Shown here in pieces: positions 1 to 64,000 of a stretch of DNA of 64,000 bases; positions within the stretch are counted from its first letter, which is position 1; every line of letters begins with the position of its first letter. The stretch spans positions 62,001-126,000 of the forward strand of contig KE159795.1 of NCBI GenBank assembly GCA_000403475.2, given 5' to 3'. The position numbers and the translations under genes were made by a program. This DNA is from Lachnospiraceae bacterium MD308. Lineage in GTDB: Bacteria; Bacillota; Clostridia; Lachnospirales; Lachnospiraceae. The notes beneath the pieces are model-generated. The model did not search any database. It was not told the origin of the DNA and saw only the letters and a list, made by a program, of their open reading frames with translations.

Positions 1-1640
1 TTTCCAGTATCGGCGCCACGCCGGCACAGATTAGAACCTGTCTTATGCAAGAAGCGATGGCTTTAAGCCTGCTGCCGATACTATTGGGCAGTATATCGGG
101 AATTGTAATAAGCTTTTGTGCAATAAGAGCAGTCAACTTCTTTGCTTCGGATGTATCCGGACGCCACGAAGCTGTCTTTCAGTATCATCCGTTTATATTT
201 GCGGCTACGGTTTTAATCTCCTTTTTAACAGTAATTTTTTCTGCATGGATACCTGCAAGAAAGTTGAGCAAAATGACTCCGCTCGAAGCGATTAGAAATA
301 CCGGTGATTTATTTTTAAAGAAAAGAAGACATTCTCGGATTTTAGCTTTTATCTTTGGCATAAAAGGCGAACTTACCGGAAACTCACTGAAAGCCCGGGC
401 GAAATCTATGAGAATATCTTTCGTTTCATTATTGCTGTCTTTTCTGGGCTTTTCTATCATGCTCTGCTTTACTGCACTTGCCGATATCAGTACCAGATAT
501 ACTTATTTTGAACGGTATCAGAACGCCTGGGATGTCAGTGTAACCTTAAAGGACACAGAACTATCAGATTTTAGTTTGACAACAGAACTACAGAAGATTT
601 CTGGTATACAAGAGGCCACAGTGTATCAAAAGGCAGAATCAACGGTATTTCTGTCCGAAGAACTGCAGAGCGATGAGCTGACAGCTCTTGGCGGACTTGA
701 AACAATTTACAAAACTCCAAAGTCCGACGGCCGGTTTCAAGTGTCCGCCCCGATCATCATATTGGATGATGCAAGTTTTTCAGACTACTGTACAAAGATC
801 GGTGTCGCACCAAGACTTGACGGAGCAGTCGTATTAAATAAGATCTGGGACAGCGTGAACAGTAATTTCCGTCACAAAGAGCATATTCCCTTTGTAACGG
901 AAGACAGCCGGACAACCACTCTTTATAAAAATGACAAGAGCGCAGAAATTCCCATTATATCCTATACACAGACAGCCCCAAAACTGAGGGAAGAATATAA
1001 AGATTATTCCCTTGTGCACTTTATTCCCGTTTCGATGTGGAAAGACACCTTAAAGCAGATTGGCGAGGCTGATGAAGACAGCTATATCCGTGTTTTTTCA
1101 AGCGGAAATGCAAGCCTTGCTGACTTAAACCGTCTGGAAGAAGAAATCGTACAGCTTGTATCGAGCCAATATGAAATTGAAAGCGAAAACCGCGTACAGG
1201 AACAATTATCTAATGACCGTTTAATCCGGGGCATGAAAGTGATTTGGGGAGCTTTCTGTGTACTGCTTGCTATTATTGGTATTGCAAATGTATTTTCAAA
1301 TACGTTAGGGTTCCTCCGCCAGAGGAAGCGGGAATTTGCAAGGTATTTGTCCATTGGCCTGACACCGCAGGAAATGAAAAAAATGTTCTGCATCGAAGCG
1401 TTTATAATAGCAGGGAAGCCTCTTTTGATCACATTTCCCCTCACTGTACTGTTTGTGCAGTTTGCCGTGACAGCAAGCTATTTAGACCCAATCGTATTCT
1501 GGTCAGAAGCACCGATCCTTCCGATTCTGATATTTGCAGCCGCGATCGTACTATCCGTGGCGCTCGCTTATTACGTTGGCGGAAAGCGCCTTTTGCAGTG
1601 CGATTTGAATGAAATATTACAAAACGATGCCTTCGTTTAG
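1..1640 (+). CDS. ABC transporter permease, FtsX family (5' end outside the window)
   Basis: This is the C-terminal part of a FtsX/MacB-type ABC permease. The frame is open from the first bases of the window and reads SSIGATPAQIRTCLMQEA before the first ATG at 45, a typical FtsX segment, so the true start lies upstream. Visible are a hydrophobic FtsX block at about residues 1-80 (counted from that ATG), a long extracytoplasmic domain at about 150-390, and a final three-helix FtsX domain at about 400-525 that repeats the motif as YLSIGLTPQEMKKMF. Such permeases partner with a separate ATPase, often for peptide-antibiotic sensing or export in Firmicutes; the ATPase is presumably upstream. Its 3' end overlaps the convergent MATE gene by four bases. 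The substrate is unknown. Confidence 0.85.
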   Translation, partial: SSIGATPAQIRTCLMQEAMALSLLPILLGSISGIVISFCAIRAVNFFASDVSGRHEAVFQYHPFIFAATVLISFLTVIFSAWIPARKLSKMTPLEAIRNTGDLFLKKRRHSRILAFIFGIKGELTGNSLKARAKSMRISFVSLLLSFLGFSIMLCFTALADISTRYTYFERYQNAWDVSVTLKDTELSDFSLTTELQKISGIQEATVYQKAESTVFLSEELQSDELTALGGLETIYKTPKSDGRFQVSAPIIILDDASFSDYCTKIGVAPRLDGAVVLNKIWDSVNSNFRHKEHIPFVTEDSRTTTLYKNDKSAEIPIISYTQTAPKLREEYKDYSLVHFIPVSMWKDTLKQIGEADEDSYIRVFSSGNASLADLNRLEEEIVQLVSSQYEIESENRVQEQLSNDRLIRGMKVIWGAFCVLLAIIGIANVFSNTLGFLRQRKREFARYLSIGLTPQEMKKMFCIEAFIIAGKPLLITFPLTVLFVQFAVTASYLDPIVFWSEAPILPILIFAAAIVLSVALAYYVGGKRLLQCDLNEILQNDAFV

Positions 1641-3004
1641 AAAGCTTTAAATAGCAAATATACTGTTACGATGAGCGCGAAAAACTCAGCAAGCGGGACA
1701 GCAAGCCATACACCCGTTACCCCTAAAAATTGAGGCAATGCCAAAAGGAACATCGTAATAAATACAAATGTCCGCAGGAAAGATATAGCTGCAGACGCCT
1801 TTCCGTTAGATAATGCCGTAAATAAAGCAGACGAAAAAATATTGTATCCCGAAAACAGAAAACTAAATGAAAAAATGGAAAACCCTGTTTTTGTAATCTC
1901 AAATACATTCCTGTTGTTCTCTGCAAATACTCTTGCAATGTTTTCCCCGCCAAGCAGGGAAAACAAAAATACGAGCATGGAAATCCCTGCTATAAAGCGG
2001 AAACATATACGTACCGTCGCTTTGAGCCGCCTTACATTCCCGCTGCCATAGTTATAGCTTATAATTGGGGCTGTTCCCATGGAAAAACCAATATAAAGGG
2101 TAGTTAAAAGAAACTGCGAATATATGATAACCGTAATCGCAGCCACTCCGTCCTCGCCCAAAAGCTTCATCATAGTTACATTAAACAAGAATGTAGTTAC
2201 GGCAGCCGAACATTGGCTCACCATTTCAGACACACCATTCGAACAGCTTTTTAACAAAACCGATGCGTCCATTTTCGGCCTGCAAAAATACAGCTCACTT
2301 CTTTTAGCTGCAGCGTCTCCCACCGGCAGCCCCCTTTTCATGCTATGGAACGGCAGAAAAAATATTGTACCGATAATTGCCGGTATCATATATCCAATAC
2401 CTGTCCCAACAGCAGCCCCTTTAATACCCATTTGCAGCAAGACAATAAAAACGTAATCAAAAACAATGTTGAGAACCCCTGCCAGAACGGCAAGCACAAG
2501 ACCCAACGTCGGTCTCCCTGCCGTCACAAACAGATTCTGATATAACACCTGCATCATGTTAAAGACAGCAAATATGAACTGTATCGTCATATAATCCTTG
2601 CAGTATGGGAACAGAACTTCACTTGCTCCCAGCCCCCAGATAATCTCATCTAAAAAGAGAAGGCCTGTCACTGTAATCGCCAGACCTACGACTACTCCTG
2701 TCATGACAATCAACGTGAAATTGCTTCGGGCTTCCTCTGCGTTTCCATTCCCCATTTTCTTCGCAACGACTGCACTGCCGCCTGTCGCAAGCATCGTCCC
2801 CAGACCGACAATCAGATTGATGACTGGACATACGATATTGATGGACGACAAAGCGTCTGTATCTACAAATCGCGCCACAAAAATTGTGTCTACAATAGTG
2901 TATAATCCCATGAACAGCATCATCACCATGCTTGGGAAGGCAAATCTGATCAGAGATCTGGCATCAAAGTTTTTTGCCAATGGATTTTTCTGTGTTTTGC
3001 TCAT
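1637..3004 (-). CDS. MATE family efflux transporter
   Basis: A 455-residue polytopic membrane protein with about 12 hydrophobic segments and MATE signatures. These include an N-terminal LIRFAFPSMVMMLFMGLYTIVDTIF-like first helix and the ATGGSAVVAKKMGNG loop at about 75-90. It is the usual length for the family and most resembles the NorM/DinF-MepA side. MATE proteins export cationic drugs or metabolites in exchange for Na+ or H+. Its start codon overlaps the stop of the upstream AraC-GNAT gene (ATGA type), so the two form a regulator-transporter operon. The substrate cannot be read from sequence. Confidence 0.9.
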   Translation of the reverse strand: MSKTQKNPLAKNFDARSLIRFAFPSMVMMLFMGLYTIVDTIFVARFVDTDALSSINIVCPVINLIVGLGTMLATGGSAVVAKKMGNGNAEEARSNFTLIVMTGVVVGLAITVTGLLFLDEIIWGLGASEVLFPYCKDYMTIQFIFAVFNMMQVLYQNLFVTAGRPTLGLVLAVLAGVLNIVFDYVFIVLLQMGIKGAAVGTGIGYMIPAIIGTIFFLPFHSMKRGLPVGDAAAKRSELYFCRPKMDASVLLKSCSNGVSEMVSQCSAAVTTFLFNVTMMKLLGEDGVAAITVIIYSQFLLTTLYIGFSMGTAPIISYNYGSGNVRRLKATVRICFRFIAGISMLVFLFSLLGGENIARVFAENNRNVFEITKTGFSIFSFSFLFSGYNIFSSALFTALSNGKASAAISFLRTFVFITMFLLALPQFLGVTGVWLAVPLAEFFALIVTVYLLFKAF

Positions 3005-3840
3005 TTCTTGTTCTTTGGAAGAAGCACGAAACGCTGTGTCGGATACCCATATTCCACAAGCAGCTCCCGTTCTGCAAATCCAAGACGCAGGTATTCTTCC
3101 CGATAGCCCGTATCTGCCTTATCACCTACACGGTATGTCGTCAACGTGATCTCTTTTCCGCATAGCAATTCGTCTGCCAGCTTATCAACAAACAGCTTTG
3201 TAATGCCAAGATGCCGATACTGCGGATGGACAGCCAGAAAGTCTATGCTTCCCTTGCCTTTCGAAAATCCCATCACACCGACTGTCAAACAGACATCCCG
3301 CAAAATCAAAGCCCTTTTATCGGCGATATACTGATGCAAGTTCGCGGTGTAGCTCTCCTTATCCAGACGCGGATAGCCATCAATCGTAAGGCTTACCAGT
3401 TCCATCCAGTCCTCCACATCTGCGGGCGTGGCAAATTTTATATCTTCCTTTGTCAAATCCGTTTTTACAAGTTCTCCCTCTAGTTTTATTTCAAGCTGTA
3501 ACGGGTAGAAGTTTTCCATTTCCCGAAATTGTGCCGGGGAAGTTTTATACATTGCCTTAAATATATCCGTAAATGCCTGCTGGCTTTCATACCCGCTCAT
3601 AATGGCAATCTCAATAATCGGTTTTTCAGAAAACACAAGAAGCTTTGCCGCTTCTGTAAGCTGACGCCTTTTTGCATAGTCGTGAACAGTCAAGCCGACT
3701 GTCTTTGTGAAAATCCGATGCAGGTGATATTTCGAATAGTGCAGCGCCGATGCAACCATATCTAAATCCATCTTTTCATGCAGATGTTCTTCGATATAGC
3801 GGATTGCCTGTGAAACAACGCGTACTGCCCGACCTTGCAT
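3001..3840 (-). CDS. AraC-family regulator fused to a GNAT acetyltransferase domain
   Basis: A 279-residue two-domain protein. Residues ~5-105 form an AraC/XylS double helix-turn-helix (AIRYIEEHLHEKMDLDMVA, then SGYESQQAFTDIFKAMYKTSPAQFR). Residues ~135-275 look like a GNAT N-acetyltransferase, with a DFLAVHPQYRHLGITKLFVDKL acetyl-CoA-binding segment. The start is preceded by GGAGAGGAGGG. It is translationally coupled to the MATE gene, so it probably controls that pump. Whether the GNAT domain is an enzyme or has become a ligand sensor cannot be decided here. The domain order (DNA-binding first, GNAT last) is clear. Confidence 0.85.
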   Translation of the reverse strand: MQGRAVRVVSQAIRYIEEHLHEKMDLDMVASALHYSKYHLHRIFTKTVGLTVHDYAKRRQLTEAAKLLVFSEKPIIEIAIMSGYESQQAFTDIFKAMYKTSPAQFREMENFYPLQLEIKLEGELVKTDLTKEDIKFATPADVEDWMELVSLTIDGYPRLDKESYTANLHQYIADKRALILRDVCLTVGVMGFSKGKGSIDFLAVHPQYRHLGITKLFVDKLADELLCGKEITLTTYRVGDKADTGYREEYLRLGFAERELLVEYGYPTQRFVLLPKNKK

Positions 3841-3990
3841 TTCGCTCCCTCCTCTCCTTTTTTACTCATGCTCTCAGGGCGTAAAGACACACCCTTTCGG
3901 CATTGCAATGAGATATTGTAGCACAAAGAATTTTCTGCCTTTTCATGATTCTTGCTGTATTTAACCGTTCATATTAAAACAGCTCTTTTT

Positions 3991-5040
3991 TCAATGCCTC
4001 AATTTTAAGTCATGTAATCGGTTATCCATCCTGAATTTCTTTTTTCTTGGGTCGCCCTCTGCCCGGTAAACAGTTAAGCTCTCTAAGTCAAATACGGAAC
4101 TCCAGACTGTTTCAAAGTCTGGCTCATTGTCATATTGGCACATAAAACCATAATCGCCCTTTAAAAGCTGCTTAGTGGTTTCAATATAATCCTCTTTTAT
4201 CCGTCCCGAAGCAAAACTGTCTATAACAACTTTATACCGTTTATGGGAATCATAATCATCCCCATTTGCATCATCATATGGTTTCATTTCATCGGATGTA
4301 AAACTGTTGACGGTGCAAATGATTCTGCCATTTTCAAAACTTTCTGCATCTCGGATTTTTTTCATGGACGGCGTACATTCAGCCACTTTCATATCACCGC
4401 TTTTATCTGCAGCCAAAATATTACAATTAGAAGCGATTGGAAGTTCCATTAGTAAAGAAACTGCCTGTTCCGTATTATCCGCTTTCTCAAGCAGATACCG
4501 CACGATGAAACAGGAATTAAATCCCGCCTGTATCTTATCAAGGCTGGTCATTACAAAAGTCATGCAGGCAGCAAGCCCATGTTCATTTATTCCCTCCTCC
4601 CCGTTAATAAAAGAGGATGTCGTAATTTGAAATCTATTTCCGTTTTTCGGGGCATAGATTTCACTTTTGCTCCCCTCCCGCAGATAAGGCGGCAAGTCAT
4701 TGTTTCTGCCATACAGGATTCTTCCGTCCTTTGCATATGCGAAAGCGGTACATCCCCGAACGGGGGTGGGAATATTGATCTCCAAGTTATACATGCAGCA
4801 TCCCATACATAGCATCCAAGAAGCAAAACGCAGATAATCCGCACCTATGGCGTCGCTCACCCCTCTGATTTCCTCGCATACCTCTGGGAAATATTTTCTT
4901 AATGCCGCTTCGCTCCGTTTCCCATGTTCCAGTTGAAAATCATCCAAATGGAGAGGGAAAGAAACTTGGCGTTTTTTGAATATCTTTCCACGCTTCACGC
5001 CCATTTCATAATGGTCGCCCTTTAACCTTAAATGATACAT
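3991..5040 (-). CDS. C45-family (acyl-CoA:6-APA acyltransferase / linear amide C-N) hydrolase
   Basis: A 349-residue Ntn-hydrolase-like protein. The likely nucleophile is Cys97 in PVRGCTAFAYAKDGRILYGRN; C45 enzymes cleave themselves before this Cys to expose the catalytic N-terminus. The following GRNNDLP and the INEHGLAACMTFV segment fit the family's NN and NE(x)GL signatures. Relatives hydrolyse amides or transfer acyl groups on small molecules or peptides, and some act on bile-salt-like or N-acyl substrates. No signal peptide is seen, so it is cytoplasmic. It lies three bases downstream of the AraC-GyrI gene in the same orientation, suggesting co-transcription. The substrate is unknown. 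Confidence 0.8.
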   Translation of the reverse strand: MYHLRLKGDHYEMGVKRGKIFKKRQVSFPLHLDDFQLEHGKRSEAALRKYFPEVCEEIRGVSDAIGADYLRFASWMLCMGCCMYNLEINIPTPVRGCTAFAYAKDGRILYGRNNDLPPYLREGSKSEIYAPKNGNRFQITTSSFINGEEGINEHGLAACMTFVMTSLDKIQAGFNSCFIVRYLLEKADNTEQAVSLLMELPIASNCNILAADKSGDMKVAECTPSMKKIRDAESFENGRIICTVNSFTSDEMKPYDDANGDDYDSHKRYKVVIDSFASGRIKEDYIETTKQLLKGDYGFMCQYDNEPDFETVWSSVFDLESLTVYRAEGDPRKKKFRMDNRLHDLKLRH

Positions 5041-5043
5041 CGT

Positions 5044-5907
5044 TTAATCATCCTCCTTAACAATTGCAATCCGTACTTCGGAATGTCCATGTGCCGCCTG
5101 TCCGCTGCAAATCGGATACACTTCAATATCTGGCAGCTCTGCATATTTATATCCAGAGAACGGCAGCCATTCCATATAGAACCGCTTAAACACACTCTGC
5201 ACATCTTCCTTAAAACGCCCATCGTTTTCAAATATCACCCATGTAGCCGCAGGGATTTCACATTCATACATTCCTCCAGGGACAGGGGAATTTGTAGCAA
5301 CGCCGATGTAGTAATAAATTTCTTTCGGATTTTTATATACGCTGATTCCTAAAATTCCTCTTGGCTCTCCATTAGACAGCCTGCATATTTCCAAAAATTG
5401 TTTTCCTTGCAATGACGCTTTCCAAAACTCTGGGACAGCTCTTAAATTTTCTTCTATATCCGATGTCAAAGAAATACGGATACCCACAATACGCAGGGGC
5501 GGCTTCTCCGCAATACGATATGCCATAGCGTTTCCTCCTGTGACTTCAATCTTAAACTGAATGGACGGATATGCTTGCAGAACACTTCCCCCTAGTTTAG
5601 CTGTTGTCGGTGTGATACCATGAACATTCTGAAAAGCCCGATGAAAAGAAGTCGGAGAGGAATATCCATACTTTAATGCAACATCTATTACCCTGCTGCC
5701 TGTCCGCTGCAATTCAAATGCCGCCTGTGTCATTTTTCGGCGGCGTATGTATTCTGCCAGCGACACACCCGAAACATAGGAAAAAACACGCTGAAAATAA
5801 TAGGGCGAACAACACGCAATGCGGGCCGCTTCATCATGTGATATTTCCTTGTCCAGATTATCTTCTATGTAATCAATGCTTGCTCCAAGCTTTCTCAACC
5901 ATTCCAT
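5044..5907 (-). CDS. AraC-family regulator with GyrI-like effector domain
   Basis: A 287-residue regulator starting MEWLRKLGAS. Residues ~5-105 are an AraC double helix-turn-helix (ISHDEAARIACCSPYYFQRVFSYVSG, then KYGYSSPTSFHRAFQNVHGITP). The C-terminal ~155 residues resemble the GyrI/BmrR effector-binding fold (VGIRISLTSDIEENLRAVPEFW ... PGGMYECEIPAATWVIFENDG), which binds bulky small ligands. I chose the ATG at 5907; the frame stays open upstream but shows no family features there. An uninterrupted G15 run (sense strand) sits seven bases before this ATG and is the only purine-rich stretch that could serve as the Shine-Dalgarno. It probably regulates the adjacent C45 hydrolase gene. Confidence 0.85.
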   Translation of the reverse strand: MEWLRKLGASIDYIEDNLDKEISHDEAARIACCSPYYFQRVFSYVSGVSLAEYIRRRKMTQAAFELQRTGSRVIDVALKYGYSSPTSFHRAFQNVHGITPTTAKLGGSVLQAYPSIQFKIEVTGGNAMAYRIAEKPPLRIVGIRISLTSDIEENLRAVPEFWKASLQGKQFLEICRLSNGEPRGILGISVYKNPKEIYYYIGVATNSPVPGGMYECEIPAATWVIFENDGRFKEDVQSVFKRFYMEWLPFSGYKYAELPDIEVYPICSGQAAHGHSEVRIAIVKEDD

Positions 5908-5914
5908 CCTTTTA

Positions 5915-5929
5915 CCCCCCCCCCCCCCC
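5915..5929 (-). repeat. Homopolymeric G15 tract just upstream of the AraC-GyrI start
   Basis: Fifteen consecutive C on the plus strand (G on the sense strand) end seven bases before the ATG at 5907. Because the tract overlaps the ribosome-binding region, slipped-strand length changes could tune translation. It could also be a sequencing or assembly length error, which is common for such runs. Confidence 0.8.
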
Positions 5930-6038
5930 TTGCAGTTAATGATAGCCCAATGCGATTTACATTTCCTCTCTTTTTCTGCTATCTTTTGTAAACACAAGTA
6001 TAGTGTATAAGAATAAAAATTTGATTTCAACCATGCAG

Positions 6039-6609
6039 CTACATTAGTTCCATACATCCCGCCTGTATTGCCTGTATGTTCCCTGCAATTTTTTCTTCCG
6101 GCCAGTCCCACCATCTCATTTTAAGCAACTGGTCTATTTTTTCATCAGAAAACCGTTTTTTATAGGTTTTGCAGGGACGCCTCCCACAATGGTATAGGGC
6201 GGCACATCTTTTGTGACAACTGCATGAGTTCCAATAACCGCTCCATCTCCGACCGTCACGCCTGCTAAAATAACCGCTCTTCAAAAAATAACGGAAACAG
6301 ATAAGTAGATAAGGAAGCCAGCGTATGGTTTGCACTGTTGAAAAGAAATTTCACCCCACATGCAATCGAGCAGAATTTTCCAATCCTGAGTTTAGCATGA
6401 TTGATTGGATAATGATACAGTACATTATTTTGCTCAAACTCCGCAGGGCCATGTACAAAATCATGATACATCGTATAATCTCCAATTTCGATATTAGGTT
6501 TCGTAACCACTTTTTTCAAATAGACAGTCTGTGTATCCCCTGTCCTTGGATATATTTTTTGTAAGTCTTCCGTATTATTACCTCCAGTCCGTATAGAATA
6601 CCCTATCAT
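6039..6609 (-). pseudogene. Xenobiotic (Vat/CatB-type) O-acetyltransferase, broken
   Basis: A left-handed beta-helix (hexapeptide) acetyltransferase of the streptogramin/chloramphenicol type, now broken. The N-terminal part (start MIGYSIRTGG at 6609) reads through IGDYTMYHDF, RIGKFCSIACGVKFLFNSANH and LFPLFFEE in one frame. It then jumps at about 6270 to a second frame with [36 protein letters not shown]. The usual stretch between those blocks is missing, so there is an out-of-frame deletion. A second frameshift in an A6 run near 6155 is needed to reach [24 protein letters not shown] at the C-terminus. At least two lesions make a functional product very unlikely. Confidence 0.85.
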
Positions 6610-6640
6610 TTTACTTGTCTGCCGGCACAGTTTCAATACA

Positions 6641-7236
6641 TTAAATATTACAGAAATAACGAAAAGAGAGCCGCCCATTAACAGGCCGCTCTCCTTTCGT
6701 TATTTCCGATATAATTTTTCTGATGGCATACGCCGAAAGACAGTATTTATCAGCAAGTTCCCCTATAGGAACTCCTCTGTGATACTCTGCAATGATGGCT
6801 TTATTACGCCATTCAAGCTCCTTCCGGTAACCGGACCATTCACCCCAGGATTTATGTTGTTCCCTCTTAGCCGGAATATAGATATATCCTGCCTGGATAC
6901 CCTCAGTGAACAAAGGAACACACGCCCTGAACCATGATATTTGGGTGATTTTCTGCGTTGTCCTCAATCGGCGTACGTCCAGTACGCCTCAATCGTCCGC
7001 CTTGAAAGTCGCCCAAATATCTATGGTCAGGGTCGTAGAGTCGGAAAGAAACCAATTTTTGTTCCTGCAAGGCGCTTGACTGACGCGTACTGGGCGTACG
7101 CGGAAGGAAAGCAACGCAGCAGGAGCAAAAATTGGTTCTTCTCCGACCGTGTGTTCCTTTGTTCACTGAGGGTATATTTTTGCAATTCCTCAACCAACAC
7201 ACCAGGGAGAATTTCATTTGCATTTATATACTTCAT
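6641..7236 (-). pseudogene. Small CD3324-like HTH protein gene split by a MITE
   Basis: The 5' part starts at 7236 behind AAGGAGG and encodes MKYINANEILPGVLVEELQKY. The 3' part encodes IQAGYIYIPAKREQHKSWGE followed by a helix-turn-helix (HRGVPIGELADKYCLSAYAIRKII). Both match the compact HTH proteins called CD3324-like in Clostridia. Between them lies a 273-bp inverted-repeat insertion. Removing it with one TA copy joins the halves exactly in frame (EELQKY-IQAGYIYIP), so this was one intact gene of about 107 codons before insertion. Function unknown; the HTH suggests a small DNA-binding regulator. Confidence 0.85.
6900..7172. mobile_element. MITE-like palindromic element with TA target duplication
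   Basis: A 273-bp non-coding insertion with perfect 25-bp terminal inverted repeats (6900-6924 and 7148-7172, beginning CCCTCAGTGAACAAAGGAAC), flanked on both sides by TA (6898-6899 and 7173-7174). The TA duplication suggests mobilisation by an IS630/Tc1-mariner-type transposase, not seen in this window. The interior consists of two further hairpins, 6925-7032 and 7040-7147, each capped by a small GTACGC palindrome (6970-6988 and 7085-7101), so a single strand can fold into a cloverleaf-like shape. ORFs inside are fortuitous. Confidence 0.85.
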
Positions 7237-7281
7237 ATACAGGCTTCCTCCTTGATTCTTCAAAAGACAACATGAAATGTG

Positions 7282-7398
7282 TGTCTTTCGATTTAATTCC
7301 TCCTGCATAAACAACTGCAAACACTGTTGATAGCTGATTCCAGAAATCCTAGCTTTGTTTTTCAATTTCGCAAGAACAGACGCCGCCTTATCTATCAT
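7282..7398 (-). pseudogene. AbiEii/AbiGii-type nucleotidyltransferase toxin, N-terminal remnant
   Basis: The frame from the ATG at 7398 reads MIDKAASVLAKLKNKARISG then ISYQQCLQLFMQEE. This resembles the first helix region of AbiEii/AbiGii type IV toxins (nucleotidyltransferases). Homology stops near 7290 and the catalytic domain is absent. The ATG overlaps the stop of an upstream frame (TAATG) whose visible tail ends KKRVKDLIGVWL. That overlap is what an antitoxin-toxin gene pair would show, but I do not recognise the tail. Call based on a short match. Confidence 0.5.
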
Positions 7399-7522
7399 TA
7401 CAACCACACTCCAATCAAATCCTTCACACGCTTCTTTATCCTCTTAAACGTCGAAAAACTATGTATCGGAACCCCCACCATATCATGCCGTCCCAAAATA
7501 CAGTAAGTGGAACATTACCGCT

Positions 7523-7771
7523 GCTTCTCTGGGTACAGAAGAACTCGCCCACATGGAAATGATCTGCGCGATTGTACACCAGCTTACGCGGGATCTTACT
7601 CCGGAACAGATAGAAAAGTCAGGCTTTGACAAATATTATGTGGATCATACGCTGGCTCTCTGGCCGCAGTCTGCGGGCGGTTCTCCCTGGACGGCAACTT
7701 ACTTCCAGTCGAAAGGAGATCCGATTACAGACTTGCATGAGGATATGGCGGCAGATGGTACGATTTTGTAA
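7523..7771 (+). pseudogene. Manganese catalase (CotJC-like), internal fragment left of the element
   Basis: The plus-strand frame reads LGTEELAHMEMICAIVHQLT, then KSGFDKYYVDHTLALWPQSAGGSPW and SKGDPITDLHEDMAA, which is the core of a manganese-catalase/spore-coat CotJC protein. GTEELAHMEM carries Mn-binding Glu/His positions. The normal first ~60 residues are missing; the sequence before about 7520 is unrelated. After ...HEDMAA the frame runs into the mobile element and stops within a few codons. The missing C-terminal part lies 17.8 kb away at 25,556-25,765, so the gene was split by integration and has also lost its 5' end. Confidence 0.85.
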
Positions 7772-7779
7772 GTACAACA
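7754..7779. other. attL: left junction of the integrated element
   Basis: The catalase codons GAG GAT ATG GCG GCA GA break here. The GA at 7754-7755 is the shared crossover dinucleotide, also present at 25559-25560. The first 24 element bases (7756-7779) match, in inverted orientation, the last 24 bases before the right junction at 18 of 24 positions (consensus TGnTnCGAnnTTGTAAnnACAACA). This is expected for the paired binding sites of a large serine recombinase; GA cores are known for TndX of Tn5397. Confidence 0.8.
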
Positions 7780-7796
7780 TTTGGGGGTTAAGAGAC

Positions 7797-7839
7797 GGTT
7801 CTTCATATCTGATATACGATTACACCAGATATGAGAACC
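7797..7839 (-). terminator. Inverted repeat just after the recombinase stop codon
   Basis: GGTTCTTCATATCTG (7797-7811) pairs imperfectly with CAGATATGAGAACC (7826-7839), directly behind the recombinase stop. It lacks a strong T-run, so it may be a weak terminator or part of the left att site. Confidence 0.45.
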
Positions 7840-9408
7840 TTAGAAATTCCAATGTATTTCAACAGGTACTTCCTTAGTTACAGGGTCTTTTTTGCCGACC
7901 AGTATATAATCAATCAGCTTTTCAACCGTTTCTCTGTCTAAGTGTTCGAGATTTGTATATTGCTCAATCAACTGACGTCTGTTGTCACCAGCCTGTATTT
8001 TTCTTTCGATAACATCAAGCCTTTCTCTCGTATCTGCCACCAGTTTTTCAAGCCTGTCTTTTTCTTTTGAGAAGTCTTTTGATAAATCCATGTAGTCTTG
8101 TTCTATAATAACACCCTTTACCTTATCCAAATACAATTCACGAATACTCTTGATGTATTCCATGATTTTTTTCTGATAAGCGGCAATTTCCTTTTGGAGA
8201 GTTTCTTTATTTCCTCGCAAGTCACTGTTAAAGACTACATTTTGCTCTAACTCGTCTTTATTGAGATAAGCTGCGGATAACTTGTTAAGTTCCTCAATTA
8301 CCGCCTGTTCCAGTTTCGGAACAGAGATAAAAGAACCGATACAAGCGTCTTTCGCAACGTGACGGTTAGAACATCTTAAATAGCGTCTGCCATCTCTCTG
8401 TTTATTAGAGGACATTGTATAGCCGCAATTCATACAGCGTGCTTTTCTGGCAAATAAACCAATTTTTCCCTCCGTAAATGGTTTTGCCTTTTGAGCTATC
8501 AGTGTTTGAACTTTCTCCCACAGCTCACGGTCAATGATTGGTTCATGCGTTCCCTCCACTATGTACCATTGATTCTTAGGTCTGGGTTTATTCTGCTTTG
8601 TCTTATAAGAAACGCTGCCGTATTTCCCCTGTACCATGTTACCTATGTAGATTTCATTTACCAACATATCCGATATAGCAAAATATTTCCATAAGGTGCT
8701 GTTTTTCCTTTTTGGCTGCTGATAACGCAATCCATGAATCCGCTTGTATTCTGTAGGATTTGGAATCCCCCTGTCATTCAGCATACGGGCAATGGCTGTC
8801 TTTCCATACCCTTGTGAAAACAGAGTAAAAACTTCTCTGACGACCTGTGCAGCTTCTTCATCTATAATCAAATGTCCTTTTATGTCCGGGTCTTTTTTGT
8901 ATCCATATAAAGCAAATGCCCCGATATGATGTCCGTTTTTTCGTCTGTCTGTCAGAACGCTTTTGATATTGTCCGACATATCCTCCAAATACCACTCATT
9001 CACAAGTCCATTAATCTGCCTTGACTTTTTATTTCCTTTATTAGCGGTATCTGCATTATCAACAATACTGATAAATCGAATCCCCCATATGGGAAACAAT
9101 CCGTGAATATATTTCTCCACCAGTTCTAATTCTCTGGTGAATCTGGACTGTGTCTTACAGAGGATAATATCAAACTTATGCTCTCTTGCGTCTGCTAACA
9201 GCCTGTTAAATTCTGGTCGCCGTCTGTCTGCACCGGCGTAATCATCATCACTGTAAATTCCTGTGACTTCCCAGCCTTGTTCTAACGAATATTGCAATAA
9301 CATTGACTTTTGATTCTGAATACTGTTACTGTCGTCTGTTTCTGATTGTTTGTTTCTATCTTCTTCTGATAAGCGGCAATATATAGCAACCTTAGATTTT
9401 GTACTCAT
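7840..9408 (-). CDS. Large serine recombinase (TndX/TnpX-type)
   Basis: A 522-residue site-specific recombinase. The resolvase catalytic domain occupies ~7-160, with the nucleophile Ser14 in IYCRLSEEDR and the arginine-rich DDDYAGADRRRPEFNRLL and CKTQSRFTRELELVE segments. A Recombinase domain follows at ~165-290 (GYKKDPDIKGHLIIDEEAAQVVREVF). A zinc ribbon lies at ~310-350 (CMNCG ... CSNRHVAKDAC), then a long coiled coil at ~385-480. This is the usual architecture of the enzymes that excise and integrate Tn4451/Tn5397-like elements. It lies directly inside the left junction, so it is almost certainly the enzyme that inserted the element into the catalase gene. Confidence 0.95.
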   Translation of the reverse strand: MSTKSKVAIYCRLSEEDRNKQSETDDSNSIQNQKSMLLQYSLEQGWEVTGIYSDDDYAGADRRRPEFNRLLADAREHKFDIILCKTQSRFTRELELVEKYIHGLFPIWGIRFISIVDNADTANKGNKKSRQINGLVNEWYLEDMSDNIKSVLTDRRKNGHHIGAFALYGYKKDPDIKGHLIIDEEAAQVVREVFTLFSQGYGKTAIARMLNDRGIPNPTEYKRIHGLRYQQPKRKNSTLWKYFAISDMLVNEIYIGNMVQGKYGSVSYKTKQNKPRPKNQWYIVEGTHEPIIDRELWEKVQTLIAQKAKPFTEGKIGLFARKARCMNCGYTMSSNKQRDGRRYLRCSNRHVAKDACIGSFISVPKLEQAVIEELNKLSAAYLNKDELEQNVVFNSDLRGNKETLQKEIAAYQKKIMEYIKSIRELYLDKVKGVIIEQDYMDLSKDFSKEKDRLEKLVADTRERLDVIERKIQAGDNRRQLIEQYTNLEHLDRETVEKLIDYILVGKKDPVTKEVPVEIHWNF

Positions 9409-9489
9409 AATGTTTTGTTCTCCTTTTCAGAGAAGACAAAACAAACTATCTCTACATGATATTATTATACCATTTTTGAGAAAGTCTGT

Positions 9490-9636
9490 CTATGATTTGG
9501 CAAGTATTCGCTGCCCTTTATTCCTTTCAAATTCATTGATTAATTCTATCCATTTTCGTGTGTATTCTTTTGTAAATGCCGCTTTTTCCTTTGTCTTAAA
9601 AACATTCCTGCAAACTATTTTTGTATCATTTGCCAA
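9490..9636 (-). CDS. 48-residue protein upstream of the recombinase (TTG start)
   Basis: A short frame from a TTG codon (9634-9636) behind GAGGTGATTAT encodes a basic 48-residue peptide, beginning ANDTKIVCRNVFKTKEKAAF and containing TRKWIELINEFER. The N-x-F ... WIELINEFER pattern recalls small proteins often found beside recombinases of conjugative elements, but I cannot assign a function. Support comes from the ribosome binding site, the coding-like composition, and position and orientation just ahead of the recombinase gene. Confidence 0.5.
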   Translation of the reverse strand: MANDTKIVCRNVFKTKEKAAFTKEYTRKWIELINEFERNKGQRILAKS

Positions 9637-9972
9637 ATAATCACCTCACCACAATATATTACAAAGTATGCAAAAATGCTTGTACGTTATGAAAGAAAAT
9701 GTTGTTATCATAAGCAATCAGATGGCTTTGGAAAGCTCCGCTGGATTTTCACCATTCCCATTCTGATGGGCGAACTTATGTCTACGGGTGTATCATTATT
9801 CTGATATACAGGTCATGGCAGCGGCTTTTCCAACAGCCGCCTACGGTTCACTGAAAATTGTCGCTCTGTGCTGATTCCCCCCTTTCGGTCATGGCGTTTT
9901 CGTCCGTCGGCTCGCTGCATATCAAACGTATCTGATTGCTTTATTCAGTTGTCAAAGAACAAGTAAACCAAA
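9637..9972. other. Intergenic region without a recognisable gene
   Basis: About 335 bases between the small ORF and the HTH gene. No frame with a plausible start and ribosome binding site is seen on either strand. In related elements a regulatory or excisionase gene can sit near here; none is visible. Confidence 0.6.
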
Positions 9973-10209
9973 TTACACTATCTCAACTTCAAATTTCAGA
10001 ATCATTTCCATCATGGCGGTTCTGATTCTTCCTTTCAGTTCCGTATCCACGGCTATGTAGATATTGCCGTATTCGTCGTACAACGGGCGCAAGCTGGCTT
10101 TCGAGATATAAGCGTCATAGTGCTTTAATATCTTTTCAATTGCTTGTGTGTCGCCGTCGGCGGCAGCAGAAATAACGGTGAATGACGGACACTTTTCTGC
10201 GGATTTCAT
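9973..10209 (-). CDS. Small helix-turn-helix protein of Tn916-like elements
   Basis: A 78-residue protein (VISAAADGDTQAIEKILKHYD ... LYDEYGNIYIAVDTELKGRI) of the short helix-turn-helix type encoded beside the sigma-like gene in many Tn916/Tn1549-like elements. The ATG overlaps the stop of the upstream sigma-like gene by four bases, so the two are co-translated. These pairs are thought to control element genes; the exact role is not established. Confidence 0.75.
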   Translation of the reverse strand: MKSAEKCPSFTVISAAADGDTQAIEKILKHYDAYISKASLRPLYDEYGNIYIAVDTELKGRIRTAMMEMILKFEVEIV

Positions 10210-10628
10210 AGCTCATCCTCCTGTAGTATCTTCTTGATTTCTTCCAGCGATTTTTTGCGTTTTTGGAAAGAGGTTGTCCGGTCAATCTGTAGCAAGTCAG
10301 CAATTTCAGCGTCAGACATTTCCAGAAAATAAAACATCAACAAAATATCCAACTTTTTCTTCGGCAATAGTTTTAATGCTTCTGCCAACTGCTCATTGTT
10401 TACCTTGACTTTCATTCCCAAAACTTCAAAGCAGGAATAATCGGAATCGTATTCGTCCGTCATACCGATACCGCTTAACGCCTGCTCCGGCAATTCAGAA
10501 AATGGCGTTACATGCGCTGCATGTCGGCTTAACTCCCTCTGATAGTCCTTGACGGTCGTATCGACGACACGCTTTGCCAGACAATCAAATTGAAGTCGGA
10601 CAGCATTTTGGAAAGAAGATGGTTTCAT
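10206..10628 (-). CDS. Sigma-70-like regulator of the element
   Basis: A 140-residue protein starting MKPSSFQNAV behind AAAGGGGGTGAG. The C-terminal ~60 residues match a sigma-70 region 4 helix-turn-helix (LPKKKLDILLMFYFLEMSDAEIADLLQIDRTT); the N-terminal half is only loosely sigma-like. Such truncated sigma factors are standard in Tn916-family and Tn1549-like elements. It is coupled by a four-base overlap to the downstream small HTH gene, and the pair probably regulates excision or transfer. Confidence 0.8.
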   Translation of the reverse strand: MKPSSFQNAVRLQFDCLAKRVVDTTVKDYQRELSRHAAHVTPFSELPEQALSGIGMTDEYDSDYSCFEVLGMKVKVNNEQLAEALKLLPKKKLDILLMFYFLEMSDAEIADLLQIDRTTSFQKRKKSLEEIKKILQEDEL

Positions 10629-11199
10629 AATCTCACCCCCTTTCTGGCTAAACTGAAAGGGGATAAGAGATTTCTTTCCCATTTCGCACTAACACTCGCT
10701 GCACAGGTGCGATTTGTTGCAAATCCGGGGGAAAATTCAAAAAATATCGTTAGGCGGGAAAAAAGCACAAGAACAATAGAAAAATATTGTCCTTGCGCTT
10801 TCTCAATAGTTCCTGCTGTATCATCTGAAAAACCATATACACGGGTGCATTTTGCCGCTGTGATGGCTAAGATTTTTTTGACAGTAATTTTTCTGCCGGA
10901 AGAAACGAATAATAAATCTCTTTCAAAGCGGCTGCCTCCTATAGCCGCTGAAACAAAATAACCTTATATCTGCACCGTGAGGAAAAAGAAAAAACGACGG
11001 CTTTTCAACCGTCGTTCGAGAGAATATATCAAAGTCCGTATCCCAAAAAGAGCTGTAAACAACGGTTTTTTATTAACCGCATTTGCAGCGTGATTCGTAC
11101 CTTTTTACACACAATAGGAACTGTGAGACTATATAACACGTCTTTCCATACCTGTTCATTCTTCTATAGGAACTATAGAATGTAGTGAGGTGATTTGCT
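10629..11199. other. 571-base region without a supported gene
   Basis: Lies between the sigma-like gene and the divergent XRE remnant. It holds the minus-strand terminator-like hairpin at 10,993-11,016 and AT-rich sequence. A plus-strand open frame across 10,590-10,961 has no family resemblance and overlaps the sigma start, so I do not count it. It may be a long leader for the sigma operon. Confidence 0.6.
10993..11016 (-). terminator. Rho-independent terminator or attenuator ahead of the sigma-like gene
   Basis: On the minus strand, stem AACGACGG, loop TTGAAAAG, stem CCGTCGTT, followed by TTTTC and further T-rich sequence. It stands about 365 bases before the sigma-like gene on the same strand, so it could act as an attenuator in that leader. 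Confidence 0.6.
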
Positions 11200-11642
11200 A
11201 TGCGTAAAAAAGAAGATAGATACGATTTTAGGGCCTTCGGACTGGCAATCAAAGCCGCCCGAAGTCAAATACCCTACGGGTTATTTGACCCTCGCGGCAG
11301 TCGCCAAATGTGCATGCAAGCATGCCCGCTTGGCTCGTTGCCCGCGGGAATAAACAGGGCTTAACCCGTGAGCAAGTGGGCGCAATGATTGAGATTGACC
11401 CACGCTACTTAACCAACATTGAGAATAAAGGCAAGCACCCAAGCCTACAGGTATTCTATGACCTTGTGCATTTACTCAATGTATCAACCGATGAATTTTT
11501 CCTTTCTGCGCCCGATCCGGCAAAAAGCACCAGACGGCGGCAGTTGGAAAAGCAGCTTGATAATCTGTCCGATAGGGATTTAGTGATTGTAGAGAGCGTC
11601 GCTGATGGAATCATCAAGTCAAAGGAAGTGGAGGAAAAATAA
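11200..11642 (+). pseudogene. XRE-family regulator (Tn916 Orf9-like) broken by an 86-nt hairpin insertion
   Basis: The ATG at 11200 starts MRKKEDRYDFRAFGLAIKAAR, the normal beginning of an XRE repressor. After Arg21 an 86-nt insertion (about 11,262-11,347) shifts the frame and introduces a stop. The rest continues in another frame as [20 protein letters not shown], then [20 protein letters not shown] and [18 protein letters not shown]. Deleting the 86 nt restores one frame of about 118 codons. The later ATG at 11,310 lies in the inserted DNA, so a protein from it would lack the first HTH helices. The ancestral protein would have repressed element genes. Confidence 0.8.
11262..11347. repeat. 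86-nt palindromic insertion in the XRE gene
   Basis: Two hairpins in tandem. The first is GTCAAATA-CCC / GGG-T-TATTTGAC. The second is GC-rich and imperfect, folding around TGCATGC-AA-GCATGC with arms containing CGCGGCAGTCGCCAA and TTGGCTCGTTGCCCGCG. The compact palindromic form suggests a small REP- or MITE-like repeat. No second copy is seen in the window. Confidence 0.65.
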
Positions 11643-11704
11643 CCCTCCACTTTTCCTTGTCAATAAAATAAGCCGATAATCCAAGAATATTTTTATTCTC
11701 GGTA

Positions 11705-11896
11705 TTACCGGCTCTGCGTCTTAGCGTCTGGCTCTTTCACAATGGACACTTTCTGATTCTTTGCATTGATTAAACTTTCTTTTCTGCACTTCGGACAATA
11801 TAAAGGAAAGTTTATCAGCTCCGTATCCTTTCGTATTTTAATTCTTGTTTTGTTGTCACAAACAGGACACATAACCCATTGTTGGCTTATCATCAA
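11705..11896 (-). CDS. Cysteine-rich KTR-type zinc-ribbon protein
   Basis: A 63-residue protein with two CxxC pairs (VMCPVCDNKTRIKIRKDT and LYCPKCRKESLINA) and the NKTR/KIR signature of the Cys-rich KTR family. It probably binds one zinc. Genes of this family are frequent passengers of Firmicute mobile elements, often near resistance genes. It follows the MATE gene on the same strand with only 13 bases between them. The function is not known. Confidence 0.85.
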   Translation of the reverse strand: MMISQQWVMCPVCDNKTRIKIRKDTELINFPLYCPKCRKESLINAKNQKVSIVKEPDAKTQSR

Positions 11897-11909
11897 TTAT
11901 CTCCTTATT

Positions 11910-13286
11910 CTATTCTGCTTTAACAATCAGATACTTTTGCTTTGTCAATACTAATTCCTTATGTAAATGCAATGCCATAAGTACAGTGATTATGGCGGAA
12001 AGAACATCTGCTATCGGCTGAACATATAGAATCCCATTTATCCCCCAGAGTGCAGAAAGAATCAAAATCACAGGTACAAAGCAGATACCCTGTCTGCAAG
12101 CTCCCAAGATGAAACCTGCCAATCCTTTTCCAAGTGCAAGGAACAATGAGGAATACACCGTATAAAACCCGAACAGGATAAACGAAATACCATTTATGCT
12201 TAATGACTGTGTTCCCGCTTGAATCATTTCCAAATCATCTTTTGTAAATTGAGATATGATTCTCTCTGAAAATATTGCTAATATCAACCCATAAATAGCG
12301 CAAAATACCGTAGACCATAAAATAGAAGTTTTGATTGCCTCCTGTAATCGGTCAAACTTTTTCGCACCGTAACTATATCCTGCAATTGGCTGAAATCCTT
12401 TGATAAATCCGAATACCATCAGGCTTCCCATAGATACAATCCTTGTCACAGCACCCATACCGGCAATCACAGAATCCCCATAAGCCATTGCCCGTGTATT
12501 GACAAGAGAAATAGAAAGACTTGTCAATATTTGAAACACTAAAGTAGGTATTCCAATCTTAAATATCTCCGACATGATTTCTTTCGTAAAAGAGCAATTC
12601 TTTATCTTAAAGCGATAGATACTCTTTTTCTTCCGGACAAATACCAAATATACGGACGTTGAAACAATCTGTGAGATTGCGGTTGCGATTGCTGCACCGG
12701 CAACTCCCATATCAAATACATAGATGAATAGAGGGTCTAAACCGATATTCAGTATTGCGCCGGTCATCAGCGCACACATTGTTGTCTTTGCCGCACCCTC
12801 GCTTGTTACAATATTGTTCATTGTGACATTAAATACGTTGAAGATACAGGAAATAATATAGATACCGGCATAAGTTACTGCATAGGGCATGATACTGTCC
12901 GTTGCTCCCAAAAGTTTTAAAATAGGGCGAAGAAAAATCATAGACAAAATAATCATAACCGCACCTGCGGTAACACTGCCGTACAATGCGGTACTCGCTA
13001 CTTGATTTGCTTTCTCCTTATCGCCCTTTCCTAATAATCTGGAAAGATAGGAGGACGCACCATTTCCGAACAGCAATCCCAAACCTACAACCACCTGACC
13101 GAGAGGATAAACAACTGAAATCGCTCCCATCTGGCTTGTACCTAAGCCGCCCACAAAATAAGCGTCCACCAGATTATAGACGGCATTTACCATCATACCC
13201 AGCATAGTAGGGATTCCCATTGCCATAAGAGCCTTTGGTATTGGGGCATTTCCTAAGAGTTCCATTTTACTGCTTTGCTTGTTCAT
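11910..13286 (-). CDS. MATE family efflux transporter (MepA-like), element cargo
   Basis: A 458-residue MATE transporter with about 12 hydrophobic segments. Features include MGIPTMLGMMVNAVYNLVDAYFVGGLG in the first helices and GNGASSYLSRLLGKGDKEKANQVASTA after helix 2, characteristic of the MepA subgroup. It should export cationic compounds against an ion gradient. It is only distantly related to the MATE at 1,637-3,004. A divergent PadR gene and a palindromic site in the shared promoter region suggest drug-inducible repression. It occupies the place where conjugation genes would be expected. Confidence 0.92.
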   Translation of the reverse strand: MNKQSSKMELLGNAPIPKALMAMGIPTMLGMMVNAVYNLVDAYFVGGLGTSQMGAISVVYPLGQVVVGLGLLFGNGASSYLSRLLGKGDKEKANQVASTALYGSVTAGAVMIILSMIFLRPILKLLGATDSIMPYAVTYAGIYIISCIFNVFNVTMNNIVTSEGAAKTTMCALMTGAILNIGLDPLFIYVFDMGVAGAAIATAISQIVSTSVYLVFVRKKKSIYRFKIKNCSFTKEIMSEIFKIGIPTLVFQILTSLSISLVNTRAMAYGDSVIAGMGAVTRIVSMGSLMVFGFIKGFQPIAGYSYGAKKFDRLQEAIKTSILWSTVFCAIYGLILAIFSERIISQFTKDDLEMIQAGTQSLSINGISFILFGFYTVYSSLFLALGKGLAGFILGACRQGICFVPVILILSALWGINGILYVQPIADVLSAIITVLMALHLHKELVLTKQKYLIVKAE

Positions 13287-13326
13287 GTGAAAATCTCCTT
13301 TCTCTTGACATGAAGTATAAAATATA

Positions 13327-13383
13327 ATAGTATAAATTATAGTATTTGAACTGCAAAACCAATACTACTATAATTTATAGTAG
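13327..13383. promoter_or_regulatory. Candidate PadR operators between the MATE and padR-like genes
   Basis: 13,365-13,383 reads CTACTATAATTTATAGTAG, a 19-bp near-perfect palindrome. A related site (AGTATAAATTATAGTA) lies about 30 bases to the left in opposite orientation. Both are in the divergent intergenic region, where a PadR dimer could repress both genes. Confidence 0.6.
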
Positions 13384-13409
13384 TTGTCAAGAGGAATGGA
13401 GGACATCTT

Positions 13410-13940
13410 ATGGCAACGATAGATTTAATCGTATTAGGGATTCTCAAAAAGGAATCCATGAGCGCATATGATATTCAAAAACTGGTTGAATATCGGAATA
13501 TTTCCAAATGGGTAAAAATCAGCACTCCCTCAATCTACAAAAAAGTAATCCAGCTAGAGGAAAAAGGTTACATCACCAGCACACAGGTCAAGGAGGGAAA
13601 AATGCCGGAAAAGGCAGTTTATACATTAACCGATTCTGGAAAATCACAATTTGAAAAACTGATGATAGAAATATCCTTAAAGCCGATTCATATTTTTCTG
13701 GATTTCAATGCGGTAATCGTCAACCTTGACAGCTTATCCAGAGAAAACCAAAAAGTCTGCCTTGCTAACATTGAGGACAATATCAAAACGCTCAGATCAT
13801 ATCTTGAAGAAAACGAGAGCCTTAAGAAAAATGCTCCCGAAATCCCCGAAACAGGAATGGCAGTTTTAGAACAGCAGCTCATTCTTATACAGGCAATCGA
13901 AACATGGATTGCGTCAATGAAAGAGCATTTTGACCTGTAA
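13410..13940 (+). CDS. PadR family transcriptional regulator
   Basis: A 176-residue regulator. Residues 1-90 are a winged helix of the PadR type (IDLIVLGILKKESMSAYDIQKLVE, then STPSIYKKVIQLEEKGYI and KAVYTLTDSGKSQFEKLM). The C-terminal ~80 residues are helical and form the dimerisation domain (Vir_Act_alpha_C-like). PadR proteins commonly repress a neighbouring efflux pump and release on drug binding. It is divergent from the MATE gene with operator-like palindromes in between, supporting that role. Confidence 0.9.
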   Translation: MATIDLIVLGILKKESMSAYDIQKLVEYRNISKWVKISTPSIYKKVIQLEEKGYITSTQVKEGKMPEKAVYTLTDSGKSQFEKLMIEISLKPIHIFLDFNAVIVNLDSLSRENQKVCLANIEDNIKTLRSYLEENESLKKNAPEIPETGMAVLEQQLILIQAIETWIASMKEHFDL

Positions 13941-13956
13941 AGTAAGTCCATATTCA

Positions 13957-14001
13957 TACAAGGTTACATGTTATACAGTGTATGGAATGTAACCTTGTAT
14001 T
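13957..14001 (+). terminator. Strong inverted repeat downstream of the PadR gene
   Basis: ATACAAGGTTACAT (13,957-13,970) pairs perfectly with ATGTAACCTTGTAT (13,988-14,001) around a 17-base loop, 16 bases after the PadR stop. It lies between convergent genes and probably terminates transcription, although the T-run is short. Confidence 0.6.
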
Positions 14002-14073
14002 TATAGGTTTCTTTTTATCCAATTATAAAGGATTTTTCTGTCCGAGCTATTCAGAAAGGAAATTAAGGTTCAA

Positions 14074-14853
14074 TTATTTTTCCGCATATACTTTTATTCT
14101 CCGAAATGTTTCAAAATAAGTTCCGTCTTGCTGTTGTGTTCTATTCAGCATTTCCTTAATTATTTCATCGCGGAAACTTGTTTTTAGTTCATGTGGCACT
14201 TGTTCTAAAAACGGAACGATAGAGGGTTGGTCTATCCAATTTATTATTGCATCAGAAGATGAAAAATACTTATCCTTGTTTATTTCCTCAACTGTGAAAG
14301 CTGTAAAACCTATTGAGGAAATCAATTCTTCATACTGTAATTTTGTTGGCATGAACCACGGCCATTCAAAATCACTAAAATATTGTACATATTTATCCTC
14401 TTTTATCTTATTACGCACTACGTCAAAAAAATTGGAACAATTACCATCACCGCCAAATTCCCATAATATCACTCCTTGATTTTTCAAGGCTGCATAAGAT
14501 TTTTCTAAAAGTCTGTTATGATTCTTCACCCAATGTAATGCTGCATTTGAATAAATAATATCAAACTCATTTTTAAAACCCATTGTATTAATATCCATCT
14601 GGATAAATTCAAGGTTTACTCTTTTGATTTTTCTTGCAGTTTGAATCATTCCGATAGAAGAATCAATTCCTTTCACTTTTCCATCTGGAACAAAACCAGA
14701 TAGTTTCTCTGTTAAAACCCCGTCACCACACCCCAAGTCTAAAATCATCTCGTTACCTTTCAATGATAATTGTGAAATTAAATCTATTCCCCATTCTTTT
14801 TGATGACTTGAAGAGTTTTTATATTTTTCTCCATCAAATTCGTATATAACCAT
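14074..14853 (-). CDS. Class I SAM-dependent methyltransferase
   Basis: A 259-residue Rossmann-fold methyltransferase. Motif I is MILDLGCGDGVLTEKLSG at ~35-52, motif II GIDSSIGMIQTARK at ~62-75, and motif IV DIIYSNAALHWVKNHNRLLEK at ~100-120. The ALHWV motif and C-terminal helices recall the trans-aconitate methyltransferase/ubiE-like group acting on small carboxylates or metabolites. It is a single gene read from its own region, with a LysR remnant divergent upstream. The substrate is unknown. Confidence 0.85.
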   Translation of the reverse strand: MVIYEFDGEKYKNSSSHQKEWGIDLISQLSLKGNEMILDLGCGDGVLTEKLSGFVPDGKVKGIDSSIGMIQTARKIKRVNLEFIQMDINTMGFKNEFDIIYSNAALHWVKNHNRLLEKSYAALKNQGVILWEFGGDGNCSNFFDVVRNKIKEDKYVQYFSDFEWPWFMPTKLQYEELISSIGFTAFTVEEINKDKYFSSSDAIINWIDQPSIVPFLEQVPHELKTSFRDEIIKEMLNRTQQQDGTYFETFRRIKVYAEK

Positions 14854-14965
14854 AAAAATTCTCCTTTAATATTTCAGTTTGATTGAATTATACAGTCCAT
14901 AATGATATAATACAAATATATGGAATTTATCGGATATATAATTTAAAATTATATGAGGTGATAAC

Positions 14966-15252
14966 ATGGATAAGTATGATAATCTTGCTAAATATAAAAT
15001 ATTTCTTTCAGTTGCAGAAAATAAAAGTATCTCAAAAGCTGCGATATGGATATGCTTATAGAATTTGCGAAAATGGGAATCGGCATATCCTATGTTGTTA
15101 AACAATTTGTTGCGAAAGAATTACAAACAGGTTCGCTTATAGAAATACAATTATCTAAACCTATACCAAAACGTGAGATTGGTTTTATTTATAATGAAAT
15201 CCAACCATTCAACGAAAATATTTTAAGATTTATCAACATTAAGAAAGTATAA
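14966..15252 (+). pseudogene. LysR family regulator with a large internal deletion
   Basis: From the ATG at 14,966 (behind GAGGTGATAAC) the frame reads MDKYDNLAKYKIFLSVAENK then SISKAA, the start of a LysR winged helix. It then runs directly into MDMLIEFAKMGIGISYVVKQF and the C-terminal end of a LysR effector domain in another frame. The DNA-binding helix pair, linker and most of the sensor domain, roughly 200 codons, are missing. It is divergent from the methyltransferase gene, which it may once have controlled. Confidence 0.8.
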
Positions 15253-15263
15253 AAACCTTATAT

Positions 15264-15310
15264 AAAAATAGGCTTGCAGAACAAATAAAATGTAGTGCAA
15301 GCCTATTTTT
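15264..15310. terminator. Bidirectional terminator hairpin
   Basis: AAAAATAGGCTTGCA (15,264-15,278) pairs perfectly with TGCAAGCCTATTTTT (15,296-15,310) around a 17-base loop, with A/T tracts at both feet. It lies between the LysR remnant and the truncated transfer gene. Confidence 0.8.
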
Positions 15311-15328
15311 ATTACCCTACAATCTTCC

Positions 15329-15411
15329 ACCCCGATAACCACGATTGCCATAAGCACCAGCGATTGTGCATTGCTTAAAAACCAGTTGTATAAATTCTGT
15401 CCAAAATTCAT
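15329..15411 (-). pseudogene. N-terminal stub of a Tn916 Orf19-type transfer gene
   Basis: Starting at 15,411, with its ATG overlapping the relaxase stop, the frame reads MNFGQNLYNWFLSNAQSLVL and MAIVVIGV. This looks like the first transmembrane segment of the small membrane protein following the relaxase gene in Tn916-like elements. After about 27 codons the resemblance ends in unrelated terminator sequence. It marks the point where the conjugation module was cut off. Confidence 0.65.
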
Positions 15412-16631
15412 TCTTCATTTCCCCTTTCAAATTTCTCCATCTGTCTTTGTATCACTTCCTCTGGGGAAGTAGTCTGTTGTTTTATCAGTTTCTTATGACG
15501 CTCGGTAAGCTTCACATCATTTAAAATGTCTCTGAGAAAATGTGTGCCGTTGGCACGGTCAATCTTTTGCAGCATTTTCCATGTAGGGGCAACCTGTCTG
15601 TCTATCCAGTTGAGCGTCCGTGTGAGCGTATACGGCTCTGGCTGCGTCGTAAGTTTCAAACGTCTGCGGTCAGAGCCTATAAAGTACGCCCATTTTTCAT
15701 TAGTTTTCCATTCGCTGCGCCGCTTGTCCACCTCCTTGTCAACGAAACGGATATATCGGTTGATAATAGAAAATGCGGTACGTTCTGCGTCGTAATAATT
15801 CAGCAGGTCACATACCGCATGGTAGGCTCTTTCATTTTTGAGCCGGATTTCAAATCGGTTTTTGATTTTCGTATCCCCTATGGGAATCCCATTCTTCACA
15901 TACTGCTCATAATTCTTTTCGTAAATGCAGAAATATACTTCTGATTTCAGAGAACCAATATACAGCGTATTTCCCATACTGTATCCGTCTTGTTCATGGC
16001 TACGCACCAGCTCGCCGCTGCGATAGCTCTTGAAACTGCGGAATACGGAAATACATTCTTCTTGGTTACATTTTTCGGTCAGCTCTGGAATATCCAGCAT
16101 ACCGGCCATATCGTTAATGGCGAGGTCAAGCCGTTTCATCACGCTGCCGTCACCTAAAGCGTCCATCAGAAAATCGTACCAGCTCCTATGCTGTGCCAAC
16201 AGATAACCCTCCATCTGGCGGCAGCCTTTCCCTTTCAGTTCCAGCAGAGTACCCTTTTCTTCATCAGCAGAAGTAAGCACAAACACATCACCTATGACAT
16301 AATGCTCCGAATAAGAGTAAAAACCGAAATCCTCATGTATCATCATATCCGGTTTCAGTTGCAGAATGTCCTCTATCACATGCTTTACATCCGTTGTCGG
16401 AAAACGTATTCGTACATAGTCAAACAGCATGGTAAGCGGTGATTCTGGATTGTATTTTTCCAGTGCCGTAAGCAACTGTTTCTGGATTTCTTCTGTCAAT
16501 GCCACCTTGCCGGATTCCAGACGGTTCAAATGTTCTCTGCTGACTCCAGCCTCAACCGCCAGTTTGTTTTGAGAAATGCCATAGGCAGTACGCTTTTCTT
16601 TGAAATTCTTTATCCAGTCCGTTTCATCCAG
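15408..16631 (-). CDS. Relaxase / replication initiation protein (Tn916 Orf20-like), probable CTG start
   Basis: A ~407-residue protein. The first ATG (16,529) is preceded by 34 in-frame codons encoding DETDWIKNFKEKRTAYGISQ and NKLAVEAGVSREHLNRLESG, a clear XRE helix-turn-helix that Orf20-type relaxases normally carry. No ATG, GTG or TTG is in frame near the beginning. A CTG at 16,631 sits eight bases after GGAGG and is my chosen start. The rest is the Rep_trans domain (DYVRIRFPTTDVKHVIEDIL, HYVIGDVFVLTS, FEIRLKNERAYHAVCDLLNY). The family nicks oriT and starts rolling-circle transfer. The oriT-like spacer and the coupling-protein gene lie immediately upstream. Confidence 0.88.
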   Translation of the reverse strand: MDETDWIKNFKEKRTAYGISQNKLAVEAGVSREHLNRLESGKVALTEEIQKQLLTALEKYNPESPLTMLFDYVRIRFPTTDVKHVIEDILQLKPDMMIHEDFGFYSYSEHYVIGDVFVLTSADEEKGTLLELKGKGCRQMEGYLLAQHRSWYDFLMDALGDGSVMKRLDLAINDMAGMLDIPELTEKCNQEECISVFRSFKSYRSGELVRSHEQDGYSMGNTLYIGSLKSEVYFCIYEKNYEQYVKNGIPIGDTKIKNRFEIRLKNERAYHAVCDLLNYYDAERTAFSIINRYIRFVDKEVDKRRSEWKTNEKWAYFIGSDRRRLKLTTQPEPYTLTRTLNWIDRQVAPTWKMLQKIDRANGTHFLRDILNDVKLTERHKKLIKQQTTSPEEVIQRQMEKFERGNEE

Positions 16632-16817
16632 TAAAACCCCTCCTAACGTAAAAAGGTGTGACAGGATTTCAGCCTTTTGTCACACCTCTAAAATCTATCG
16701 GAAATACCTGTGCCATAAAGGATTTTTAGATTTCCGAATCTGTTTTCAGTTGTATTTGCGCCCCCCTGTTAGATACCGGGGGCATATGGCAGGTGCGGCA
16801 CACCGCACCTGCACAGG
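16632..16817. other. oriT-like intergenic region between coupling-protein and relaxase genes
   Basis: A 186-bp non-coding spacer rich in inverted repeats. AGGTGTGACA/TGTCACACCT lies at 16,654-16,687. A CCCCC/GGGGG hairpin lies near 16,760-16,782. GCAGGTGCGG-CACA-CCGCACCTGC, a perfect 10-bp stem, lies at 16,789-16,812. Tn916 has its oriT between orf20 and orf21, the same place. No nick site can be assigned from sequence alone. The hairpins could also act as terminators for the coupling-protein gene. Confidence 0.55.
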
Positions 16818-18221
16818 CTAGTCCGTACTTGCGGCTTTCGCTTTGCACGCCGCCTGTCCGTCCTGCCTGTTCTGTGTAAGTTTCCCTATCTCCTTTAAGA
16901 AATCATGCCCTTTTGGTACAAGGGGAGTATAAAACTCGGATATGACACTTGTACCCGTATCCACATAGCCACGCCCTTTTATTTGCTTTAAGAAGAAATC
17001 CTTATTTACCTCTCCGAACATCATAGAGTAACCCAGCTCCGACATACGTCCAAGAGCTACACGGAAATTGAACTGGTCTCGGATCCCGTCGCCCAGATAT
17101 TTTGCGTCTGGTCTCTGACAGGCGAGAATAAGAAAATATCCTGCCTGCCGTCCAAGCATGACTATCTGTTTCAGCTTGTTAAGGACAGCAGCATTTTCCT
17201 TTGTCGTCAGCATTTCCATAAACGCCACATATTCATCAAAGATTAAGAAGTGCGGCGGCAATCCCAAGTAAGCATAGTTCTCACCCGTCTTATAATTCTC
17301 CATGAGTTTCATGGTTTCCGAGCGTTCCATCATGCCATTATAAAAACGGTCAATGCAGGCGGTAATATCCTCTTTTTTATAGTAGACTTCGGGCATGACA
17401 GCGGCGAGGTCGGCAAGGTCAGCGTTCTTCGGGTCTAACACATACATCACCGAATCACAGCGTAACAGAGTTTCAATAATGGTAAGGATAAAATAAGTCT
17501 TTCCTCCACCTGTACCGCCAGCAATAAGCATGTGGGGGAGCTTGTCATACTCCCACCAGATATTTTTCATCAGCCGGAGCTTGCCCTTTTCTGCCCGTAC
17601 CTCATTGATGGTAATGCGGTTTGCAATCGTATCATAGAGCAAAACATACTCCACATAGGAATCATGCAGCTCTTTAGATACTAATTCACAATATAAGCCT
17701 GTTTCTAGCTTTTTCTCCAAGTGCAGGAGTTGGTCTTGATATTTCCCCAGCGTGATTTCTGTCTGGATATAGAGTAGGCCATTCTCCATACGGTAATACA
17801 TCTTTGGAAAATAGGTAATCCGTTCCTTTTTCCCGTTAGACGGCAGGTCTTTGAAGATACCATTGTCCTGTGAGGTTTCCACTTCATACCAGCCATTTTC
17901 CAGAATCATTCTTGCCAGCTTTTGGCGATGGAAGAGCCGCTTTACCTTGTCATATCGGAATCGGTAATAGAGCAGAGCAGCAGCTAAACAGGTAAATGCT
18001 GATATAATGAGCGTAACTAGCCTGTATGGCGTAAAGTGGAACTGTAGGTTGCCATCGCTAAAAAGTGTGACCGAGTTCCAATCGGTTGTTATGATTACCT
18101 TTAGGTTCAAGAGTATCATTGCCATAAAGAATAGCAGGAGCAACGAGCCGGTAGCAAAGCGGAAAACCAGAGATTTGTCACTGGCTCTGATACGGTTTCC
18201 TTTCTTTTTAAATTGTTGCAT
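16818..18221 (-). CDS. FtsK/SpoIIIE-domain coupling protein (Tn916 Orf21/TcpA-like)
   Basis: A 467-residue membrane-anchored ATPase. Two N-terminal transmembrane segments (~25-45 and ~65-90) precede the motor domain. Walker A is MLIAGGTGGGKTYFILTI at ~230-247. A Walker B-like FLIFDEYVAFMEML lies at ~325, followed by QIVMLGRQAGYFLILACQRPDAKYLGDGIRDQFNFRVALGR, typical of FtsK-type DNA translocases. In Tn916-like elements this protein brings the relaxase-DNA complex to the secretion channel. Here the channel genes are gone, so it could only work with a helper element. Length is normal for the family. Confidence 0.93.
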   Translation of the reverse strand: MQQFKKKGNRIRASDKSLVFRFATGSLLLLFFMAMILLNLKVIITTDWNSVTLFSDGNLQFHFTPYRLVTLIISAFTCLAAALLYYRFRYDKVKRLFHRQKLARMILENGWYEVETSQDNGIFKDLPSNGKKERITYFPKMYYRMENGLLYIQTEITLGKYQDQLLHLEKKLETGLYCELVSKELHDSYVEYVLLYDTIANRITINEVRAEKGKLRLMKNIWWEYDKLPHMLIAGGTGGGKTYFILTIIETLLRCDSVMYVLDPKNADLADLAAVMPEVYYKKEDITACIDRFYNGMMERSETMKLMENYKTGENYAYLGLPPHFLIFDEYVAFMEMLTTKENAAVLNKLKQIVMLGRQAGYFLILACQRPDAKYLGDGIRDQFNFRVALGRMSELGYSMMFGEVNKDFFLKQIKGRGYVDTGTSVISEFYTPLVPKGHDFLKEIGKLTQNRQDGQAACKAKAASTD

Positions 18222-18325
18222 AATCTTTTCCTTTCCATGAAAAAAGCAGCAAATCTTGCGAATTTACTGCTTGTGTAGTATAGAGTATTTAAGAATAAAA
18301 CCAATAACAAACTGGGATTTTGAAG

Positions 18326-18742
18326 TTAAAACTCATATCTATTTCCATGCGATAATAACAAGCCGTCCGTTAATTTCACACATAAAATTATAGTATTTTC
18401 ATCATCAAAATCATTATGTCCGTTATCAATCCATTCAGCAAAGGCGTTTTTCAGTTTCTCTGCAATCAACTTATTTTCTGCTCTCTTAAAATAGCCTAAA
18501 TTAATACCATTTCCATGTGCTGTGAACCACTCGCCTGATATTGCAACGATTGGATTATTTTCTATCTGTCTCATTTTATTTGACAGTGCATATGTAATAA
18601 TGTAAAATGCTCCATTTTCATAGTATGCATTTACACTTCTTACATATGGAACTCCACCCTCAACTGTTGCCAATGCAATAACAGTGTCTTTTCCAAACCG
18701 TTCAATCATTATTTTTTCAGCTCCTAAACATATATTTTTCAT
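18326..18742 (-). CDS. Pyridoxamine 5'-phosphate oxidase (PPOX)-like FMN-binding protein
   Basis: A 138-residue protein starting MKNICLGAEKIMIERFGKD behind AAAGGAG. The fold signature is a PPOX-like split beta-barrel: IALATVEGGVPYVRSVNAYYENGAFYIITYALSNKMRQIENNPIVAIS. These small flavoproteins or heme-binding relatives have varied redox roles, and many are uncharacterised. The start at 18,742 is preferred over an upstream ATG because of the ribosome binding site. It is cargo between the IS-split gene and the coupling-protein gene. Confidence 0.8.
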   Translation of the reverse strand: MKNICLGAEKIMIERFGKDTVIALATVEGGVPYVRSVNAYYENGAFYIITYALSNKMRQIENNPIVAISGEWFTAHGNGINLGYFKRAENKLIAEKLKNAFAEWIDNGHNDFDDENTIILCVKLTDGLLLSHGNRYEF

Positions 18743-19073
18743 AAGAGTCTCTCCTTTACAACTTCCAATTTTTTCATAGCAGAAGTTAAAAATGGCTATA
18801 TAATATATCAATTCAATTTTTGCAATAGCTCCTTCAAAAAATCACTACATCCATTCAACGTAACTATTATAGATGGCGGTGATTCTATTTTGTTCGTTTG
18901 AAAATTATAAAGAGCTGCTGTCTGTCCATCATAATCAAGCACGCCTATATTTAGCAGATGTGTTATTCCAAAATAATCATATTTCGTACCATCATTTTCA
19001 AAACGCTTATCAGGTTCATCAATTTCTAATAGCATTTTTAAATATGGATAAAACGATTTTGAAATTATATTAA

Positions 19074-20727
19074 CCTGAATTATTCACGGAATAACAGCAT
19101 TAACTGCTGAAACCCGCATAGTTACTGTATTTTAATTGAATATTGCTTTTCACTTATTTAGTGAATAGAAAAAGACCTCTATCTATGGTAAAATTTAGGT
19201 GTCCAATCCAAATCAAAACCAAAGAAAGGGTCTTTATATGGATATTTTAAACACTGTAAGCTTAGAAAGCAATAGCCAGATTAAAATTAATTTTGACGGA
19301 GGCGATTTATCCTCCGATGCAGGACTTCTCCTGTTCAAAGAGTTCCTGTTTAAGATTGGAGCGGTCAGGCTCGTTAATCGTATGTTCAAAACCAATGATA
19401 CCGCATGGTTCCGCGTCCATAAGGATGATACGAATCTGATGCAGGTAATTTACCAGATTATCAGTTCCTACTTTGAGGATGACTGTGCAGACGAACTGAC
19501 AAACGAACCTGTTATGACAGTTATTTTAGGCAAGGATGCCCTGGCATCCCAGCCTACCCTGTCACGCTTTTTTAACCGCATGGATGGAGATACGCTCAGC
19601 CAGTTAAACCAGATCATCCGTGAACTCCGTAAAGTCATCTATTCCATAAAGAAACCGGAATTCATGCTTTTTGATCTTGATTCCACACTTCTTGATACCT
19701 ATGGAAATCAGGAAGGGGAAGGTTTCAACTACCATTATCAGGCTCATGGTTATCATCCGCTGTTATGCTACGACGGGCTGACCGGCGATCTGCTAAAAGC
19801 ACAGCTTCGTGACGGCACCATGTATTGCAGCAAAGAGGCAGATATTTTTATGAAGTCCCTTCTGGATGAATTCCTCTGCGATTTCCCGGATGTGCCGCTT
19901 TACTTTCGTGGTGACAGTGGTTTTGCGTCACCAGGCCTGTATGAAGTTCTTGAAGATAAAAACTGCAAATATGCCATCCGGCTCAAGGAGAATGCAAAAC
20001 TCCGTGAATTGGCAGAAGAGGAAAACCAGGCACTGTACCGTGCAACGAAATCCAACCAGGTAGATTACGCTGTCGAGTATGGGGAATTCCTGTACCAGGC
20101 CGGTTCATGGAACCATCCACGCAGGGTGGCCTTTAAAATAGAAAAGCCGTATGGGCAGATGATCCATCTGTATACCTTTATTGTCACAACACTGGAAATG
20201 GAACCTTATCAGGTGATCCGGTTCTATTGCGGAAGAGGCAAAATGGAAAATTTCATCAAGGAATGCAAAAGCGGTTTTGACTTTGCCTCTGTAAGCAGTT
20301 CCTCAAAGCTGGTAAATGCGAACCGCCTTCTGGTTCATGCATTAGCTTATAACCTATTCAATTGGTTTAGACGATTGGCGCTTGCTGCCAGTATGCGAAA
20401 ACAGCGTATTGATACCATACGATTAAAACTGCTGAAGATAGCCGCAAGGGTGGTAAAATCAGCACGATATAAATATTTTAAACTGTGCAGCAGCTGTCCC
20501 TACAAGAAAGAATTCTACGAGACACTGGAAAACATCCGTAACCTGCAGCCACAGTTGGAATAATAACTGTTAATGGACCTTGACAGCCACAATAAATTTC
20601 CAACCCTATCACAGGAGAAGTCTGCCCATTTTTAGGCTATCTTGCGACAGAGTGAGGTATCTGGAGGGGTTGTAATGGTAACTACGGCGGATTTTATGTG
20701 AGTTTATACTGCCGTGAATAATTCAGG
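19074..20727. mobile_element. IS1380-family insertion sequence, intact
   Basis: A 1,654-bp insertion sequence with perfect 16-bp terminal inverted repeats, CCTGAATTATTCACGG at 19,074-19,089 and its reverse complement at 20,712-20,727. It is flanked by a 5-bp target duplication ATTAA (19,069-19,073 and 20,728-20,732). It holds a single transposase gene on the plus strand. Complete ends, duplication and an open transposase frame suggest a recent, possibly still active, insertion. Confidence 0.95.
19238..20563 (+). CDS. IS1380-family transposase
   Basis: A 441-residue DDE transposase starting MDILNTVSLESNSQ behind AAAGAAAGGG. The acidic triad candidates are in FDLDSTLLDTYGNQEG, LYFRGDSGFASPGLYE and YCGRGKMENFIKECKSGFDF, the order and spacing expected for IS1380/IS4-group enzymes. 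The C-terminal tail (SARYKYFKLCSSCPYKKEF) is also typical. An upstream GTG in frame at 19,199 has no ribosome binding site. It catalyses cut-and-paste movement of the surrounding IS. Confidence 0.95.
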   Translation: MDILNTVSLESNSQIKINFDGGDLSSDAGLLLFKEFLFKIGAVRLVNRMFKTNDTAWFRVHKDDTNLMQVIYQIISSYFEDDCADELTNEPVMTVILGKDALASQPTLSRFFNRMDGDTLSQLNQIIRELRKVIYSIKKPEFMLFDLDSTLLDTYGNQEGEGFNYHYQAHGYHPLLCYDGLTGDLLKAQLRDGTMYCSKEADIFMKSLLDEFLCDFPDVPLYFRGDSGFASPGLYEVLEDKNCKYAIRLKENAKLRELAEEENQALYRATKSNQVDYAVEYGEFLYQAGSWNHPRRVAFKIEKPYGQMIHLYTFIVTTLEMEPYQVIRFYCGRGKMENFIKECKSGFDFASVSSSSKLVNANRLLVHALAYNLFNWFRRLALAASMRKQRIDTIRLKLLKIAARVVKSARYKYFKLCSSCPYKKEFYETLENIRNLQPQLE

Positions 20728-21139
20728 ATTAACGATATAAAAATACTCATCTTTAGTAATTTCTCCATTTACTAAGTAATTAAATGCCATTCCGATTAAT
20801 TTCAACTTATTATCATCATCGCATGAATCAACTATATACAGGAGTTGCTTTGATATCTTATTACATTCTTCATCATTACTGAATTTTTCTTGCCATTTCT
20901 GATTTTTGTCTATGTTTTCAATAAAACTTTTTAATTTTTCCACAAAAATTCTATCACGAATATCTGCACCTATTTTTATCATGCTAAAGGCAGAACCAAC
21001 GATAGGCAACTCTTTTATCATACCATCTTGTAGAAAAGAATCTAAAGTAAATTCACCGAAGTCTGTTAACAAAGACATTATTTCATCTTTCATAATTGAA
21101 TTTTCTCCTATAAAATATCTACGTTCTTTTACAAATAAA

Positions 21140-21454
21140 TTATAAATGCTTATCTGTATCTCTAGCACCATACAGCAAACGCCGCACTTCCATTACATCA
21201 TCAATCACCACATAGTAAATAACGTAATTTCTCACATAGATTCTATAATAAGGATAGTCTCTCTTTTTTGCGGAAACGTATGGTTCAAAAGCAACAGGAT
21301 TATTCAGCCTTTCCATGATCGCAGCCTCTACATCGTCAACCAAACGCAAAGCAGCATCCTCATTCTTTAAAACATTGGTGATGTAACTCGCTGTACTGAT
21401 TAAATCCTGTTCAAAAATCGGCAGATAACGAAGATGATAAACTTTATTTTCCAT
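21140..21454 (-). CDS. RelE/ParE-family toxin
   Basis: A 104-residue toxin of the RelE/ParE fold (LRYLPIFEQDLISTASYITN, then ERLNNPVAFEPYVSAKKRDY and YPYYRIYVRNYVIYYVVIDD). RelE members cut mRNA at the ribosome, whereas ParE members poison gyrase; the sequence alone does not decide which. The gene overlaps the 3' end of the antitoxin gene by 11 bases. The pair probably stabilises the element against loss. Confidence 0.88.
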   Translation of the reverse strand: MENKVYHLRYLPIFEQDLISTASYITNVLKNEDAALRLVDDVEAAIMERLNNPVAFEPYVSAKKRDYPYYRIYVRNYVIYYVVIDDVMEVRRLLYGARDTDKHL

Positions 21455-21704
21455 GTATCGTACTCCTTACATTGCTGAATACGGTTTCATGGGAAAGCCT
21501 TTCTTCCGTCATTGCCGCCTGCCTGTCGGCTTCGTCAAGTTTCATCTCTATATCATCTGTCAGATTTGCGTATTCCTCCAAACTCAAAACTACCATAGCT
21601 CCGTAACCATTCTTTGTAAGATAAACAGGTTTTCCGCTGTTTACGATGGTTTCAATTTCCGGAAATTTATTTCTAAGGTCAGAAACAGGTCGAATTTGTA
21701 TCAT
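21444..21704 (-). CDS. Phd/YefM-family antitoxin
   Basis: An 86-residue antitoxin with the Phd/YefM N-terminal DNA-binding fold (IRPVSDLRNKFPEIETIVNS, GKPVYLTKNGYGAMVVLSLE). Its C-terminal acidic tail is expected to wrap the toxin. It precedes the toxin gene with an 11-base overlap and would autorepress the operon as a complex. Confidence 0.9.
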   Translation of the reverse strand: MIQIRPVSDLRNKFPEIETIVNSGKPVYLTKNGYGAMVVLSLEEYANLTDDIEMKLDEADRQAAMTEERLSHETVFSNVRSTIHGK

Positions 21705-21772
21705 AATCTAAGCACTCCTTTCATTGTTTATTTTATCCTGATTTTATCAGAATATTATCGTATAGGCAATGC

Positions 21773-22171
21773 TTATTTAGAATTCTTAATTTCCCTTTTT
21801 TCATGCGGATTAGGATTCTGTAGATTTCCCGTTGAATGTCCGTCTTTATTTTTCAAGACAATATCCTCCGCCTTGATATACCAGTCCACGTCCGCCCCCT
21901 GAAACGTAGCCGTCGCCACTGTATCCGCTACAGGATTGATAAGCTCAACCTCCGCATTATAATCAAATTCCTTTAACGGCACGGCAGCGGGAATACTCAC
22001 CTGTATCATGCGCCCCTGTCCTCTGGATTTCAAATCGTAGGTGCGTTCCTTGATTTCTTCAGAAACCTTTCCGTCCTCATTCTGCTTATGCACCTCACGC
22101 CGCAATGCGGAAAACTTAAGCAGTCCGAATGTCTTTTCCTTGTCGATAATAATTCCATTTGCTAATCTCAT
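21773..22171 (-). CDS. DUF961/YdcP-family protein (Tn916 Orf22-like)
   Basis: A 132-residue soluble protein (IIIDKEKTFGLLKFSALRRE ... GRMIQVSIPAAVPLKEFDYN) of the DUF961 family, conserved at the head of the transfer operon in Tn916-like elements. It is paralogous to the next gene upstream, 16 bases away; the family usually occurs as such a pair. Its biochemical role is not established. The last ~20 residues (HSTGNLQNPNPHEKREIKNSK) look like a disordered extension. Confidence 0.85.
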   Translation of the reverse strand: MRLANGIIIDKEKTFGLLKFSALRREVHKQNEDGKVSEEIKERTYDLKSRGQGRMIQVSIPAAVPLKEFDYNAEVELINPVADTVATATFQGADVDWYIKAEDIVLKNKDGHSTGNLQNPNPHEKREIKNSK

Positions 22172-22187
22172 AATCTCTGATACCTCC

Positions 22188-22502
22188 TTACGCTTTCACC
22201 ATATCGTCAGCAGACAAGATATAGTTTGTGAACCCACGGTTGCCGATTTTATAACCCTCTGCGGTAATCTTCGGGTTGATGAGCCGTACCTTTTCCTCAA
22301 CCTCAAAATTCTTCTCCCCGGCAGCAGCAGGCAATGCTACGATAATATCATCGGCTCTCTGTACGTCCGAATACAGGTTGTAGCTACGGGAAATCACAGC
22401 CATACGCCCGTTGATTCTCCGCTGTTCTACCTTGTTCTCACCTGCAAATTCCAGATTCCCGAAAGTCTTTTCCATGTTCGGGATAACATGCTTTAATTCC
22501 AT
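22188..22502 (-). CDS. DUF961/YdcP-family protein (Tn916 Orf23-like)
   Basis: A 104-residue protein (HVIPNMEKTFGNLEFAGENK ... EEKVRLINPKITAEGYKIGN) of the same DUF961 family as its downstream neighbour. The two share a common layout (EKTFG-L-F ... INP) and probably arose by duplication. It is the first gene of what would be the transfer operon in Tn916. The function is unknown. Confidence 0.87.
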   Translation of the reverse strand: MELKHVIPNMEKTFGNLEFAGENKVEQRRINGRMAVISRSYNLYSDVQRADDIIVALPAAAGEKNFEVEEKVRLINPKITAEGYKIGNRGFTNYILSADDMVKA

Positions 22503-22542
22503 ATATATTTTCCTCTTTCTTTCTAATTTTCTATGTCTCTAT

Positions 22543-22563
22543 TTGGGGAGCTACACTCCCCAA
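22543..22563. terminator. Hairpin between the adhesin and Orf23-like genes
   Basis: TTGGGGAG, loop CTACA, CTCCCCAA. A perfect 8-bp stem in the interval between the stop of the adhesin gene and the Orf23-like start. The downstream T-run is weak, so it may attenuate rather than stop transcription into the transfer genes. Confidence 0.55.
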
Positions 22564-22698
22564 TCCCCTTGTGTACTGTTTTTTCCAGCCAATCAATAAG
22601 ACGCTTGACTGAAAAGAAACAGTTTGTGTGTTTTATGCAGCCATATATTTTCAAGGCGGTGAACGGGAACAGGATTTCATATGCTGATTCCTCCTGTA

Positions 22699-25341
22699 TT
22701 AATTATGGCTTGCTTTTATATTGCGGTATTTCCTGTATGCCGTGAATACCAGTCCGGCAGCGGATAAGATAAGCAGGATAAACAGGAGCGCAAGATTTGT
22801 CGTATCACCCGTCTTTGGCGGATTGCCCTTGCCTGTCGGCGTGCCGGATTCTGGTATGGTCGGTTCATCGGGATTTCCTGTCATTTTCACCGTCTGACCT
22901 TTATCCTCAATGTCCTTATGTTCCGCTACCTTGATAGGCTTGTCAGGATTTGTCACGTCGTACAATTCCTCAAAGGTCACAAGCTCTTTTCCTGCAAGCT
23001 GGCTGGCATTGAATGTAAAGGCAAGCTGGACTTCCATCTTAGAATCCTTTGCGGTGAATGTAAGGTCATTTTCCACAGGCTTTCCATCAATCAGAAGTTC
23101 CGTATTTTCAGACTTCACCATTTCCCAGCCTTTAAGCTGGTATTTTGTGCCTTTCTTTAATCCGTCCAAAGAAACAGTATCAACAATCGTCACATTCTTA
23201 CCTGCTATGATAGATTTCTCCCCTGTAGCCTTATCCGCAGCGGTTGTATGAATTGATAGCTCCGGCTCGTATTCGTCGGTCAGCGTTCCTAAGTCAACCA
23301 CAACCTTATTTCTCAATACAACAACATCAAAGACAGGAATCAGTGCCAGCCCTTTATTGGAATCACAGCGGATTTCTTCAATTTCATATGTATCATAGAG
23401 CAGCGCACCTTTGCTGTCGTCCGGCTCTGACGTTCCGAACCAGATACCGTCCTCGCTGGATTTTCCGGCATTGGTATTTTTCTTGTGGGAAGTCCAGTCA
23501 GCAGCAGTGGAAAACTGGCCATTTTTATCAGTTACAATAATATGGCTTTCTCCTGTAGTCTTACTGGTAATTTTAAATGGCACGTCTGCAAGCCGCTTAT
23601 GTGTGCCAGAACCGATTTTTACACCCTCAATATCCCCACGCTTTATCTGGTTGTAAATAGACTGTTCCTCTGATGTCAAATCTACCATTTCCCCATTATT
23701 TACAATGTTAAACTCTCGGGAAACCGCACCGTCTATCAGATACCCCTCCGGCGGCATGGTTTCCTCAAGCCTGTAATGACCGTAGGGGAGTGCGTCGGCG
23801 GCAGTTGCAGCGATACCGTCAATCCCTGTATGGATTGTCTTTACCACTTCATTCTTCTTATATGATTTTCCGTCAACCAGTACGGGATTGTCATTAAGGG
23901 AAGTAATAGTAAAGGCTGTATCTTTAAATGTTGCGCTGCCCTGTGGTTTTGTATCCTTTGTTTCAAGGTCTCGTTTCTGGATTTTCACGCCGCCACGAAT
24001 AACCTTGTCCGATACCAAGTAACGGTTGCCGCCGCTTAGTGTCGCAAGCTCCCCATTCTCCCTTATCTGTGCCGCATATATGCCTGTCACCCGTTCGGAA
24101 GTACCATTTACCTGCAAATATGCACCGTCCAGCAAATAGCCTTTCGGAGCAGCTTTTTCTTCTACCGTGATTGTGCCAAGCGGCAGACAGATAGAGCTAT
24201 TCTGCGTATAAAAGCTGTCGCCAGATACTTTATGGGAATCTGCTAACCGTGTAATATAGTGGGTTGTACCGTCGCTGCCTTTCTCCGCTTTTGTCCGTGT
24301 CGTCCATGTGCGTGTTGGTGCTGATGGGAGATTGTCTCTGGTATAATACCCGTCGTAATAATTCCAGACAAACTCTGCGCCCTCTAAGGCAGCATTGCCC
24401 TGTGGAGTACCTTTTGCAGTATCCATATCCAGCTTGAAAAGCTCAATCTGTGTATCCGCGGCCTTTGGCGTATCACTGACCTTTAAAGTAGTAGTTTCAC
24501 CTGCCTTGACCGTAAGGGTATGGACAGTCTTATCAAGCCGGAATCCCTTTGGAGCTTTTGTCTCTTTCACATAATATGTTCCGGCTCGCAGTTCAGCGGT
24601 ATTTGTATTTCCATTTCCGTCTGTGGTAAGAGTAGTAGCAGACTTCGTACAGCTTTCGTCAGAATAAACCCCATAGACAGCACCAGAGAGGGAATAACAG
24701 TCATTTCCGCTGGTGATACCTGTGTTTGCAGAGATTTTCTGTAAGTTCCCATTTCCTGCCGCCAGTTTCGCCCAGAACTGCCCTAAGTCCTGCCCCTCGC
24801 CCGTGTAAATATAACCGCCGCAATCATAACGGTTTTTGTTTTCTTTTGCAAAAGCCTTTGCATTGTCATAAAGCTCATTCTGTTCACTTTTGGGGATTTC
24901 ATCATAGGCAACATGCGTATTTTTGTATCCCCAGCCTAAATGAACGCTTAACCTGCGCCATACGGTACACTGTTGGAGCAGGTATGCTTGTTCGGCAGAA
25001 TAACTTTTCGTATGTTTTTTGACGTATTCCAGATTGAGAGCCACGTCATTAATCTGTGTTTCGCTTAACCGTTCTGTAGCGTTTTTCCGTGTCTTATATC
25101 CGGATTGGAACGCTACGCCTAGTTGGATACAATAAGCCGTCTTTCCGTCAGCCTTTAGCCACCCCTCTTCAAAAGTGGATTCTTTTGAGCCGCCGTCTGT
25201 CACTTTGACAACTGTACCTGCGTGGCCGTCTGAATGAGTGTAAACAGAATCAGCAGCATGTAGCTGTGTGACAGGCAAGGTTGTAAATACGGCCGCTATA
25301 GCAAGAATCGCTGTCAGTAACCGTTTCAAGATTTTTTCCAT
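22699..25341 (-). CDS. VaFE/SpaA-repeat cell-wall-anchored surface adhesin with thioester domain
   Basis: An 880-residue secreted protein starting MEKILKRLLTAILAIAAVFT, with a signal peptide ending near LHA-AD. Residues ~60-190 form a thioester-type adhesin domain with Cys71 (KTAYCIQLG) and Gln124 (LLQQCTVW) as the likely cross-link pair. Several SpaA/Cna-B-like Ig domains follow (TAELRAGTYYVKETKAPKGF, EEKAAPKGYLLDGAYLQ, LPYGHYRLEETMPPEGYLID). A VaFE repeat lies at ~720-830. The C-terminus is a sortase signal NPPKTG, a hydrophobic helix and a basic tail. It is presumably attached to peptidoglycan and mediates adhesion, perhaps to the recipient cell or host. A longer in-frame ATG at 25,416 lacks a signal peptide, so I reject it. 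Confidence 0.9.
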   Translation of the reverse strand: MEKILKRLLTAILAIAAVFTTLPVTQLHAADSVYTHSDGHAGTVVKVTDGGSKESTFEEGWLKADGKTAYCIQLGVAFQSGYKTRKNATERLSETQINDVALNLEYVKKHTKSYSAEQAYLLQQCTVWRRLSVHLGWGYKNTHVAYDEIPKSEQNELYDNAKAFAKENKNRYDCGGYIYTGEGQDLGQFWAKLAAGNGNLQKISANTGITSGNDCYSLSGAVYGVYSDESCTKSATTLTTDGNGNTNTAELRAGTYYVKETKAPKGFRLDKTVHTLTVKAGETTTLKVSDTPKAADTQIELFKLDMDTAKGTPQGNAALEGAEFVWNYYDGYYTRDNLPSAPTRTWTTRTKAEKGSDGTTHYITRLADSHKVSGDSFYTQNSSICLPLGTITVEEKAAPKGYLLDGAYLQVNGTSERVTGIYAAQIRENGELATLSGGNRYLVSDKVIRGGVKIQKRDLETKDTKPQGSATFKDTAFTITSLNDNPVLVDGKSYKKNEVVKTIHTGIDGIAATAADALPYGHYRLEETMPPEGYLIDGAVSREFNIVNNGEMVDLTSEEQSIYNQIKRGDIEGVKIGSGTHKRLADVPFKITSKTTGESHIIVTDKNGQFSTAADWTSHKKNTNAGKSSEDGIWFGTSEPDDSKGALLYDTYEIEEIRCDSNKGLALIPVFDVVVLRNKVVVDLGTLTDEYEPELSIHTTAADKATGEKSIIAGKNVTIVDTVSLDGLKKGTKYQLKGWEMVKSENTELLIDGKPVENDLTFTAKDSKMEVQLAFTFNASQLAGKELVTFEELYDVTNPDKPIKVAEHKDIEDKGQTVKMTGNPDEPTIPESGTPTGKGNPPKTGDTTNLALLFILLILSAAGLVFTAYRKYRNIKASHN

Positions 25342-25534
25342 AATGTTATGATTCTCCTTTCGTTTTGGGTAAAAAAATAGACGCTCATTTCTGAACGTCT
25401 TAGGAGCTGAAAACATTGGAACTATGCAGGATAGCTTGTTTCATCTTCTTTTTCTCTATTTTTGTTCTTATAAAATCGCAGCAGGAAACGGCTTGTACCA
25501 CGAAAAACAACGCTTTTTCAAGGTTTTCCACTGC

Positions 25535-25560
25535 TGTTGTCTTTACAAGGTCGCAGCAGA
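25535..25560. other. attR: right junction of the integrated element
   Basis: Element DNA ends at 25,558; the GA core (25,559-25,560) is followed by the continuation of the catalase gene. The last 24 element bases mirror the left end at 18 of 24 positions. A related GCAGCAG copy about 75 bases further in (AAAATCGCAGCAG near 25,477) may be an accessory recombinase site. Confidence 0.8.
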
Positions 25561-25765
25561 GCAGAAAGCCCGCACAACTTACGACAATATCCTGCGCCTT
25601 GTAAAAGATCCGGAAGTATGCGACCCGATAAAATTCCTCCGGGAGCGGGAGATCGTGCATTATCAAAGGTTCGGTGAATCCTTAAGAATCGTCCAGGATC
25701 ATTTGGACAGCAAGAATTTCTACGCGATCAATCCGGAATTTGATTTAAGAGCTAACTGCAAATAG
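25556..25765 (+). pseudogene. Manganese catalase (CotJC-like), C-terminal fragment right of the element
   Basis: The plus-strand frame reads AEQKARTTYDNILRLVKDPE, VCDPIKFLREREIVHYQRFG and ESLRIVQDHLD to a normal stop. This is the C-terminal third of a manganese catalase, including the REREIVHYQRF metal-binding helix. It directly continues the left fragment (...HEDMAA + AEQKAR), sharing GCAGA at the junction. It has no start or ribosome binding site of its own and should not be translated. Confidence 0.88.
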
Positions 25766-25787
25766 CACCAAATAAATTGTAGCAAAA

Positions 25788-25816
25788 GCGGACTGGAAAA
25801 TCTCTTTTCAGTCCGC
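25788..25816. terminator. Terminator between catalase remnant and zinc-ribbon gene
   Basis: GCGGACTG (25,788-25,795) pairs with CAGTCCGC (25,809-25,816) around an A/T-rich loop. It served the catalase gene and can also serve the convergent zinc-ribbon gene. Confidence 0.7.
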
Positions 25817-25830
25817 CCAAACTACTGCCA

Positions 25831-26310
25831 TTATTTGAAAATAAACATGTAGGCAATCACTGCTGCCACAGCTATAATCGCAATTCCCATAATAATGATC
25901 GGTGCTTTTGACACCCTGTCATCATCATCGTAATAATCGTCATCCTCGTAGTAATCATCCTCGTAGTCTCTCTGACGTTTTTTCGCGTTTACTTTGTCCT
26001 TCGACTTTTTCTTCTTACTTCTTCCGTCACCTACCGCAAGCATCTCATCGTAAGCTCTGCGCATCTCATCCTCGCGTTTATCACGAACTTTCTTTGGTGG
26101 AAGATTCGAATATCTCGGTTCCTCTTCCTCCTCTTGAACTCTTGCTTTTTTTGCTTTTTGCTTCGGAGCACTGCTCTTTGAAACTTTCCCTTCCTGTTTC
26201 GGCGCACTGCTTTGCGGAGCTTTGTATTTCTTTTTACAGTTATAACACAGTAAATAATTAGGATCTTTCTTTCCCGGCCGTAACTGTTCACCACATATCG
26301 GACACTTCAT
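25831..26310 (-). CDS. Zinc-ribbon protein with acidic linker and C-terminal membrane anchor
   Basis: A 159-residue protein. Residues 1-30 form a zinc ribbon (MKCPICGEQLRPGKKDP ... LLCYNCKKKYKAP) with two CxxC pairs. The middle is low-complexity: KQ-rich, then Glu-rich, then a DDYYEDDDYYDDDD run at ~118-131. Residues ~137-157 are a single transmembrane helix. The likely topology is a cytoplasmic zinc ribbon tethered to the membrane. Proteins of this layout are common in Lachnospiraceae and have no known function. Confidence 0.8.
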   Translation of the reverse strand: MKCPICGEQLRPGKKDPNYLLCYNCKKKYKAPQSSAPKQEGKVSKSSAPKQKAKKARVQEEEEEPRYSNLPPKKVRDKREDEMRRAYDEMLAVGDGRSKKKKSKDKVNAKKRQRDYEDDYYEDDDYYDDDDRVSKAPIIIMGIAIIAVAAVIAYMFIFK

Positions 26311-26391
26311 TTGTACTTCCTGCCTCCTCGCCTCATAATCTGTTATAGATTATACTACAAGACAATAAAAATAGCAAACATTTGTCTGATT

Positions 26392-27651
26392 TTATCTGTT
26401 CTTTCCAAGCTTAACCTCTACAGTCTTAGCTTTATACTCACCGTTGCTTCCCGGAATCTCAACTGTAACCTTAATCGTCTCCCCTACGCCGTAATATTGA
26501 AGCTGTTCTCTAAGTGCCACCGTGCTGTTAACTGATGTTCCCTCAATCTTTGTTATGATACAGCCCTTTGTAATCCCGGCCTTCTGTGCTCCGCTGCCCG
26601 CAGTTACTTCCGATACATAGACACCGGTAGGCATACCATACATCTGTGCACTGTCCTCCGAGACATCGACAGGCTGAATTCCGAGATAACCCTGCTCTCC
26701 TTCAGACACCTTCGTCTTTGTTCTCTGATTCATCAGATTTGTAATAACATCCTGCGCATCCGAAATCGGAATTGCATATCCCATGCCTTCAACCATATCC
26801 GTGGCAACCTTTATCGTATTGATTCCAATCACTTCACCGTTGGCATTTAAGAGCGCTCCGCCGCTGTTACCCGGGTTGATGGCAGCATCCGTCTGAATCA
26901 GTTCACTGCCAAATCCGTCTAACATTCTCTGGGTTGCAGAGATTATCCCAGTCGTCACAGACTGACCGTATCCCAAAGCATTTCCTATTGCAATAACCTG
27001 CTCCCCTACCTGTAACTGCGTAGAATCTCCCATCTGTGCAACCGCAATCTTATCTTGTGTTGTACTCTTAATATCCTTCATCTGAACAGCAATAACCGCA
27101 AGATCTCTCTCGGAATCCGTCCCCTTAATGTTCGCCGTTACACTTTCTTCGTCAATAAATGATACCGTCAGTGTATCATTTCCTTCCACTACGTGATTAT
27201 TAGTAAGTATCAAAAGCTCTGTATCATTCTGAGCAATAATAATGCCTGAACCTGCACTCTCGCTCTCCTGCTCATGGATTCCCCCGAAGAAATTCTGCAC
27301 TTGCCTTACACTCATATTCGTAATGGATACTACAGATGGCATCGCATTTTTCGCTATGGCGGAAATATCTGATGTCACTGCATTTCCCGAACCAGTCGTA
27401 AGCTGTGTACTTCCTGTAGTCTCCACCTTCTTCTCTACTGCCCCCGATGTTGTCTTAAGGAACTTTTCTGCTATGATATTGCTCGTCTGAAATGCCGCGC
27501 TCGCCACAACCCCGAATACAAGTCCCAAACCGATCACTTTAATTACAGACGGAACTTTTCTGTTCTTTCGCCTGTCCTGTCTATTCATATTTCCTGTCTG
27601 ACAATCCATGTCGTCCTGCTCTGGTGTATAATAACTGTACTGATTATTCAT
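26392..27651 (-). CDS. htrA: HtrA/DegP-type membrane-anchored serine protease
   Basis: A 419-residue protein starting MNNQYSYYTPEQDDMDCQTG behind GGGAGATATA. A cytoplasmic N-terminus is followed by one transmembrane helix (~35-57) and a trypsin-like protease domain. The catalytic triad is His in LTNNHVVEG, Asp in SERDLAVIAVQ and Ser in NPGNSGGALL. A C-terminal PDZ domain follows (GYLGIQPVDVSEDSAQMYGM ... GSGAQKAGITKGCIITKIEG). It degrades misfolded proteins outside the membrane under stress. The upstream ATG at 27,681 is less likely because the ribosome binding site fits 27,651. Confidence 0.95.
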   Translation of the reverse strand: MNNQYSYYTPEQDDMDCQTGNMNRQDRRKNRKVPSVIKVIGLGLVFGVVASAAFQTSNIIAEKFLKTTSGAVEKKVETTGSTQLTTGSGNAVTSDISAIAKNAMPSVVSITNMSVRQVQNFFGGIHEQESESAGSGIIIAQNDTELLILTNNHVVEGNDTLTVSFIDEESVTANIKGTDSERDLAVIAVQMKDIKSTTQDKIAVAQMGDSTQLQVGEQVIAIGNALGYGQSVTTGIISATQRMLDGFGSELIQTDAAINPGNSGGALLNANGEVIGINTIKVATDMVEGMGYAIPISDAQDVITNLMNQRTKTKVSEGEQGYLGIQPVDVSEDSAQMYGMPTGVYVSEVTAGSGAQKAGITKGCIITKIEGTSVNSTVALREQLQYYGVGETIKVTVEIPGSNGEYKAKTVEVKLGKNR

Positions 27652-27765
27652 AAATATATCTCCCTTCATCAACTGTTTCATTACATGGTTTTATTTGTTT
27701 TATGTAAAGTATCTTATCCTATAATTGTGTTTAAAATGTGATAAAACTTTGATGAAAATTCAAAA

Positions 27766-27794
27766 AATCGGGCCTCTTTATCAAAGACCCGATT
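27766..27794 (-). terminator. Rho-independent terminator of the upstream hypothetical gene
   Basis: On the minus strand, stem AATCGGG-TCTTT with loop and AAAGA-GGCCCGATT, followed by TTTTTT. It ends transcription of the gene at 27,855-28,487 before htrA. Confidence 0.85.
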
Positions 27795-27854
27795 CTCTCT
27801 GCTTTTTGTATCTTTAAAACTAACATATCTACCATATACATTCCCGGCATTCCG

Positions 27855-28487
27855 TCAGCCAGTGTAAGCGCTATAGGCATTCTTAAGATCCGCCAACGAT
27901 TCTCTGAGAAGTGCATCAGAATGCACTGCCAAGTCAAACTCCTCTTCCAACTTTCCAAGCAGTTTCTGTACATCCGCATGCTCAATTACCGTTTGGATAT
28001 GATCTTGCTGCTCCTTTGGCGCCTCTACATCTATCTGGTATTGCCCGCTTTTCTCATCCTTCGTTATATACAGTGTAACCAATCCCGGAACCTCTGTATA
28101 AATATCCTTTATCTTCATGCGATACTCTGCAAATGCAATATAAGTATCCTTGTATTCCCCTACTTTTGTATAAACATGAATGTCATCATACCTTTCTACA
28201 AAAGTCTCACCTTCCATGAGCCCTTTGAAGTAATCTGCTGCCGCACGATTAATCATCGGATGCTCGTCCTTCCTGAGCGGATTCAGCACCTGCGTATCAC
28301 AGCCAATGTTTCTTAATCTGACATCCTCCTTGCTTATCTTATGTATCCCTCTAATCTGCGCCTTCTCTTTGGTCAATCCCATTCCGGCCGCCCCTACTGC
28401 AAAGACTGACAATACAACCAGAAGAAAAAGATTCCTTCTTTTATGTTCCTCAAACTTTGCCAGGCAGCCCTTAAAGATTTCCTTCAT
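27855..28487 (-). CDS. Conserved hypothetical protein with one membrane helix
   Basis: A 210-residue protein starting MKEIFKGCLAKFEEHKRRNL behind GGAGGGAG. One transmembrane helix (~20-40) is followed by an extracytoplasmic domain with mixed alpha/beta character (AADYFKGLMEGETFVERYDD, YIAFAEYRMKIKDIYTEVPG, LVTLYITKDEKSGQYQIDVE). That pattern recalls NTF2-like or SnoaL-like folds, but this is only an impression. It has its own terminator and is not coupled to neighbours. No function can be given. Confidence 0.7.
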   Translation of the reverse strand: MKEIFKGCLAKFEEHKRRNLFLLVVLSVFAVGAAGMGLTKEKAQIRGIHKISKEDVRLRNIGCDTQVLNPLRKDEHPMINRAAADYFKGLMEGETFVERYDDIHVYTKVGEYKDTYIAFAEYRMKIKDIYTEVPGLVTLYITKDEKSGQYQIDVEAPKEQQDHIQTVIEHADVQKLLGKLEEEFDLAVHSDALLRESLADLKNAYSAYTG

Positions 28488-28522
28488 AGGCTCCCTCCAG
28501 ATGCCGCGCATTTTTTAAAGTA

Positions 28523-28594
28523 CACACCCGGGCGGATTCGAACCGCCGCTCCCGCCTCCGGAGGGCGGTGCTCTATCCCCTGAGCTACGGGTGC
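28523..28594 (-). tRNA. tRNA-Arg (anticodon CCG)
   Basis: On the minus strand a full cloverleaf forms. The acceptor stem is GCACCCG with CGGGTGT, ending in a G-U pair. The D arm is GCTC-AGGGGATA-GAGC. The anticodon arm is CCGCC-CTCCGGA-GGCGG, giving anticodon CCG. The T arm is GGCGG-TTCGAAT-CCGCC. The discriminator is G and CCA is not encoded. It reads the arginine codon CGG. Confidence 0.95.
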
Positions 28595-28655
28595 ATATGA
28601 TACAATTGAAATCGCATTTGTAATATTATCACATTTTTCTCATAAAGTAAAGAAT

Positions 28656-29819
28656 TTATTTTTTATTTTCCCACTCTACTGCCTCCTGCACCATATTAAG
28701 AGGAAGCTCCAAAAGCTCCGCCACCTGTCCTGCATCCTTTAACTTCGCATAAAGTTTACGTATCGTATCTTCCCTGAACTGCCGATTCGCCCGTTCGGTC
28801 ACCTCCTGGGTCACTTGCTCGGTTATCTGCTGGGTCACTTGCTCAGTCACCTCCTGGGTCACTTGCTCAGTTATCTGCTGGGTCACTTGCTCAGTCACCT
28901 CCTGGGTCACCTGCTCAGTTATCTGCCGGGTCACCTGTTCAGTTACCTGCTGGGTCACTTGCTCAGTTACCTCCTGAGTCACTTGCTCGGTCACTTGCTG
29001 CGTTATTCTTTTTGTTATCTTCTCTGTCAACTCCGCTTCCAAAATATCTGCTTCTAATACAAGCCCTTCTTCCATCATATCATTCAGACCCCCTTCAATA
29101 AACTCTTCATAATGAGAATAAAGATGATTATACAATTTTTGAATCAGGCTGCGAAGTTTATTTGCATCTGCTGATGTTATGTTTTCATGAGCTTGATTCT
29201 CGTTGATCATATTAATTATATCATCAAGAATCAATGCCTGCAACGCTTTCATGTTTTCCGGGGTTCGTTTCTTATTAATGCTGTCACGCAGCTTAAGAAT
29301 CATAAACGGGATGAGTATGACCATATTTTTGCTGCTTAGTTCTTTGGTGGTATGCTCTAAGAGTTTAAAGACAGGAACACTATACAAAAATGTTCCCTGT
29401 GTTCCAAAATCAAGGAGTATTTCCTTGGTGTCGGAGAGATTTTCATGATTATAAAGATAGATGATCCGTGGTTCCGGGAAATGCAAAATATCCGCATCGT
29501 TTCTTGATTTAAGGGCATGACCGTAACTATAATCGAACACACGGAATTCAATTTCCTCATCTTTATACATCTGCGCCTCCATGTGGTACGAATGCGAGTG
29601 ATTTACCGTAATAATCGTATCCGCCAGCGTCTTCTTTAAATGGTCATCATGATGCTCCGTCCAATTGTAGGTTATCGTACTGTCCGGAGGATACTCTGTA
29701 CCAAACAGACCATTAATCAACCCGATAACAGCACGAGTTGAAAGAGTCAGTATCTTCTTAAACATACGGTCATAAATATGGGCAATCCTGTCGTTGTCAC
29801 TTGTAAATTCTTTTTTCAT
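28656..29819 (-). CDS. Rpn/YhgA-like PD-(D/E)XK nuclease-family protein with octapeptide repeats
   Basis: A 387-residue protein. Residues 1-250 match the Rpn/PD-(D/E)XK transposase-like family (HIYDRMFKKILTLSTRAVIG at the start, then LADTIITVNHSHSYHMEAQM, whose Asp and E-x-Q fit the nuclease core). Residues ~270-343 consist of near-identical 8-residue units (TEQVTQ[EQ][VI]). A family-typical C-terminus follows (KLYAKLKDAGQVAELLELPL). Rpn proteins promote RecA-independent recombination in Escherichia coli, and some act in phage defence. The repeat block has the composition of an extended helical stalk or coiled coil. It is a single gene between a tRNA and the exopolysaccharide cluster. Confidence 0.82.
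   Translation of the reverse strand: MKKEFTSDNDRIAHIYDRMFKKILTLSTRAVIGLINGLFGTEYPPDSTITYNWTEHHDDHLKKTLADTIITVNHSHSYHMEAQMYKDEEIEFRVFDYSYGHALKSRNDADILHFPEPRIIYLYNHENLSDTKEILLDFGTQGTFLYSVPVFKLLEHTTKELSSKNMVILIPFMILKLRDSINKKRTPENMKALQALILDDIINMINENQAHENITSADANKLRSLIQKLYNHLYSHYEEFIEGGLNDMMEEGLVLEADILEAELTEKITKRITQQVTEQVTQEVTEQVTQQVTEQVTRQITEQVTQEVTEQVTQQITEQVTQEVTEQVTQQITEQVTQEVTERANRQFREDTIRKLYAKLKDAGQVAELLELPLNMVQEAVEWENKK
28799..29007. repeat. 24-bp minisatellite encoding an octapeptide repeat
   Basis: About 8.7 tandem copies of a 24-bp unit (plus strand CTGGGTCACTTGCTCAGTTA plus four bases) with few substitutions, all in frame inside the Rpn-like gene. The low divergence implies recent expansion and probable copy-number variation between strains, which would change protein length by 8 residues per unit without a frameshift. 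Confidence 0.9.
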
Positions 29820-30184
29820 AATACACCTGCACAGAGTTTCTCTTCCTATGCTTTTCCTTTCTTAAAATAAATCTTACTTACAAAAATCAAATAACAAAAA
29901 ATCAAGCATTAACCATAACACTCACCTTCTTTACCAAATAATACAATCAGGGTACACATGAAAGAAAACTTCAAACAAATATACCGACAATCCAGAATAC
30001 CGGATAAAAGAACTGATAAATCCTGTGAAAGGATTTACGACTTGTTGCTATCATAGCACATAAGAGATAAATATACAACAAAAAAATACTATATGAAAAG
30101 CAGCCTTGACGAAAGAACGGCTCCCCTGAAACCGTCAAATACCTCCGCAAGGCTCCTTGTTTAATACTTACATCACATCCAAAA
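29820..30184. other. Intergenic region between the Rpn-like gene and the exopolysaccharide operon
   Basis: 365 bases, AT-rich, without a supported gene. It holds the candidate operon terminator at 30,102-30,155 and, towards 29,830-29,900, AT-rich sequence that could contain the Rpn-like promoter. A minus-strand frame at 29,971-30,195 has no coding character. Confidence 0.6.
30102..30155 (-). terminator. Possible terminator of the exopolysaccharide operon
   Basis: On the minus strand, AGCCTTG ... CAAGGCT with an inner TTGACGG/CCG-CGTCAA element, then GCTTTTC. The long stem follows the last operon gene by about 30 bases, but the T-run is short, so the call is tentative. Confidence 0.45.
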
Positions 30185-31231
30185 TTAAAAATCATTGCCC
30201 TTCAGACGCATATAACTGGCCCGGCAGATTAAGCTGGTTATACGAAAACATCTCAGCCGAAAGAAAAAAACAAGAATTTTTCTCGGCAAAATCCCATTTT
30301 TCCAATTATATTTCATCGCCCTCTGGTAAATAGTGTTTTTCAACATCCTAACACACATCTGACAATTCGTCCGATAAGGTCTGGGGCTTAAGGGGCTGAA
30401 CACCTCCCAGATCAGGACATAAGTCATATTCTCCAGGCAATAAGAATAGTATGCGTTTTCCAGAATCGGAAACATACCGCATTGTTCCAGAAGATTTTTT
30501 AACTTCTTCTGCAGTATTGCATGATTCTGCTGAAGTCCGGACATGAAGCCATGGGTAGCGGAACCTATGTGGATATCGTAAAAATACACCGGGACAGATA
30601 CATATATACAGGATCTGGCTCTTAACTGATATTCCATATTAAAAAGCAGATCTTCTCCTACTGCCAGCTCAGAAGAAAAGCGTATGGAATAACGGTCCAA
30701 AATAGATTTTTTGTAAGCCTTTGCCCATGGCGAACGAAAATCTAAATTGCCCTTTGCATCCAAAGGCTGCGGCACAAGAGTCCGCTTAATCAACTGCTGT
30801 ATCTCATTCCCCTGAAAGATCAATGTGCAGGCAGACAGATCCGCGTGAACACGTCTTTCTTCCTTCGTGGATTTTACAAAATCAAACATCAAAAGATCTG
30901 CCTCCCGATACTCTTTCCGGACAATAAGACTGAAAAAGTCCTTAAAGATAAAATCATCGGAATCCACAAACACAACCCACTGTCCCCGGCAATGATCCAG
31001 TCCTGTATTCCGGGCAGTGGAAACGCCCTGATTCTTCTGATGGATGACTTTGATACGGCCATCCTTCCGGGAATATTCTTCGCATATATCTGGACTGCTG
31101 TCGGTAGAGCCATCATTGACCAGAATAACTTCAACATCACCGCAGGCAGAATTTAAAACGGAACCCACACAGCGGTGAAGGTATTTTTCTGCGTTATAGA
31201 CTGGAATTATTATAGAAATCATCTCTTTCAC
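30185..31231 (-). CDS. GT2 glycosyltransferase
   Basis: A 348-residue family 2 glycosyltransferase. The GT-A nucleotide-sugar domain spans ~1-220: ISIIIPVYNAEKYLHRCVGS, VEVILVNDGSTDSSPDICEE and WVVFVDSDDFI, the last giving the metal-binding DxD. The C-terminal ~110 residues are helical and basic, as in membrane-associated EPS enzymes. It transfers one sugar from a nucleotide donor to a growing glycan on the cytoplasmic face. It is the last gene of the operon and starts directly after the ferredoxin-type gene. Sugar and linkage are unknown. Confidence 0.9.
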   Translation of the reverse strand: MKEMISIIIPVYNAEKYLHRCVGSVLNSACGDVEVILVNDGSTDSSPDICEEYSRKDGRIKVIHQKNQGVSTARNTGLDHCRGQWVVFVDSDDFIFKDFFSLIVRKEYREADLLMFDFVKSTKEERRVHADLSACTLIFQGNEIQQLIKRTLVPQPLDAKGNLDFRSPWAKAYKKSILDRYSIRFSSELAVGEDLLFNMEYQLRARSCIYVSVPVYFYDIHIGSATHGFMSGLQQNHAILQKKLKNLLEQCGMFPILENAYYSYCLENMTYVLIWEVFSPLSPRPYRTNCQMCVRMLKNTIYQRAMKYNWKNGILPRKILVFFFRLRCFRITSLICRASYMRLKGNDF

Positions 31232-32335
31232 CTATCTCCTTGAGAATAATCTTATCGCGGCATCGATCAATCGAATAAAGAAAGAAAACGGCAATATCTT
31301 ATACAGCATCATAAACAGCCTTCTCGCCTTTGCCATGCCGGAAGGCCCGCTCAGACGTGGCTGCTTCAAATCATCTTTTTCACATTCGAACCAATCCATA
31401 TTTTTCCGAACCTGTTCCCATATCTTCTTTGCTTTATCTGTGTGAAGAATAACCATTGAAGTTCCCATGCCGTCATCCATATCCGGCCTGACCTTTTCAA
31501 TCCCCCAGAAATCTCCAATCGTAAGATCGCTCCCCCGGTCTACGGTACAAAACTTACAGCTATGGCAGGACGGCCGCAGCATATAGTTTCCGAAATACAT
31601 GATGCAAAATCTGTCTCGGAAAAGAGAACCCGTATGCTCCTTTCCATCAATCACATAAGCATACGAATGTCCGTGGTCTCGTGCCCGTTTATCCCGGAAA
31701 GAAAAATCTGTCATTTTTCCATGATATTTTTTTTCCAGATACCTGACATAATTTTTCCATATTCCCGGCGACGGAACCCCGTAGCACACCAGATCCGCCG
31801 CAATAAGCCCGTCGTACTCACGACCCAGGAACAGTTTCAGCGCCCTGGTCTGACAGGGCGTCCCGACAAAAAGCACCCAACGCTTTTCCTCTAGTCTCTG
31901 ACGGATATCCGAAAAGATACCCTGCGTATTACTCTGGACATATTTTGTCCTTTTGAGGTCATCCAATTGTTTAAGGCTGTCCGCTTTCCGGTGGATCACT
32001 TCCATACGTTCGTTATAGCCCGCTCCGTAAACTACGCCCTTACGAGCAAGAACATATTCTGCCAGAACAGGGAATATGCCTCCTGAAGAACTAGAATACC
32101 TGGTCTTATCGTCTTTTACACGCGCCCCCAGGTAACGGTTCGCGCACTTTTCAGAAAATTGATTTTTTATCGGACAGACGTCTTCACATCGGCCGCACCG
32201 GATACATACCCGGCTGTCAACATATGGATAATCGAATCCCTCCCTGTCCCGCTCCATCCGAATGGCCTGTACCGGGCAGACATCCGCACAGGCTCCGCAC
32301 CCACAGCATTCCTCTTTTTTCGCATATAACTCCAT
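31232..32335 (-). CDS. F420 dehydrogenase beta-like ferredoxin protein of polysaccharide clusters
   Basis: A 367-residue protein starting MELYAKKEECCGCGACADVC. Two 4Fe-4S motifs lie at ~10-60 (CCGCGACADVCP, then CIRCGRCEDVCP). They are followed by the FrhB_FdhB domains (RYSSSSGGIFPVLAEYVLAR, KYVQSNTQGIFSDIRQRLEE, VLFVGTPCQTRALK, CHSCKFCTVDRGSDLTIGDF). Despite the family name, such genes are common in bacterial exopolysaccharide clusters, often next to pyruvyl transferases, and are thought to reduce a sugar or lipid intermediate. The start is two bases after the preceding stop. A longer frame to 32,512 overlaps the upstream gene and lacks family similarity. Confidence 0.85.
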   Translation of the reverse strand: MELYAKKEECCGCGACADVCPVQAIRMERDREGFDYPYVDSRVCIRCGRCEDVCPIKNQFSEKCANRYLGARVKDDKTRYSSSSGGIFPVLAEYVLARKGVVYGAGYNERMEVIHRKADSLKQLDDLKRTKYVQSNTQGIFSDIRQRLEEKRWVLFVGTPCQTRALKLFLGREYDGLIAADLVCYGVPSPGIWKNYVRYLEKKYHGKMTDFSFRDKRARDHGHSYAYVIDGKEHTGSLFRDRFCIMYFGNYMLRPSCHSCKFCTVDRGSDLTIGDFWGIEKVRPDMDDGMGTSMVILHTDKAKKIWEQVRKNMDWFECEKDDLKQPRLSGPSGMAKARRLFMMLYKILPFSFFIRLIDAAIRLFSRR

Positions 32336-32337
32336 TT

Positions 32338-33327
32338 CTAACCCTTTCGTCTTTGCATATTTAAAATCCTGTACCCAATCCTCCAAAGGGAGTCCTTTAA
32401 CAGCTCTTTTGTAAATCCCCGGTTGATAAACAGCAGCCATAACGCACACACCGCACGCCACATGCACCCGTATTTCACCGAGATGACATACCGCCGCTTT
32501 GCTTTCCAGCAAGTAATCCGCCTTTTTGATTCCTTATCATGTATATCGCAGATTTCCGCAATATCGTCAATCAAGTTTTCATAGTCCAGATACTTTTTCT
32601 CCTCTTCCGCCCGTGTCAGTTTCCGCCTGGAATGACTGTCCTCCCTGACACAGACACCGTATAACTGTTCCTGAATTGTAGGGCATTTATACCGGAACAT
32701 ATATGGCAGGAGCATCTGAAAATTCTGGCCTACAGGATACTCTGGTATATGGCGTTTTTGATATATCGAAAAAAAACACTCCGACTTTATCATATAGCAT
32801 CCGCAGCAGACAAAGGTTTTAAACTCCAGAATATTCCAGAACAGAGATTCCTCCGTCAAACTGCCAATCTGTTCTTCCGCATTTTTCGATTCTCCTGTTT
32901 CCGGGTCAACGTAATACGGCAAGGATCTGACACATTGATAATCCGGATTACGTTCAAGGAATTTCACTCGTTTTTCCACAGATTCCGGCTCCAACAGATC
33001 ATCGCTGTCAGGCCAGATCAGATATTCACCGGTCACATATTTCAGTCCCCGGTTAATCGCTGCAGAAGCATTTTTATGACTGCCCTGTACGATACGGTAA
33101 TCATAGCCTCTTGCAGCAAATTTCGCCCGGTACTCCTGTGCCGCCCGGATTGTTCCATCCGTTGAACCGTCGTCGGATAAAATCATCTCAATCTGCGGAT
33201 AAGTCTGCCGCAGTACGGACTCCAGTATCCGAAAAAGATGGTTTTCTCCGTTAAACACCGGGGTAACAATGGAAACTTTTCCTTCTGTAAATTTTATATT
33301 TCCTGTGCACATCACACACTCCTGCAT
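32338..33327 (-). CDS. GT2 glycosyltransferase
   Basis: A 329-residue family 2 glycosyltransferase: VSIVTPVFNGENHLFRILES at ~18-37, MILSDDGSTDGTIRAAQEY at ~48, and LIWPDSDDLLEPESVEKRV at ~103-121 carrying the DxD. The middle part (VCGCYMIKSECFFSIYQKR) fits enzymes that act on capsule or EPS intermediates. It has no signal peptide and a basic C-terminus (RILNMQRRKG). It lies in the distal, decorating half of the operon. Donor and acceptor unknown. Confidence 0.9.
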   Translation of the reverse strand: MQECVMCTGNIKFTEGKVSIVTPVFNGENHLFRILESVLRQTYPQIEMILSDDGSTDGTIRAAQEYRAKFAARGYDYRIVQGSHKNASAAINRGLKYVTGEYLIWPDSDDLLEPESVEKRVKFLERNPDYQCVRSLPYYVDPETGESKNAEEQIGSLTEESLFWNILEFKTFVCCGCYMIKSECFFSIYQKRHIPEYPVGQNFQMLLPYMFRYKCPTIQEQLYGVCVREDSHSRRKLTRAEEEKKYLDYENLIDDIAEICDIHDKESKRRITCWKAKRRYVISVKYGCMWRAVCALWLLFINRGFTKELLKDSLWRIGYRILNMQRRKG

Positions 33328-33344
33328 CCTTTTTCCTGTATCGC

Positions 33345-34004
33345 TTATGGTTTTTTAACAGCTGCATTTAAAAATGACACATAATCAAAGTCATCCAGAT
33401 ACCGCCGCCGGAAAAACCGCTCTTTATAGTTCAGTACCATCCCCAGCTCTTCTTTTTCCTCGAATCCCCCTATACAATATGCCGATGAGATCTCCGGATA
33501 CCTGACATGGGTCAGAATGAGCTTATTCTTATAAGGCAGTTTGTCAAAACGCTGTATCGTTTCATAAGTACATCCATCCCGTTCCGATCCAATCAAAAGC
33601 AGGTTATCCCAGTTTATTCTTTCTTTTCTTTCTTCCCACTTCTGAACTCCTTCTTCAAATGTATCATAATGTACAAAATGTATTTTAACATCTCCTAGCA
33701 TGCCTGCAGGACATCCTTTTTCACCTTTAATCTCCACGAGCTCCTGCTCCATATACCATTTCAGGTTCTCTGCAAATCTGACAAAATCATTCATTTCAAT
33801 CGTCAGGTTAATGGTTGGAGAAAGAAATGGAAGATTCAGATCATGATAAATGATCGTTCCGACACAATTTGATGCAATAATCGAAAAATTCAGATTATCC
33901 AACTTTTTCCTTTTCCTCTTTTTATATAAAATCTGCTCCTGGTATTTCATTGTATCGATCAGATTGCATAAAAATCTCTTAACCTTTTCCATCGTCTCCT
34001 GCAT
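33345..34004 (-). CDS. DUF1919-family exopolysaccharide biosynthesis protein
   Basis: A 219-residue protein with the DUF1919 pattern. FSIIASNCVGTIIYHDLNLP lies near 40-60, NLTIEMNDFVRFAENLKWYM follows, then GMLGDVKIHFVHYDTFEEGV and WEERKERINWDNLLLIGSER. The family occurs almost only in capsule and EPS clusters and probably acts as a glycosyltransferase or glycan-modifying enzyme, but no member has an assigned reaction that I know of. It sits between a pyruvyl transferase and a GT2 gene. Confidence 0.85.
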   Translation of the reverse strand: MQETMEKVKRFLCNLIDTMKYQEQILYKKRKRKKLDNLNFSIIASNCVGTIIYHDLNLPFLSPTINLTIEMNDFVRFAENLKWYMEQELVEIKGEKGCPAGMLGDVKIHFVHYDTFEEGVQKWEERKERINWDNLLLIGSERDGCTYETIQRFDKLPYKNKLILTHVRYPEISSAYCIGGFEEKEELGMVLNYKERFFRRRYLDDFDYVSFLNAAVKKP

Positions 34005-34037
34005 TTTTCTCCATCCTTCAACGCTTTATAGTGTAAA

Positions 34038-35156
34038 TCAAACCAGCATACTTTTTATATAGTCCAACGAATGCCTCCGCTCTTTTTCGATAAACTCTCC
34101 GACCCGCTCCCAGTCAATCTCCTGCATCATCTCCTCTTTCGCAGGCATTCTTCCTTGTTCTATAAGCCTGGATTTCAACTCAATCTTTTCAAGAAAGTTT
34201 TCCATTCGTGCATTCCGCTTACTGTGACCAAATACTAAAAAGTTTTTTTCCATGAGGACAGAAAACACCATACCATGAAATGAATTCGTTACAACACAAT
34301 CCGCATGTTGGAAAAAGCCGACAAATTCCGAAGGTCCGCCCTTAATTTCCACATCCAGCCAATCCTTTCTCTGTCCCGGCCACGGCATAGAAACCTGGAT
34401 GACCTTCTTTTTCAACTTTACCGACAAATCGCGCAGATACTCCATCATCTGTGCATTATATTCCGTGTATATAAATAAAATATAATGTTTCTGCTCCGGT
34501 GTTCTCCCTATTTTTTTCCACTCCTTTGACCTGAGCAAAAGTGTTGGGTCAAGGACATCCGTGACATTCCCGTGAAAAAAACTTTTTACATAAGGCACCG
34601 CACTTTTTTCCCGCAGGGATATGCAGTAAAAATTCCGGTTAACCGCTTTCTCAAAGACTGTACGGTATCTGTCCGGCAGCGATGCTTTACCAAAACTGGC
34701 TCCATATGCGATCAGCTTACAGTTTCCTTTTTCTTTTACGTTTCCGATATACGCATGATCCAACCCAACCGTTATCTCCGGATTCCACACCTGATCGCTC
34801 CCCACAAAAACACGGGTGTACTTTTCCAGGGAAAGGTTTTCTGCTTTCCTTACTGCCGGTTTTGCAGTCAGATACCGATGCCGGAAATTCCGCATATTCT
34901 TCCTTCTTCTCAAAAATGAAAAAAAGCAGAGCACATTTCTTGCAATCCCCCAGATCTGCAAATTATATCTGACTTTTCCGCCTGTCTCGACGCCCACAAC
35001 CGGAAACAGCCAGTATCTTCCCTCCAGTCTGACCGGCGCATAGGGAATCACTTCCACCTCTTCCCTGCCAAGCTCTTCCAAACAAGATTTAAGCGCATAT
35101 GCCTGCAGCATAGCCCCATAATCATCCGCCCAGTGAAATGTCAATATTCCGATCAT
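34038..35156 (-). CDS. Polysaccharide pyruvyl transferase
   Basis: A 372-residue enzyme of the polysaccharide pyruvyl transferase family: GILTFHWADDYGAMLQAYALKSCLEELG at the N-terminus (the N-Y-GA-LQ-YAL pattern), VFVGSDQVWNPEITVG at ~115, and the C-terminal VVTNSFHGMVFSVLMEKNF with conserved SFHG. It adds pyruvate ketals from phosphoenolpyruvate to sugars, making the polymer acidic. It is followed by DUF1919 and GT2 genes. Its presence predicts pyruvylated residues in the product. Confidence 0.93.
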   Translation of the reverse strand: MIGILTFHWADDYGAMLQAYALKSCLEELGREEVEVIPYAPVRLEGRYWLFPVVGVETGGKVRYNLQIWGIARNVLCFFSFLRRRKNMRNFRHRYLTAKPAVRKAENLSLEKYTRVFVGSDQVWNPEITVGLDHAYIGNVKEKGNCKLIAYGASFGKASLPDRYRTVFEKAVNRNFYCISLREKSAVPYVKSFFHGNVTDVLDPTLLLRSKEWKKIGRTPEQKHYILFIYTEYNAQMMEYLRDLSVKLKKKVIQVSMPWPGQRKDWLDVEIKGGPSEFVGFFQHADCVVTNSFHGMVFSVLMEKNFLVFGHSKRNARMENFLEKIELKSRLIEQGRMPAKEEMMQEIDWERVGEFIEKERRHSLDYIKSMLV

Positions 35157-35218
35157 CCTGCCCCACTCCTTCCTTTACATGTATTCAAAACAAAGCAAAT
35201 CTCCCTTATAAAGTCCTG

Positions 35219-36964
35219 TTATCTGACACGTACCAGCTTCCGGTCCTGAATTTTATACACGATATCACATTCGTTGGCCAGACTCATGTGATGGGTTACA
35301 ATCAGCAAAGTCCGCTCTTTCCTCACTTGCCCGATCGCATCCATAACCGCTTTTTCTGTCTCCATATCAAGCGCCGCTGTCGCCTCGTCCATGATCAGAA
35401 GTTCAAAGTTTTTATACAGCGCCCTTGCCAGTGCGATACGCTGGCGCTGCCCTCCGGAAATGGCCGTACCGTTCTCACCGATCACGGTATGTATCCCTTC
35501 CGGCATCTTTGCAATATCTTCCCATATCTGCGCATATTTCAGACACTCTATAATCCTTTCATCATCAATCTCGGTCTGTTTAGCCAAAAGCGCCACGTTA
35601 TTGCAGATTGTTTCCCCATTCATATACACAACCTGCGGGATGTAACTGACGATATCCCCAATCTTTGCCTGACACGCCCCTTCGGTGTCCGACTGCGAAA
35701 CGATATCATAATCATCATAAAAAACGGCGCCCGACTGCGGCTTTAACAGCCCTAATATCAAACTGAGAAATGTGGTCTTTCCTGCTCCCGATGTCCCGAT
35801 GACTGCAACCGAAGCGCCGGCCGGGATTTCCAAAGACACATCCTCAAACAGATTTTCCCTGCCGTCATACCGAAAGGTCAGATTTCTTATATACATTCCT
35901 TTTTTAAAGGTCACATTCTTCTGCCTGATTCCTGCAAGACGCTCCTCTTCTTTCTTTAATTCCACATACTGGTCAAGGCACTCCTTCAACTCCTTGTATG
36001 GCTTTCTGGAAAACTCAATGCTGTTTAGCCCGCCCACGATACTGTACGAAAGAGTCGCCATCCTGCTCAAAGCCGAAACGTATACAGTGACCGGAATAAA
36101 GTTAGACAACTCAGCTCCCCACAAAAAAAGAGACACAAAAATAATCAGCATGATTGCCTTCGCCCAGAGGTTCATAAACACCGCAATAATTTCATTTCTA
36201 TAATTATATTTGCTCTGCGCCTGTGTAAACGCCATACTTGCATCATGATATTTTTCCAGAACAGGAGCTGTATGCCCGCTGATCTTCATCTCCTCAAATA
36301 TACCGTATTCAAGCGTAATCTGGGCATTGGCCCTAATCTCGTATTTTCTGCATTTTTCCCCGTACATCTTCATCTGCGCGCGGTACATAAGAAACACCGC
36401 AGCGATAAGCACTGCAAATACAAGACTGGCAATAATCCCGAACCATTTTGAAATATATGTCAAAATAACCGCATAACCCGCCATAGTAAATATATTTACG
36501 CCAAGCCCCACACACGCCAGAATAATATTCATGCTTTTCATCGTATCGCTGCGTACGATTTCCAATGCCTGCATTACGCTTTTCTGCTCATGCTGTTCCA
36601 GATCTTCTTTTGCAAACAATTCAAAAACCTTCATTGACAGCTGCTGCGTGCCATAATACAAAAAATGATTGGAAAATCTGCACCGGAACATCTCAAGCAC
36701 AACCTCTGATAAAAACATAAGCAGTATCACCGCGGCACGCAAACCTCCTGCCAGCACAGTATCTTCGGAAATTGTACTGATAAAATAAACCGTCACATAA
36801 AAACTGAAGACATCGATAATCGCACGGATACATCCCAAACATGCAAACCGCTTCCAGTTTTTCTGCTCTCCTTTATCCAAAAAACTTGTCATATATTTGA
36901 ATACTTGTATCAAATCCATCCTTCTCCCATATGAATATTCGGTTTCCCCGCTATAAATCCCCAT
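35219..36964 (-). CDS. ABC exporter, fused membrane and ATPase domains
   Basis: A 581-residue half-transporter. Six transmembrane helices (~35-320) precede an ATPase domain (~355-580). Walker A is VAVIGTSGAGKTTFLSLILG, the signature is AISGGQRQRIALARALYKNF, Walker B is LLIMDEATAALDMETEKAVM, and the switch His is in LLIVTHHMSLAN. It is probably a homodimer exporting lipid-linked glycans or a related substrate. The start at 36,964 overlaps the upstream stop as TAATG; ATG 36,919 (MDLIQVFKYM) is a possible alternative. Because PelG is present too, the operon carries two potential export or flipping functions. Confidence 0.93.
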   Translation of the reverse strand: MGIYSGETEYSYGRRMDLIQVFKYMTSFLDKGEQKNWKRFACLGCIRAIIDVFSFYVTVYFISTISEDTVLAGGLRAAVILLMFLSEVVLEMFRCRFSNHFLYYGTQQLSMKVFELFAKEDLEQHEQKSVMQALEIVRSDTMKSMNIILACVGLGVNIFTMAGYAVILTYISKWFGIIASLVFAVLIAAVFLMYRAQMKMYGEKCRKYEIRANAQITLEYGIFEEMKISGHTAPVLEKYHDASMAFTQAQSKYNYRNEIIAVFMNLWAKAIMLIIFVSLFLWGAELSNFIPVTVYVSALSRMATLSYSIVGGLNSIEFSRKPYKELKECLDQYVELKKEEERLAGIRQKNVTFKKGMYIRNLTFRYDGRENLFEDVSLEIPAGASVAVIGTSGAGKTTFLSLILGLLKPQSGAVFYDDYDIVSQSDTEGACQAKIGDIVSYIPQVVYMNGETICNNVALLAKQTEIDDERIIECLKYAQIWEDIAKMPEGIHTVIGENGTAISGGQRQRIALARALYKNFELLIMDEATAALDMETEKAVMDAIGQVRKERTLLIVTHHMSLANECDIVYKIQDRKLVRVR

Positions 36965-37968
36965 TATCCCGTTTGTCGTCCTCTTGAACCGGCATAATCT
37001 TCACATATTTTCCATATTTTAAAAATCACGCTTGACAAAGGATAACAATATAAAAATAAAGAAAAATATAATCTCGTCTTCCAGCTCAACTGCCGGAAGA
37101 TTTGTAGTTTCTTTTCTCTTTTTGCCAGATATTTTGCGTATTTCATCAAATTCGAATTTTGACACCTTCTGCCTTTATTGTACCATTCAGTTATGCCGGC
37201 AATAATATTGTATTCCCTGCATATGGCATTTTCTTTTCTTTTGCTTTGCAGTTCATGGTCGCGGATATAACATTCAATCCGGTACCTTTCCCGGCATGCC
37301 TTCACCGAAAACTCTTTGCTTGCGTTCTCCTCATGTCTTCTGTAATAATACCAGTCGCGCTGCAGAACCGACACGCCGCCTCCCTTCGTCAGCAGTTGAT
37401 AGACAAACAGCGTATCCTCGCCATGGCCCAGAGTTTCGTTAAACCGGACATTATCTGTCGCTGTACGGGAAATCATTTTCCCCCCTATTCCGCAAAGCAT
37501 TGGATTATTCATATACTCCAGCGCCTTTTTATTATCCATGTAAAAATCATCACCGCGGATGGACGTCTTTAAGAGCGCTGCTTTCAAAAAATCGTCAGCC
37601 GTACCGTAACATATACCTTCAGCCGCCAGAACCGTATGGTTTTCTTCCTGCAATTGATAAAGCGCCTCCAAAAGCTGCGGATGGATCAGGTCGTCACTGT
37701 CCAGGAAAAACAGATATTTCCCCTGCGACACTTCTATCCCAAGGTTTCTTGCGGCAGAAACTCCCTTATGTTCCTGCCTGACAAGCCGGATTCTTTTATC
37801 TTTTTGACATAGCATTTCACAGATCTCCGGACTGCTGTCCTCAGAACCGTCCTCAATCAGGAGCACTTCAAATGCAGAGTAAGTCTGCTTTAACACCGAT
37901 TCTATGCAGCTGCACAAATATTGCTCAGAATTATAGACTGGAACAATTACCGATATCAAATCCCCCAT
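36964..37968 (-). CDS. GT2 glycosyltransferase
   Basis: A 334-residue family 2 glycosyltransferase starting MGDLISVIVPVYNSEQYLCS behind GGAGG. Conserved blocks are FEVLLIEDGSEDSSPEICEM at ~33 and YLFFLDSDDLIHPQLLEALY at ~83, with the DxD metal site. The C-terminal region is helical and basic. A longer open frame to 38,190 overlaps the upstream gene and has no family features before this Met. Its stop overlaps the ABC exporter start (TAATG), so translation is coupled. Confidence 0.9.
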   Translation of the reverse strand: MGDLISVIVPVYNSEQYLCSCIESVLKQTYSAFEVLLIEDGSEDSSPEICEMLCQKDKRIRLVRQEHKGVSAARNLGIEVSQGKYLFFLDSDDLIHPQLLEALYQLQEENHTVLAAEGICYGTADDFLKAALLKTSIRGDDFYMDNKKALEYMNNPMLCGIGGKMISRTATDNVRFNETLGHGEDTLFVYQLLTKGGGVSVLQRDWYYYRRHEENASKEFSVKACRERYRIECYIRDHELQSKRKENAICREYNIIAGITEWYNKGRRCQNSNLMKYAKYLAKREKKLQIFRQLSWKTRLYFSLFLYCYPLSSVIFKIWKICEDYAGSRGRQTG

Positions 37969-37988
37969 CAGCTTGACCTCCCAGATTA

Positions 37989-39059
37989 TTATTTGCGGCC
38001 TGCGCCATCGCCCTGCTTTGCCCTCATTCCAAACGCCATCCTGACAAACCAAAGCTTCCCGGCAGCTTTTATCAGGATTCTCCCTGCCCCCGGATGTTTC
38101 CTGACAATATGCATTGCAAGTTTCTGATAGCAGGGAACATTCTCGGCAGACATAAAAACTCCCGCATAACGCTCCAATTCCTCCATGCATACTTTCCAGC
38201 TCTCACAGCCCGGCGAAAAATCTTTTTTCCCGCACCGCAGCGCCTCTTTATACCAGAATGCCATAAACCGGAAGGCATATTGAAGCTTATGTGCAGTTAT
38301 TTTTCCTCCTCCGGCGCGCTCGCCGATATCCAAAATCAACTGCATCGCATATCTGAGTTCTTCAACTGTACGCGCCTTTGCCGTCAGGCTCCCCGCACGC
38401 TTGCAATACATCGTGCCGTAAAACGGAATCACTTCCAAAAATCCCTTGCATCGGCTGATATATCTGCATACAAACACGAAATCTTCAAACTCATGAATCT
38501 CTTCCGGGAATTCCACCAGCAAATTCCCATCTTCGTCCAAAATGATTTCCCGGCGGAATAAGATCGGGGCAATGCTCATCAATATCTGCTCCCACATCAC
38601 TAATTCCAGCGCGGGACCAGGGCACCGCCTGCGTTTCGCCCGCAGCGGATACTGAAAGCGGCTCGGTGCTCCATTTTCATCGCAGATCTGCCGGCCGCAG
38701 GCTGCCAAATCATTCCCTCTCAGAAGGCTTTTTACTAACCGACCTATCATCTGCGCGCCCATCATATCGTCTGCGTCAAGAAAGCCGATAAACTGCCCCC
38801 TAGCCTCCCGAAGCCCTGCATTCCGGGCACGTGCCGGACCCCCATGAGGTATATTGATCAATTTCAGCTCAGGGCCTCCGCCCGCTTTAGTCTTTCTTAT
38901 ATACTTTTGGACAACCTCCTCTGTTTTATCAGTGGATTCATCATTTACTACTATAATTTCAAGTTTCCGGTAAGAGGACGCCAATACGCTCCGCAGACAG
39001 CGCCCAATCCATTTTTCCTGCTGATAAGCCGGTATGATCACTGAAACTAATACGTCCAT
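37989..39059 (-). CDS. GT2 glycosyltransferase
   Basis: A 356-residue family 2 glycosyltransferase starting MDVLVSVIIPAYQQEKWIGR behind GGAGGATTTGGAG. GT-A blocks are LEIIVVNDESTDKTEEVVQK, GGPARARNAGLREARGQFIGFLDADDMM (with DxD) and a long C-terminal helical part. The arginine- and cysteine-rich C-terminus suggests membrane association. It follows the first DUF4832 gene and continues the decoration module. Confidence 0.9.
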   Translation of the reverse strand: MDVLVSVIIPAYQQEKWIGRCLRSVLASSYRKLEIIVVNDESTDKTEEVVQKYIRKTKAGGGPELKLINIPHGGPARARNAGLREARGQFIGFLDADDMMGAQMIGRLVKSLLRGNDLAACGRQICDENGAPSRFQYPLRAKRRRCPGPALELVMWEQILMSIAPILFRREIILDEDGNLLVEFPEEIHEFEDFVFVCRYISRCKGFLEVIPFYGTMYCKRAGSLTAKARTVEELRYAMQLILDIGERAGGGKITAHKLQYAFRFMAFWYKEALRCGKKDFSPGCESWKVCMEELERYAGVFMSAENVPCYQKLAMHIVRKHPGAGRILIKAAGKLWFVRMAFGMRAKQGDGAGRK

Positions 39060-39103
39060 CTCCAAATCCTCCGTATTAAAAAACCATCCGTATCCGAAAA
39101 TTA

Positions 39104-40528
39104 TCAATAACGTTCAATCGTACCTATCCGGTATCCGTACTCTTCTTCATCCTGTTCATTCGCCAGCAATATCCGCTCTCCCGTATCCGAATCCTCCACC
39201 GAAAAATAAACGGTATATTCTGATTTTGAAAGCTCGCTGGCAGGGACTTCCGCATATACCGTCTGACACATCTGCGCATCTTCCCCGCCGGTCAGGCTTG
39301 TGATATCACTGGGTATTTCCTTTGACAGCACTTCTCCCTTGTTTTCATTATATAAAATCAAATTGATTTTCGGTTTTTTGTACAAAGGAGCAAATCCCAC
39401 ATTTTTTAATGAGACTTCCACAGATACGCTCCTCCGTTTTTGACTGTATTCCAGATAAGCCTCCGTGATAAGCAGCCGATAGCCCAGATGCCGGTCGATA
39501 TAAGTATAGCCGTCCATACCATAAAAACACCCCACCTCCGTTACCGTCTCCTTTTCCCACTTTTTCAGTACCGCCTGGTCATAATCCTGATTCAGATAAG
39601 TGATATGCCTCTCAGCCAGCCCCTTTACCGCATTTTCAAAGTCGTTATAAGAGTTATTATTGATGACCTCTCCCCCGTTCGGAACATAGCGGCACAAATC
39701 CTTCTGAAAATCCAACTCCTCTTCTAAGCTCCATCGGCCAAGGGAATCAGCGCCGCTGCCGTCTTCTGTCCTGTAAGTGCCATAATCACTTCTGTTCCCA
39801 AGCAGCCCGTCATTAAACAGACTGAGCCTTGCTGCAGGCTGTCTGCCCGCTAAGATTTCTTCCTCCGGCTCCTCCGACTGTATAATACTCCGCCACTGAG
39901 CAGGCGTACGGACTGCCAGATACACCGTCTCATCTGTCACACCCGCCAGTTGTTCTGTCAGACGCCTCATGTCCTCTGCCTTACCGTACCGTGTCCCGTT
40001 CATTTCCCCCCAGTTTCCGATGAAAAGCCCCTGCAGAACAAAAATCTGCTCTCTGTGCTCCTTAAGGACAGGTTCTAACTGTTTCATATGTCTTAGGATA
40101 ATCTCCAAACTCTCCGGCTCATGCTGCCCGCCTTTGCCCTCATCATCGTAGATAAAACGTAAGATCATACGCTTATCTACCGTTTCCAGAGCTTCAAACA
40201 GCTTTTTTATATTCTCAAGCCCACGCTCTGTAATCTTTCCTTCCCGATAATTCCGCAGGCAGACTTTGATCAGCATAATCTCTGTATCCGTATCGTCCCG
40301 AGTGAGTGTGCCAATAAGCTCCTCATAATCAGTTTGTTCTTCCGTAACCAAAAACGAATACAAATGATAGAAGCCGCGATCCGGATTTTTCAGCCTGCGC
40401 GCAGATTCTTTAAAAGAAAAGCTCTCTGTTTCAACCTTTATAAATATGCTTTCCCACAAAAATACAGCAGCAGCCACCGCCACTATAACTGCCGCAATAA
40501 AGATAACCACCTTTTTACATCTTACCAT
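39104..40528 (-). CDS. Membrane-anchored DUF4874/DUF4832 protein, putative glycoside hydrolase
   Basis: A 474-residue protein with one N-terminal transmembrane helix (~6-27), so the bulk is outside the membrane. The DUF4874-like domain (~40-290) has NPDRGFYHLYSF at 48-59, QGLFIGNWGEMNGTRY at 166-181, LAVRTPAQW, LFNDGLLG and PNGGEVINN. The DUF4832-like beta domain (~300-474) follows (GYRLLITEAYLEYSQKRRSV). The layout, barrel then beta sandwich with conserved Glu175 and Glu287, fits a glycan-processing enzyme, but no activity is established for the family. It is paralogous to the protein at 42,870-44,201; the two flank a large membrane protein. Confidence 0.82.
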   Translation of the reverse strand: MVRCKKVVIFIAAVIVAVAAAVFLWESIFIKVETESFSFKESARRLKNPDRGFYHLYSFLVTEEQTDYEELIGTLTRDDTDTEIMLIKVCLRNYREGKITERGLENIKKLFEALETVDKRMILRFIYDDEGKGGQHEPESLEIILRHMKQLEPVLKEHREQIFVLQGLFIGNWGEMNGTRYGKAEDMRRLTEQLAGVTDETVYLAVRTPAQWRSIIQSEEPEEEILAGRQPAARLSLFNDGLLGNRSDYGTYRTEDGSGADSLGRWSLEEELDFQKDLCRYVPNGGEVINNNSYNDFENAVKGLAERHITYLNQDYDQAVLKKWEKETVTEVGCFYGMDGYTYIDRHLGYRLLITEAYLEYSQKRRSVSVEVSLKNVGFAPLYKKPKINLILYNENKGEVLSKEIPSDITSLTGGEDAQMCQTVYAEVPASELSKSEYTVYFSVEDSDTGERILLANEQDEEEYGYRIGTIERY

Positions 40529-42843
40529 TGGACACCATCCATCCTATCCCAGTCTTCGATTGCCAGATTGTACAGTGCAAAAGGATTTTGTTTAAAATAA
40601 TAACAGACAAAATCTTCATCTTCATAATATACATTCACCTCAAACGGATACCGTTTTGAAAAATTCTGGCACCAGAGATATGCTTTCGACTCCAAAATAG
40701 TACGGTTTTCAGGAGTTGCGTAATGCAGAGAAGGCCGATCTTGCGATGTCATTTCTTTCATCGCCTCTTCCTCTGAAATCTCTGAAGCATTAATCTGCGG
40801 ACACCTGCTGGCGAAAAACGAATAGAAATCTACATATTTTTCTCCTGCAAGCCATGCCGGGCCGCAAAAGTAATGACTCTGCCCATACTCAATCGGCCTT
40901 TTCTCCACATAAAGAAATACATATTCCGTAGGAAGTTTATAATCCCTCTTATCTATCTCCTGAATAAATGTCAGTAATTCTTCGTGACGGCCGTCATTCG
41001 AAACATGATACAGCTCATCTGTAGTTGAAACTATCGTATAACTGTATTTAGGGAAATTATTTATAATCGAATCTGTCACCTTGATTGCCGCATTATAGCG
41101 TGACAGCTCACAGTATAAATACCCATGATAGTTCCCCGACATAACTATAAAACTGCAAAGACCTGCGGCAGTAAATACAGATAATACCTGTAAAATACAA
41201 TCCATGCAAAACCGGCTGACCGTGAAAAACAAAACATCTACCGGTATTGCCATCACAGCAAGCAGCAACATCTGTTCGGTAGTACAAATTCGGGAATCTG
41301 CTATCAGCTGAGGCAAACCAAACCCAGGAGACGCATATACGATCATAAACAAAACAGAAGCCGCAATAACCGGCATATATCCGCTAAAGCGGTTTTTGCG
41401 CAGCCGCCTCTTAGTAATTAATCGGTATACCCTTCTCAATATATAGCAGGCAGTCCACAAAATAACGGCAAAACCAGTAAAACCAATAAGCCAGCGCGCC
41501 CTGTCTTCGCGATATAACGTAACGTATCCTCCCCAATATAGAATAGATATCGTATTCTTTATTTTTTCACGAAAAGTTGTCCCTTCCTCCTGTACAATCT
41601 CTTTCTCCTGTATATTCTCTACTACTCCATCCTCTATTTCCTCATTATTCATAACCCCAAGAGCCCAGCCAATCGAGCCCTCAAACGGAATTCCTGATGC
41701 CAATGCCGCCACCATCGGAGTTACGGCAATAAGAACAGCACATAAAACAGCTGCTGCCAGTGGGATGAGTCTTTCTTTTTTTAATATCCTCCTTAAGAAA
41801 AATACAGCAAAAGAAATACACAGCAAAAAAGCCATGATCGTGCAGTAAAAATGGATAGCAACAGATACCGCCAAAGACAGCATAAATAAAAACAGATCCT
41901 CATTCCAGATATATCGTTCCACTCTCTTTTTCAGCCGATAGCGCCTAGGTGATTTCAGATACCGCAGCAAAAATAACGCGCATAAAAACGGCGTACATAA
42001 GCCAAATTCCTGCGGAAGCGTCCACTGAAGCCTTGACATCCCATATACTTCCTGAATGCACATCAGATCCAGCATCAAGAACATGATCAATACAAAAAAC
42101 GGTGTATATTTCCACTCAAAAGCTTCTCTGAAAAAAATATACGCAGAAACAAGCAAAACAGATACATGAATTCCCGCCAAAAACAGCATACAGTTGTACA
42201 CTTTCAGACCGAACAGTACATGCAGGCAATAGATAAAACAATGCATAGCCTCCGGATAAACGCCCTTGCAAAAAATATTGCCTTTTAATAATTCATCAAT
42301 CCATTCATGGTGCACATACATATCACCGAATCCATAATTGTAATCCTGAAATACTCCGTAGGAAAAATAGATCATCCCATATATACATATCATAAGGAGA
42401 ACAGTGTATTCCATCAGGTTGGGCCGTATGATTCTCCAGAACTTTAAGAATACCCTCTTCAGCCACACGACTAATTTTTCTACTCTGTTATATAAAAACA
42501 CTTTTAATCCGGAAGTTCCCATTAGCACACGGTAGCCGGAAGAAAGGACATCGCTGAACGCTCCCTGCCGGTACTGGAAATTAATCCTTTTTACGACATT
42601 GGCAAAAAATATGCCGTAAAATATAGAAAAAACAACCCAGCGGTTAAGAATATGAAAAACTCCCAGCCCCAGAACAACTGAATTCGCAATAAGCACCTGT
42701 ATAAGAACACAAAAGCTAAAACGGTATATCTTGCCCTTATATCTTAAATGCTTGCTGAATACTACAGAAGGCCAGAGAAACATAAAAAACATATAACCGC
42801 AAAAAACTTTACCATATTCACCAAGCCAGTATAGTGTTTCCAT
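40522..42843 (-). CDS. Large polytopic membrane protein, GT-C-like candidate
   Basis: A 773-residue integral membrane protein with about 14 hydrophobic segments in the first 580 residues and a soluble extracytoplasmic C-terminal domain (~590-773). An early outside loop carries DYNYGFGDMYVHHEWIDELL and VYPEAMHCFIYCLH. This acidic/His loop after a hydrophobic segment resembles the DxD/ExD loops of GT-C lipid-linked-sugar transferases and EPS polymerases. I do not recognise a named family. It is coupled to the DUF4832 genes on both sides (seven-base overlap downstream), suggesting a shared function outside the cell. Confidence 0.7.
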   Translation of the reverse strand: METLYWLGEYGKVFCGYMFFMFLWPSVVFSKHLRYKGKIYRFSFCVLIQVLIANSVVLGLGVFHILNRWVVFSIFYGIFFANVVKRINFQYRQGAFSDVLSSGYRVLMGTSGLKVFLYNRVEKLVVWLKRVFLKFWRIIRPNLMEYTVLLMICIYGMIYFSYGVFQDYNYGFGDMYVHHEWIDELLKGNIFCKGVYPEAMHCFIYCLHVLFGLKVYNCMLFLAGIHVSVLLVSAYIFFREAFEWKYTPFFVLIMFLMLDLMCIQEVYGMSRLQWTLPQEFGLCTPFLCALFLLRYLKSPRRYRLKKRVERYIWNEDLFLFMLSLAVSVAIHFYCTIMAFLLCISFAVFFLRRILKKERLIPLAAAVLCAVLIAVTPMVAALASGIPFEGSIGWALGVMNNEEIEDGVVENIQEKEIVQEEGTTFREKIKNTISILYWGGYVTLYREDRARWLIGFTGFAVILWTACYILRRVYRLITKRRLRKNRFSGYMPVIAASVLFMIVYASPGFGLPQLIADSRICTTEQMLLLAVMAIPVDVLFFTVSRFCMDCILQVLSVFTAAGLCSFIVMSGNYHGYLYCELSRYNAAIKVTDSIINNFPKYSYTIVSTTDELYHVSNDGRHEELLTFIQEIDKRDYKLPTEYVFLYVEKRPIEYGQSHYFCGPAWLAGEKYVDFYSFFASRCPQINASEISEEEAMKEMTSQDRPSLHYATPENRTILESKAYLWCQNFSKRYPFEVNVYYEDEDFVCYYFKQNPFALYNLAIEDWDRMDGVQW

Positions 42844-42869
42844 CTTGCACCTCTTCTTTTCCGATTAAT

Positions 42870-44201
42870 TTAAAGTCCTGTATCCAGACATCCCAGCAGC
42901 GTCCTTCCCTCTTCATCCGAAGGATTGGCAAATATGATTCTTGCCCCGTCCTGCTTTCTTACCGCCGACAAAAAAAGCCTGCCTTTGTCTGTCTCTGCTA
43001 TGCCGCAAAGTCTCCGAAGCTCACCGCTTTTCCATCCTTTCATCTGCTCTTCCAAAACCGCTGTTTTCTTTTTCCCATATCCGTCTATATATTCCAGACA
43101 AATCTCCGCGTCCTGATAAAATCCGCCAAACCCGGTATTTTCTATCTCCACTTCAATCCGAAACTGCCTGCCCTCGCGGTCTGCCCTCGTTACCTTCAGC
43201 TTACGTATGAAAAACCGATATCCCAGATGGGCGCCTACATAATCAAATACACTTTTCCCGGCCCATACGCCTTGCCCCGGATATCCCCACTCTTTCCAGA
43301 TATCCAGAAGCCTTGTATCATGCGCCCTGTTGAGGTACGTAATCTGCATCCGCTCAAGCTCCGCAATCGACGCCTTCGGCGTAAGTGTCTTTATGAAATC
43401 GCCGTCATATACCGCCTCTCCCCCATTAGGTACCTGCCGGCAAAGTTCATGCTCAAAATCAAGCTCCTGCTCTCTGCACCATGGCTCATCCCATCTCTGG
43501 TTTTTCTTATCTTCCCCGCCAAAGGTTCCCAGATGATTGTCCGAGCCAAATATCCCATCGTCAAAAAGCCCCATACCGTCCGGACATTTCAGAGCGCCTG
43601 TTTTCTGCCCTTCATGTAATTTCCGCCAATACACAGGGCACCGCACAGCGAGAAATATCTGCGCAGCTTTCTGTCTGCGCAAAATTTCTGCCAGGCCGGA
43701 CATCCTCACATCATCCAGATAACGGGAGCCATGCATCTCTCCCCAGTTTCCAAGCAGCATCCCCTGAAAGATAAAAACCGAGGCCGCACATTCCCCTATG
43801 GTAGTTATAATCTGTCTCAGATGCGCCTGTACCCGGGAAAAATCTGAAGGCTCACGCAGGAGCGCCTTACCTTCGCGGTCATAGACGACTCTTACAATAC
43901 AGTCATACCGGTTCTCTTCAAAAAAAAGCAAAATCTGACGAATTCTCTCTAATCCCGCCTCATCCAGCTCCTTTTTACGGTAACTGCCAATATCAATCAG
44001 CACAAGCGCCAATGTGTCCCGCCTGTCAAGGCACCATCTCTGCGTTTCAAAATCCGGCTCCTCCTCTAATGTAAAAGTATAGATCTGATACCAGCCTCTG
44101 GCAGGATTTTTCAGTTCTTCCGTAGTCTCTGTCAGATCTGCCTGCACAAAGCGCCATTTTTCTCCTTTTGTATTCAACATTTTAAACAATTTATCCATCA
44201 T
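42870..44201 (-). CDS. DUF4874/DUF4832 protein without membrane anchor, putative glycoside hydrolase
   Basis: A 443-residue paralogue of the protein at 39,104-40,528. Shared blocks are NPARGWYQIYTF at 32-43, QGMLLGNWGEMHGSRY at 146-161, LAVRCPVYW, LFDDGIFGSDNHLGTF, PNGGEAVYDGDF and the C-terminal beta domain (LGYRFFIRKLKVTRADREGR). The aligned acids are Glu155 and Glu262. It has no signal peptide or anchor, so unless an unusual export route is used it acts in the cytoplasm, unlike its paralogue. The start overlaps the preceding stop (ATGA), and the membrane protein gene follows 26 bases later. Confidence 0.82.
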   Translation of the reverse strand: MMDKLFKMLNTKGEKWRFVQADLTETTEELKNPARGWYQIYTFTLEEEPDFETQRWCLDRRDTLALVLIDIGSYRKKELDEAGLERIRQILLFFEENRYDCIVRVVYDREGKALLREPSDFSRVQAHLRQIITTIGECAASVFIFQGMLLGNWGEMHGSRYLDDVRMSGLAEILRRQKAAQIFLAVRCPVYWRKLHEGQKTGALKCPDGMGLFDDGIFGSDNHLGTFGGEDKKNQRWDEPWCREQELDFEHELCRQVPNGGEAVYDGDFIKTLTPKASIAELERMQITYLNRAHDTRLLDIWKEWGYPGQGVWAGKSVFDYVGAHLGYRFFIRKLKVTRADREGRQFRIEVEIENTGFGGFYQDAEICLEYIDGYGKKKTAVLEEQMKGWKSGELRRLCGIAETDKGRLFLSAVRKQDGARIIFANPSDEEGRTLLGCLDTGL

Positions 44202-44983
44202 CCGGTCTTCACCTTCTTACGGCTGTCTTTACAGGATTTAGCCACATCAAGCCTCAGTATTTTTACCCGGAAGACTACCGCCAGCATACTAAACAGCATC
44301 CGGAGCATATACCAGGCCGGTCTTAATCCGCTGTGCATACTCTTCCCGGTATCCCTTATATGCATCACGGCCGGAATCTCCTTCACACAATAGCCAAGCA
44401 GAAGCATCTGCATTAGCATATTGGCATCCGGATATTTGTCATCAAAATGATTATATTCCGAATAGAATAAAAATGCTTCTCTGCTCAATCCCTGCAGCCC
44501 CGTTGTAGGGTCTGCTATATGTCTGCCTGTCATATGCCTGATCAAAAATCGGAACATAGCGTATGCCAGTCTTTTTAACAGAGAGACTGGAAATTCCGGG
44601 CTCCCCGCCATGAACCTCGAGCCTAAGACAATGTCCGCTTTCTCTGAATCTCCTCCCTTAAGTTCACGGTACAGCACAGGAATATTGCAGGCATCATGCT
44701 GCCCGTCCGCATCCATCTGGATTACATATTTATAATTTCCCCGCACCGCATACTTATATCCCGACTGCAGGGCACTTCCATATCCCAAATTATATATATG
44801 TGTGATCAACCCGTACCGCCGTTCTCTCACTCTTTCATCTGTCTGGTCTGTAGAGGCATCATCAATGACCAAAATATCTGCCATTGAGGGGATATCCAGT
44901 TTTTCCAACTGTTCAAATACTCTGACAATATTATTTTCTTCATTAAAAGCCGGTATGATAATCAACAACTCTTTTTTGACCAT
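44198..44983 (-). CDS. GT2 glycosyltransferase, dolichyl-phosphate mannose synthase (DPM1)-like
   Basis: A 261-residue polyprenyl-phosphate sugar synthase-like enzyme starting MVKKELLIIIPAFNEENNIV. Motifs are DILVIDDASTDQTDERVRER, YVIQMDADGQHDACNIPVLY (DxD) and VLGSRFMAGSPEFPVSLLKR, then GRHIADPTTGLQGLSREAFL, typical of the DPM1 group. It may charge undecaprenyl phosphate with a sugar that a GT-C enzyme then uses outside the cell. The large membrane protein two genes downstream is a natural partner. The upstream ATG at 45,067 overlaps the GT4 gene and adds no family sequence. Confidence 0.88.
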   Translation of the reverse strand: MVKKELLIIIPAFNEENNIVRVFEQLEKLDIPSMADILVIDDASTDQTDERVRERRYGLITHIYNLGYGSALQSGYKYAVRGNYKYVIQMDADGQHDACNIPVLYRELKGGDSEKADIVLGSRFMAGSPEFPVSLLKRLAYAMFRFLIRHMTGRHIADPTTGLQGLSREAFLFYSEYNHFDDKYPDANMLMQMLLLGYCVKEIPAVMHIRDTGKSMHSGLRPAWYMLRMLFSMLAVVFRVKILRLDVAKSCKDSRKKVKTG

Positions 44984-44993
44984 GATCTTCTTC

Positions 44994-46199
44994 CTATCCC
45001 AGCAGCTCCATGAACAATTCGAGTTGCCGTTCATATGATATTTCTTTTTTCTTGGCTTCCTTACCAAGCGCTTTTCTTTTTTCTCTGTCCAGATACAGCT
45101 CTTCTATTTTTTCTGCGACCGACCAGGGCGTAAGCCTGCACAGCATTCCGTCTACACCGTCTCTGATCTGCTCCCTGTTCCCGTTGCAATCCGAGGCGAT
45201 TACCGCACACCCCAACGTCTGCGCCTCCTGAACGGCAATACTTTTCCCTTCATACCTTGTGGCATGCACATACAGGTCAGCCTGTGCAAAGTAAGGATAC
45301 GGATTATCCGCCTGACCCTCAAGCAGAAAGTCCTCTTCTAACTTAAGCCCTCTGATCTTCTTTTGCAGAGCCTTTTTCTGGTCCCCCTCCCCCAGCACAT
45401 ACCACCTGACCTTATATTGCTTTTTCTTCAGGATGTCCATCGCCTCTACTGCGATATCAAAACCCTTCTGCCAGGTAAGACGCCCCACGGAAAGGATTCG
45501 AAGTCCCTTATACCCATCTGAAAATCCGCCTTTCTCCAAAGCCCTGTGCCTGATAAATTCCTGATTAACAATATTGTGAAATACTTTAAGCTTTGTTTCA
45601 TACTCCGGATAAACATCTAAAAAATGACTTTTTGTCTCCGCAGAAACAGCAAAAATATCTGTAAATTTTTCAAAACAGTCCCGATCCATTGCCCGCGTAT
45701 ATCCTGCATTGCCATAATCAATATGTATCAACGCCGCTTTTTTTTCCGCCTTTACGTGATCTGCCACATAGTACGCCGAGCCGCCTTCTATCCACGCCAC
45801 CGCCAGATCAAAAGAAAGACTGAACCTGTCTGCTCCGTCTGATAAGACGCGCCAGAACAGCTTATCCGCCTGTATCCTCTTCTCTTTCACCATGCGCAGG
45901 AAAGTTTTCACTACATCCTGTATCTTTCCGGCAATCCCTCCGTTTTTTATAAACGAAAGGCATACCTTCTTCATCAGCTCTCTTCTGCCCTTTCCTGTCA
46001 GGACAGACTGGACACTAAATACAGGGTTCAGCAGCTTAATGCCGTCCGGGAGCTCCTTTATCATCTCTCCCTGCCCGGTGAGCACGTAGAGATATATCTC
46101 ATATTCCCGCCTGTCAAGCTTTTTCAGCAGCTCCATCAGGGCAGTCTCCGCTCCGGCTCTGCTTAACGTATTGATCACGAACAGAAGTTTTTTCTTCAT
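44994..46199 (-). CDS. GT4 glycosyltransferase
   Basis: A 401-residue GT-B enzyme. The N-terminal acceptor domain has LLFVINTLSRAGAETALMEL. The donor domain has ILSVGRLTWQKGFDIAVEAM, VRWYVLGEGDQKKALQKKI, YFAQADLYVHATRYEGKSIA and VQEAQTLGCAVIASDCNGNR, which contain the GT4 E-x7-E region. It transfers a sugar with retention from a nucleotide donor. Its start lies 86 bases inside the preceding DUF2304-like gene, in another frame. Confidence 0.92.
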   Translation of the reverse strand: MKKKLLFVINTLSRAGAETALMELLKKLDRREYEIYLYVLTGQGEMIKELPDGIKLLNPVFSVQSVLTGKGRRELMKKVCLSFIKNGGIAGKIQDVVKTFLRMVKEKRIQADKLFWRVLSDGADRFSLSFDLAVAWIEGGSAYYVADHVKAEKKAALIHIDYGNAGYTRAMDRDCFEKFTDIFAVSAETKSHFLDVYPEYETKLKVFHNIVNQEFIRHRALEKGGFSDGYKGLRILSVGRLTWQKGFDIAVEAMDILKKKQYKVRWYVLGEGDQKKALQKKIRGLKLEEDFLLEGQADNPYPYFAQADLYVHATRYEGKSIAVQEAQTLGCAVIASDCNGNREQIRDGVDGMLCRLTPWSVAEKIEELYLDREKRKALGKEAKKKEISYERQLELFMELLG

Positions 46200-46578
46200 A
46201 CTCTCCCATCCTGTCTCCCAGCTCTTCTAGCTGTTCTTGTATTTTCTCATTCTCCTGGATAAGCAAGGATACCTGCATGGCAAGCTCCCGGTTTTTCATA
46301 GTCAGATGCGATACAAGGAGACTGAACTGAAAACCGCCCCATAAACAGACCGCTCCCATAAAGCACAGCACAACGCCGGTTCCTGTAGATATATGGTGTC
46401 TCCATGACGATAATACCGGAAAAACACCTGCCATGATTAAGATTACGCTGAGGATTCCCCACACTACAGCAAGATTTACGGTCAGTTTTCTGACCGAATG
46501 ATACCAAAAGCTGAATGTTATAATAAAAATACCTGCCGCAATCATTCCATATTTGATAATATCAGCTATTCCTGTCAT
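46114..46578 (-). CDS. Small membrane protein with coiled coil (DUF2304-like)
   Basis: A 154-residue protein with three hydrophobic segments (~5-28, ~32-55 and ~66-92) followed by a coiled coil (SLLIQENEKIQEQLEELGDR) and a polar tail. Layout and position beside glycosyltransferases match DUF2304 proteins, which are thought to assist or scaffold polysaccharide enzymes. The 3' end overlaps the GT4 start by 86 bases, unusual in this tightly spaced operon. It could be a linker between the Pel-like complex and the decorating enzymes. Confidence 0.7.
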   Translation of the reverse strand: MTGIADIIKYGMIAAGIFIITFSFWYHSVRKLTVNLAVVWGILSVILIMAGVFPVLSSWRHHISTGTGVVLCFMGAVCLWGGFQFSLLVSHLTMKNRELAMQVSLLIQENEKIQEQLEELGDRMGEYEEKTSVRDQYVKQSRSGDCPDGAAEKA

Positions 46579-46581
46579 CTG

Positions 46582-48054
46582 TCAGCTATTCTCCTCTGCA
46601 GTCTTTTCTCTTAAGCTGCGCCTGTCAAATACTTTGCCGGAAGGCTGCTCGCCTTTTTTGCGTTTCAACAGATTACCGTTGCAGAAGACGTGCCTGTCAA
46701 TATTTCTCTCAATCCAGCGAAGCCGCATATACGTAACCGTCCAGCCGGTAAAGGAGCCGGCCACCACGCCAATCCCATACCATATCGCATCCAGACGCAC
46801 TGCAAAGATGCTTACAATAAGAGTAACCGTAAAAAAGCTCAGCGTCGCAAGCACCATGCCGGACATATCATTAAAATAATACAAAAACAGAATCGCAGAA
46901 TACATCAGGAAAAGGATAAAATACCCCGCAGCCAGGCAAGGATAGATACTCATGACCAGACCCGAAAAGCCAAACAAAGGCAGCAGCACAACGCACAGAA
47001 GATAGACGACTACTGTGATAATGAACTGTATACGCGCCAAACTCATCAGAGAACTTCCCATCTGCCGGAACATCTGCCTTTTATCATTCTCAATATCCGC
47101 CTTTTTAGCTCCGATTACCGACTCGGAAAAAGCCTTATACTTCTCATGGAAATGCATCTCAATCTGAGCGATAAAAATAATTGTTGCAGATATATTGGTA
47201 AACATCGCCAGACAACTCGCCATATCATACGGCTGGTTACAGACAAATGTATCCACCACAACCATCTTCATATCCGTGTTCCAGAATACAAAATTGTGCA
47301 CATACATCCCGGCGATATACAGAAAATTCGTTACAATCAATTGCCAGTACTTCTTAAAATACCCCAGCACTTTCCCATATTTATTACTGTTGCGCTTGAA
47401 ATACCGTTTGACAAAGGAAAATTCCAGCACTGCCATAAGGAAAACGCCTGTCATCATTGCAAACAGCATACTTTCTGTAATGCTCCACCGAAAAAGAAAC
47501 CGCAGAATCAGCGAAAGGATAAAGCTCTCCACCATCCCGATTGTAAAAAACAATGATATTTTCTCATAATCTTTACAAATAGACAGGTAGATCATTGAAT
47601 AGATTGCCATCACAAGAGATATATACCCGCAAAATCCGGTAAACACATAAAATATCTTCACACCGCCCACAAAATGCTCCCACAGGCAAAACGGAATGCC
47701 GAGCAGGCAGCTTAGGGACAGGTTCAAAACCAGCCCAAGATAATAGCATGGCAGAATATCCTGATACCGTTCCTCATAGATAACATCCGACATATACTTC
47801 GACAATACCGCATTGAAAGGGGAAACCGTCATCAGGGAAAAAATAAACATATATAAAATCGTACAGGAGAATAATTCCCGGTTCAGATATCCTACTTTGT
47901 TAAAGCCCAACACTTTACCCATCAACAGGATATTCAAGATTACCACAAACATAGGCGCCACTGTGACAACCGTACTGTATGCAAATCCTACGAGATTAGC
48001 TGCAATGCTGTTTTTTTCAAATATGCTGTTAAGCTTTACTCCTATTCCCGCCAT
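46582..48054 (-). CDS. pelG: PelG-like polysaccharide export membrane protein
   Basis: A 490-residue protein with about 12 transmembrane helices and the PelG start pattern MAGIGVKLNSIFEKNSIAAN, then GFAYSTVVTVAPMFVVILNI. PelG belongs to the MATE/polysaccharide-exporter-like superfamily and, with PelD, PelE and PelF, forms the membrane synthase that makes and moves Pel. Acidic and basic residues in helices (YYLGLVLNLSLS, KYWQLIVTNFLYIAGMYVHN) fit a transport role. The gene follows pelF by three bases, the same order as in known pel loci. The C-terminal ~45 residues are a charged cytoplasmic tail. Confidence 0.88.
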   Translation of the reverse strand: MAGIGVKLNSIFEKNSIAANLVGFAYSTVVTVAPMFVVILNILLMGKVLGFNKVGYLNRELFSCTILYMFIFSLMTVSPFNAVLSKYMSDVIYEERYQDILPCYYLGLVLNLSLSCLLGIPFCLWEHFVGGVKIFYVFTGFCGYISLVMAIYSMIYLSICKDYEKISLFFTIGMVESFILSLILRFLFRWSITESMLFAMMTGVFLMAVLEFSFVKRYFKRNSNKYGKVLGYFKKYWQLIVTNFLYIAGMYVHNFVFWNTDMKMVVVDTFVCNQPYDMASCLAMFTNISATIIFIAQIEMHFHEKYKAFSESVIGAKKADIENDKRQMFRQMGSSLMSLARIQFIITVVVYLLCVVLLPLFGFSGLVMSIYPCLAAGYFILFLMYSAILFLYYFNDMSGMVLATLSFFTVTLIVSIFAVRLDAIWYGIGVVAGSFTGWTVTYMRLRWIERNIDRHVFCNGNLLKRKKGEQPSGKVFDRRSLREKTAEENS

Positions 48055-48057
48055 CGT

Positions 48058-49509
48058 TTACTCCTTTTCCCGGACTGTCCCGTCTTCCCAGATTAGTCCC
48101 ATGCTTTTTGCAAAATCCTTATAGATACCGCGATATGTATCAATCATAAACTCATACTGATACTTCTCCATCACTCTCTGATATCCGATTTCCCCCATCT
48201 CAAGGCGCATTGCCTTATTTCTCGCCATAGTCACCATGGCGCGGGCAATCTCCTCGACATTCATAATATGTGTTACAATCCCCGCAGCACCCAATTCATC
48301 AGCCTCTCCCATAATCAGCCCTCTGCAGTTTCCTACGTCTGTCGCAATAACCGGCTTGTGCGCTGCAAAACTTTCCAGAATCGTAAGCGGCTGTCCCTCA
48401 CTGATACTGGTCAGGATTGTCAAATCCATCTTCCCTAAATATTCCCTGACATCAACCCTGCCGGTAAATTCAACATCCGGAATTCCTTCTGCCTCCACAA
48501 GATCAAAACATTCCTGTGCATATTCCTTTTCTTCCTCCCACGGACCCATGATCCAGAGTTTTAATGAAGGTTCTGCCTCCCGCGCAAAGCTGAATGCATG
48601 AATCAGCGTTTTGACGTCTTTGATCGGAGCGATACGAAGTACGGCGCCGATATAAACCCGTTCCTCTTCTTCTTCACTTTTTCCCGGAATACCATTGAAA
48701 TTTTCCACCAAGATTCCATTGGGCGTAATCATCGTCTTTTCATAGGGGCATCCCAGCTCAACTTCAAGCTCCCGGGCATGTTCATAAAGACTGGTGACCA
48801 AATCCGCCCTGTCGTAAGCAAGATTTGACATCTTTCGAAACTGTTCAATCCATATATCTTTATAGATTCCTTCCACCCACTTTGCCTTGATCAGTTCTTC
48901 CTCACGCTCTCTTGTATAAATACCGTGCTCCGATATGAGAAGACGCCCTCCGTGGATGTATTTTGCCATACTTCCAAGTACTCCTCCATAACCTGTTGCT
49001 GTACAGTGATACAGGTCTGCCTTCGGAATCTGCATTTTCATCGTATGGAACAAGGGCAGATAGATAGACCTCAGCATCCATAAAAAATCCGAAAATACAA
49101 TCTGACTGTAATTCAGGTTATAGCAATCCGTAACCGCATGAAAAAAATCCACAGACATCAGCAGACGGTCAACGGAAAGCGATTTTTTCTGAAACATATC
49201 AAACAGAGCCTCCCAGTTCACCTTCTGGTTCAGCAAAAGACTGCGCAGCGCCTGATATTCTTTTTTGTCTATAGATTTTACCCGCCGTCCCTTCTGGCTC
49301 CAGTTGTAATCTTCCAGATAAAGTTCATGCACTTCCGTTACATTCTCCGGCAGCTCGTATACGTACTTCCCGCTCCAGGAACGGTTCGCCACAATCGTCA
49401 GAATGACAAATTCCTGTTCCGGGAACGCCTGTATCAGACGGTGCAGCCAGCTTGACACACCGCCTACGACATATGGATAGCAGCCTTCTGCTATAAGACA
49501 GATTTTCAT
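48058..49509 (-). CDS. pelF: PelF-like GT4 glycosyltransferase
   Basis: A 483-residue GT4 enzyme with the PelF N-terminus (MKICLIAEGCYPYVVGGVSS then WLHRLIQAFPEQEF). Also present are PelF-type blocks ISEHGIYTREREEELIKAKW at ~190 and YEKTMITPNGILVENFNGIP at ~255. The donor site comprises LRIAPIKDVKTLIHAFSFAR and ISEGQPLTILESFAAHKPVI with the E-x7-E region. PelF polymerises UDP-GalNAc/GlcNAc in Pel synthesis and is cytoplasmic, recruited by PelG and PelE. It lies between the PelA-like gene and pelG, as expected. This is one of the best-supported assignments in the cluster. Confidence 0.93.
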   Translation of the reverse strand: MKICLIAEGCYPYVVGGVSSWLHRLIQAFPEQEFVILTIVANRSWSGKYVYELPENVTEVHELYLEDYNWSQKGRRVKSIDKKEYQALRSLLLNQKVNWEALFDMFQKKSLSVDRLLMSVDFFHAVTDCYNLNYSQIVFSDFLWMLRSIYLPLFHTMKMQIPKADLYHCTATGYGGVLGSMAKYIHGGRLLISEHGIYTREREEELIKAKWVEGIYKDIWIEQFRKMSNLAYDRADLVTSLYEHARELEVELGCPYEKTMITPNGILVENFNGIPGKSEEEEERVYIGAVLRIAPIKDVKTLIHAFSFAREAEPSLKLWIMGPWEEEKEYAQECFDLVEAEGIPDVEFTGRVDVREYLGKMDLTILTSISEGQPLTILESFAAHKPVIATDVGNCRGLIMGEADELGAAGIVTHIMNVEEIARAMVTMARNKAMRLEMGEIGYQRVMEKYQYEFMIDTYRGIYKDFAKSMGLIWEDGTVREKE

Positions 49510-49561
49510 CGTAAGCCCTCTTCCTTATTTTGTAATGTACCGGCTTCTTCCGAGCATTATA

Positions 49562-51394
49562 TTACTCATAAGCAAACGCCGTACTCTTCATTGTTATTAC
49601 CGCCTCTGCCTCCGTAAACTCCAGCAGGAAGACATCATTCTCCAACCGGGTAAAAGAACCGCCGCTCATCCGTTCTATCGCTTCGCCGTGTGTCCTCAGA
49701 ATGAACCATACCGGCCTTGCCGTCTCCGAAAGCTGCATACGGATATCACGTCCCTCTCTTTTCTGGCTGTAATCAAGCGATAAAAATCTACGGATATGAA
49801 TGTCGCTTTCCGCCGTCGTCGTTCCCTGGAACTTCTGAAAATTCCTCCAGTAATTCTGGATATTCCAACTTAAATCCTCCGACAGCTTTTCCCAGCTATC
49901 CCGTTTATCCTCCGGATACACGGCATCTGTGACATCCAGCAGGATGTTCGTGTATCCGAGCATCGTCTCCACACACCGGATTCTCAGATCATCCCGGTAA
50001 GTATGTGTAAATCCGTCCGAAAGCACTTTTTGTTTCGTGACATGTTCAGACAGATAGCCGATAATCTCATTGTCTTTCCTGTCCTTTGATACGACCGTCC
50101 TTACTGAGGACATTGCTTTTTCATACATAACAGCTTTCATCTCGTCCTCACCCATACTTCCCCCATAAAAGGATACCGCATGATAATCCGGCAAAAGTCT
50201 ATGTGCAAACTCATAATCCCTATCAAGCTTTTCTTTAAGCGGCGTACCCGATATATTAAGCCCGGAGAGCCCGGTCTCCACACCCTCCATATTGAGATTT
50301 TTCAGGTAATAGTCAAACTGTTTTTCCTCCGGCTCCAGACCGTCCTCGTAATCAAGCTGCAAAGCTACCATACACGTAAGCCCCAGCCTGTTTCTTCGGT
50401 ATACGCTCATAATTCCCGGCCACAGAACGTCACGCCCTACCCCTCTCATGTTTCTGCTGTAGATATCCATCAGCCGTTCTTCATTTTCCTGCGCCATAAC
50501 CGGATAATTGGCAGCGACCATATTCTGTGCATTTACGATTGGATAAATCTCATAGGCGTTCATCTGCGCCGCCATTGCAGAGAGAATACCAATCCCTCCA
50601 AACTCCTCCATATAACTTCCGTTCACTGCCATCAGACACGAATCACGGTAATTTTTCTTCCATATGATGACCGGATATTCTTCGGACTCAATATCTTCTT
50701 CATCCACGATTCCTTTCATATAGGCCTCTGTACCTGATTCCAGCTCATACCACGGCAGTATCAGATCCATATCCTGCCGTTTCTTTGCCTCTTTCTTATC
50801 TTTCGCCATATAGACAGCTTCTCCTCCCAGCAAAAAACCATCATACAGATGAACGCCTTTTATCCGGCTTCGGTCTTCTCTCACCCTCCGGATTCCAAAT
50901 AACTTTTGCACCCTCCGGCTTTTCTTTACCACGGACACGTCCGGCATACGGCAAAACACCACATCGCTGCCCGTATCCAAATACTCCTCCAGGGCTTCTA
51001 ACTCCGTGTCTTCTTCCCACCTGATATAATCCGGATCAATAACCAGCATATACGGAACCGATTTATCAAGCTTCCACTCTGCGGACTTACACAGTTCCAG
51101 GGAAGTGTAGCTTTTCATCTCTCTCTTTGTGTAGGACGCCCATACTCCCACAGCTTCTTCCATCTTTTCTCCGCCAATATATACAATTAAGTCCCGCGCC
51201 TGCCCGGAAAGCTTTGCCGCATCCTTATTTACTGAATATGACACGCTTTCTCCCGGCAGCATATTTCTATCCTTCCAATAAGGATTCGTCTCATAATCAT
51301 TCCATCGTTCCGTCATAACTCCAATCGACAGAAACATAAAAAAAATGATAAACATAACAATGGTGATTGCAAAATAGTTCCGACGTGATATCAT
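49562..51394 (-). CDS. PelA-deacetylase-like membrane-anchored protein (DUF2194-like)
   Basis: A 610-residue protein with one N-terminal transmembrane helix (~8-27) and a large extracytoplasmic part. The first ~300 residues form an alpha/beta domain (LIVYIGGEKMEEAVGVWASY, YMLVIDPDYIRWEEDTELEA). Residues ~340-470 resemble a polysaccharide-deacetylase-type barrel with VALQLDYEDGLEPEE (348-352 DYEDG in place of the usual T-F-D-D-G) and YHAVSFYGG. A C-terminal beta domain follows. Its place between pelE- and pelF-like genes matches the PelA deacetylase of Gram-positive pel loci. The hydrolase domain of PelA is absent. Deacetylase activity is inferred; key His ligands are not obvious. Confidence 0.7.
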   Translation of the reverse strand: MISRRNYFAITIVMFIIFFMFLSIGVMTERWNDYETNPYWKDRNMLPGESVSYSVNKDAAKLSGQARDLIVYIGGEKMEEAVGVWASYTKREMKSYTSLELCKSAEWKLDKSVPYMLVIDPDYIRWEEDTELEALEEYLDTGSDVVFCRMPDVSVVKKSRRVQKLFGIRRVREDRSRIKGVHLYDGFLLGGEAVYMAKDKKEAKKRQDMDLILPWYELESGTEAYMKGIVDEEDIESEEYPVIIWKKNYRDSCLMAVNGSYMEEFGGIGILSAMAAQMNAYEIYPIVNAQNMVAANYPVMAQENEERLMDIYSRNMRGVGRDVLWPGIMSVYRRNRLGLTCMVALQLDYEDGLEPEEKQFDYYLKNLNMEGVETGLSGLNISGTPLKEKLDRDYEFAHRLLPDYHAVSFYGGSMGEDEMKAVMYEKAMSSVRTVVSKDRKDNEIIGYLSEHVTKQKVLSDGFTHTYRDDLRIRCVETMLGYTNILLDVTDAVYPEDKRDSWEKLSEDLSWNIQNYWRNFQKFQGTTTAESDIHIRRFLSLDYSQKREGRDIRMQLSETARPVWFILRTHGEAIERMSGGSFTRLENDVFLLEFTEAEAVITMKSTAFAYE

Positions 51395-51423
51395 CTTTAT
51401 CCTCTCACTTTTCTCTAATTACC

Positions 51424-52377
51424 TTAACTAAAAACCCGTATCAGCTCCAGAGTTTCACGATCTATCACAACATCCGACTGTTTCAGAGCGTTCAGAACCG
51501 CAAAAAATGCCTCCTTATTTTGCAGAGTAAAATAGAGCTTTAACCTGCATGTGTAAGCGCTGAGCTGTTCCGGATACTGTTCAGCCAGCCGCGCACACCA
51601 TTTTTCCGCGTCCGTATATTCCTTTACCTCCAGCAGCCTCATGCATACGCTCTCATACTGCTCTTCCTTAAGCTTTGACATATCTTTCTGCCGTATCTTT
51701 TCTGCCGTATCTGCCAGAATAAGTGCAAACCGCTTTTGCTCGACGGAAGTAAATATCTGCAGTTTCAGAATCTTATCCATATAATCAATCAGCATCTCTT
51801 CAACTGCTGTCTCGTCCTCTTTTTCCTCCTGAATCTCCAGAGTCAACGCCTGCACTCTTGCGCGGAATTCATTCAGCTCGTCAACTAAGACCGACGCCGC
51901 ATAATGTGATGACTCCGAATCTTCACTGTCAAGAGCCAGCGCGATTGCTGCCAGCGAATCCTGCATCTCTCCTTTGACCATATTCATCATGACCATCCGC
52001 AGGCTCTTTTTTTCATTTATGGCAAGCGCTTCCTCCAGCGGAACCATATTCCTTGCCCTTTCCTCGTCTGCCATCAGCTGTGTCTTTACACGTTCCTTAC
52101 TAAAGATTACGTCCTCCAGATCCGGAGCCGTCCAGAAAACAAGCTTATCCAGCAGATAAGTTACAGCAAAATAAAGCGGCCCTATGACCGGGCACAAAAG
52201 CATTATGATAAACTTAATCAGATAAGCCCTCCGGTTATCAAACTGCTTTTCCCCCTCTTCCTTTTGCTGTTCTTTAGCCGTAGTAACCGCTAACGTCCCC
52301 CACAGGAAATAGACTGCCGCTGTCAGTATATTTAAAAAAATTACTATCAGAAATATTCTCTCATTCCAATCCGGCAT
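51424..52377 (-). CDS. pelE: PelE-like membrane protein with helical repeat domain
   Basis: A 317-residue protein. Two transmembrane helices (~8-30 and ~53-77) are followed by an all-helical cytoplasmic domain resembling TPR-like repeats (DKILKLQIFTSVEQKRFALI, EYTDAEKWCARLAEQYPEQL, LYFTLQNKEAFFAVLNALKQ). Size, topology and place directly after the PelD-like gene match PelE, which in the Pel synthase connects PelD to PelF. Its ATG overlaps the upstream stop (TAATG), implying 1:1 production with the PelD-like protein. Sequence identity to known PelE is not judged here. Confidence 0.72.
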   Translation of the reverse strand: MPDWNERIFLIVIFLNILTAAVYFLWGTLAVTTAKEQQKEEGEKQFDNRRAYLIKFIIMLLCPVIGPLYFAVTYLLDKLVFWTAPDLEDVIFSKERVKTQLMADEERARNMVPLEEALAINEKKSLRMVMMNMVKGEMQDSLAAIALALDSEDSESSHYAASVLVDELNEFRARVQALTLEIQEEKEDETAVEEMLIDYMDKILKLQIFTSVEQKRFALILADTAEKIRQKDMSKLKEEQYESVCMRLLEVKEYTDAEKWCARLAEQYPEQLSAYTCRLKLYFTLQNKEAFFAVLNALKQSDVVIDRETLELIRVFS

Positions 52378-54572
52378 TATACTGTCTCCCTCTTCAGCTC
52401 GCTGTGATATCCCTTCTCCAAAAACCGCTCTATGACAATCTTCGCACCTTGCTGATCCGTATTCGACAGCAAGGCATATAAATTTCCTTCCAATATACCC
52501 AGATAATCCGTCTGCCGCATCTGAGCGCCGAGAATTCCGGCGGCTTCCTTCCTGTCGTTCTTTCCGACCCCCGTTATCTCAACCAGAGCACATTCCGTCA
52601 ATCCCTTATCCCCTGCCTCAAAAAACGCCTTGCTTAAATGGCTGAACGCTTCTTCATCCAATACGTTCGTCTCCTCCACATAACGCCTGTCTTTCAAGGC
52701 GTCAAGATAACGGTTCGCACGTACCACTGTATTCTGAACCAACGCCCCGATAATCGTCAGCCGATTCGCCTCCGCAAGCGTCATACGCTGCCATGGAATT
52801 CCCCATATCATCAGAATCAGCTGCATCTGCTCAGACTCATATACGGCGCTTGCCATAAGCGGGAGGTTCGCTTCCAGATTTTTATTGATATAGACCCTGT
52901 GCTCTTTCAATTCGTCGTACATACTCTCCATCGCCGTATATTTAATGGAGTTCCCCAATTTCCGGGCTTCCCTGGAAGTAGAGGAAAACAGTCTCGCATA
53001 ATCTCCGTTCGCTACCGTATAGACTGCCACATCCTTGCTTTCCATCAGTTTAGATAACATCTCCGCTGCGTAAAACAATACTTCCTCCGGCGCATACGCA
53101 TCCAGCTTAGAGGTAATCTCGTACACCTTCCCAAGGCTGTCCTTTTGGTTCATCACCTGCATCTCAAAGCTTTGCTTCATCCGGATGTTACTGTCATTAA
53201 TATCCTCAATATCATCCAGTTTTCCGTGGAGATAACCGATCCTTTCCGCATTTTCATCCTTAATATATTTTAACTGATCCCGCATGTATCCCACTATCAT
53301 TCCCAATATAAACAACTGAGCGATCCATACATAGGTATTATAGTCTAACAGCACCTCAAAACCTGTACGGGTATACATCTGGCGGAAACAATACCCTCCA
53401 ACCGCAAAAGCGGCAGATATCAGAGCCTGTTGCTGCCCGTGGATAATTGCAAACAGGAGCACATACAGCAGAAAAAAGTCCAGTCTGCTGAAATACTGGC
53501 TTCCGACCGCCCGGTTATTCAACATAAAAAACGGGATAAAGCAGATACAGTTCTCCACAAAAGGTACCAATTTCTTTAGGATTACTTTTGTTTTATGTAA
53601 AAGCTTTCCCAGCCTGCCGCCGCCGCTGTCTTCATCCTTAAGAAAAGACTCTCTGTGGCTCTTCATATACTCTGCAACCTTCTGTACGCCCGCCTCATAC
53701 TGTACAAAAACCTGCATTGGATATTCCTTCTGATACCTTGTTCCATCCAAAACCAGCCGATGCTTCTGGCCTACAGAGTTATCCACAATCTCAGTCTTTT
53801 CACCCATATATTTTTGAACCAAAACAGCAAGCTGCATCTCATTGATCTCTTCTCCCGAAGTGATATGGTAACATGCATGCGCCGATTTTCCGTCCACCAT
53901 CGCCTTATATGCAAATTCGATCGCATCCTTCAGATAAATCATGGAAAAAGAGTTCCGGCTGTTGGCAGATATCTTTCCGCTCCTTAAAGACTCCAGGCAC
54001 TGTCCGAAACAATAATCCTCCAAGTGCTCTCCTTTTTTCGGGATTCCGTAAACATGATCAAAGCGCAGAATCATGATATCCATTCCCTGGGCTGTACGGT
54101 AGCTGTTGCAAAGCTCCTCTCCATGGGCAATCGCCAGAGCCTTTAATCCCTTTGGCTCTGCCGTGATTTCTTCTCTTACATCCGCCCCGTAGGCGCTGCT
54201 GTAGACTTCATGGGAGGATATGTATACAAAGCGGCCTTTTCCCGTCATGGAATACGCAGATAAAAGATTCGTAAGCGCTGTAGAATAGCGCACCGACTCC
54301 TGTCTCGCCATACTCCAGTCAAAATTGGTATCATATGCTCCCATAAATACAACTAATTCCGGCCGGATGCTCTTAAAGATATCTTCAATACTTTCTGTGT
54401 TATATTCAAAATTATACTTTTCAAATACCCGCTTATAGGATGAACGTTTATCTTTCCGACCGGTCAGCAGATATACCTGATGACCACTTTTATTCATCTT
54501 ATCGATTACAGAATCCATAAACCTGCTGCTGCCGCCAATTAATAATACTGTCATACCTTTTGCCATCCTCAT
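52377..54572 (-). CDS. pelD: PelD-like c-di-GMP receptor fused to an N-terminal SDR/epimerase domain
   Basis: A 731-residue fusion. Residues ~7-310 are an extended SDR (NAD-dependent epimerase) fold, VLLIGGSSRFMD at 10-20, FVYISSHEVYSSAYG at 115-129 and LRFDHVYGIPK, but the Tyr-x3-Lys pair expected near 144-154 is replaced (KALAIAHGEEL), so catalysis is doubtful. Four membrane helices span ~338-430, followed by a coiled coil (435-490) and a GAF-like domain (~490-615). A degenerate GGDEF domain ends the protein. The inhibitory-site motif RQTD (686-689) is intact and sits exactly five residues before EGNLY (695-699), which replaces GGDEF. PelD binds c-di-GMP through this site to switch on polymer synthesis. 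First gene of the operon. Confidence 0.82.
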   Translation of the reverse strand: MRMAKGMTVLLIGGSSRFMDSVIDKMNKSGHQVYLLTGRKDKRSSYKRVFEKYNFEYNTESIEDIFKSIRPELVVFMGAYDTNFDWSMARQESVRYSTALTNLLSAYSMTGKGRFVYISSHEVYSSAYGADVREEITAEPKGLKALAIAHGEELCNSYRTAQGMDIMILRFDHVYGIPKKGEHLEDYCFGQCLESLRSGKISANSRNSFSMIYLKDAIEFAYKAMVDGKSAHACYHITSGEEINEMQLAVLVQKYMGEKTEIVDNSVGQKHRLVLDGTRYQKEYPMQVFVQYEAGVQKVAEYMKSHRESFLKDEDSGGGRLGKLLHKTKVILKKLVPFVENCICFIPFFMLNNRAVGSQYFSRLDFFLLYVLLFAIIHGQQQALISAAFAVGGYCFRQMYTRTGFEVLLDYNTYVWIAQLFILGMIVGYMRDQLKYIKDENAERIGYLHGKLDDIEDINDSNIRMKQSFEMQVMNQKDSLGKVYEITSKLDAYAPEEVLFYAAEMLSKLMESKDVAVYTVANGDYARLFSSTSREARKLGNSIKYTAMESMYDELKEHRVYINKNLEANLPLMASAVYESEQMQLILMIWGIPWQRMTLAEANRLTIIGALVQNTVVRANRYLDALKDRRYVEETNVLDEEAFSHLSKAFFEAGDKGLTECALVEITGVGKNDRKEAAGILGAQMRQTDYLGILEGNLYALLSNTDQQGAKIVIERFLEKGYHSELKRETV

Positions 54573-54641
54573 TTAATCTTTCCACGAGCTACTACATGAC
54601 TGTGAAAGTTTGTATTTACTTGTAGATAATATTTTTATAGT

Positions 54642-54678
54642 TATAGCTAATTATACTATAGCTATAGCGATATTACAA
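54642..54678 (-). promoter_or_regulatory. Operon promoter with overlapping operator palindromes
   Basis: On the minus strand, -35 TTGTAA (54,673-54,678) and -10 TATAAT (54,650-54,655) are separated by 17 bp and point into the PelD-like gene. The spacer contains the perfect palindrome CTATAGCTATAG (54,656-54,667). A similar TATAGCTA site (54,642-54,649) lies 16 bp away, centre to centre. A repressor bound here would block the polymerase and, being between divergent genes, could also control the regulator gene. Confidence 0.75.
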
Positions 54679-54735
54679 TTATTATGTCATATTTTTCATA
54701 CATATAAAAATTTCTACATAAAAGGGATTAATATC

Positions 54736-55053
54736 ATGAAAGAAATCAACTTTAGCAAAATCGGAAGGAAATTAAAAGAAACCCGCTTATCCAGAGGGCT
54801 TACACAAGAATATATTGCCAACATGGCCGACGTAAACACCAGCCATATCAGCAATATTGAAAATAACCGGGTAAAGGTATCCCTTCCTACCCTGGTTCAC
54901 ATATGCAATGCATTGGATGTAACCGTAGATTATATCCTGTCCGATGAATATATTGACCCCTCATCAGTATTGGATGAAGAAATCCTCCGGCAGCTGCAGC
55001 TCTGTTCCTTAAAAACAAAAAAACAGATTTTGCAAATCATCCAAATATTATAA
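54736..55053 (+). CDS. XRE/SinR-like transcriptional regulator
   Basis: A 105-residue protein starting MKEINFSKIGRKLKETRLSR. The helix-turn-helix lies at ~10-65 (GLTQEYIANMADVNTSHISN, IENNRVKVSLPTLVHICNAL). A short helical C-terminus (DEEILRQLQLCSLKTKKQIL) may dimerise. The start is chosen because the HTH begins here and AAAGGG precedes it; an upstream in-frame ATG adds a hydrophobic, family-unlike stretch. It is divergent from the exopolysaccharide operon, with operator-like palindromes in between, so it is the prime candidate for local control, comparable in position and size to SinR-type matrix regulators. Confidence 0.9.
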   Translation: MKEINFSKIGRKLKETRLSRGLTQEYIANMADVNTSHISNIENNRVKVSLPTLVHICNALDVTVDYILSDEYIDPSSVLDEEILRQLQLCSLKTKKQILQIIQIL

Positions 55054-55075
55054 TACATATAATCCTTTTACATCA

Positions 55076-55966
55076 TTACATAAAAAGCCGTCCTTTCTTT
55101 CTGTCATAATAATATGCATGGTCTGAAAGTACTTCTTCCGCCTCTACCTGCGTCCGATTGATTTCTGCTACCATAGCTGAAAGATCCTCTTTTTCTACTG
55201 CGGCCTTCTCTGGAACAACAATAACCTCATGGACGCTGCTGGGCAGTACGTAATAGTTGCTCTTGAGATACATTCCGATTCCTTCCATACGCCCACTGTA
55301 GAGAATTGCCGCAGCCCCGTAACTGTGTATCCGATTGCTGAGCACATACATCTCTTCCTCTTTATCTTCAAAAGATATATGGGCTTCCGATTCTTCTGTA
55401 AGCTCCTCTATTACAGCGCTCATAGAGCTGAAGTCGTCCGGCAGGAATTTGCTTGTATTTTCCGAAGCCTGCCTGTAAAGCTCCTCCTTTTCGACTCCCC
55501 ACAGATCCAGATGGTCATTACGGATGGCCATTGTCGCCGTGCCGTATTTGGTCACTTCTAACAGCACGCAAAATACAATCGCCAGATCAAGATAGACAAT
55601 ATACGGTACATTCCTTAACATCTTCTCATTCGATTCATAATTCACCAGACGATAGATTACCTTTTCTTTCACTTGGCTGTAATCATAAAGCTTTTCCTCG
55701 CCCCACGATTTCTGAAAGCGCACTTCATTGTATAGCCGCAGGATATCCGATGTTATATGATCTAAAGATCCACCATTCTGGAACTGCCGATAGTATTCCT
55801 CCAAATATATAGTTGGGGATATATTAATATCCTGCTCCGTCAGGGTTAATCCTCTGCGGATTGTACCGTTATTTTTTTCCGCCGTATGAATACGGACCGC
55901 CACACTTTCCTTAACCGCCTCCTTTATTCTGCCCTCTACTGCCTGTACAAACTGATAATAAGTCAT
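55076..55966 (-). CDS. DUF5688-family protein
   Basis: A 296-residue soluble protein matching the DUF5688 pattern common in Lachnospiraceae: TYYQFVQAVEGRIKEAVKES, NISPTIYLEEYYRQFQNGGS, LRNVPYIVYLDLAIVFCVLL, and the C-terminal YYVLPSSVHEVIVVPE with EEVLSDHAYYYDR. No enzyme motif, signal peptide or membrane segment is evident. It is transcribed alone, back to back with the Xre regulator's 3' end. The function is unknown. Confidence 0.85.
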   Translation of the reverse strand: MTYYQFVQAVEGRIKEAVKESVAVRIHTAEKNNGTIRRGLTLTEQDINISPTIYLEEYYRQFQNGGSLDHITSDILRLYNEVRFQKSWGEEKLYDYSQVKEKVIYRLVNYESNEKMLRNVPYIVYLDLAIVFCVLLEVTKYGTATMAIRNDHLDLWGVEKEELYRQASENTSKFLPDDFSSMSAVIEELTEESEAHISFEDKEEEMYVLSNRIHSYGAAAILYSGRMEGIGMYLKSNYYVLPSSVHEVIVVPEKAAVEKEDLSAMVAEINRTQVEAEEVLSDHAYYYDRKKGRLFM

Positions 55967-56083
55967 AAATCACCTTTCCAAGTAGCAGCGCATATTTATA
56001 ATCTCTTTTTCTCTGAAAATACAGCAGGAATTCTGCCCAAAGATTTATCAGAATTGACAAAATATTATGGTAACCATAATTAT

Positions 56084-56116
56084 AAAAAAGTCTTGCAAAA
56101 AATGCAAGACCTTTTT
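56084..56116. terminator. Bidirectional terminator downstream of efp
   Basis: A-rich flank, GTCTTGCA (56,090-56,097), A5 loop, TGCAAGAC (56,103-56,110), then CTTTTT. It forms a terminator on both strands and ends the efp transcript. Confidence 0.85.
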
Positions 56117-56138
56117 ACGAAAAAATATAATCCAATCA

Positions 56139-56696
56139 TTATGCCCTTGAGAGATAATCTCCTGTACGGGTATCAATCTTAATCTTCTCTCCCTGCTCTA
56201 CGAAAAGCGGAACATTCACCTGTGCGCCCGTCTCGACGATCGCCGGCTTTGTCGCTCCCTGAGCGGTATCTCCTTTGAATCCCGGCTCGGTCTCCGTAAT
56301 CTCAAGCTCTACAGTAAGAGGCGGCTCGATGGCAAACACACTGCCCTGATAGGAGCTAAGCTTTACATTATCATTCTCCTTCACAAACTTGAGAGAATCT
56401 CCAACCGTCTCTGCATTCACTGCAATCTGTTCGAATGTCTCGTTATCCATAAAGTTGAAAAGATCACCGTCATTGTAGAGATACTGCATCTCTTTTCTCT
56501 CAATATGTGCATTCTCAAACTTTTCTGTCGGGCGGAAAGTCTTCTCTACAACGCCGCCGTTAATGATATTTTTCAGCTTTGTACGCACAAACGCTGCTCC
56601 CTTTCCGGGTTTTACGTGTTGAAACTCCAATATCTGATAGACAACCCCCTCAATTTCTACGGTAAGTCCATTTTTAAAATCGCCTGCTGATACCAT
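56139..56696 (-). CDS. efp: Elongation factor P
   Basis: A 185-residue translation factor of normal length. Three beta-barrel domains are seen: KOW-like N-terminal ([20 protein letters not shown], with the loop [14 protein letters not shown]), OB domain ([20 protein letters not shown]) and C-terminal OB ([33 protein letters not shown]). It relieves ribosome stalling at proline runs. The residue at the tip of loop 1 is Lys33 in PGKGAAF, the usual modification position. It is the last gene of the yqeG-side group, 60 bases after yqeG. Confidence 0.97.
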
Positions 56697-56756
56697 GCTA
56701 ATCCTCCTTAAATCTGCCCGAAAGGCATTTCCTACGTTCTTTTCACTTTTCTAATT

Positions 56757-57296
56757 CTATAATAATTTACGTCTTTTTTCAACCTTTTTTTCTCTCTTTG
56801 CGCTTCTTATATAAAAGTGCAGTACAACCCGCTCCAGATACCTCTTTAGCACAATCTGTATCTCTTCTTTCGGATGAATCGGCTTCACGAGAATATTCCT
56901 GATTCCCACACGTTTTGCCCCCCACACATCCGTAAAAAGCTGGTCGCCCACGAACAAAGTATTATCTGTATCGGTTCCCATAATTTCCATTGCCTTCTTA
57001 TAATTTTTTTTCGAAGGCTTGTGGGCATTATGCACATAATCGACTTGTATCTTTTCATTGAACATCTTAACCCTTGGTTCCTGGTTATTAGAAATCAGGC
57101 AGCACTGATACCCGATATTTTTCAGGCGCTCAAACAATTTAACAGCTCTTGCATCCGCCGGAGCACCATGCGGAACTAAAGTATTGTCAATATCAAATAT
57201 AAGTCCGCGGATTCCTTCTTCATATAATTTTTCAAAATCTATGACATACGTAGATGCCACATAACGGTCCGGAAAAAACATATCAAACATAATCAC
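56757..57296 (-). CDS. yqeG: YqeG-family HAD-IIIA phosphatase
   Basis: A 179-residue HAD-type phosphatase. Motif I is IFDIDNTLVPHGAP (DxDxT), motif II CCLISNNQEPRVK, and motif IV LFVGDQLFTDVWGAKRVGIR (GDQ..TD). The family is conserved in Firmicutes and plant mitochondria (GEP4, phosphatidylglycerophosphatase), so a phospholipid phosphate role is plausible but not settled for YqeG. The gene overlaps the aroK stop by four bases. The C-terminus is basic. Confidence 0.92.
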   Translation of the reverse strand: MIMFDMFFPDRYVASTYVIDFEKLYEEGIRGLIFDIDNTLVPHGAPADARAVKLFERLKNIGYQCCLISNNQEPRVKMFNEKIQVDYVHNAHKPSKKNYKKAMEIMGTDTDNTLFVGDQLFTDVWGAKRVGIRNILVKPIHPKEEIQIVLKRYLERVVLHFYIRSAKREKKVEKRRKLL

Positions 57297-57814
57297 TCTT
57301 CCATTTCTGTCAGGCTATGCATCAGTTCCTCGCAGATCGTGGAGACACTTTTGTTGTCTGTCTGGATTACAATATCTGCCGCCGCCTCATATTTTTCACG
57401 TCTCTCTTCCATAAGTTCAGAGATCCCCTCCACCGTCTTCCTTCCATAAAGCACCGGACGGTCGTCTATGTCCTTCACACGGCTGTAGATCAGCTTGGGG
57501 CTCGCCGTCAGAAGCACTACCCGCCCATTCTTCTTCATCTCCGCCACGTTACATTCACGCAGTGCTGTGCCTCCGCCGCATGAAATCACTACATTGCGCT
57601 CAGACTGCAGCTCTTTAAGAAGCTCTGTCTCCAAATCCCGAAAATATTCTTCCCCATATGTCTTGAAGATATCCGGAATACTCATCTTCTCTCGCTCCTC
57701 GATGATCTGATCCATTTCTACAGTTTTCATGGAATACCTCTTACCCAGATACTCTGATACTGTACTTTTTCCCACTCCCATGAACCCGATAAGAACAATG
57801 TTTATATCACTCAT
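57293..57814 (-). CDS. aroK: Shikimate kinase
   Basis: A 173-residue kinase starting MSDINIVLIGFMGVGKSTVS behind GGGAGAAGGAAG. The P-loop is GFMGVGKST, the substrate-binding Asp lies in VEMDQIIEE, FRDLETELL supplies the shikimate-binding Arg, SCGGGTALR is the Walker B-like loop, and the LID Arg lies in IDDRPVLYG. It phosphorylates shikimate with ATP in chorismate synthesis. The in-frame ATG five codons upstream has a poorer ribosome binding site. Coupled to yqeG by a four-base overlap. Confidence 0.95.
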   Translation of the reverse strand: MSDINIVLIGFMGVGKSTVSEYLGKRYSMKTVEMDQIIEEREKMSIPDIFKTYGEEYFRDLETELLKELQSERNVVISCGGGTALRECNVAEMKKNGRVVLLTASPKLIYSRVKDIDDRPVLYGRKTVEGISELMEERREKYEAAADIVIQTDNKSVSTICEELMHSLTEMEE

Positions 57815-57842
57815 ACTTCCTTCTCCCACGCCGGTTTTTGCA

Positions 57843-58616
57843 TTAACTGGCTTTCTTTATAGCCTTTTTAACATCCTCCCGGAAATCCTCCCACGCCTTT
57901 TCATCCTCCACAAAATATTTAGGGCAGATTTTTTCTGTCACATCATAATGGCGGATGATGTCCTTTTCACTGAGGTCAAACTTCAAACACAGCCACGCGC
58001 ACAGCTTCACCATAGACTGGTAAGTCTCTTCGAAAAATTCGCCGCTCTCGTCCGGATGGCAGCACTCAATCGATACCGTGTCAATGTTGCGTTCATTAGA
58101 AGCATATGCAACCTCCCAGGTAGGAACACACTGCACGATTTCCCCATCCAGGCCGACGATGAAATTGCTGCTGGACTTTGTAATATGGTTATCTTTAAGT
58201 CCTTCAAAATAATCACGGTTTGCCATAGCCGACGCCCCCGGATTGGCCGTATAGTGCATGACAATCCCCTTAATTTTCCCGGTCCTGGTGCCCGGCCTGG
58301 AGTAAGGGTTCACAGTAAGCAGCTCCACATCAATATCGGGTTTCGAAGTATCCGCCTCTTCGCTCTCCAGCTCAAAATAATTTTTCGTAAGCAGCGATGG
58401 CTTCACCAGTTTTACAACTGCAAGTACGGCAAAAAACAAAGCCAGCAAAACAAGACCCACACGAATGCTAATATGAATCCGCCGGGCCTTATTCTTCTTT
58501 TTTGCACCTGACAGTTTTTTGCTGCTTCCCGATTTCGGCGCTATCTTTTTTTTGGCTGTCGTCTTTTTCTGTACAGTCTTTTTCGTCTCTGTCTTCTTTG
58601 GTGCTTCTTTATCCAT
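57843..58616 (-). CDS. N-acetylmuramoyl-L-alanine amidase, membrane-anchored (Amidase_2)
   Basis: A 257-residue protein. A lysine-rich cytoplasmic tail (1-48) precedes one membrane helix (~50-72), and the Amidase_2 domain spans ~115-250. Zinc ligands are probably His in GIVMHYTANPG, His in DIIRHYDVTEK and Cys in KICPKYF, with SIECCHPDESG contributing to the active site. It should cut the bond between MurNAc and L-alanine outside the membrane, in cell-wall turnover or spore-related steps. The very basic N-terminus is unusual and could bind DNA or phospholipid head groups. Confidence 0.9.
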   Translation of the reverse strand: MDKEAPKKTETKKTVQKKTTAKKKIAPKSGSSKKLSGAKKKNKARRIHISIRVGLVLLALFFAVLAVVKLVKPSLLTKNYFELESEEADTSKPDIDVELLTVNPYSRPGTRTGKIKGIVMHYTANPGASAMANRDYFEGLKDNHITKSSSNFIVGLDGEIVQCVPTWEVAYASNERNIDTVSIECCHPDESGEFFEETYQSMVKLCAWLCLKFDLSEKDIIRHYDVTEKICPKYFVEDEKAWEDFREDVKKAIKKAS

Positions 58617-58641
58617 ATTATCTGACTCTCTTTTCGTGCTG

Positions 58642-59676
58642 TTACGCCTCAGTGCAAAACCTGTAGGCGGTCACCGTATCATAGGAAACACCCGCTTTTA
58701 CAACCGGTCCTTCGAAATATTCTTTATGTACCGCGTCAGGAAAATACTGCGTCTCAAAGCATGCCCCGTGGCGTCTCCTGTACTCTGAACCTTCTTTGCC
58801 CTGTTCATTTATAAGGAAGTTACCGGTGTAAAACTGCATCCCTGGGAGGTCTGTAAGAACCTCCATGACGATTCCTGTCTCTTTTGAGCGCATACCGGCA
58901 ACCGTACGCATCCCTGTACCCTTAAGCACCCAATTATGGTCATATCCCTGTCCCAGAATAAGTGCTTCATAATTTGCTTCAATCTCTTTTCCAATTGCCT
59001 TGTACTCTCTGAAATCCATAGGAGTACCTTCAACCGGCACAATCTCCCCTGTAGGAATTGACTGTGCGTCTGCCCTTGTAAATGCGTCCGCCGCAATGAA
59101 CACCTCCTGCTCATGCACCGGGCCGGAGGCATGTCCGGAAAGATTAAAATAACTGTGGTTAGTAAGGTTCATCAGCGTATCTGCATCCGACACACCATGA
59201 TAACAAATCTTCAATTCATTGTCATCCGTCAGTTCGTAGGCGACAGATATCTTTGTATTTCCGGGATACCCCTGGTCACCGTCCGGGCTTTCAAGGAAGA
59301 ATGTCACTTTCTGATCATTCAGCTTCTCTGCCTGCCACATCCGCTTGTTATAATAGTCACGACCGCCGTGGAGTGAATTGCCATTGTCATTATCCGTCAG
59401 CTCATATACGCTGCCATTCAGTTCAAAGGATGCTCCGCCAATCCGATTCGCCACCCTGCCTACGGTAGCCCCAAAATAAACGCCGCCCTTTTCGTACCCT
59501 TCTGCATTGTCATATCCAAGTACAACATCCTGCACTTTTCCGTCCTTGTCCAAAACAAGCACTTTTACAAGCGCCGCACCGTAATCAGTGACCGCAATCT
59601 CCATCCCCCCCTTATTCCTCAAGGTATAAAGCGTTGCCTTCTCTCCCTTCGACGTACTTCCAAACTCACAGTTCAT
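58642..59676 (-). CDS. galM: Aldose 1-epimerase (galactose mutarotase)
   Basis: A 344-residue beta-sandwich enzyme with GalM signatures: GATVGRVANRIGGASFELNG, NGNSLHGGRDYYNKRMW, LTNHSYFNLSGHASG (catalytic His), ILGQGYDHNWVLKG and GACFETQYFPDAVH (catalytic Glu). It interconverts alpha and beta anomers of galactose or glucose in the cytoplasm. It lies between guaB and the amidase gene and is not obviously linked to the exopolysaccharide operon. Confidence 0.95.
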   Translation of the reverse strand: MNCEFGSTSKGEKATLYTLRNKGGMEIAVTDYGAALVKVLVLDKDGKVQDVVLGYDNAEGYEKGGVYFGATVGRVANRIGGASFELNGSVYELTDNDNGNSLHGGRDYYNKRMWQAEKLNDQKVTFFLESPDGDQGYPGNTKISVAYELTDDNELKICYHGVSDADTLMNLTNHSYFNLSGHASGPVHEQEVFIAADAFTRADAQSIPTGEIVPVEGTPMDFREYKAIGKEIEANYEALILGQGYDHNWVLKGTGMRTVAGMRSKETGIVMEVLTDLPGMQFYTGNFLINEQGKEGSEYRRRHGACFETQYFPDAVHKEYFEGPVVKAGVSYDTVTAYRFCTEA

Positions 59677-59694
59677 ATCTTAATTTCCTTTCCT

Positions 59695-61170
<1,476 letters not shown>

Positions 61171-61207
61171 TTATTCCAAGTACAGTTACTAATAATTATT
61201 AAATGCT

Positions 61208-61237
61208 ATAATAACGAATCAACTTTACGTTTGTCAA
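61208..61237 (-). promoter_or_regulatory. Sigma-A promoter of guaB
   Basis: Minus strand -35 TTGACA (61,232-61,237) and -10 TATTAT (61,208-61,213) with 18 bp between them, about 52 bases upstream of the guaB start. No guanine riboswitch fold was noticed in the short leader. Confidence 0.7.
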
Positions 61238-61290
61238 CATATTCTTACATTTTTCGTGCTATTTTTGCATGTTTTTTTGCCAGACGTTAT

Positions 61291-61782
61291 CTACTGACGC
61301 ACGACCTTGCGCGGAGCTAACATAAAGAGACCCTCAATAATCGTGTCATTGGGCTCAAAAATAAGCTTTGCCGTCTGCCCGTTATTTGCCACGATCATCG
61401 CATACAGCCTTGCATCCGCGCGACCTGAGCTTAAATTGATCACCTTCGAATTTTTAAACTGCTCAAGCCTTTCGGAATTCACCGGCGCAAAAAGCTCCAT
61501 CTCCTTTACATTGGTAGAAAATACACGTTTTCTCTTAGACTTATTCATGATCTTATCAATGTCGAGGTCGCCGTTCACGTACAGATATTCGTATTCCACA
61601 TTAAGCCTTGAAATCAAAAACCATACCATTGCAATCACTATAATCGGAAATATAAGCCCCATCGGAAATATAAATACTGTCAGTACAGACACGATCGCTA
61701 CAGCCACAAGCACTGCCTTAATCACCAGATCCTTCATATCCCCCTGTTTCTTGATCAACTGCTCTGTGTAAAAATCACCCAT
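61291..61782 (-). CDS. DUF6106-like membrane protein
   Basis: A 163-residue protein starting MGDFYTEQLIKKQGDMKDLV, with GGAGG eight bases ahead. Two adjacent membrane helices (~22-65: AVLVAVAIVSVLTVFIFPMG, LIFPIIVIAMVWFLISRLNV) form a hairpin, and the rest is a cytoplasmic domain (YEYLYVNGDLDIDKIMNKSK, SSGRADARLYAMIVANNGQT). I place it in the DUF6106 group typical of Lachnospiraceae. The function is unknown. A longer frame to 61,824 has no ribosome binding site. Confidence 0.8.
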   Translation of the reverse strand: MGDFYTEQLIKKQGDMKDLVIKAVLVAVAIVSVLTVFIFPMGLIFPIIVIAMVWFLISRLNVEYEYLYVNGDLDIDKIMNKSKRKRVFSTNVKEMELFAPVNSERLEQFKNSKVINLSSGRADARLYAMIVANNGQTAKLIFEPNDTIIEGLFMLAPRKVVRQ

Positions 61783-61870
61783 ATCTATATCCTCCATTGT
61801 TTTTTGTGATGCACCGAAGCGCACACTATTTTTATCCCTGAGAACATTGTAACATATTTTATACGAAAAT

Positions 61871-61895
61871 GGGAACTCTCCCGCAAAGAGTTCCC
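61871..61895. terminator. Terminator downstream of groEL
   Basis: GGGAACTCT (61,871-61,879) pairs perfectly with AGAGTTCCC (61,887-61,895) around CCCGCAA, with T-rich sequence after it on the minus strand. It ends the groESL transcript. Confidence 0.85.
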
Positions 61896-61918
61896 AAAAA
61901 ATTCATTCTTTTATTTTT

Positions 61919-63565
<1,647 letters not shown>

Positions 63566-63609
63566 TTATTCTATCATTGAAATTATTCTATAATTGGCTC
63601 TGTTATCTC

Positions 63610-63894
63610 TTACTCTACGATTGCAAGAATATCATCCTGTTTTACGATAATGAATTCCTCGTCATCAAGCTCTACGGTCGTTCCTGAATATTTGGAATAG
63701 ATAACCTTCTGTCCTGCTGACACATTCATAGTTACTTCTTTTCCGTCAACTGTTCCGCCAGGTCCTACTGCAACGACTTCCGCCTGCTGCGGTTTCTCTT
63801 TTGACTGCCCCGGAATCACGATTCCTGACTTTGTTGTCTCTTCTGCAACTAACTGTTTCAAAACGACTCTGTCGCCTAATGGTGTTAATTTCAT
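63610..63894 (-). CDS. groS: Co-chaperonin GroES (10 kDa)
   Basis: A 94-residue lid protein starting MKLTPLGDRVVLKQLVAEET behind AAGGAGG (63,902-63,908). The mobile loop is ETTKSGIVIPGQSKEKPQQA, followed by VGPGGTVDGKEVTMNVSAGQ and IYSKYSGTTVELDDEEFIIV. It caps GroEL heptamers. A longer frame to 63,936 runs through the CIRCE leader and is not translated. First gene of the groESL operon. Confidence 0.99.
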   Translation of the reverse strand: MKLTPLGDRVVLKQLVAEETTKSGIVIPGQSKEKPQQAEVVAVGPGGTVDGKEVTMNVSAGQKVIYSKYSGTTVELDDEEFIIVKQDDILAIVE

Positions 63895-63925
63895 ATCAAA
63901 TCCTCCTTGAAAACATCTATATTTG

Positions 63926-63952
63926 TTAGCACTCATAAAAAGAGAGTGCTAA
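63926..63952. promoter_or_regulatory. CIRCE operator (HrcA-binding site)
   Basis: A perfect TTAGCACTC-N9-GAGTGCTAA inverted repeat in the groESL leader. HrcA binds it to repress the operon until heat stress. A further half-site, ATAGCACTC at 63,969-63,977, overlaps the -10 box. Confidence 0.98.
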
Positions 63953-63965
63953 GAACTCTAGATAT

Positions 63966-63994
63966 AAAATAGCACTCTCCTTCTGTTTTGTCAA
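63966..63994 (-). promoter_or_regulatory. Sigma-A promoter of groESL
   Basis: Minus strand -35 TTGACA (63,989-63,994) and -10 TATTTT (63,966-63,971) with 17-bp spacing, immediately upstream of CIRCE, so HrcA would block transcription at the start site. Confidence 0.9.
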
Positions 63995-64000
63995 CACACT

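Follow-up and report, generated by a model that had tools for sequence, protein, structure and literature searches.

A Pel-family operon of Lachnospiraceae with a PelA predicted to be inactive, a conserved putative GT-C extension and an exchangeable glycan cassette

Introduction

Which polymer is made by a Pel-type operon that continues into a long series of glycan-modifying genes? Published descriptions of Pel are of a linear GalNAc polymer with partial deacetylation, and in both P. aeruginosa and B. cereus it is reported to depend on the deacetylase activity of PelA (PMC10269871, PMC13254593). The occurrence of DUF4832 genes beside pel, and of pel loci of Roseburia embedded in a larger cluster of capsule/teichoic-like type, was published in 2020 in a paper whose passages on these loci raise a polymer unrelated to Pel and leave the function open (PMC7112168). 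The operon analysed here lies in a 64,000-nucleotide stretch of Lachnospiraceae bacterium MD308 (the window), and an initial annotation took its combination of pel and glycan genes for a possible new class. Since the association was already partly in print for Roseburia, the locus is regarded here as a distinct variant rather than a new kind. The Roseburia loci probably belong to this variant as well (L088, from a Roseburia MAG, is classed as type II below); an inactive PelA, a GT-C assignment and clade-wide linkage are absent from the text of PMC7112168 on these loci.

Results

Nineteen co-directional ORFs fill positions 54572 to 30185 on the minus strand of the window, with intergenic distances of -202 to +62 nt, as expected from the initial description of one run with overlaps or short gaps. 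Three longer overlaps shorten if internal starts, read from the translations, are used (g08 at ~44983, g13 at ~37968, g18 at ~32350).

54650..54678, minus: promoter-like site before g01, TTGTAA-17-TATAAT (consensus scan only, not above shuffles there)
52377..54572, minus: g01, pelD; SDR-like N-terminus, membrane region, C-terminal degenerate GGDEF with RQTD I-site; Pfam Epimerase 52 bits
51424..52377, minus: g02, called pelE-like from position and co-conservation alone; neither Pfam nor NCBIfam gives a match
49562..51394, minus: g03, pelA (DUF2194, 75 bits); CE26 deacetylase active site missing
48058..49509, minus: g04, pelF, GT4 polymerase; NF038011 365 bits (cut-off 100), DUF3492 259 bits
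46582..48054, minus: g05, pelG, exporter; PF16933 485 bits
46114..46578, minus: g06, DUF2304, GacJ-like partner of a lipid-P-sugar synthase; PF10066 33 bits (cut-off 25.5)
44994..46199, minus: g07, GT4 glycosyltransferase (Pfam), kept with type II pel
44198..45067, minus: g08, GT2, polyprenyl-phosphate-sugar synthase-like (PDB and NCBIfam matches); likely start near 44983
42870..44201, minus: g09, DUF4874-DUF4832, hydrolase-like (Pfam)
40522..42843, minus: g10, DUF6541-related membrane protein, GT-C fold (AlphaFold model, PDB fold matches)
39104..40528, minus: g11, DUF4874-DUF4832, TIM-barrel hydrolase-like, invariant acidic residues (Pfam, model)
37989..39107, minus: g12, GT2, cassette (Pfam, neighbourhood comparison)
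36964..38190, minus: g13, GT2, cassette (Pfam, neighbourhood comparison); likely start near 37968
35219..36964, minus: g14, ABC transporter, PglK-like (lipid-linked oligosaccharide flippase type; NCBIfam, PDB)
34038..35156, minus: g15, polysaccharide pyruvyl transferase; PF04230 94 bits
33345..34004, minus: g16, DUF1919; PF08942 226 bits
32338..33327, minus: g17, GT2 (Pfam)
31232..32512, minus: g18, FrhB/FdhB-like with 4Fe-4S; PF04432 68 bits; likely start near 32350
30185..31231, minus: g19, GT2, last gene (Pfam)

The profiles agree with the distal identities first guessed (DUF2304, GT4, five GT2, two DUF4874-DUF4832 proteins, ABC transporter, pyruvyl transferase, DUF1919 and FrhB). A single promoter had also been proposed: the site before g01 is present, but such sites are no commoner there than in shuffled sequence (25 over 46000-56200 vs 21.1, sd 4.5). 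Over 29500-46600 they are in excess (55 vs 34.4, sd 6.0); terminator-like sites, too, outnumber those of shuffled sequence in each half (16 vs 7.5 and 18 vs 12.8), and the operon may therefore hold internal promoters or terminators. No c-di-GMP riboswitch or other known RNA was matched upstream of the operon at the Rfam gathering score.

By profile scores and trees, g04 and g05 are assigned as true members of the PelF and PelG families, in keeping with their initial naming; both fall within Pel in a separate clade, and the window PelG sits among the Bacillota Pel sequences. The C-terminus of g01 carries RQTD, with EGNLY five residues further on, and among 76 type II PelD of more than 600 aa, counted with copies, 75 have RxxD within the last 75 residues. 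No GGDEF match to g01 was obtained with Pfam. The proposed c-di-GMP gating is thus upheld at the level of predicted binding to a c-di-GMP-type I-site.

For comparison across Lachnospiraceae, 143 PelG loci were collected, or 130 after dropping copies at least 97% alike; some PelA and PelD counts include copies. Loci were typed by how closely their PelG matches that of the query: type II at or above 48 or 49% identity, type III from 34%, and type I below; L157 changes class between comparisons, since the type II threshold was 48% in one and 49% in another. On PelG relationships, type I corresponds to the CotH-type already published, and types II and III form a clade of their own, to which the locus in the window belongs. 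The CotH-type label was confirmed by Pfam in one type I locus (L139) and elsewhere follows from ORF sizes and DUF4832.

The initial annotation described g03 as a PelA deacetylase, a function that its sequence does not bear out. Only one of the seven CE26 de-N-acetylase residues is kept (the D491 column), g03 contains no HxxxH, and a PDB sequence search with it gave no useful match. Anywhere in PelA residues 231-520, HxxxH occurs in 0/86 type II, 0/9 type III and 24/30 type I proteins (non-redundant rows), and it is present in 9/9 other PelA examined; misalignment as the cause was ruled out, as this alignment-free count likewise gives no HxxxH. Judged by these residues, PelA of the type II/III clade has lost its CE26 deacetylase residues and, with the active site gone, would not deacetylate the chain. 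The loss is imperfectly coupled to the gain of DUF6541: the type I loci L180 and L182 have a PelA that is dead by sequence and no DUF6541, so loss of deacetylation is not bound only to gain of the GT-C gene.

The DUF6541-related protein g10, at first noted as a large membrane protein, matches its profile weakly (23.6 bits, cut-off 29). Its AlphaFold model (pLDDT 89.5) has 11 PDB matches with E<=1e-3, all of which we take to be enzymes of GT-C type, with modest TM-scores (0.28-0.46 for the 11 best). From its fold alone, g10 is modelled as a GT-C glycosyltransferase. The best matches are protein glycosyltransferases (DPY19, OST, PglB), so its acceptor could be a protein; ArnT and Aft enzymes match too, with weaker E-values. 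For g08, the best PDB match is dolichol-P-mannose synthase (1.8e-12) and the best NCBIfam model PpgS (75 bits, under the cut-off of 370). DUF2304, found in g06, is called 'typical of GacJ-like proteins' in the text of PMC8327497, which reports that a lipid-P-sugar synthase-like GT2 and a DUF2304 protein start rhamnan decorations.

By genome, DUF6541 is present in 33/33 of type II, partly by construction because certain of the searched species had contributed type II proteins from their contigs to profile A1, and in 7/7 of type III, which is unaffected by this (together 40/40), vs 0/30 of type I, where profiles built from type II loci are less sensitive. Only 4/327 genomes without an above-cut-off PelG match contain it; in two of the four it separates pelE from pelA in a pel locus that is cut or damaged. 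The gene lies between pelE and pelA in 17/36 type II rows, and 6/8 type III rows have the order E-6541-dpm-A-F-G. Type II usually pairs DUF6541 with a polyprenyl-P-sugar synthase-like GT2 and a GacJ-like DUF2304 protein: of 75 type II loci whose flanks were complete, 5 lack a dpm match and 15 a DUF2304 match, and 69 keep the g07 GT4; L128, a type II locus that was examined, has CotH instead. The PelF/GT-C partnership appears to extend further, as DUF6541-type genes also accompany distant PelF loci in other families of Bacillota.

DUF4832 proteins are kept in 72/75 type II loci. Most of the 50 PDB matches listed for the g11 model (pLDDT 93.3) are glycoside hydrolases, with low TM-scores; a PDB sequence search with g11 gave no useful match. 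A DUF4832 protein of S. intermedius is reported as an active Pel hydrolase (PMC12345266).

Neighbourhood comparison confirmed that pel is linked to glycan-modifying genes across many genomes, so the association is not chance. The 14 distal genes, first taken as one module accompanying the first five, are two parts: a conserved six-gene extension of pel (g06-g11) and one of several alternative cassettes (g12-g19), which varies among relatives. As 10-kb flanks reach only to about g13, cassettes were compared over 5-25 kb after pelG; the pyruvyl/FrhB/DUF1919 set was found there in 5/20 type II genomes, in a different order each time, and alternative cassettes in the remaining 15. Cassette counts by locus, from flanks of at least 8 kb, are lower bounds, and matches to the ABC profile may include unrelated transporters. 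In the closest relative examined (G290) the pyruvyl/FrhB/DUF1919/ABC set is reordered and far less alike than the core; the identity of g14-g18 is ~52-56%, irrespective of whether core identity is 79% or 56-60%. Base composition gave no sign of recent import (GC 0.451 in the core, 0.446 in g06-g11, 0.445 in the cassette), and no tRNA was found at the site in three stretches of congeners.

The best NCBIfam model for g14 is PglK (220 bits, under the cut-off of 1000; PglK chains align over 88-577), and no GtrA or Wzx flippase was matched by Pfam in the window operon. The cassettes of other loci hold Wzx (over cut-off in two), NTP_transf_5 and Stealth genes, of the capsule-cluster kind. The distal part had been likened to a Wzy/ABC-type cluster. 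The ABC transporter stands, but no model for Wzy, a family poorly covered by Pfam, or for an initiating phosphoglycosyltransferase matched g06-g19 at E<=0.01, which means that the distal genes do not make up a complete Wzy cluster by themselves. For the same reason, and since other loci have DUF6541 and dpm within the pel core, a chance juxtaposition of pel and a complete Wzx/Wzy capsule cluster was rejected.

Discussion

The window shares the D-E-A-F-G order, RxxD I-site, PelF and PelG families and adjoining DUF4832 protein with the Gram-positive pelDEADAFG operons (Bacillus cereus ATCC 10987; the streptococcal/clostridial CotH-PPP-DUF4956-DUF4832 form), and its SDR-type PelD resembles that reported for clostridia. 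Unlike them, it has lost the PelA active site, has added GT-C (DUF6541) and lipid-P-sugar genes, has no CotH, VTC or DUF4956 match, and belongs to a type with alternative cassettes and a separate PelF/PelG clade. The synthase-like GT2, DUF2304 partner and predicted GT-C enzyme recall the multi-component transmembrane glycosylation systems GacI/GacJ/GacK/GacL and CsbB/GtcA/YfhO. In the window these genes adjoin a Pel synthase, not rhamnan or teichoic acid genes, and a PglK-like ABC protein is found in place of the GtrA or Wzx flippase.

On balance, we favour a c-di-GMP-gated, Pel-type backbone that is left undeacetylated by PelA and decorated outside the membrane from lipid-linked sugars; its chemistry, from the sugars of the backbone and of the lipid carrier to the acceptor of g10, is deduced from the enzyme families. 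With c-di-GMP bound to PelD (g01), PelF (g04) would build the chain within the cytoplasm, UDP-GalNAc being the probable donor, and PelG (g05) would export it; PelA (g03) would dock the emerging chain. In place of deacetylation, g08 and its partner g06 would make a polyprenyl-phosphate sugar, which the cassette glycosyltransferases (g12, g13, g17, g19) and the pyruvyl and other modifying enzymes would elaborate. A cassette-borne flippase (the PglK-like g14 here, Wzx-type in some other loci) would turn it over, g10 would attach it to the chain outside the membrane, and the DUF4832 hydrolases g09 and g11 would trim or release the polymer. Decoration of this kind is best read by analogy with the side chains of streptococcal rhamnan, and a cassette swap would change it, as in capsule or Lancefield-type loci.

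Alternatively, the operon could encode two polymers, a Pel-like chain from pelDEAFG and a separate, co-expressed cell-wall or capsule glycan from the other genes. The capsule-type genes in other cassettes, an as yet unproven sharing of any enzyme between pel and the distal genes, and the Pel-unrelated polymer raised for Roseburia in PMC7112168 would suit this. We consider it rather unlikely, given that g06-g19 match neither an initiating phosphoglycosyltransferase nor a polymerase at E<=0.01, that many loci have DUF6541 and dpm within the pel core, and that DUF6541 follows the type II/III clade (40/40 genomes vs 0/30). It is improbable that PelF and PelG of this clade make a non-GalNAc backbone, 'Pel' then describing homology of the machine only: mean identity of type II to type I PelG is just 26%, and PelA lacks HxxxH throughout type II (86/86 rows), but type II PelF is 43% identical on average to type I PelF, above the 34% between type I PelF and Gram-negative references, and the retained DUF4832 family includes a proven Pel hydrolase elsewhere. 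Glycosylation by g06/g08/g10 of an exported protein or membrane anchor holding the Pel polymer, rather than of the polymer, agrees with the DPY19, OST and PglB matches of g10 and the PglK-like g14, but seems very improbable, as ArnT and Aft enzymes also match g10 and no conserved secreted acceptor gene was noticed in the gene strings compared, which were read without a dedicated search.

If a decorated Pel is indeed made, it would answer the question, left in the 2020 passages on these loci (PMC7112168), of whether Roseburia-type loci make Pel at all. We tentatively suggest, at slightly less than even chances, that such loci of gut Clostridia define a matrix-glycan class, combining Pel-type c-di-GMP-gated synthesis, GT-C-attached side chains replacing deacetylation, and a serotype-like exchangeable cassette. 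A gut branch without the deacetylase active site and with a recruited GT-C enzyme would then represent a different solution from deacetylated Pel, and commensal biofilms would gain a variable surface.

Gene content and transcription

The 24-kb stretch contains 19 ORFs (g01 to g19), all on the minus strand and packed head-to-tail. The initial gene-by-gene annotation agrees almost completely with profile searches against Pfam and NCBIfam:

g01, minus strand: PelD, with an SDR-like N-terminus (profile search)
g02, minus strand: PelE-like (by position and co-conservation; no Pfam or NCBIfam match)
g03, minus strand: PelA, DUF2194 (profile search)
g04, minus strand: PelF (365 bits, cut-off 100)
g05, minus strand: PelG (485 bits)
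g06 to g09, minus strand: in order DUF2304, GT4, GT2, DUF4874-DUF4832 (Pfam/NCBIfam)
g10, minus strand: membrane protein, DUF6541-like (score below cut-off)
g11, minus strand: second DUF4874-DUF4832 (Pfam/NCBIfam)
g12 to g15, minus strand: in order GT2, GT2, ABC, pyruvyl transferase (Pfam/NCBIfam)
g16 to g19, minus strand: in order DUF1919, GT2, FrhB-like, GT2 (Pfam/NCBIfam)

A single transcript for the 19 genes is plausible. Promoter-like sites exceeded shuffles in the distal half of the operon in a consensus scan, and terminator-like sites exceeded shuffles in both halves. Directly downstream lie a protein whose long tail is a TEQVTQ-type repeat (window 28656-29819) and then a tRNA (window 28523-28594); an SQ2397 cis-regulatory RNA is located at window 10975-11212 (154 bits).

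Types of pel locus

Of 397 Lachnospiraceae genomes, 70 have a PelG above cut-off, as do 13 of the 398 genomes from across Bacillota; the own genome is counted in both sets. Neighbourhoods were examined at 74 places (72 from the 397-genome search and two congeners) and around 69 named loci, reaching up to 10 kb to either side, revealing two dominant architectures. In type I (PelG 23-28% identical to that of the window), pelDEAFG is followed in most loci by ORFs sized like CotH, VTC and DUF4956, and DUF4832 is present in 13 of 19 well-flanked loci. All four were confirmed by Pfam in L139, the single type I locus tested, which has the form described in PMC7112168. Type II, to which the window belongs, has PelG of about 49-87% identity, and the smaller type III (eight rows) 35-40%, with the gene string pelE-DUF6541-dpm-pelA-pelF-pelG in six of the eight (dpm, a polyprenyl-phosphate-sugar synthase-like GT2). 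Double-length PelG frames (~1,080-1,108 aa) occur in G344, G380, G284, G229, G324 and L154:6028-9270, all in type I loci.

In PelF and PelG trees (45 subsampled rows each, drawn midpoint-rooted and containing several long branches), types II and III group together in a single clade (99/96 and 99/98). This clade excludes type I, sequences of other Bacillota and the four references, of which three are proteobacterial and one is fusobacterial. In the PelF tree, the type I locus L180 adjoins the clade (89/93). The initial annotation had made its reading depend on PelF and PelG lying inside the Pel clades, and both group with Pel. The locus is a Pel family member linked to extension genes.

Conserved extension and variable cassette

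The 14 genes beyond pelG had been proposed as one module, a reading that was to fail if they never occurred with the first five genes in related genomes. They do occur with them, though consistently for g06-g11 alone; the module splits into this conserved part and a variable cassette (g12-g19). Flanks of at least 5.5 kb before and 8 kb after pelG were available for 75 non-redundant type II loci. DUF6541 was found in 74 of them, DUF4832 proteins in 72 (at least two in 42), dpm in 70, GT4 in 69 and DUF2304 in 60. With equal flanks, 0/19 type I loci matched DUF6541, dpm or DUF2304.

Because the cassette sits farther from pelG, it was sought 5-25 kb after this gene (5-22 kb in one case) in 20 type II genomes. 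Five of these (G309, G290, G334, G253 and G003) carry homologues of g15, g16 and g18 together, each with a gene order different from the window; different gene content fills this interval in the remaining 15. In G290, the closest of the 20, the core (PelA, PelF and PelG) is 79% identical and g14-g18 39-63%; in G309, G253 and G003 the values are 56-60% for the core and 38-66% for the cassette. Since g14-g18 are no more alike in G290 than in these three, the cassette does not track the core.

Ten cassette or accessory proteins from other loci were profile-searched, yielding Wzx-type Polysacc_synt (two over cut-off, one below), NTP_transf_5 (two) and CotH (one), with no match for four of the ten. 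Further cassette proteins from other loci include Stealth and NTP_transf_5. One type III locus encodes a CDP-glycerol transferase (profile search), and three proteins at its far end resemble unrelated transport genes. The CotH match lies inside a type II locus (L128:10138-11817, genome G024), where both accessory sets are mixed.

DUF6541 belongs to the type II/III pel clade. With a profile built from 51 proteins, and pel types assigned by the PelG neighbourhood survey, it was found in 44 of 397 Lachnospiraceae genomes: 33/33 type II, 7/7 type III, 0/30 type I and 4/327 without a PelG match over cut-off. Two of these four, G032 and G006, carry pelD-pelE-DUF6541-pelA, followed by a short pelF piece in G032 and ending with the contig within pelA in G006; the others are one fragment and one weak match. 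In the type II genomes G030 and G416, the strong DUF6541 match and pelG lie on different contigs. Across the wider phylum, weak matches appeared in 7/398 genomes besides the own. Schaedlerella arabinosiphila DSM 106076 has two type II pel loci (L048, L078) about 36 kb apart, with DUF6541 downstream in one and between pelE and pelA in the other.

In each of three loci from other Bacillota families (L244 in G700, L245 in G676, L247 in G426), a PelF scoring over cut-off (150-162 bits) is accompanied by a pair of DUF6541-type proteins and a GT2. L247 also has TPR repeats over cut-off; L244 additionally encodes a T2SSE ATPase, a polysaccharide deacetylase and a weakly matching PelG (31 bits against a cut-off of 29). 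They are possibly a distant cousin system.

Site and probable horizontal exchange

The pel locus lies beside EF-P in the window (54572-58000) and in two pel-bearing congeners (G002, G003); in congeners G001 and G005 the EF-P flank is kept and no pel was found within 20 kb. The PelG of the window shares 86% identity with its counterpart in G290, from another genus, and 65% with those of the pel-bearing congeners, while in the matching comparison aroK is 71% identical to G290 and 78-79% to the congeners, which suggests that the locus was replaced horizontally.

PelA active site

According to PMC13254593, Bacillus cereus PelA uses D262, D263, an HxxxH pair, R458, H488 and D491. In an alignment of 136 rows plus the query, these residues have been lost from the window's kind of PelA: 24 of 30 type I rows retain all seven, while 74 of 86 non-redundant type II rows keep none, nine one and three two; six of nine type III rows keep none and three one. 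The window's PelA (g03) keeps one. An alignment-free count found HxxxH in 24/30 type I, 0/86 type II and 0/9 type III rows, and in 9/9 other Bacillota and fusobacterial PelA (five also with HPxD). The six type I rows lacking HxxxH, which argue against any simple account, comprise four from loci with tandem PelA pairs and the single PelA of L180 and L182, which have type I PelG, keep 1/7 residues and come from genomes without a DUF6541 match. The tandem pairs occur in L156, L158, L162 and L179, with at least one copy lacking catalytic residues.

Predicted machinery

The confident model of g10 (pLDDT 89.5) indicates a GT-C fold. The 11 PDB matches at E<=1e-3 consist entirely of DPY19, OST subunits, PglB and ALG9, with ArnT and AftA just under this group, all of them GT-C proteins; TM-scores are modest. 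The fold of these matches is partly stated in PMC8035078. The nearly invariant Asp174 and invariant His178 of g10 are candidate active-site residues.

The GT2 g08 is nearest to dolichol-phosphate-mannose synthase and PpgS, below cut-off for the latter. g06 is a DUF2304 protein; according to PMC8327497, this domain is typical of GacJ-like proteins, a GacI/GacJ-like pair starts decorations and variable regions set their composition. The ABC protein g14 aligns with PglK over 88-577. The g11 model comprises a TIM barrel and a beta domain (pLDDT 93.3), and glycoside hydrolases make up most of the 50 fold matches shown (TM-scores <=0.39); PMC12345266 describes its Streptococcus intermedius DUF4832/TIM-barrel counterpart as an active Pel hydrolase. 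RxxD is kept in 75 of 76 type II PelD, copies included, and the own genome has six GGDEF matches.

Among the titles and abstract beginnings listed on the DUF families, on pel in Lachnospiraceae or Roseburia, on Pel with GT-C or decoration and on inactive PelA, none presents a Pel/GT-C system or an inactive PelA clade; the lists covered part of the matches, with few subscription journals. We hypothesize that a GalNAc backbone would be synthesized under c-di-GMP gating and serve as the acceptor, that a lipid-phosphate-sugar would be the donor, and that the cassette would define the side chains.
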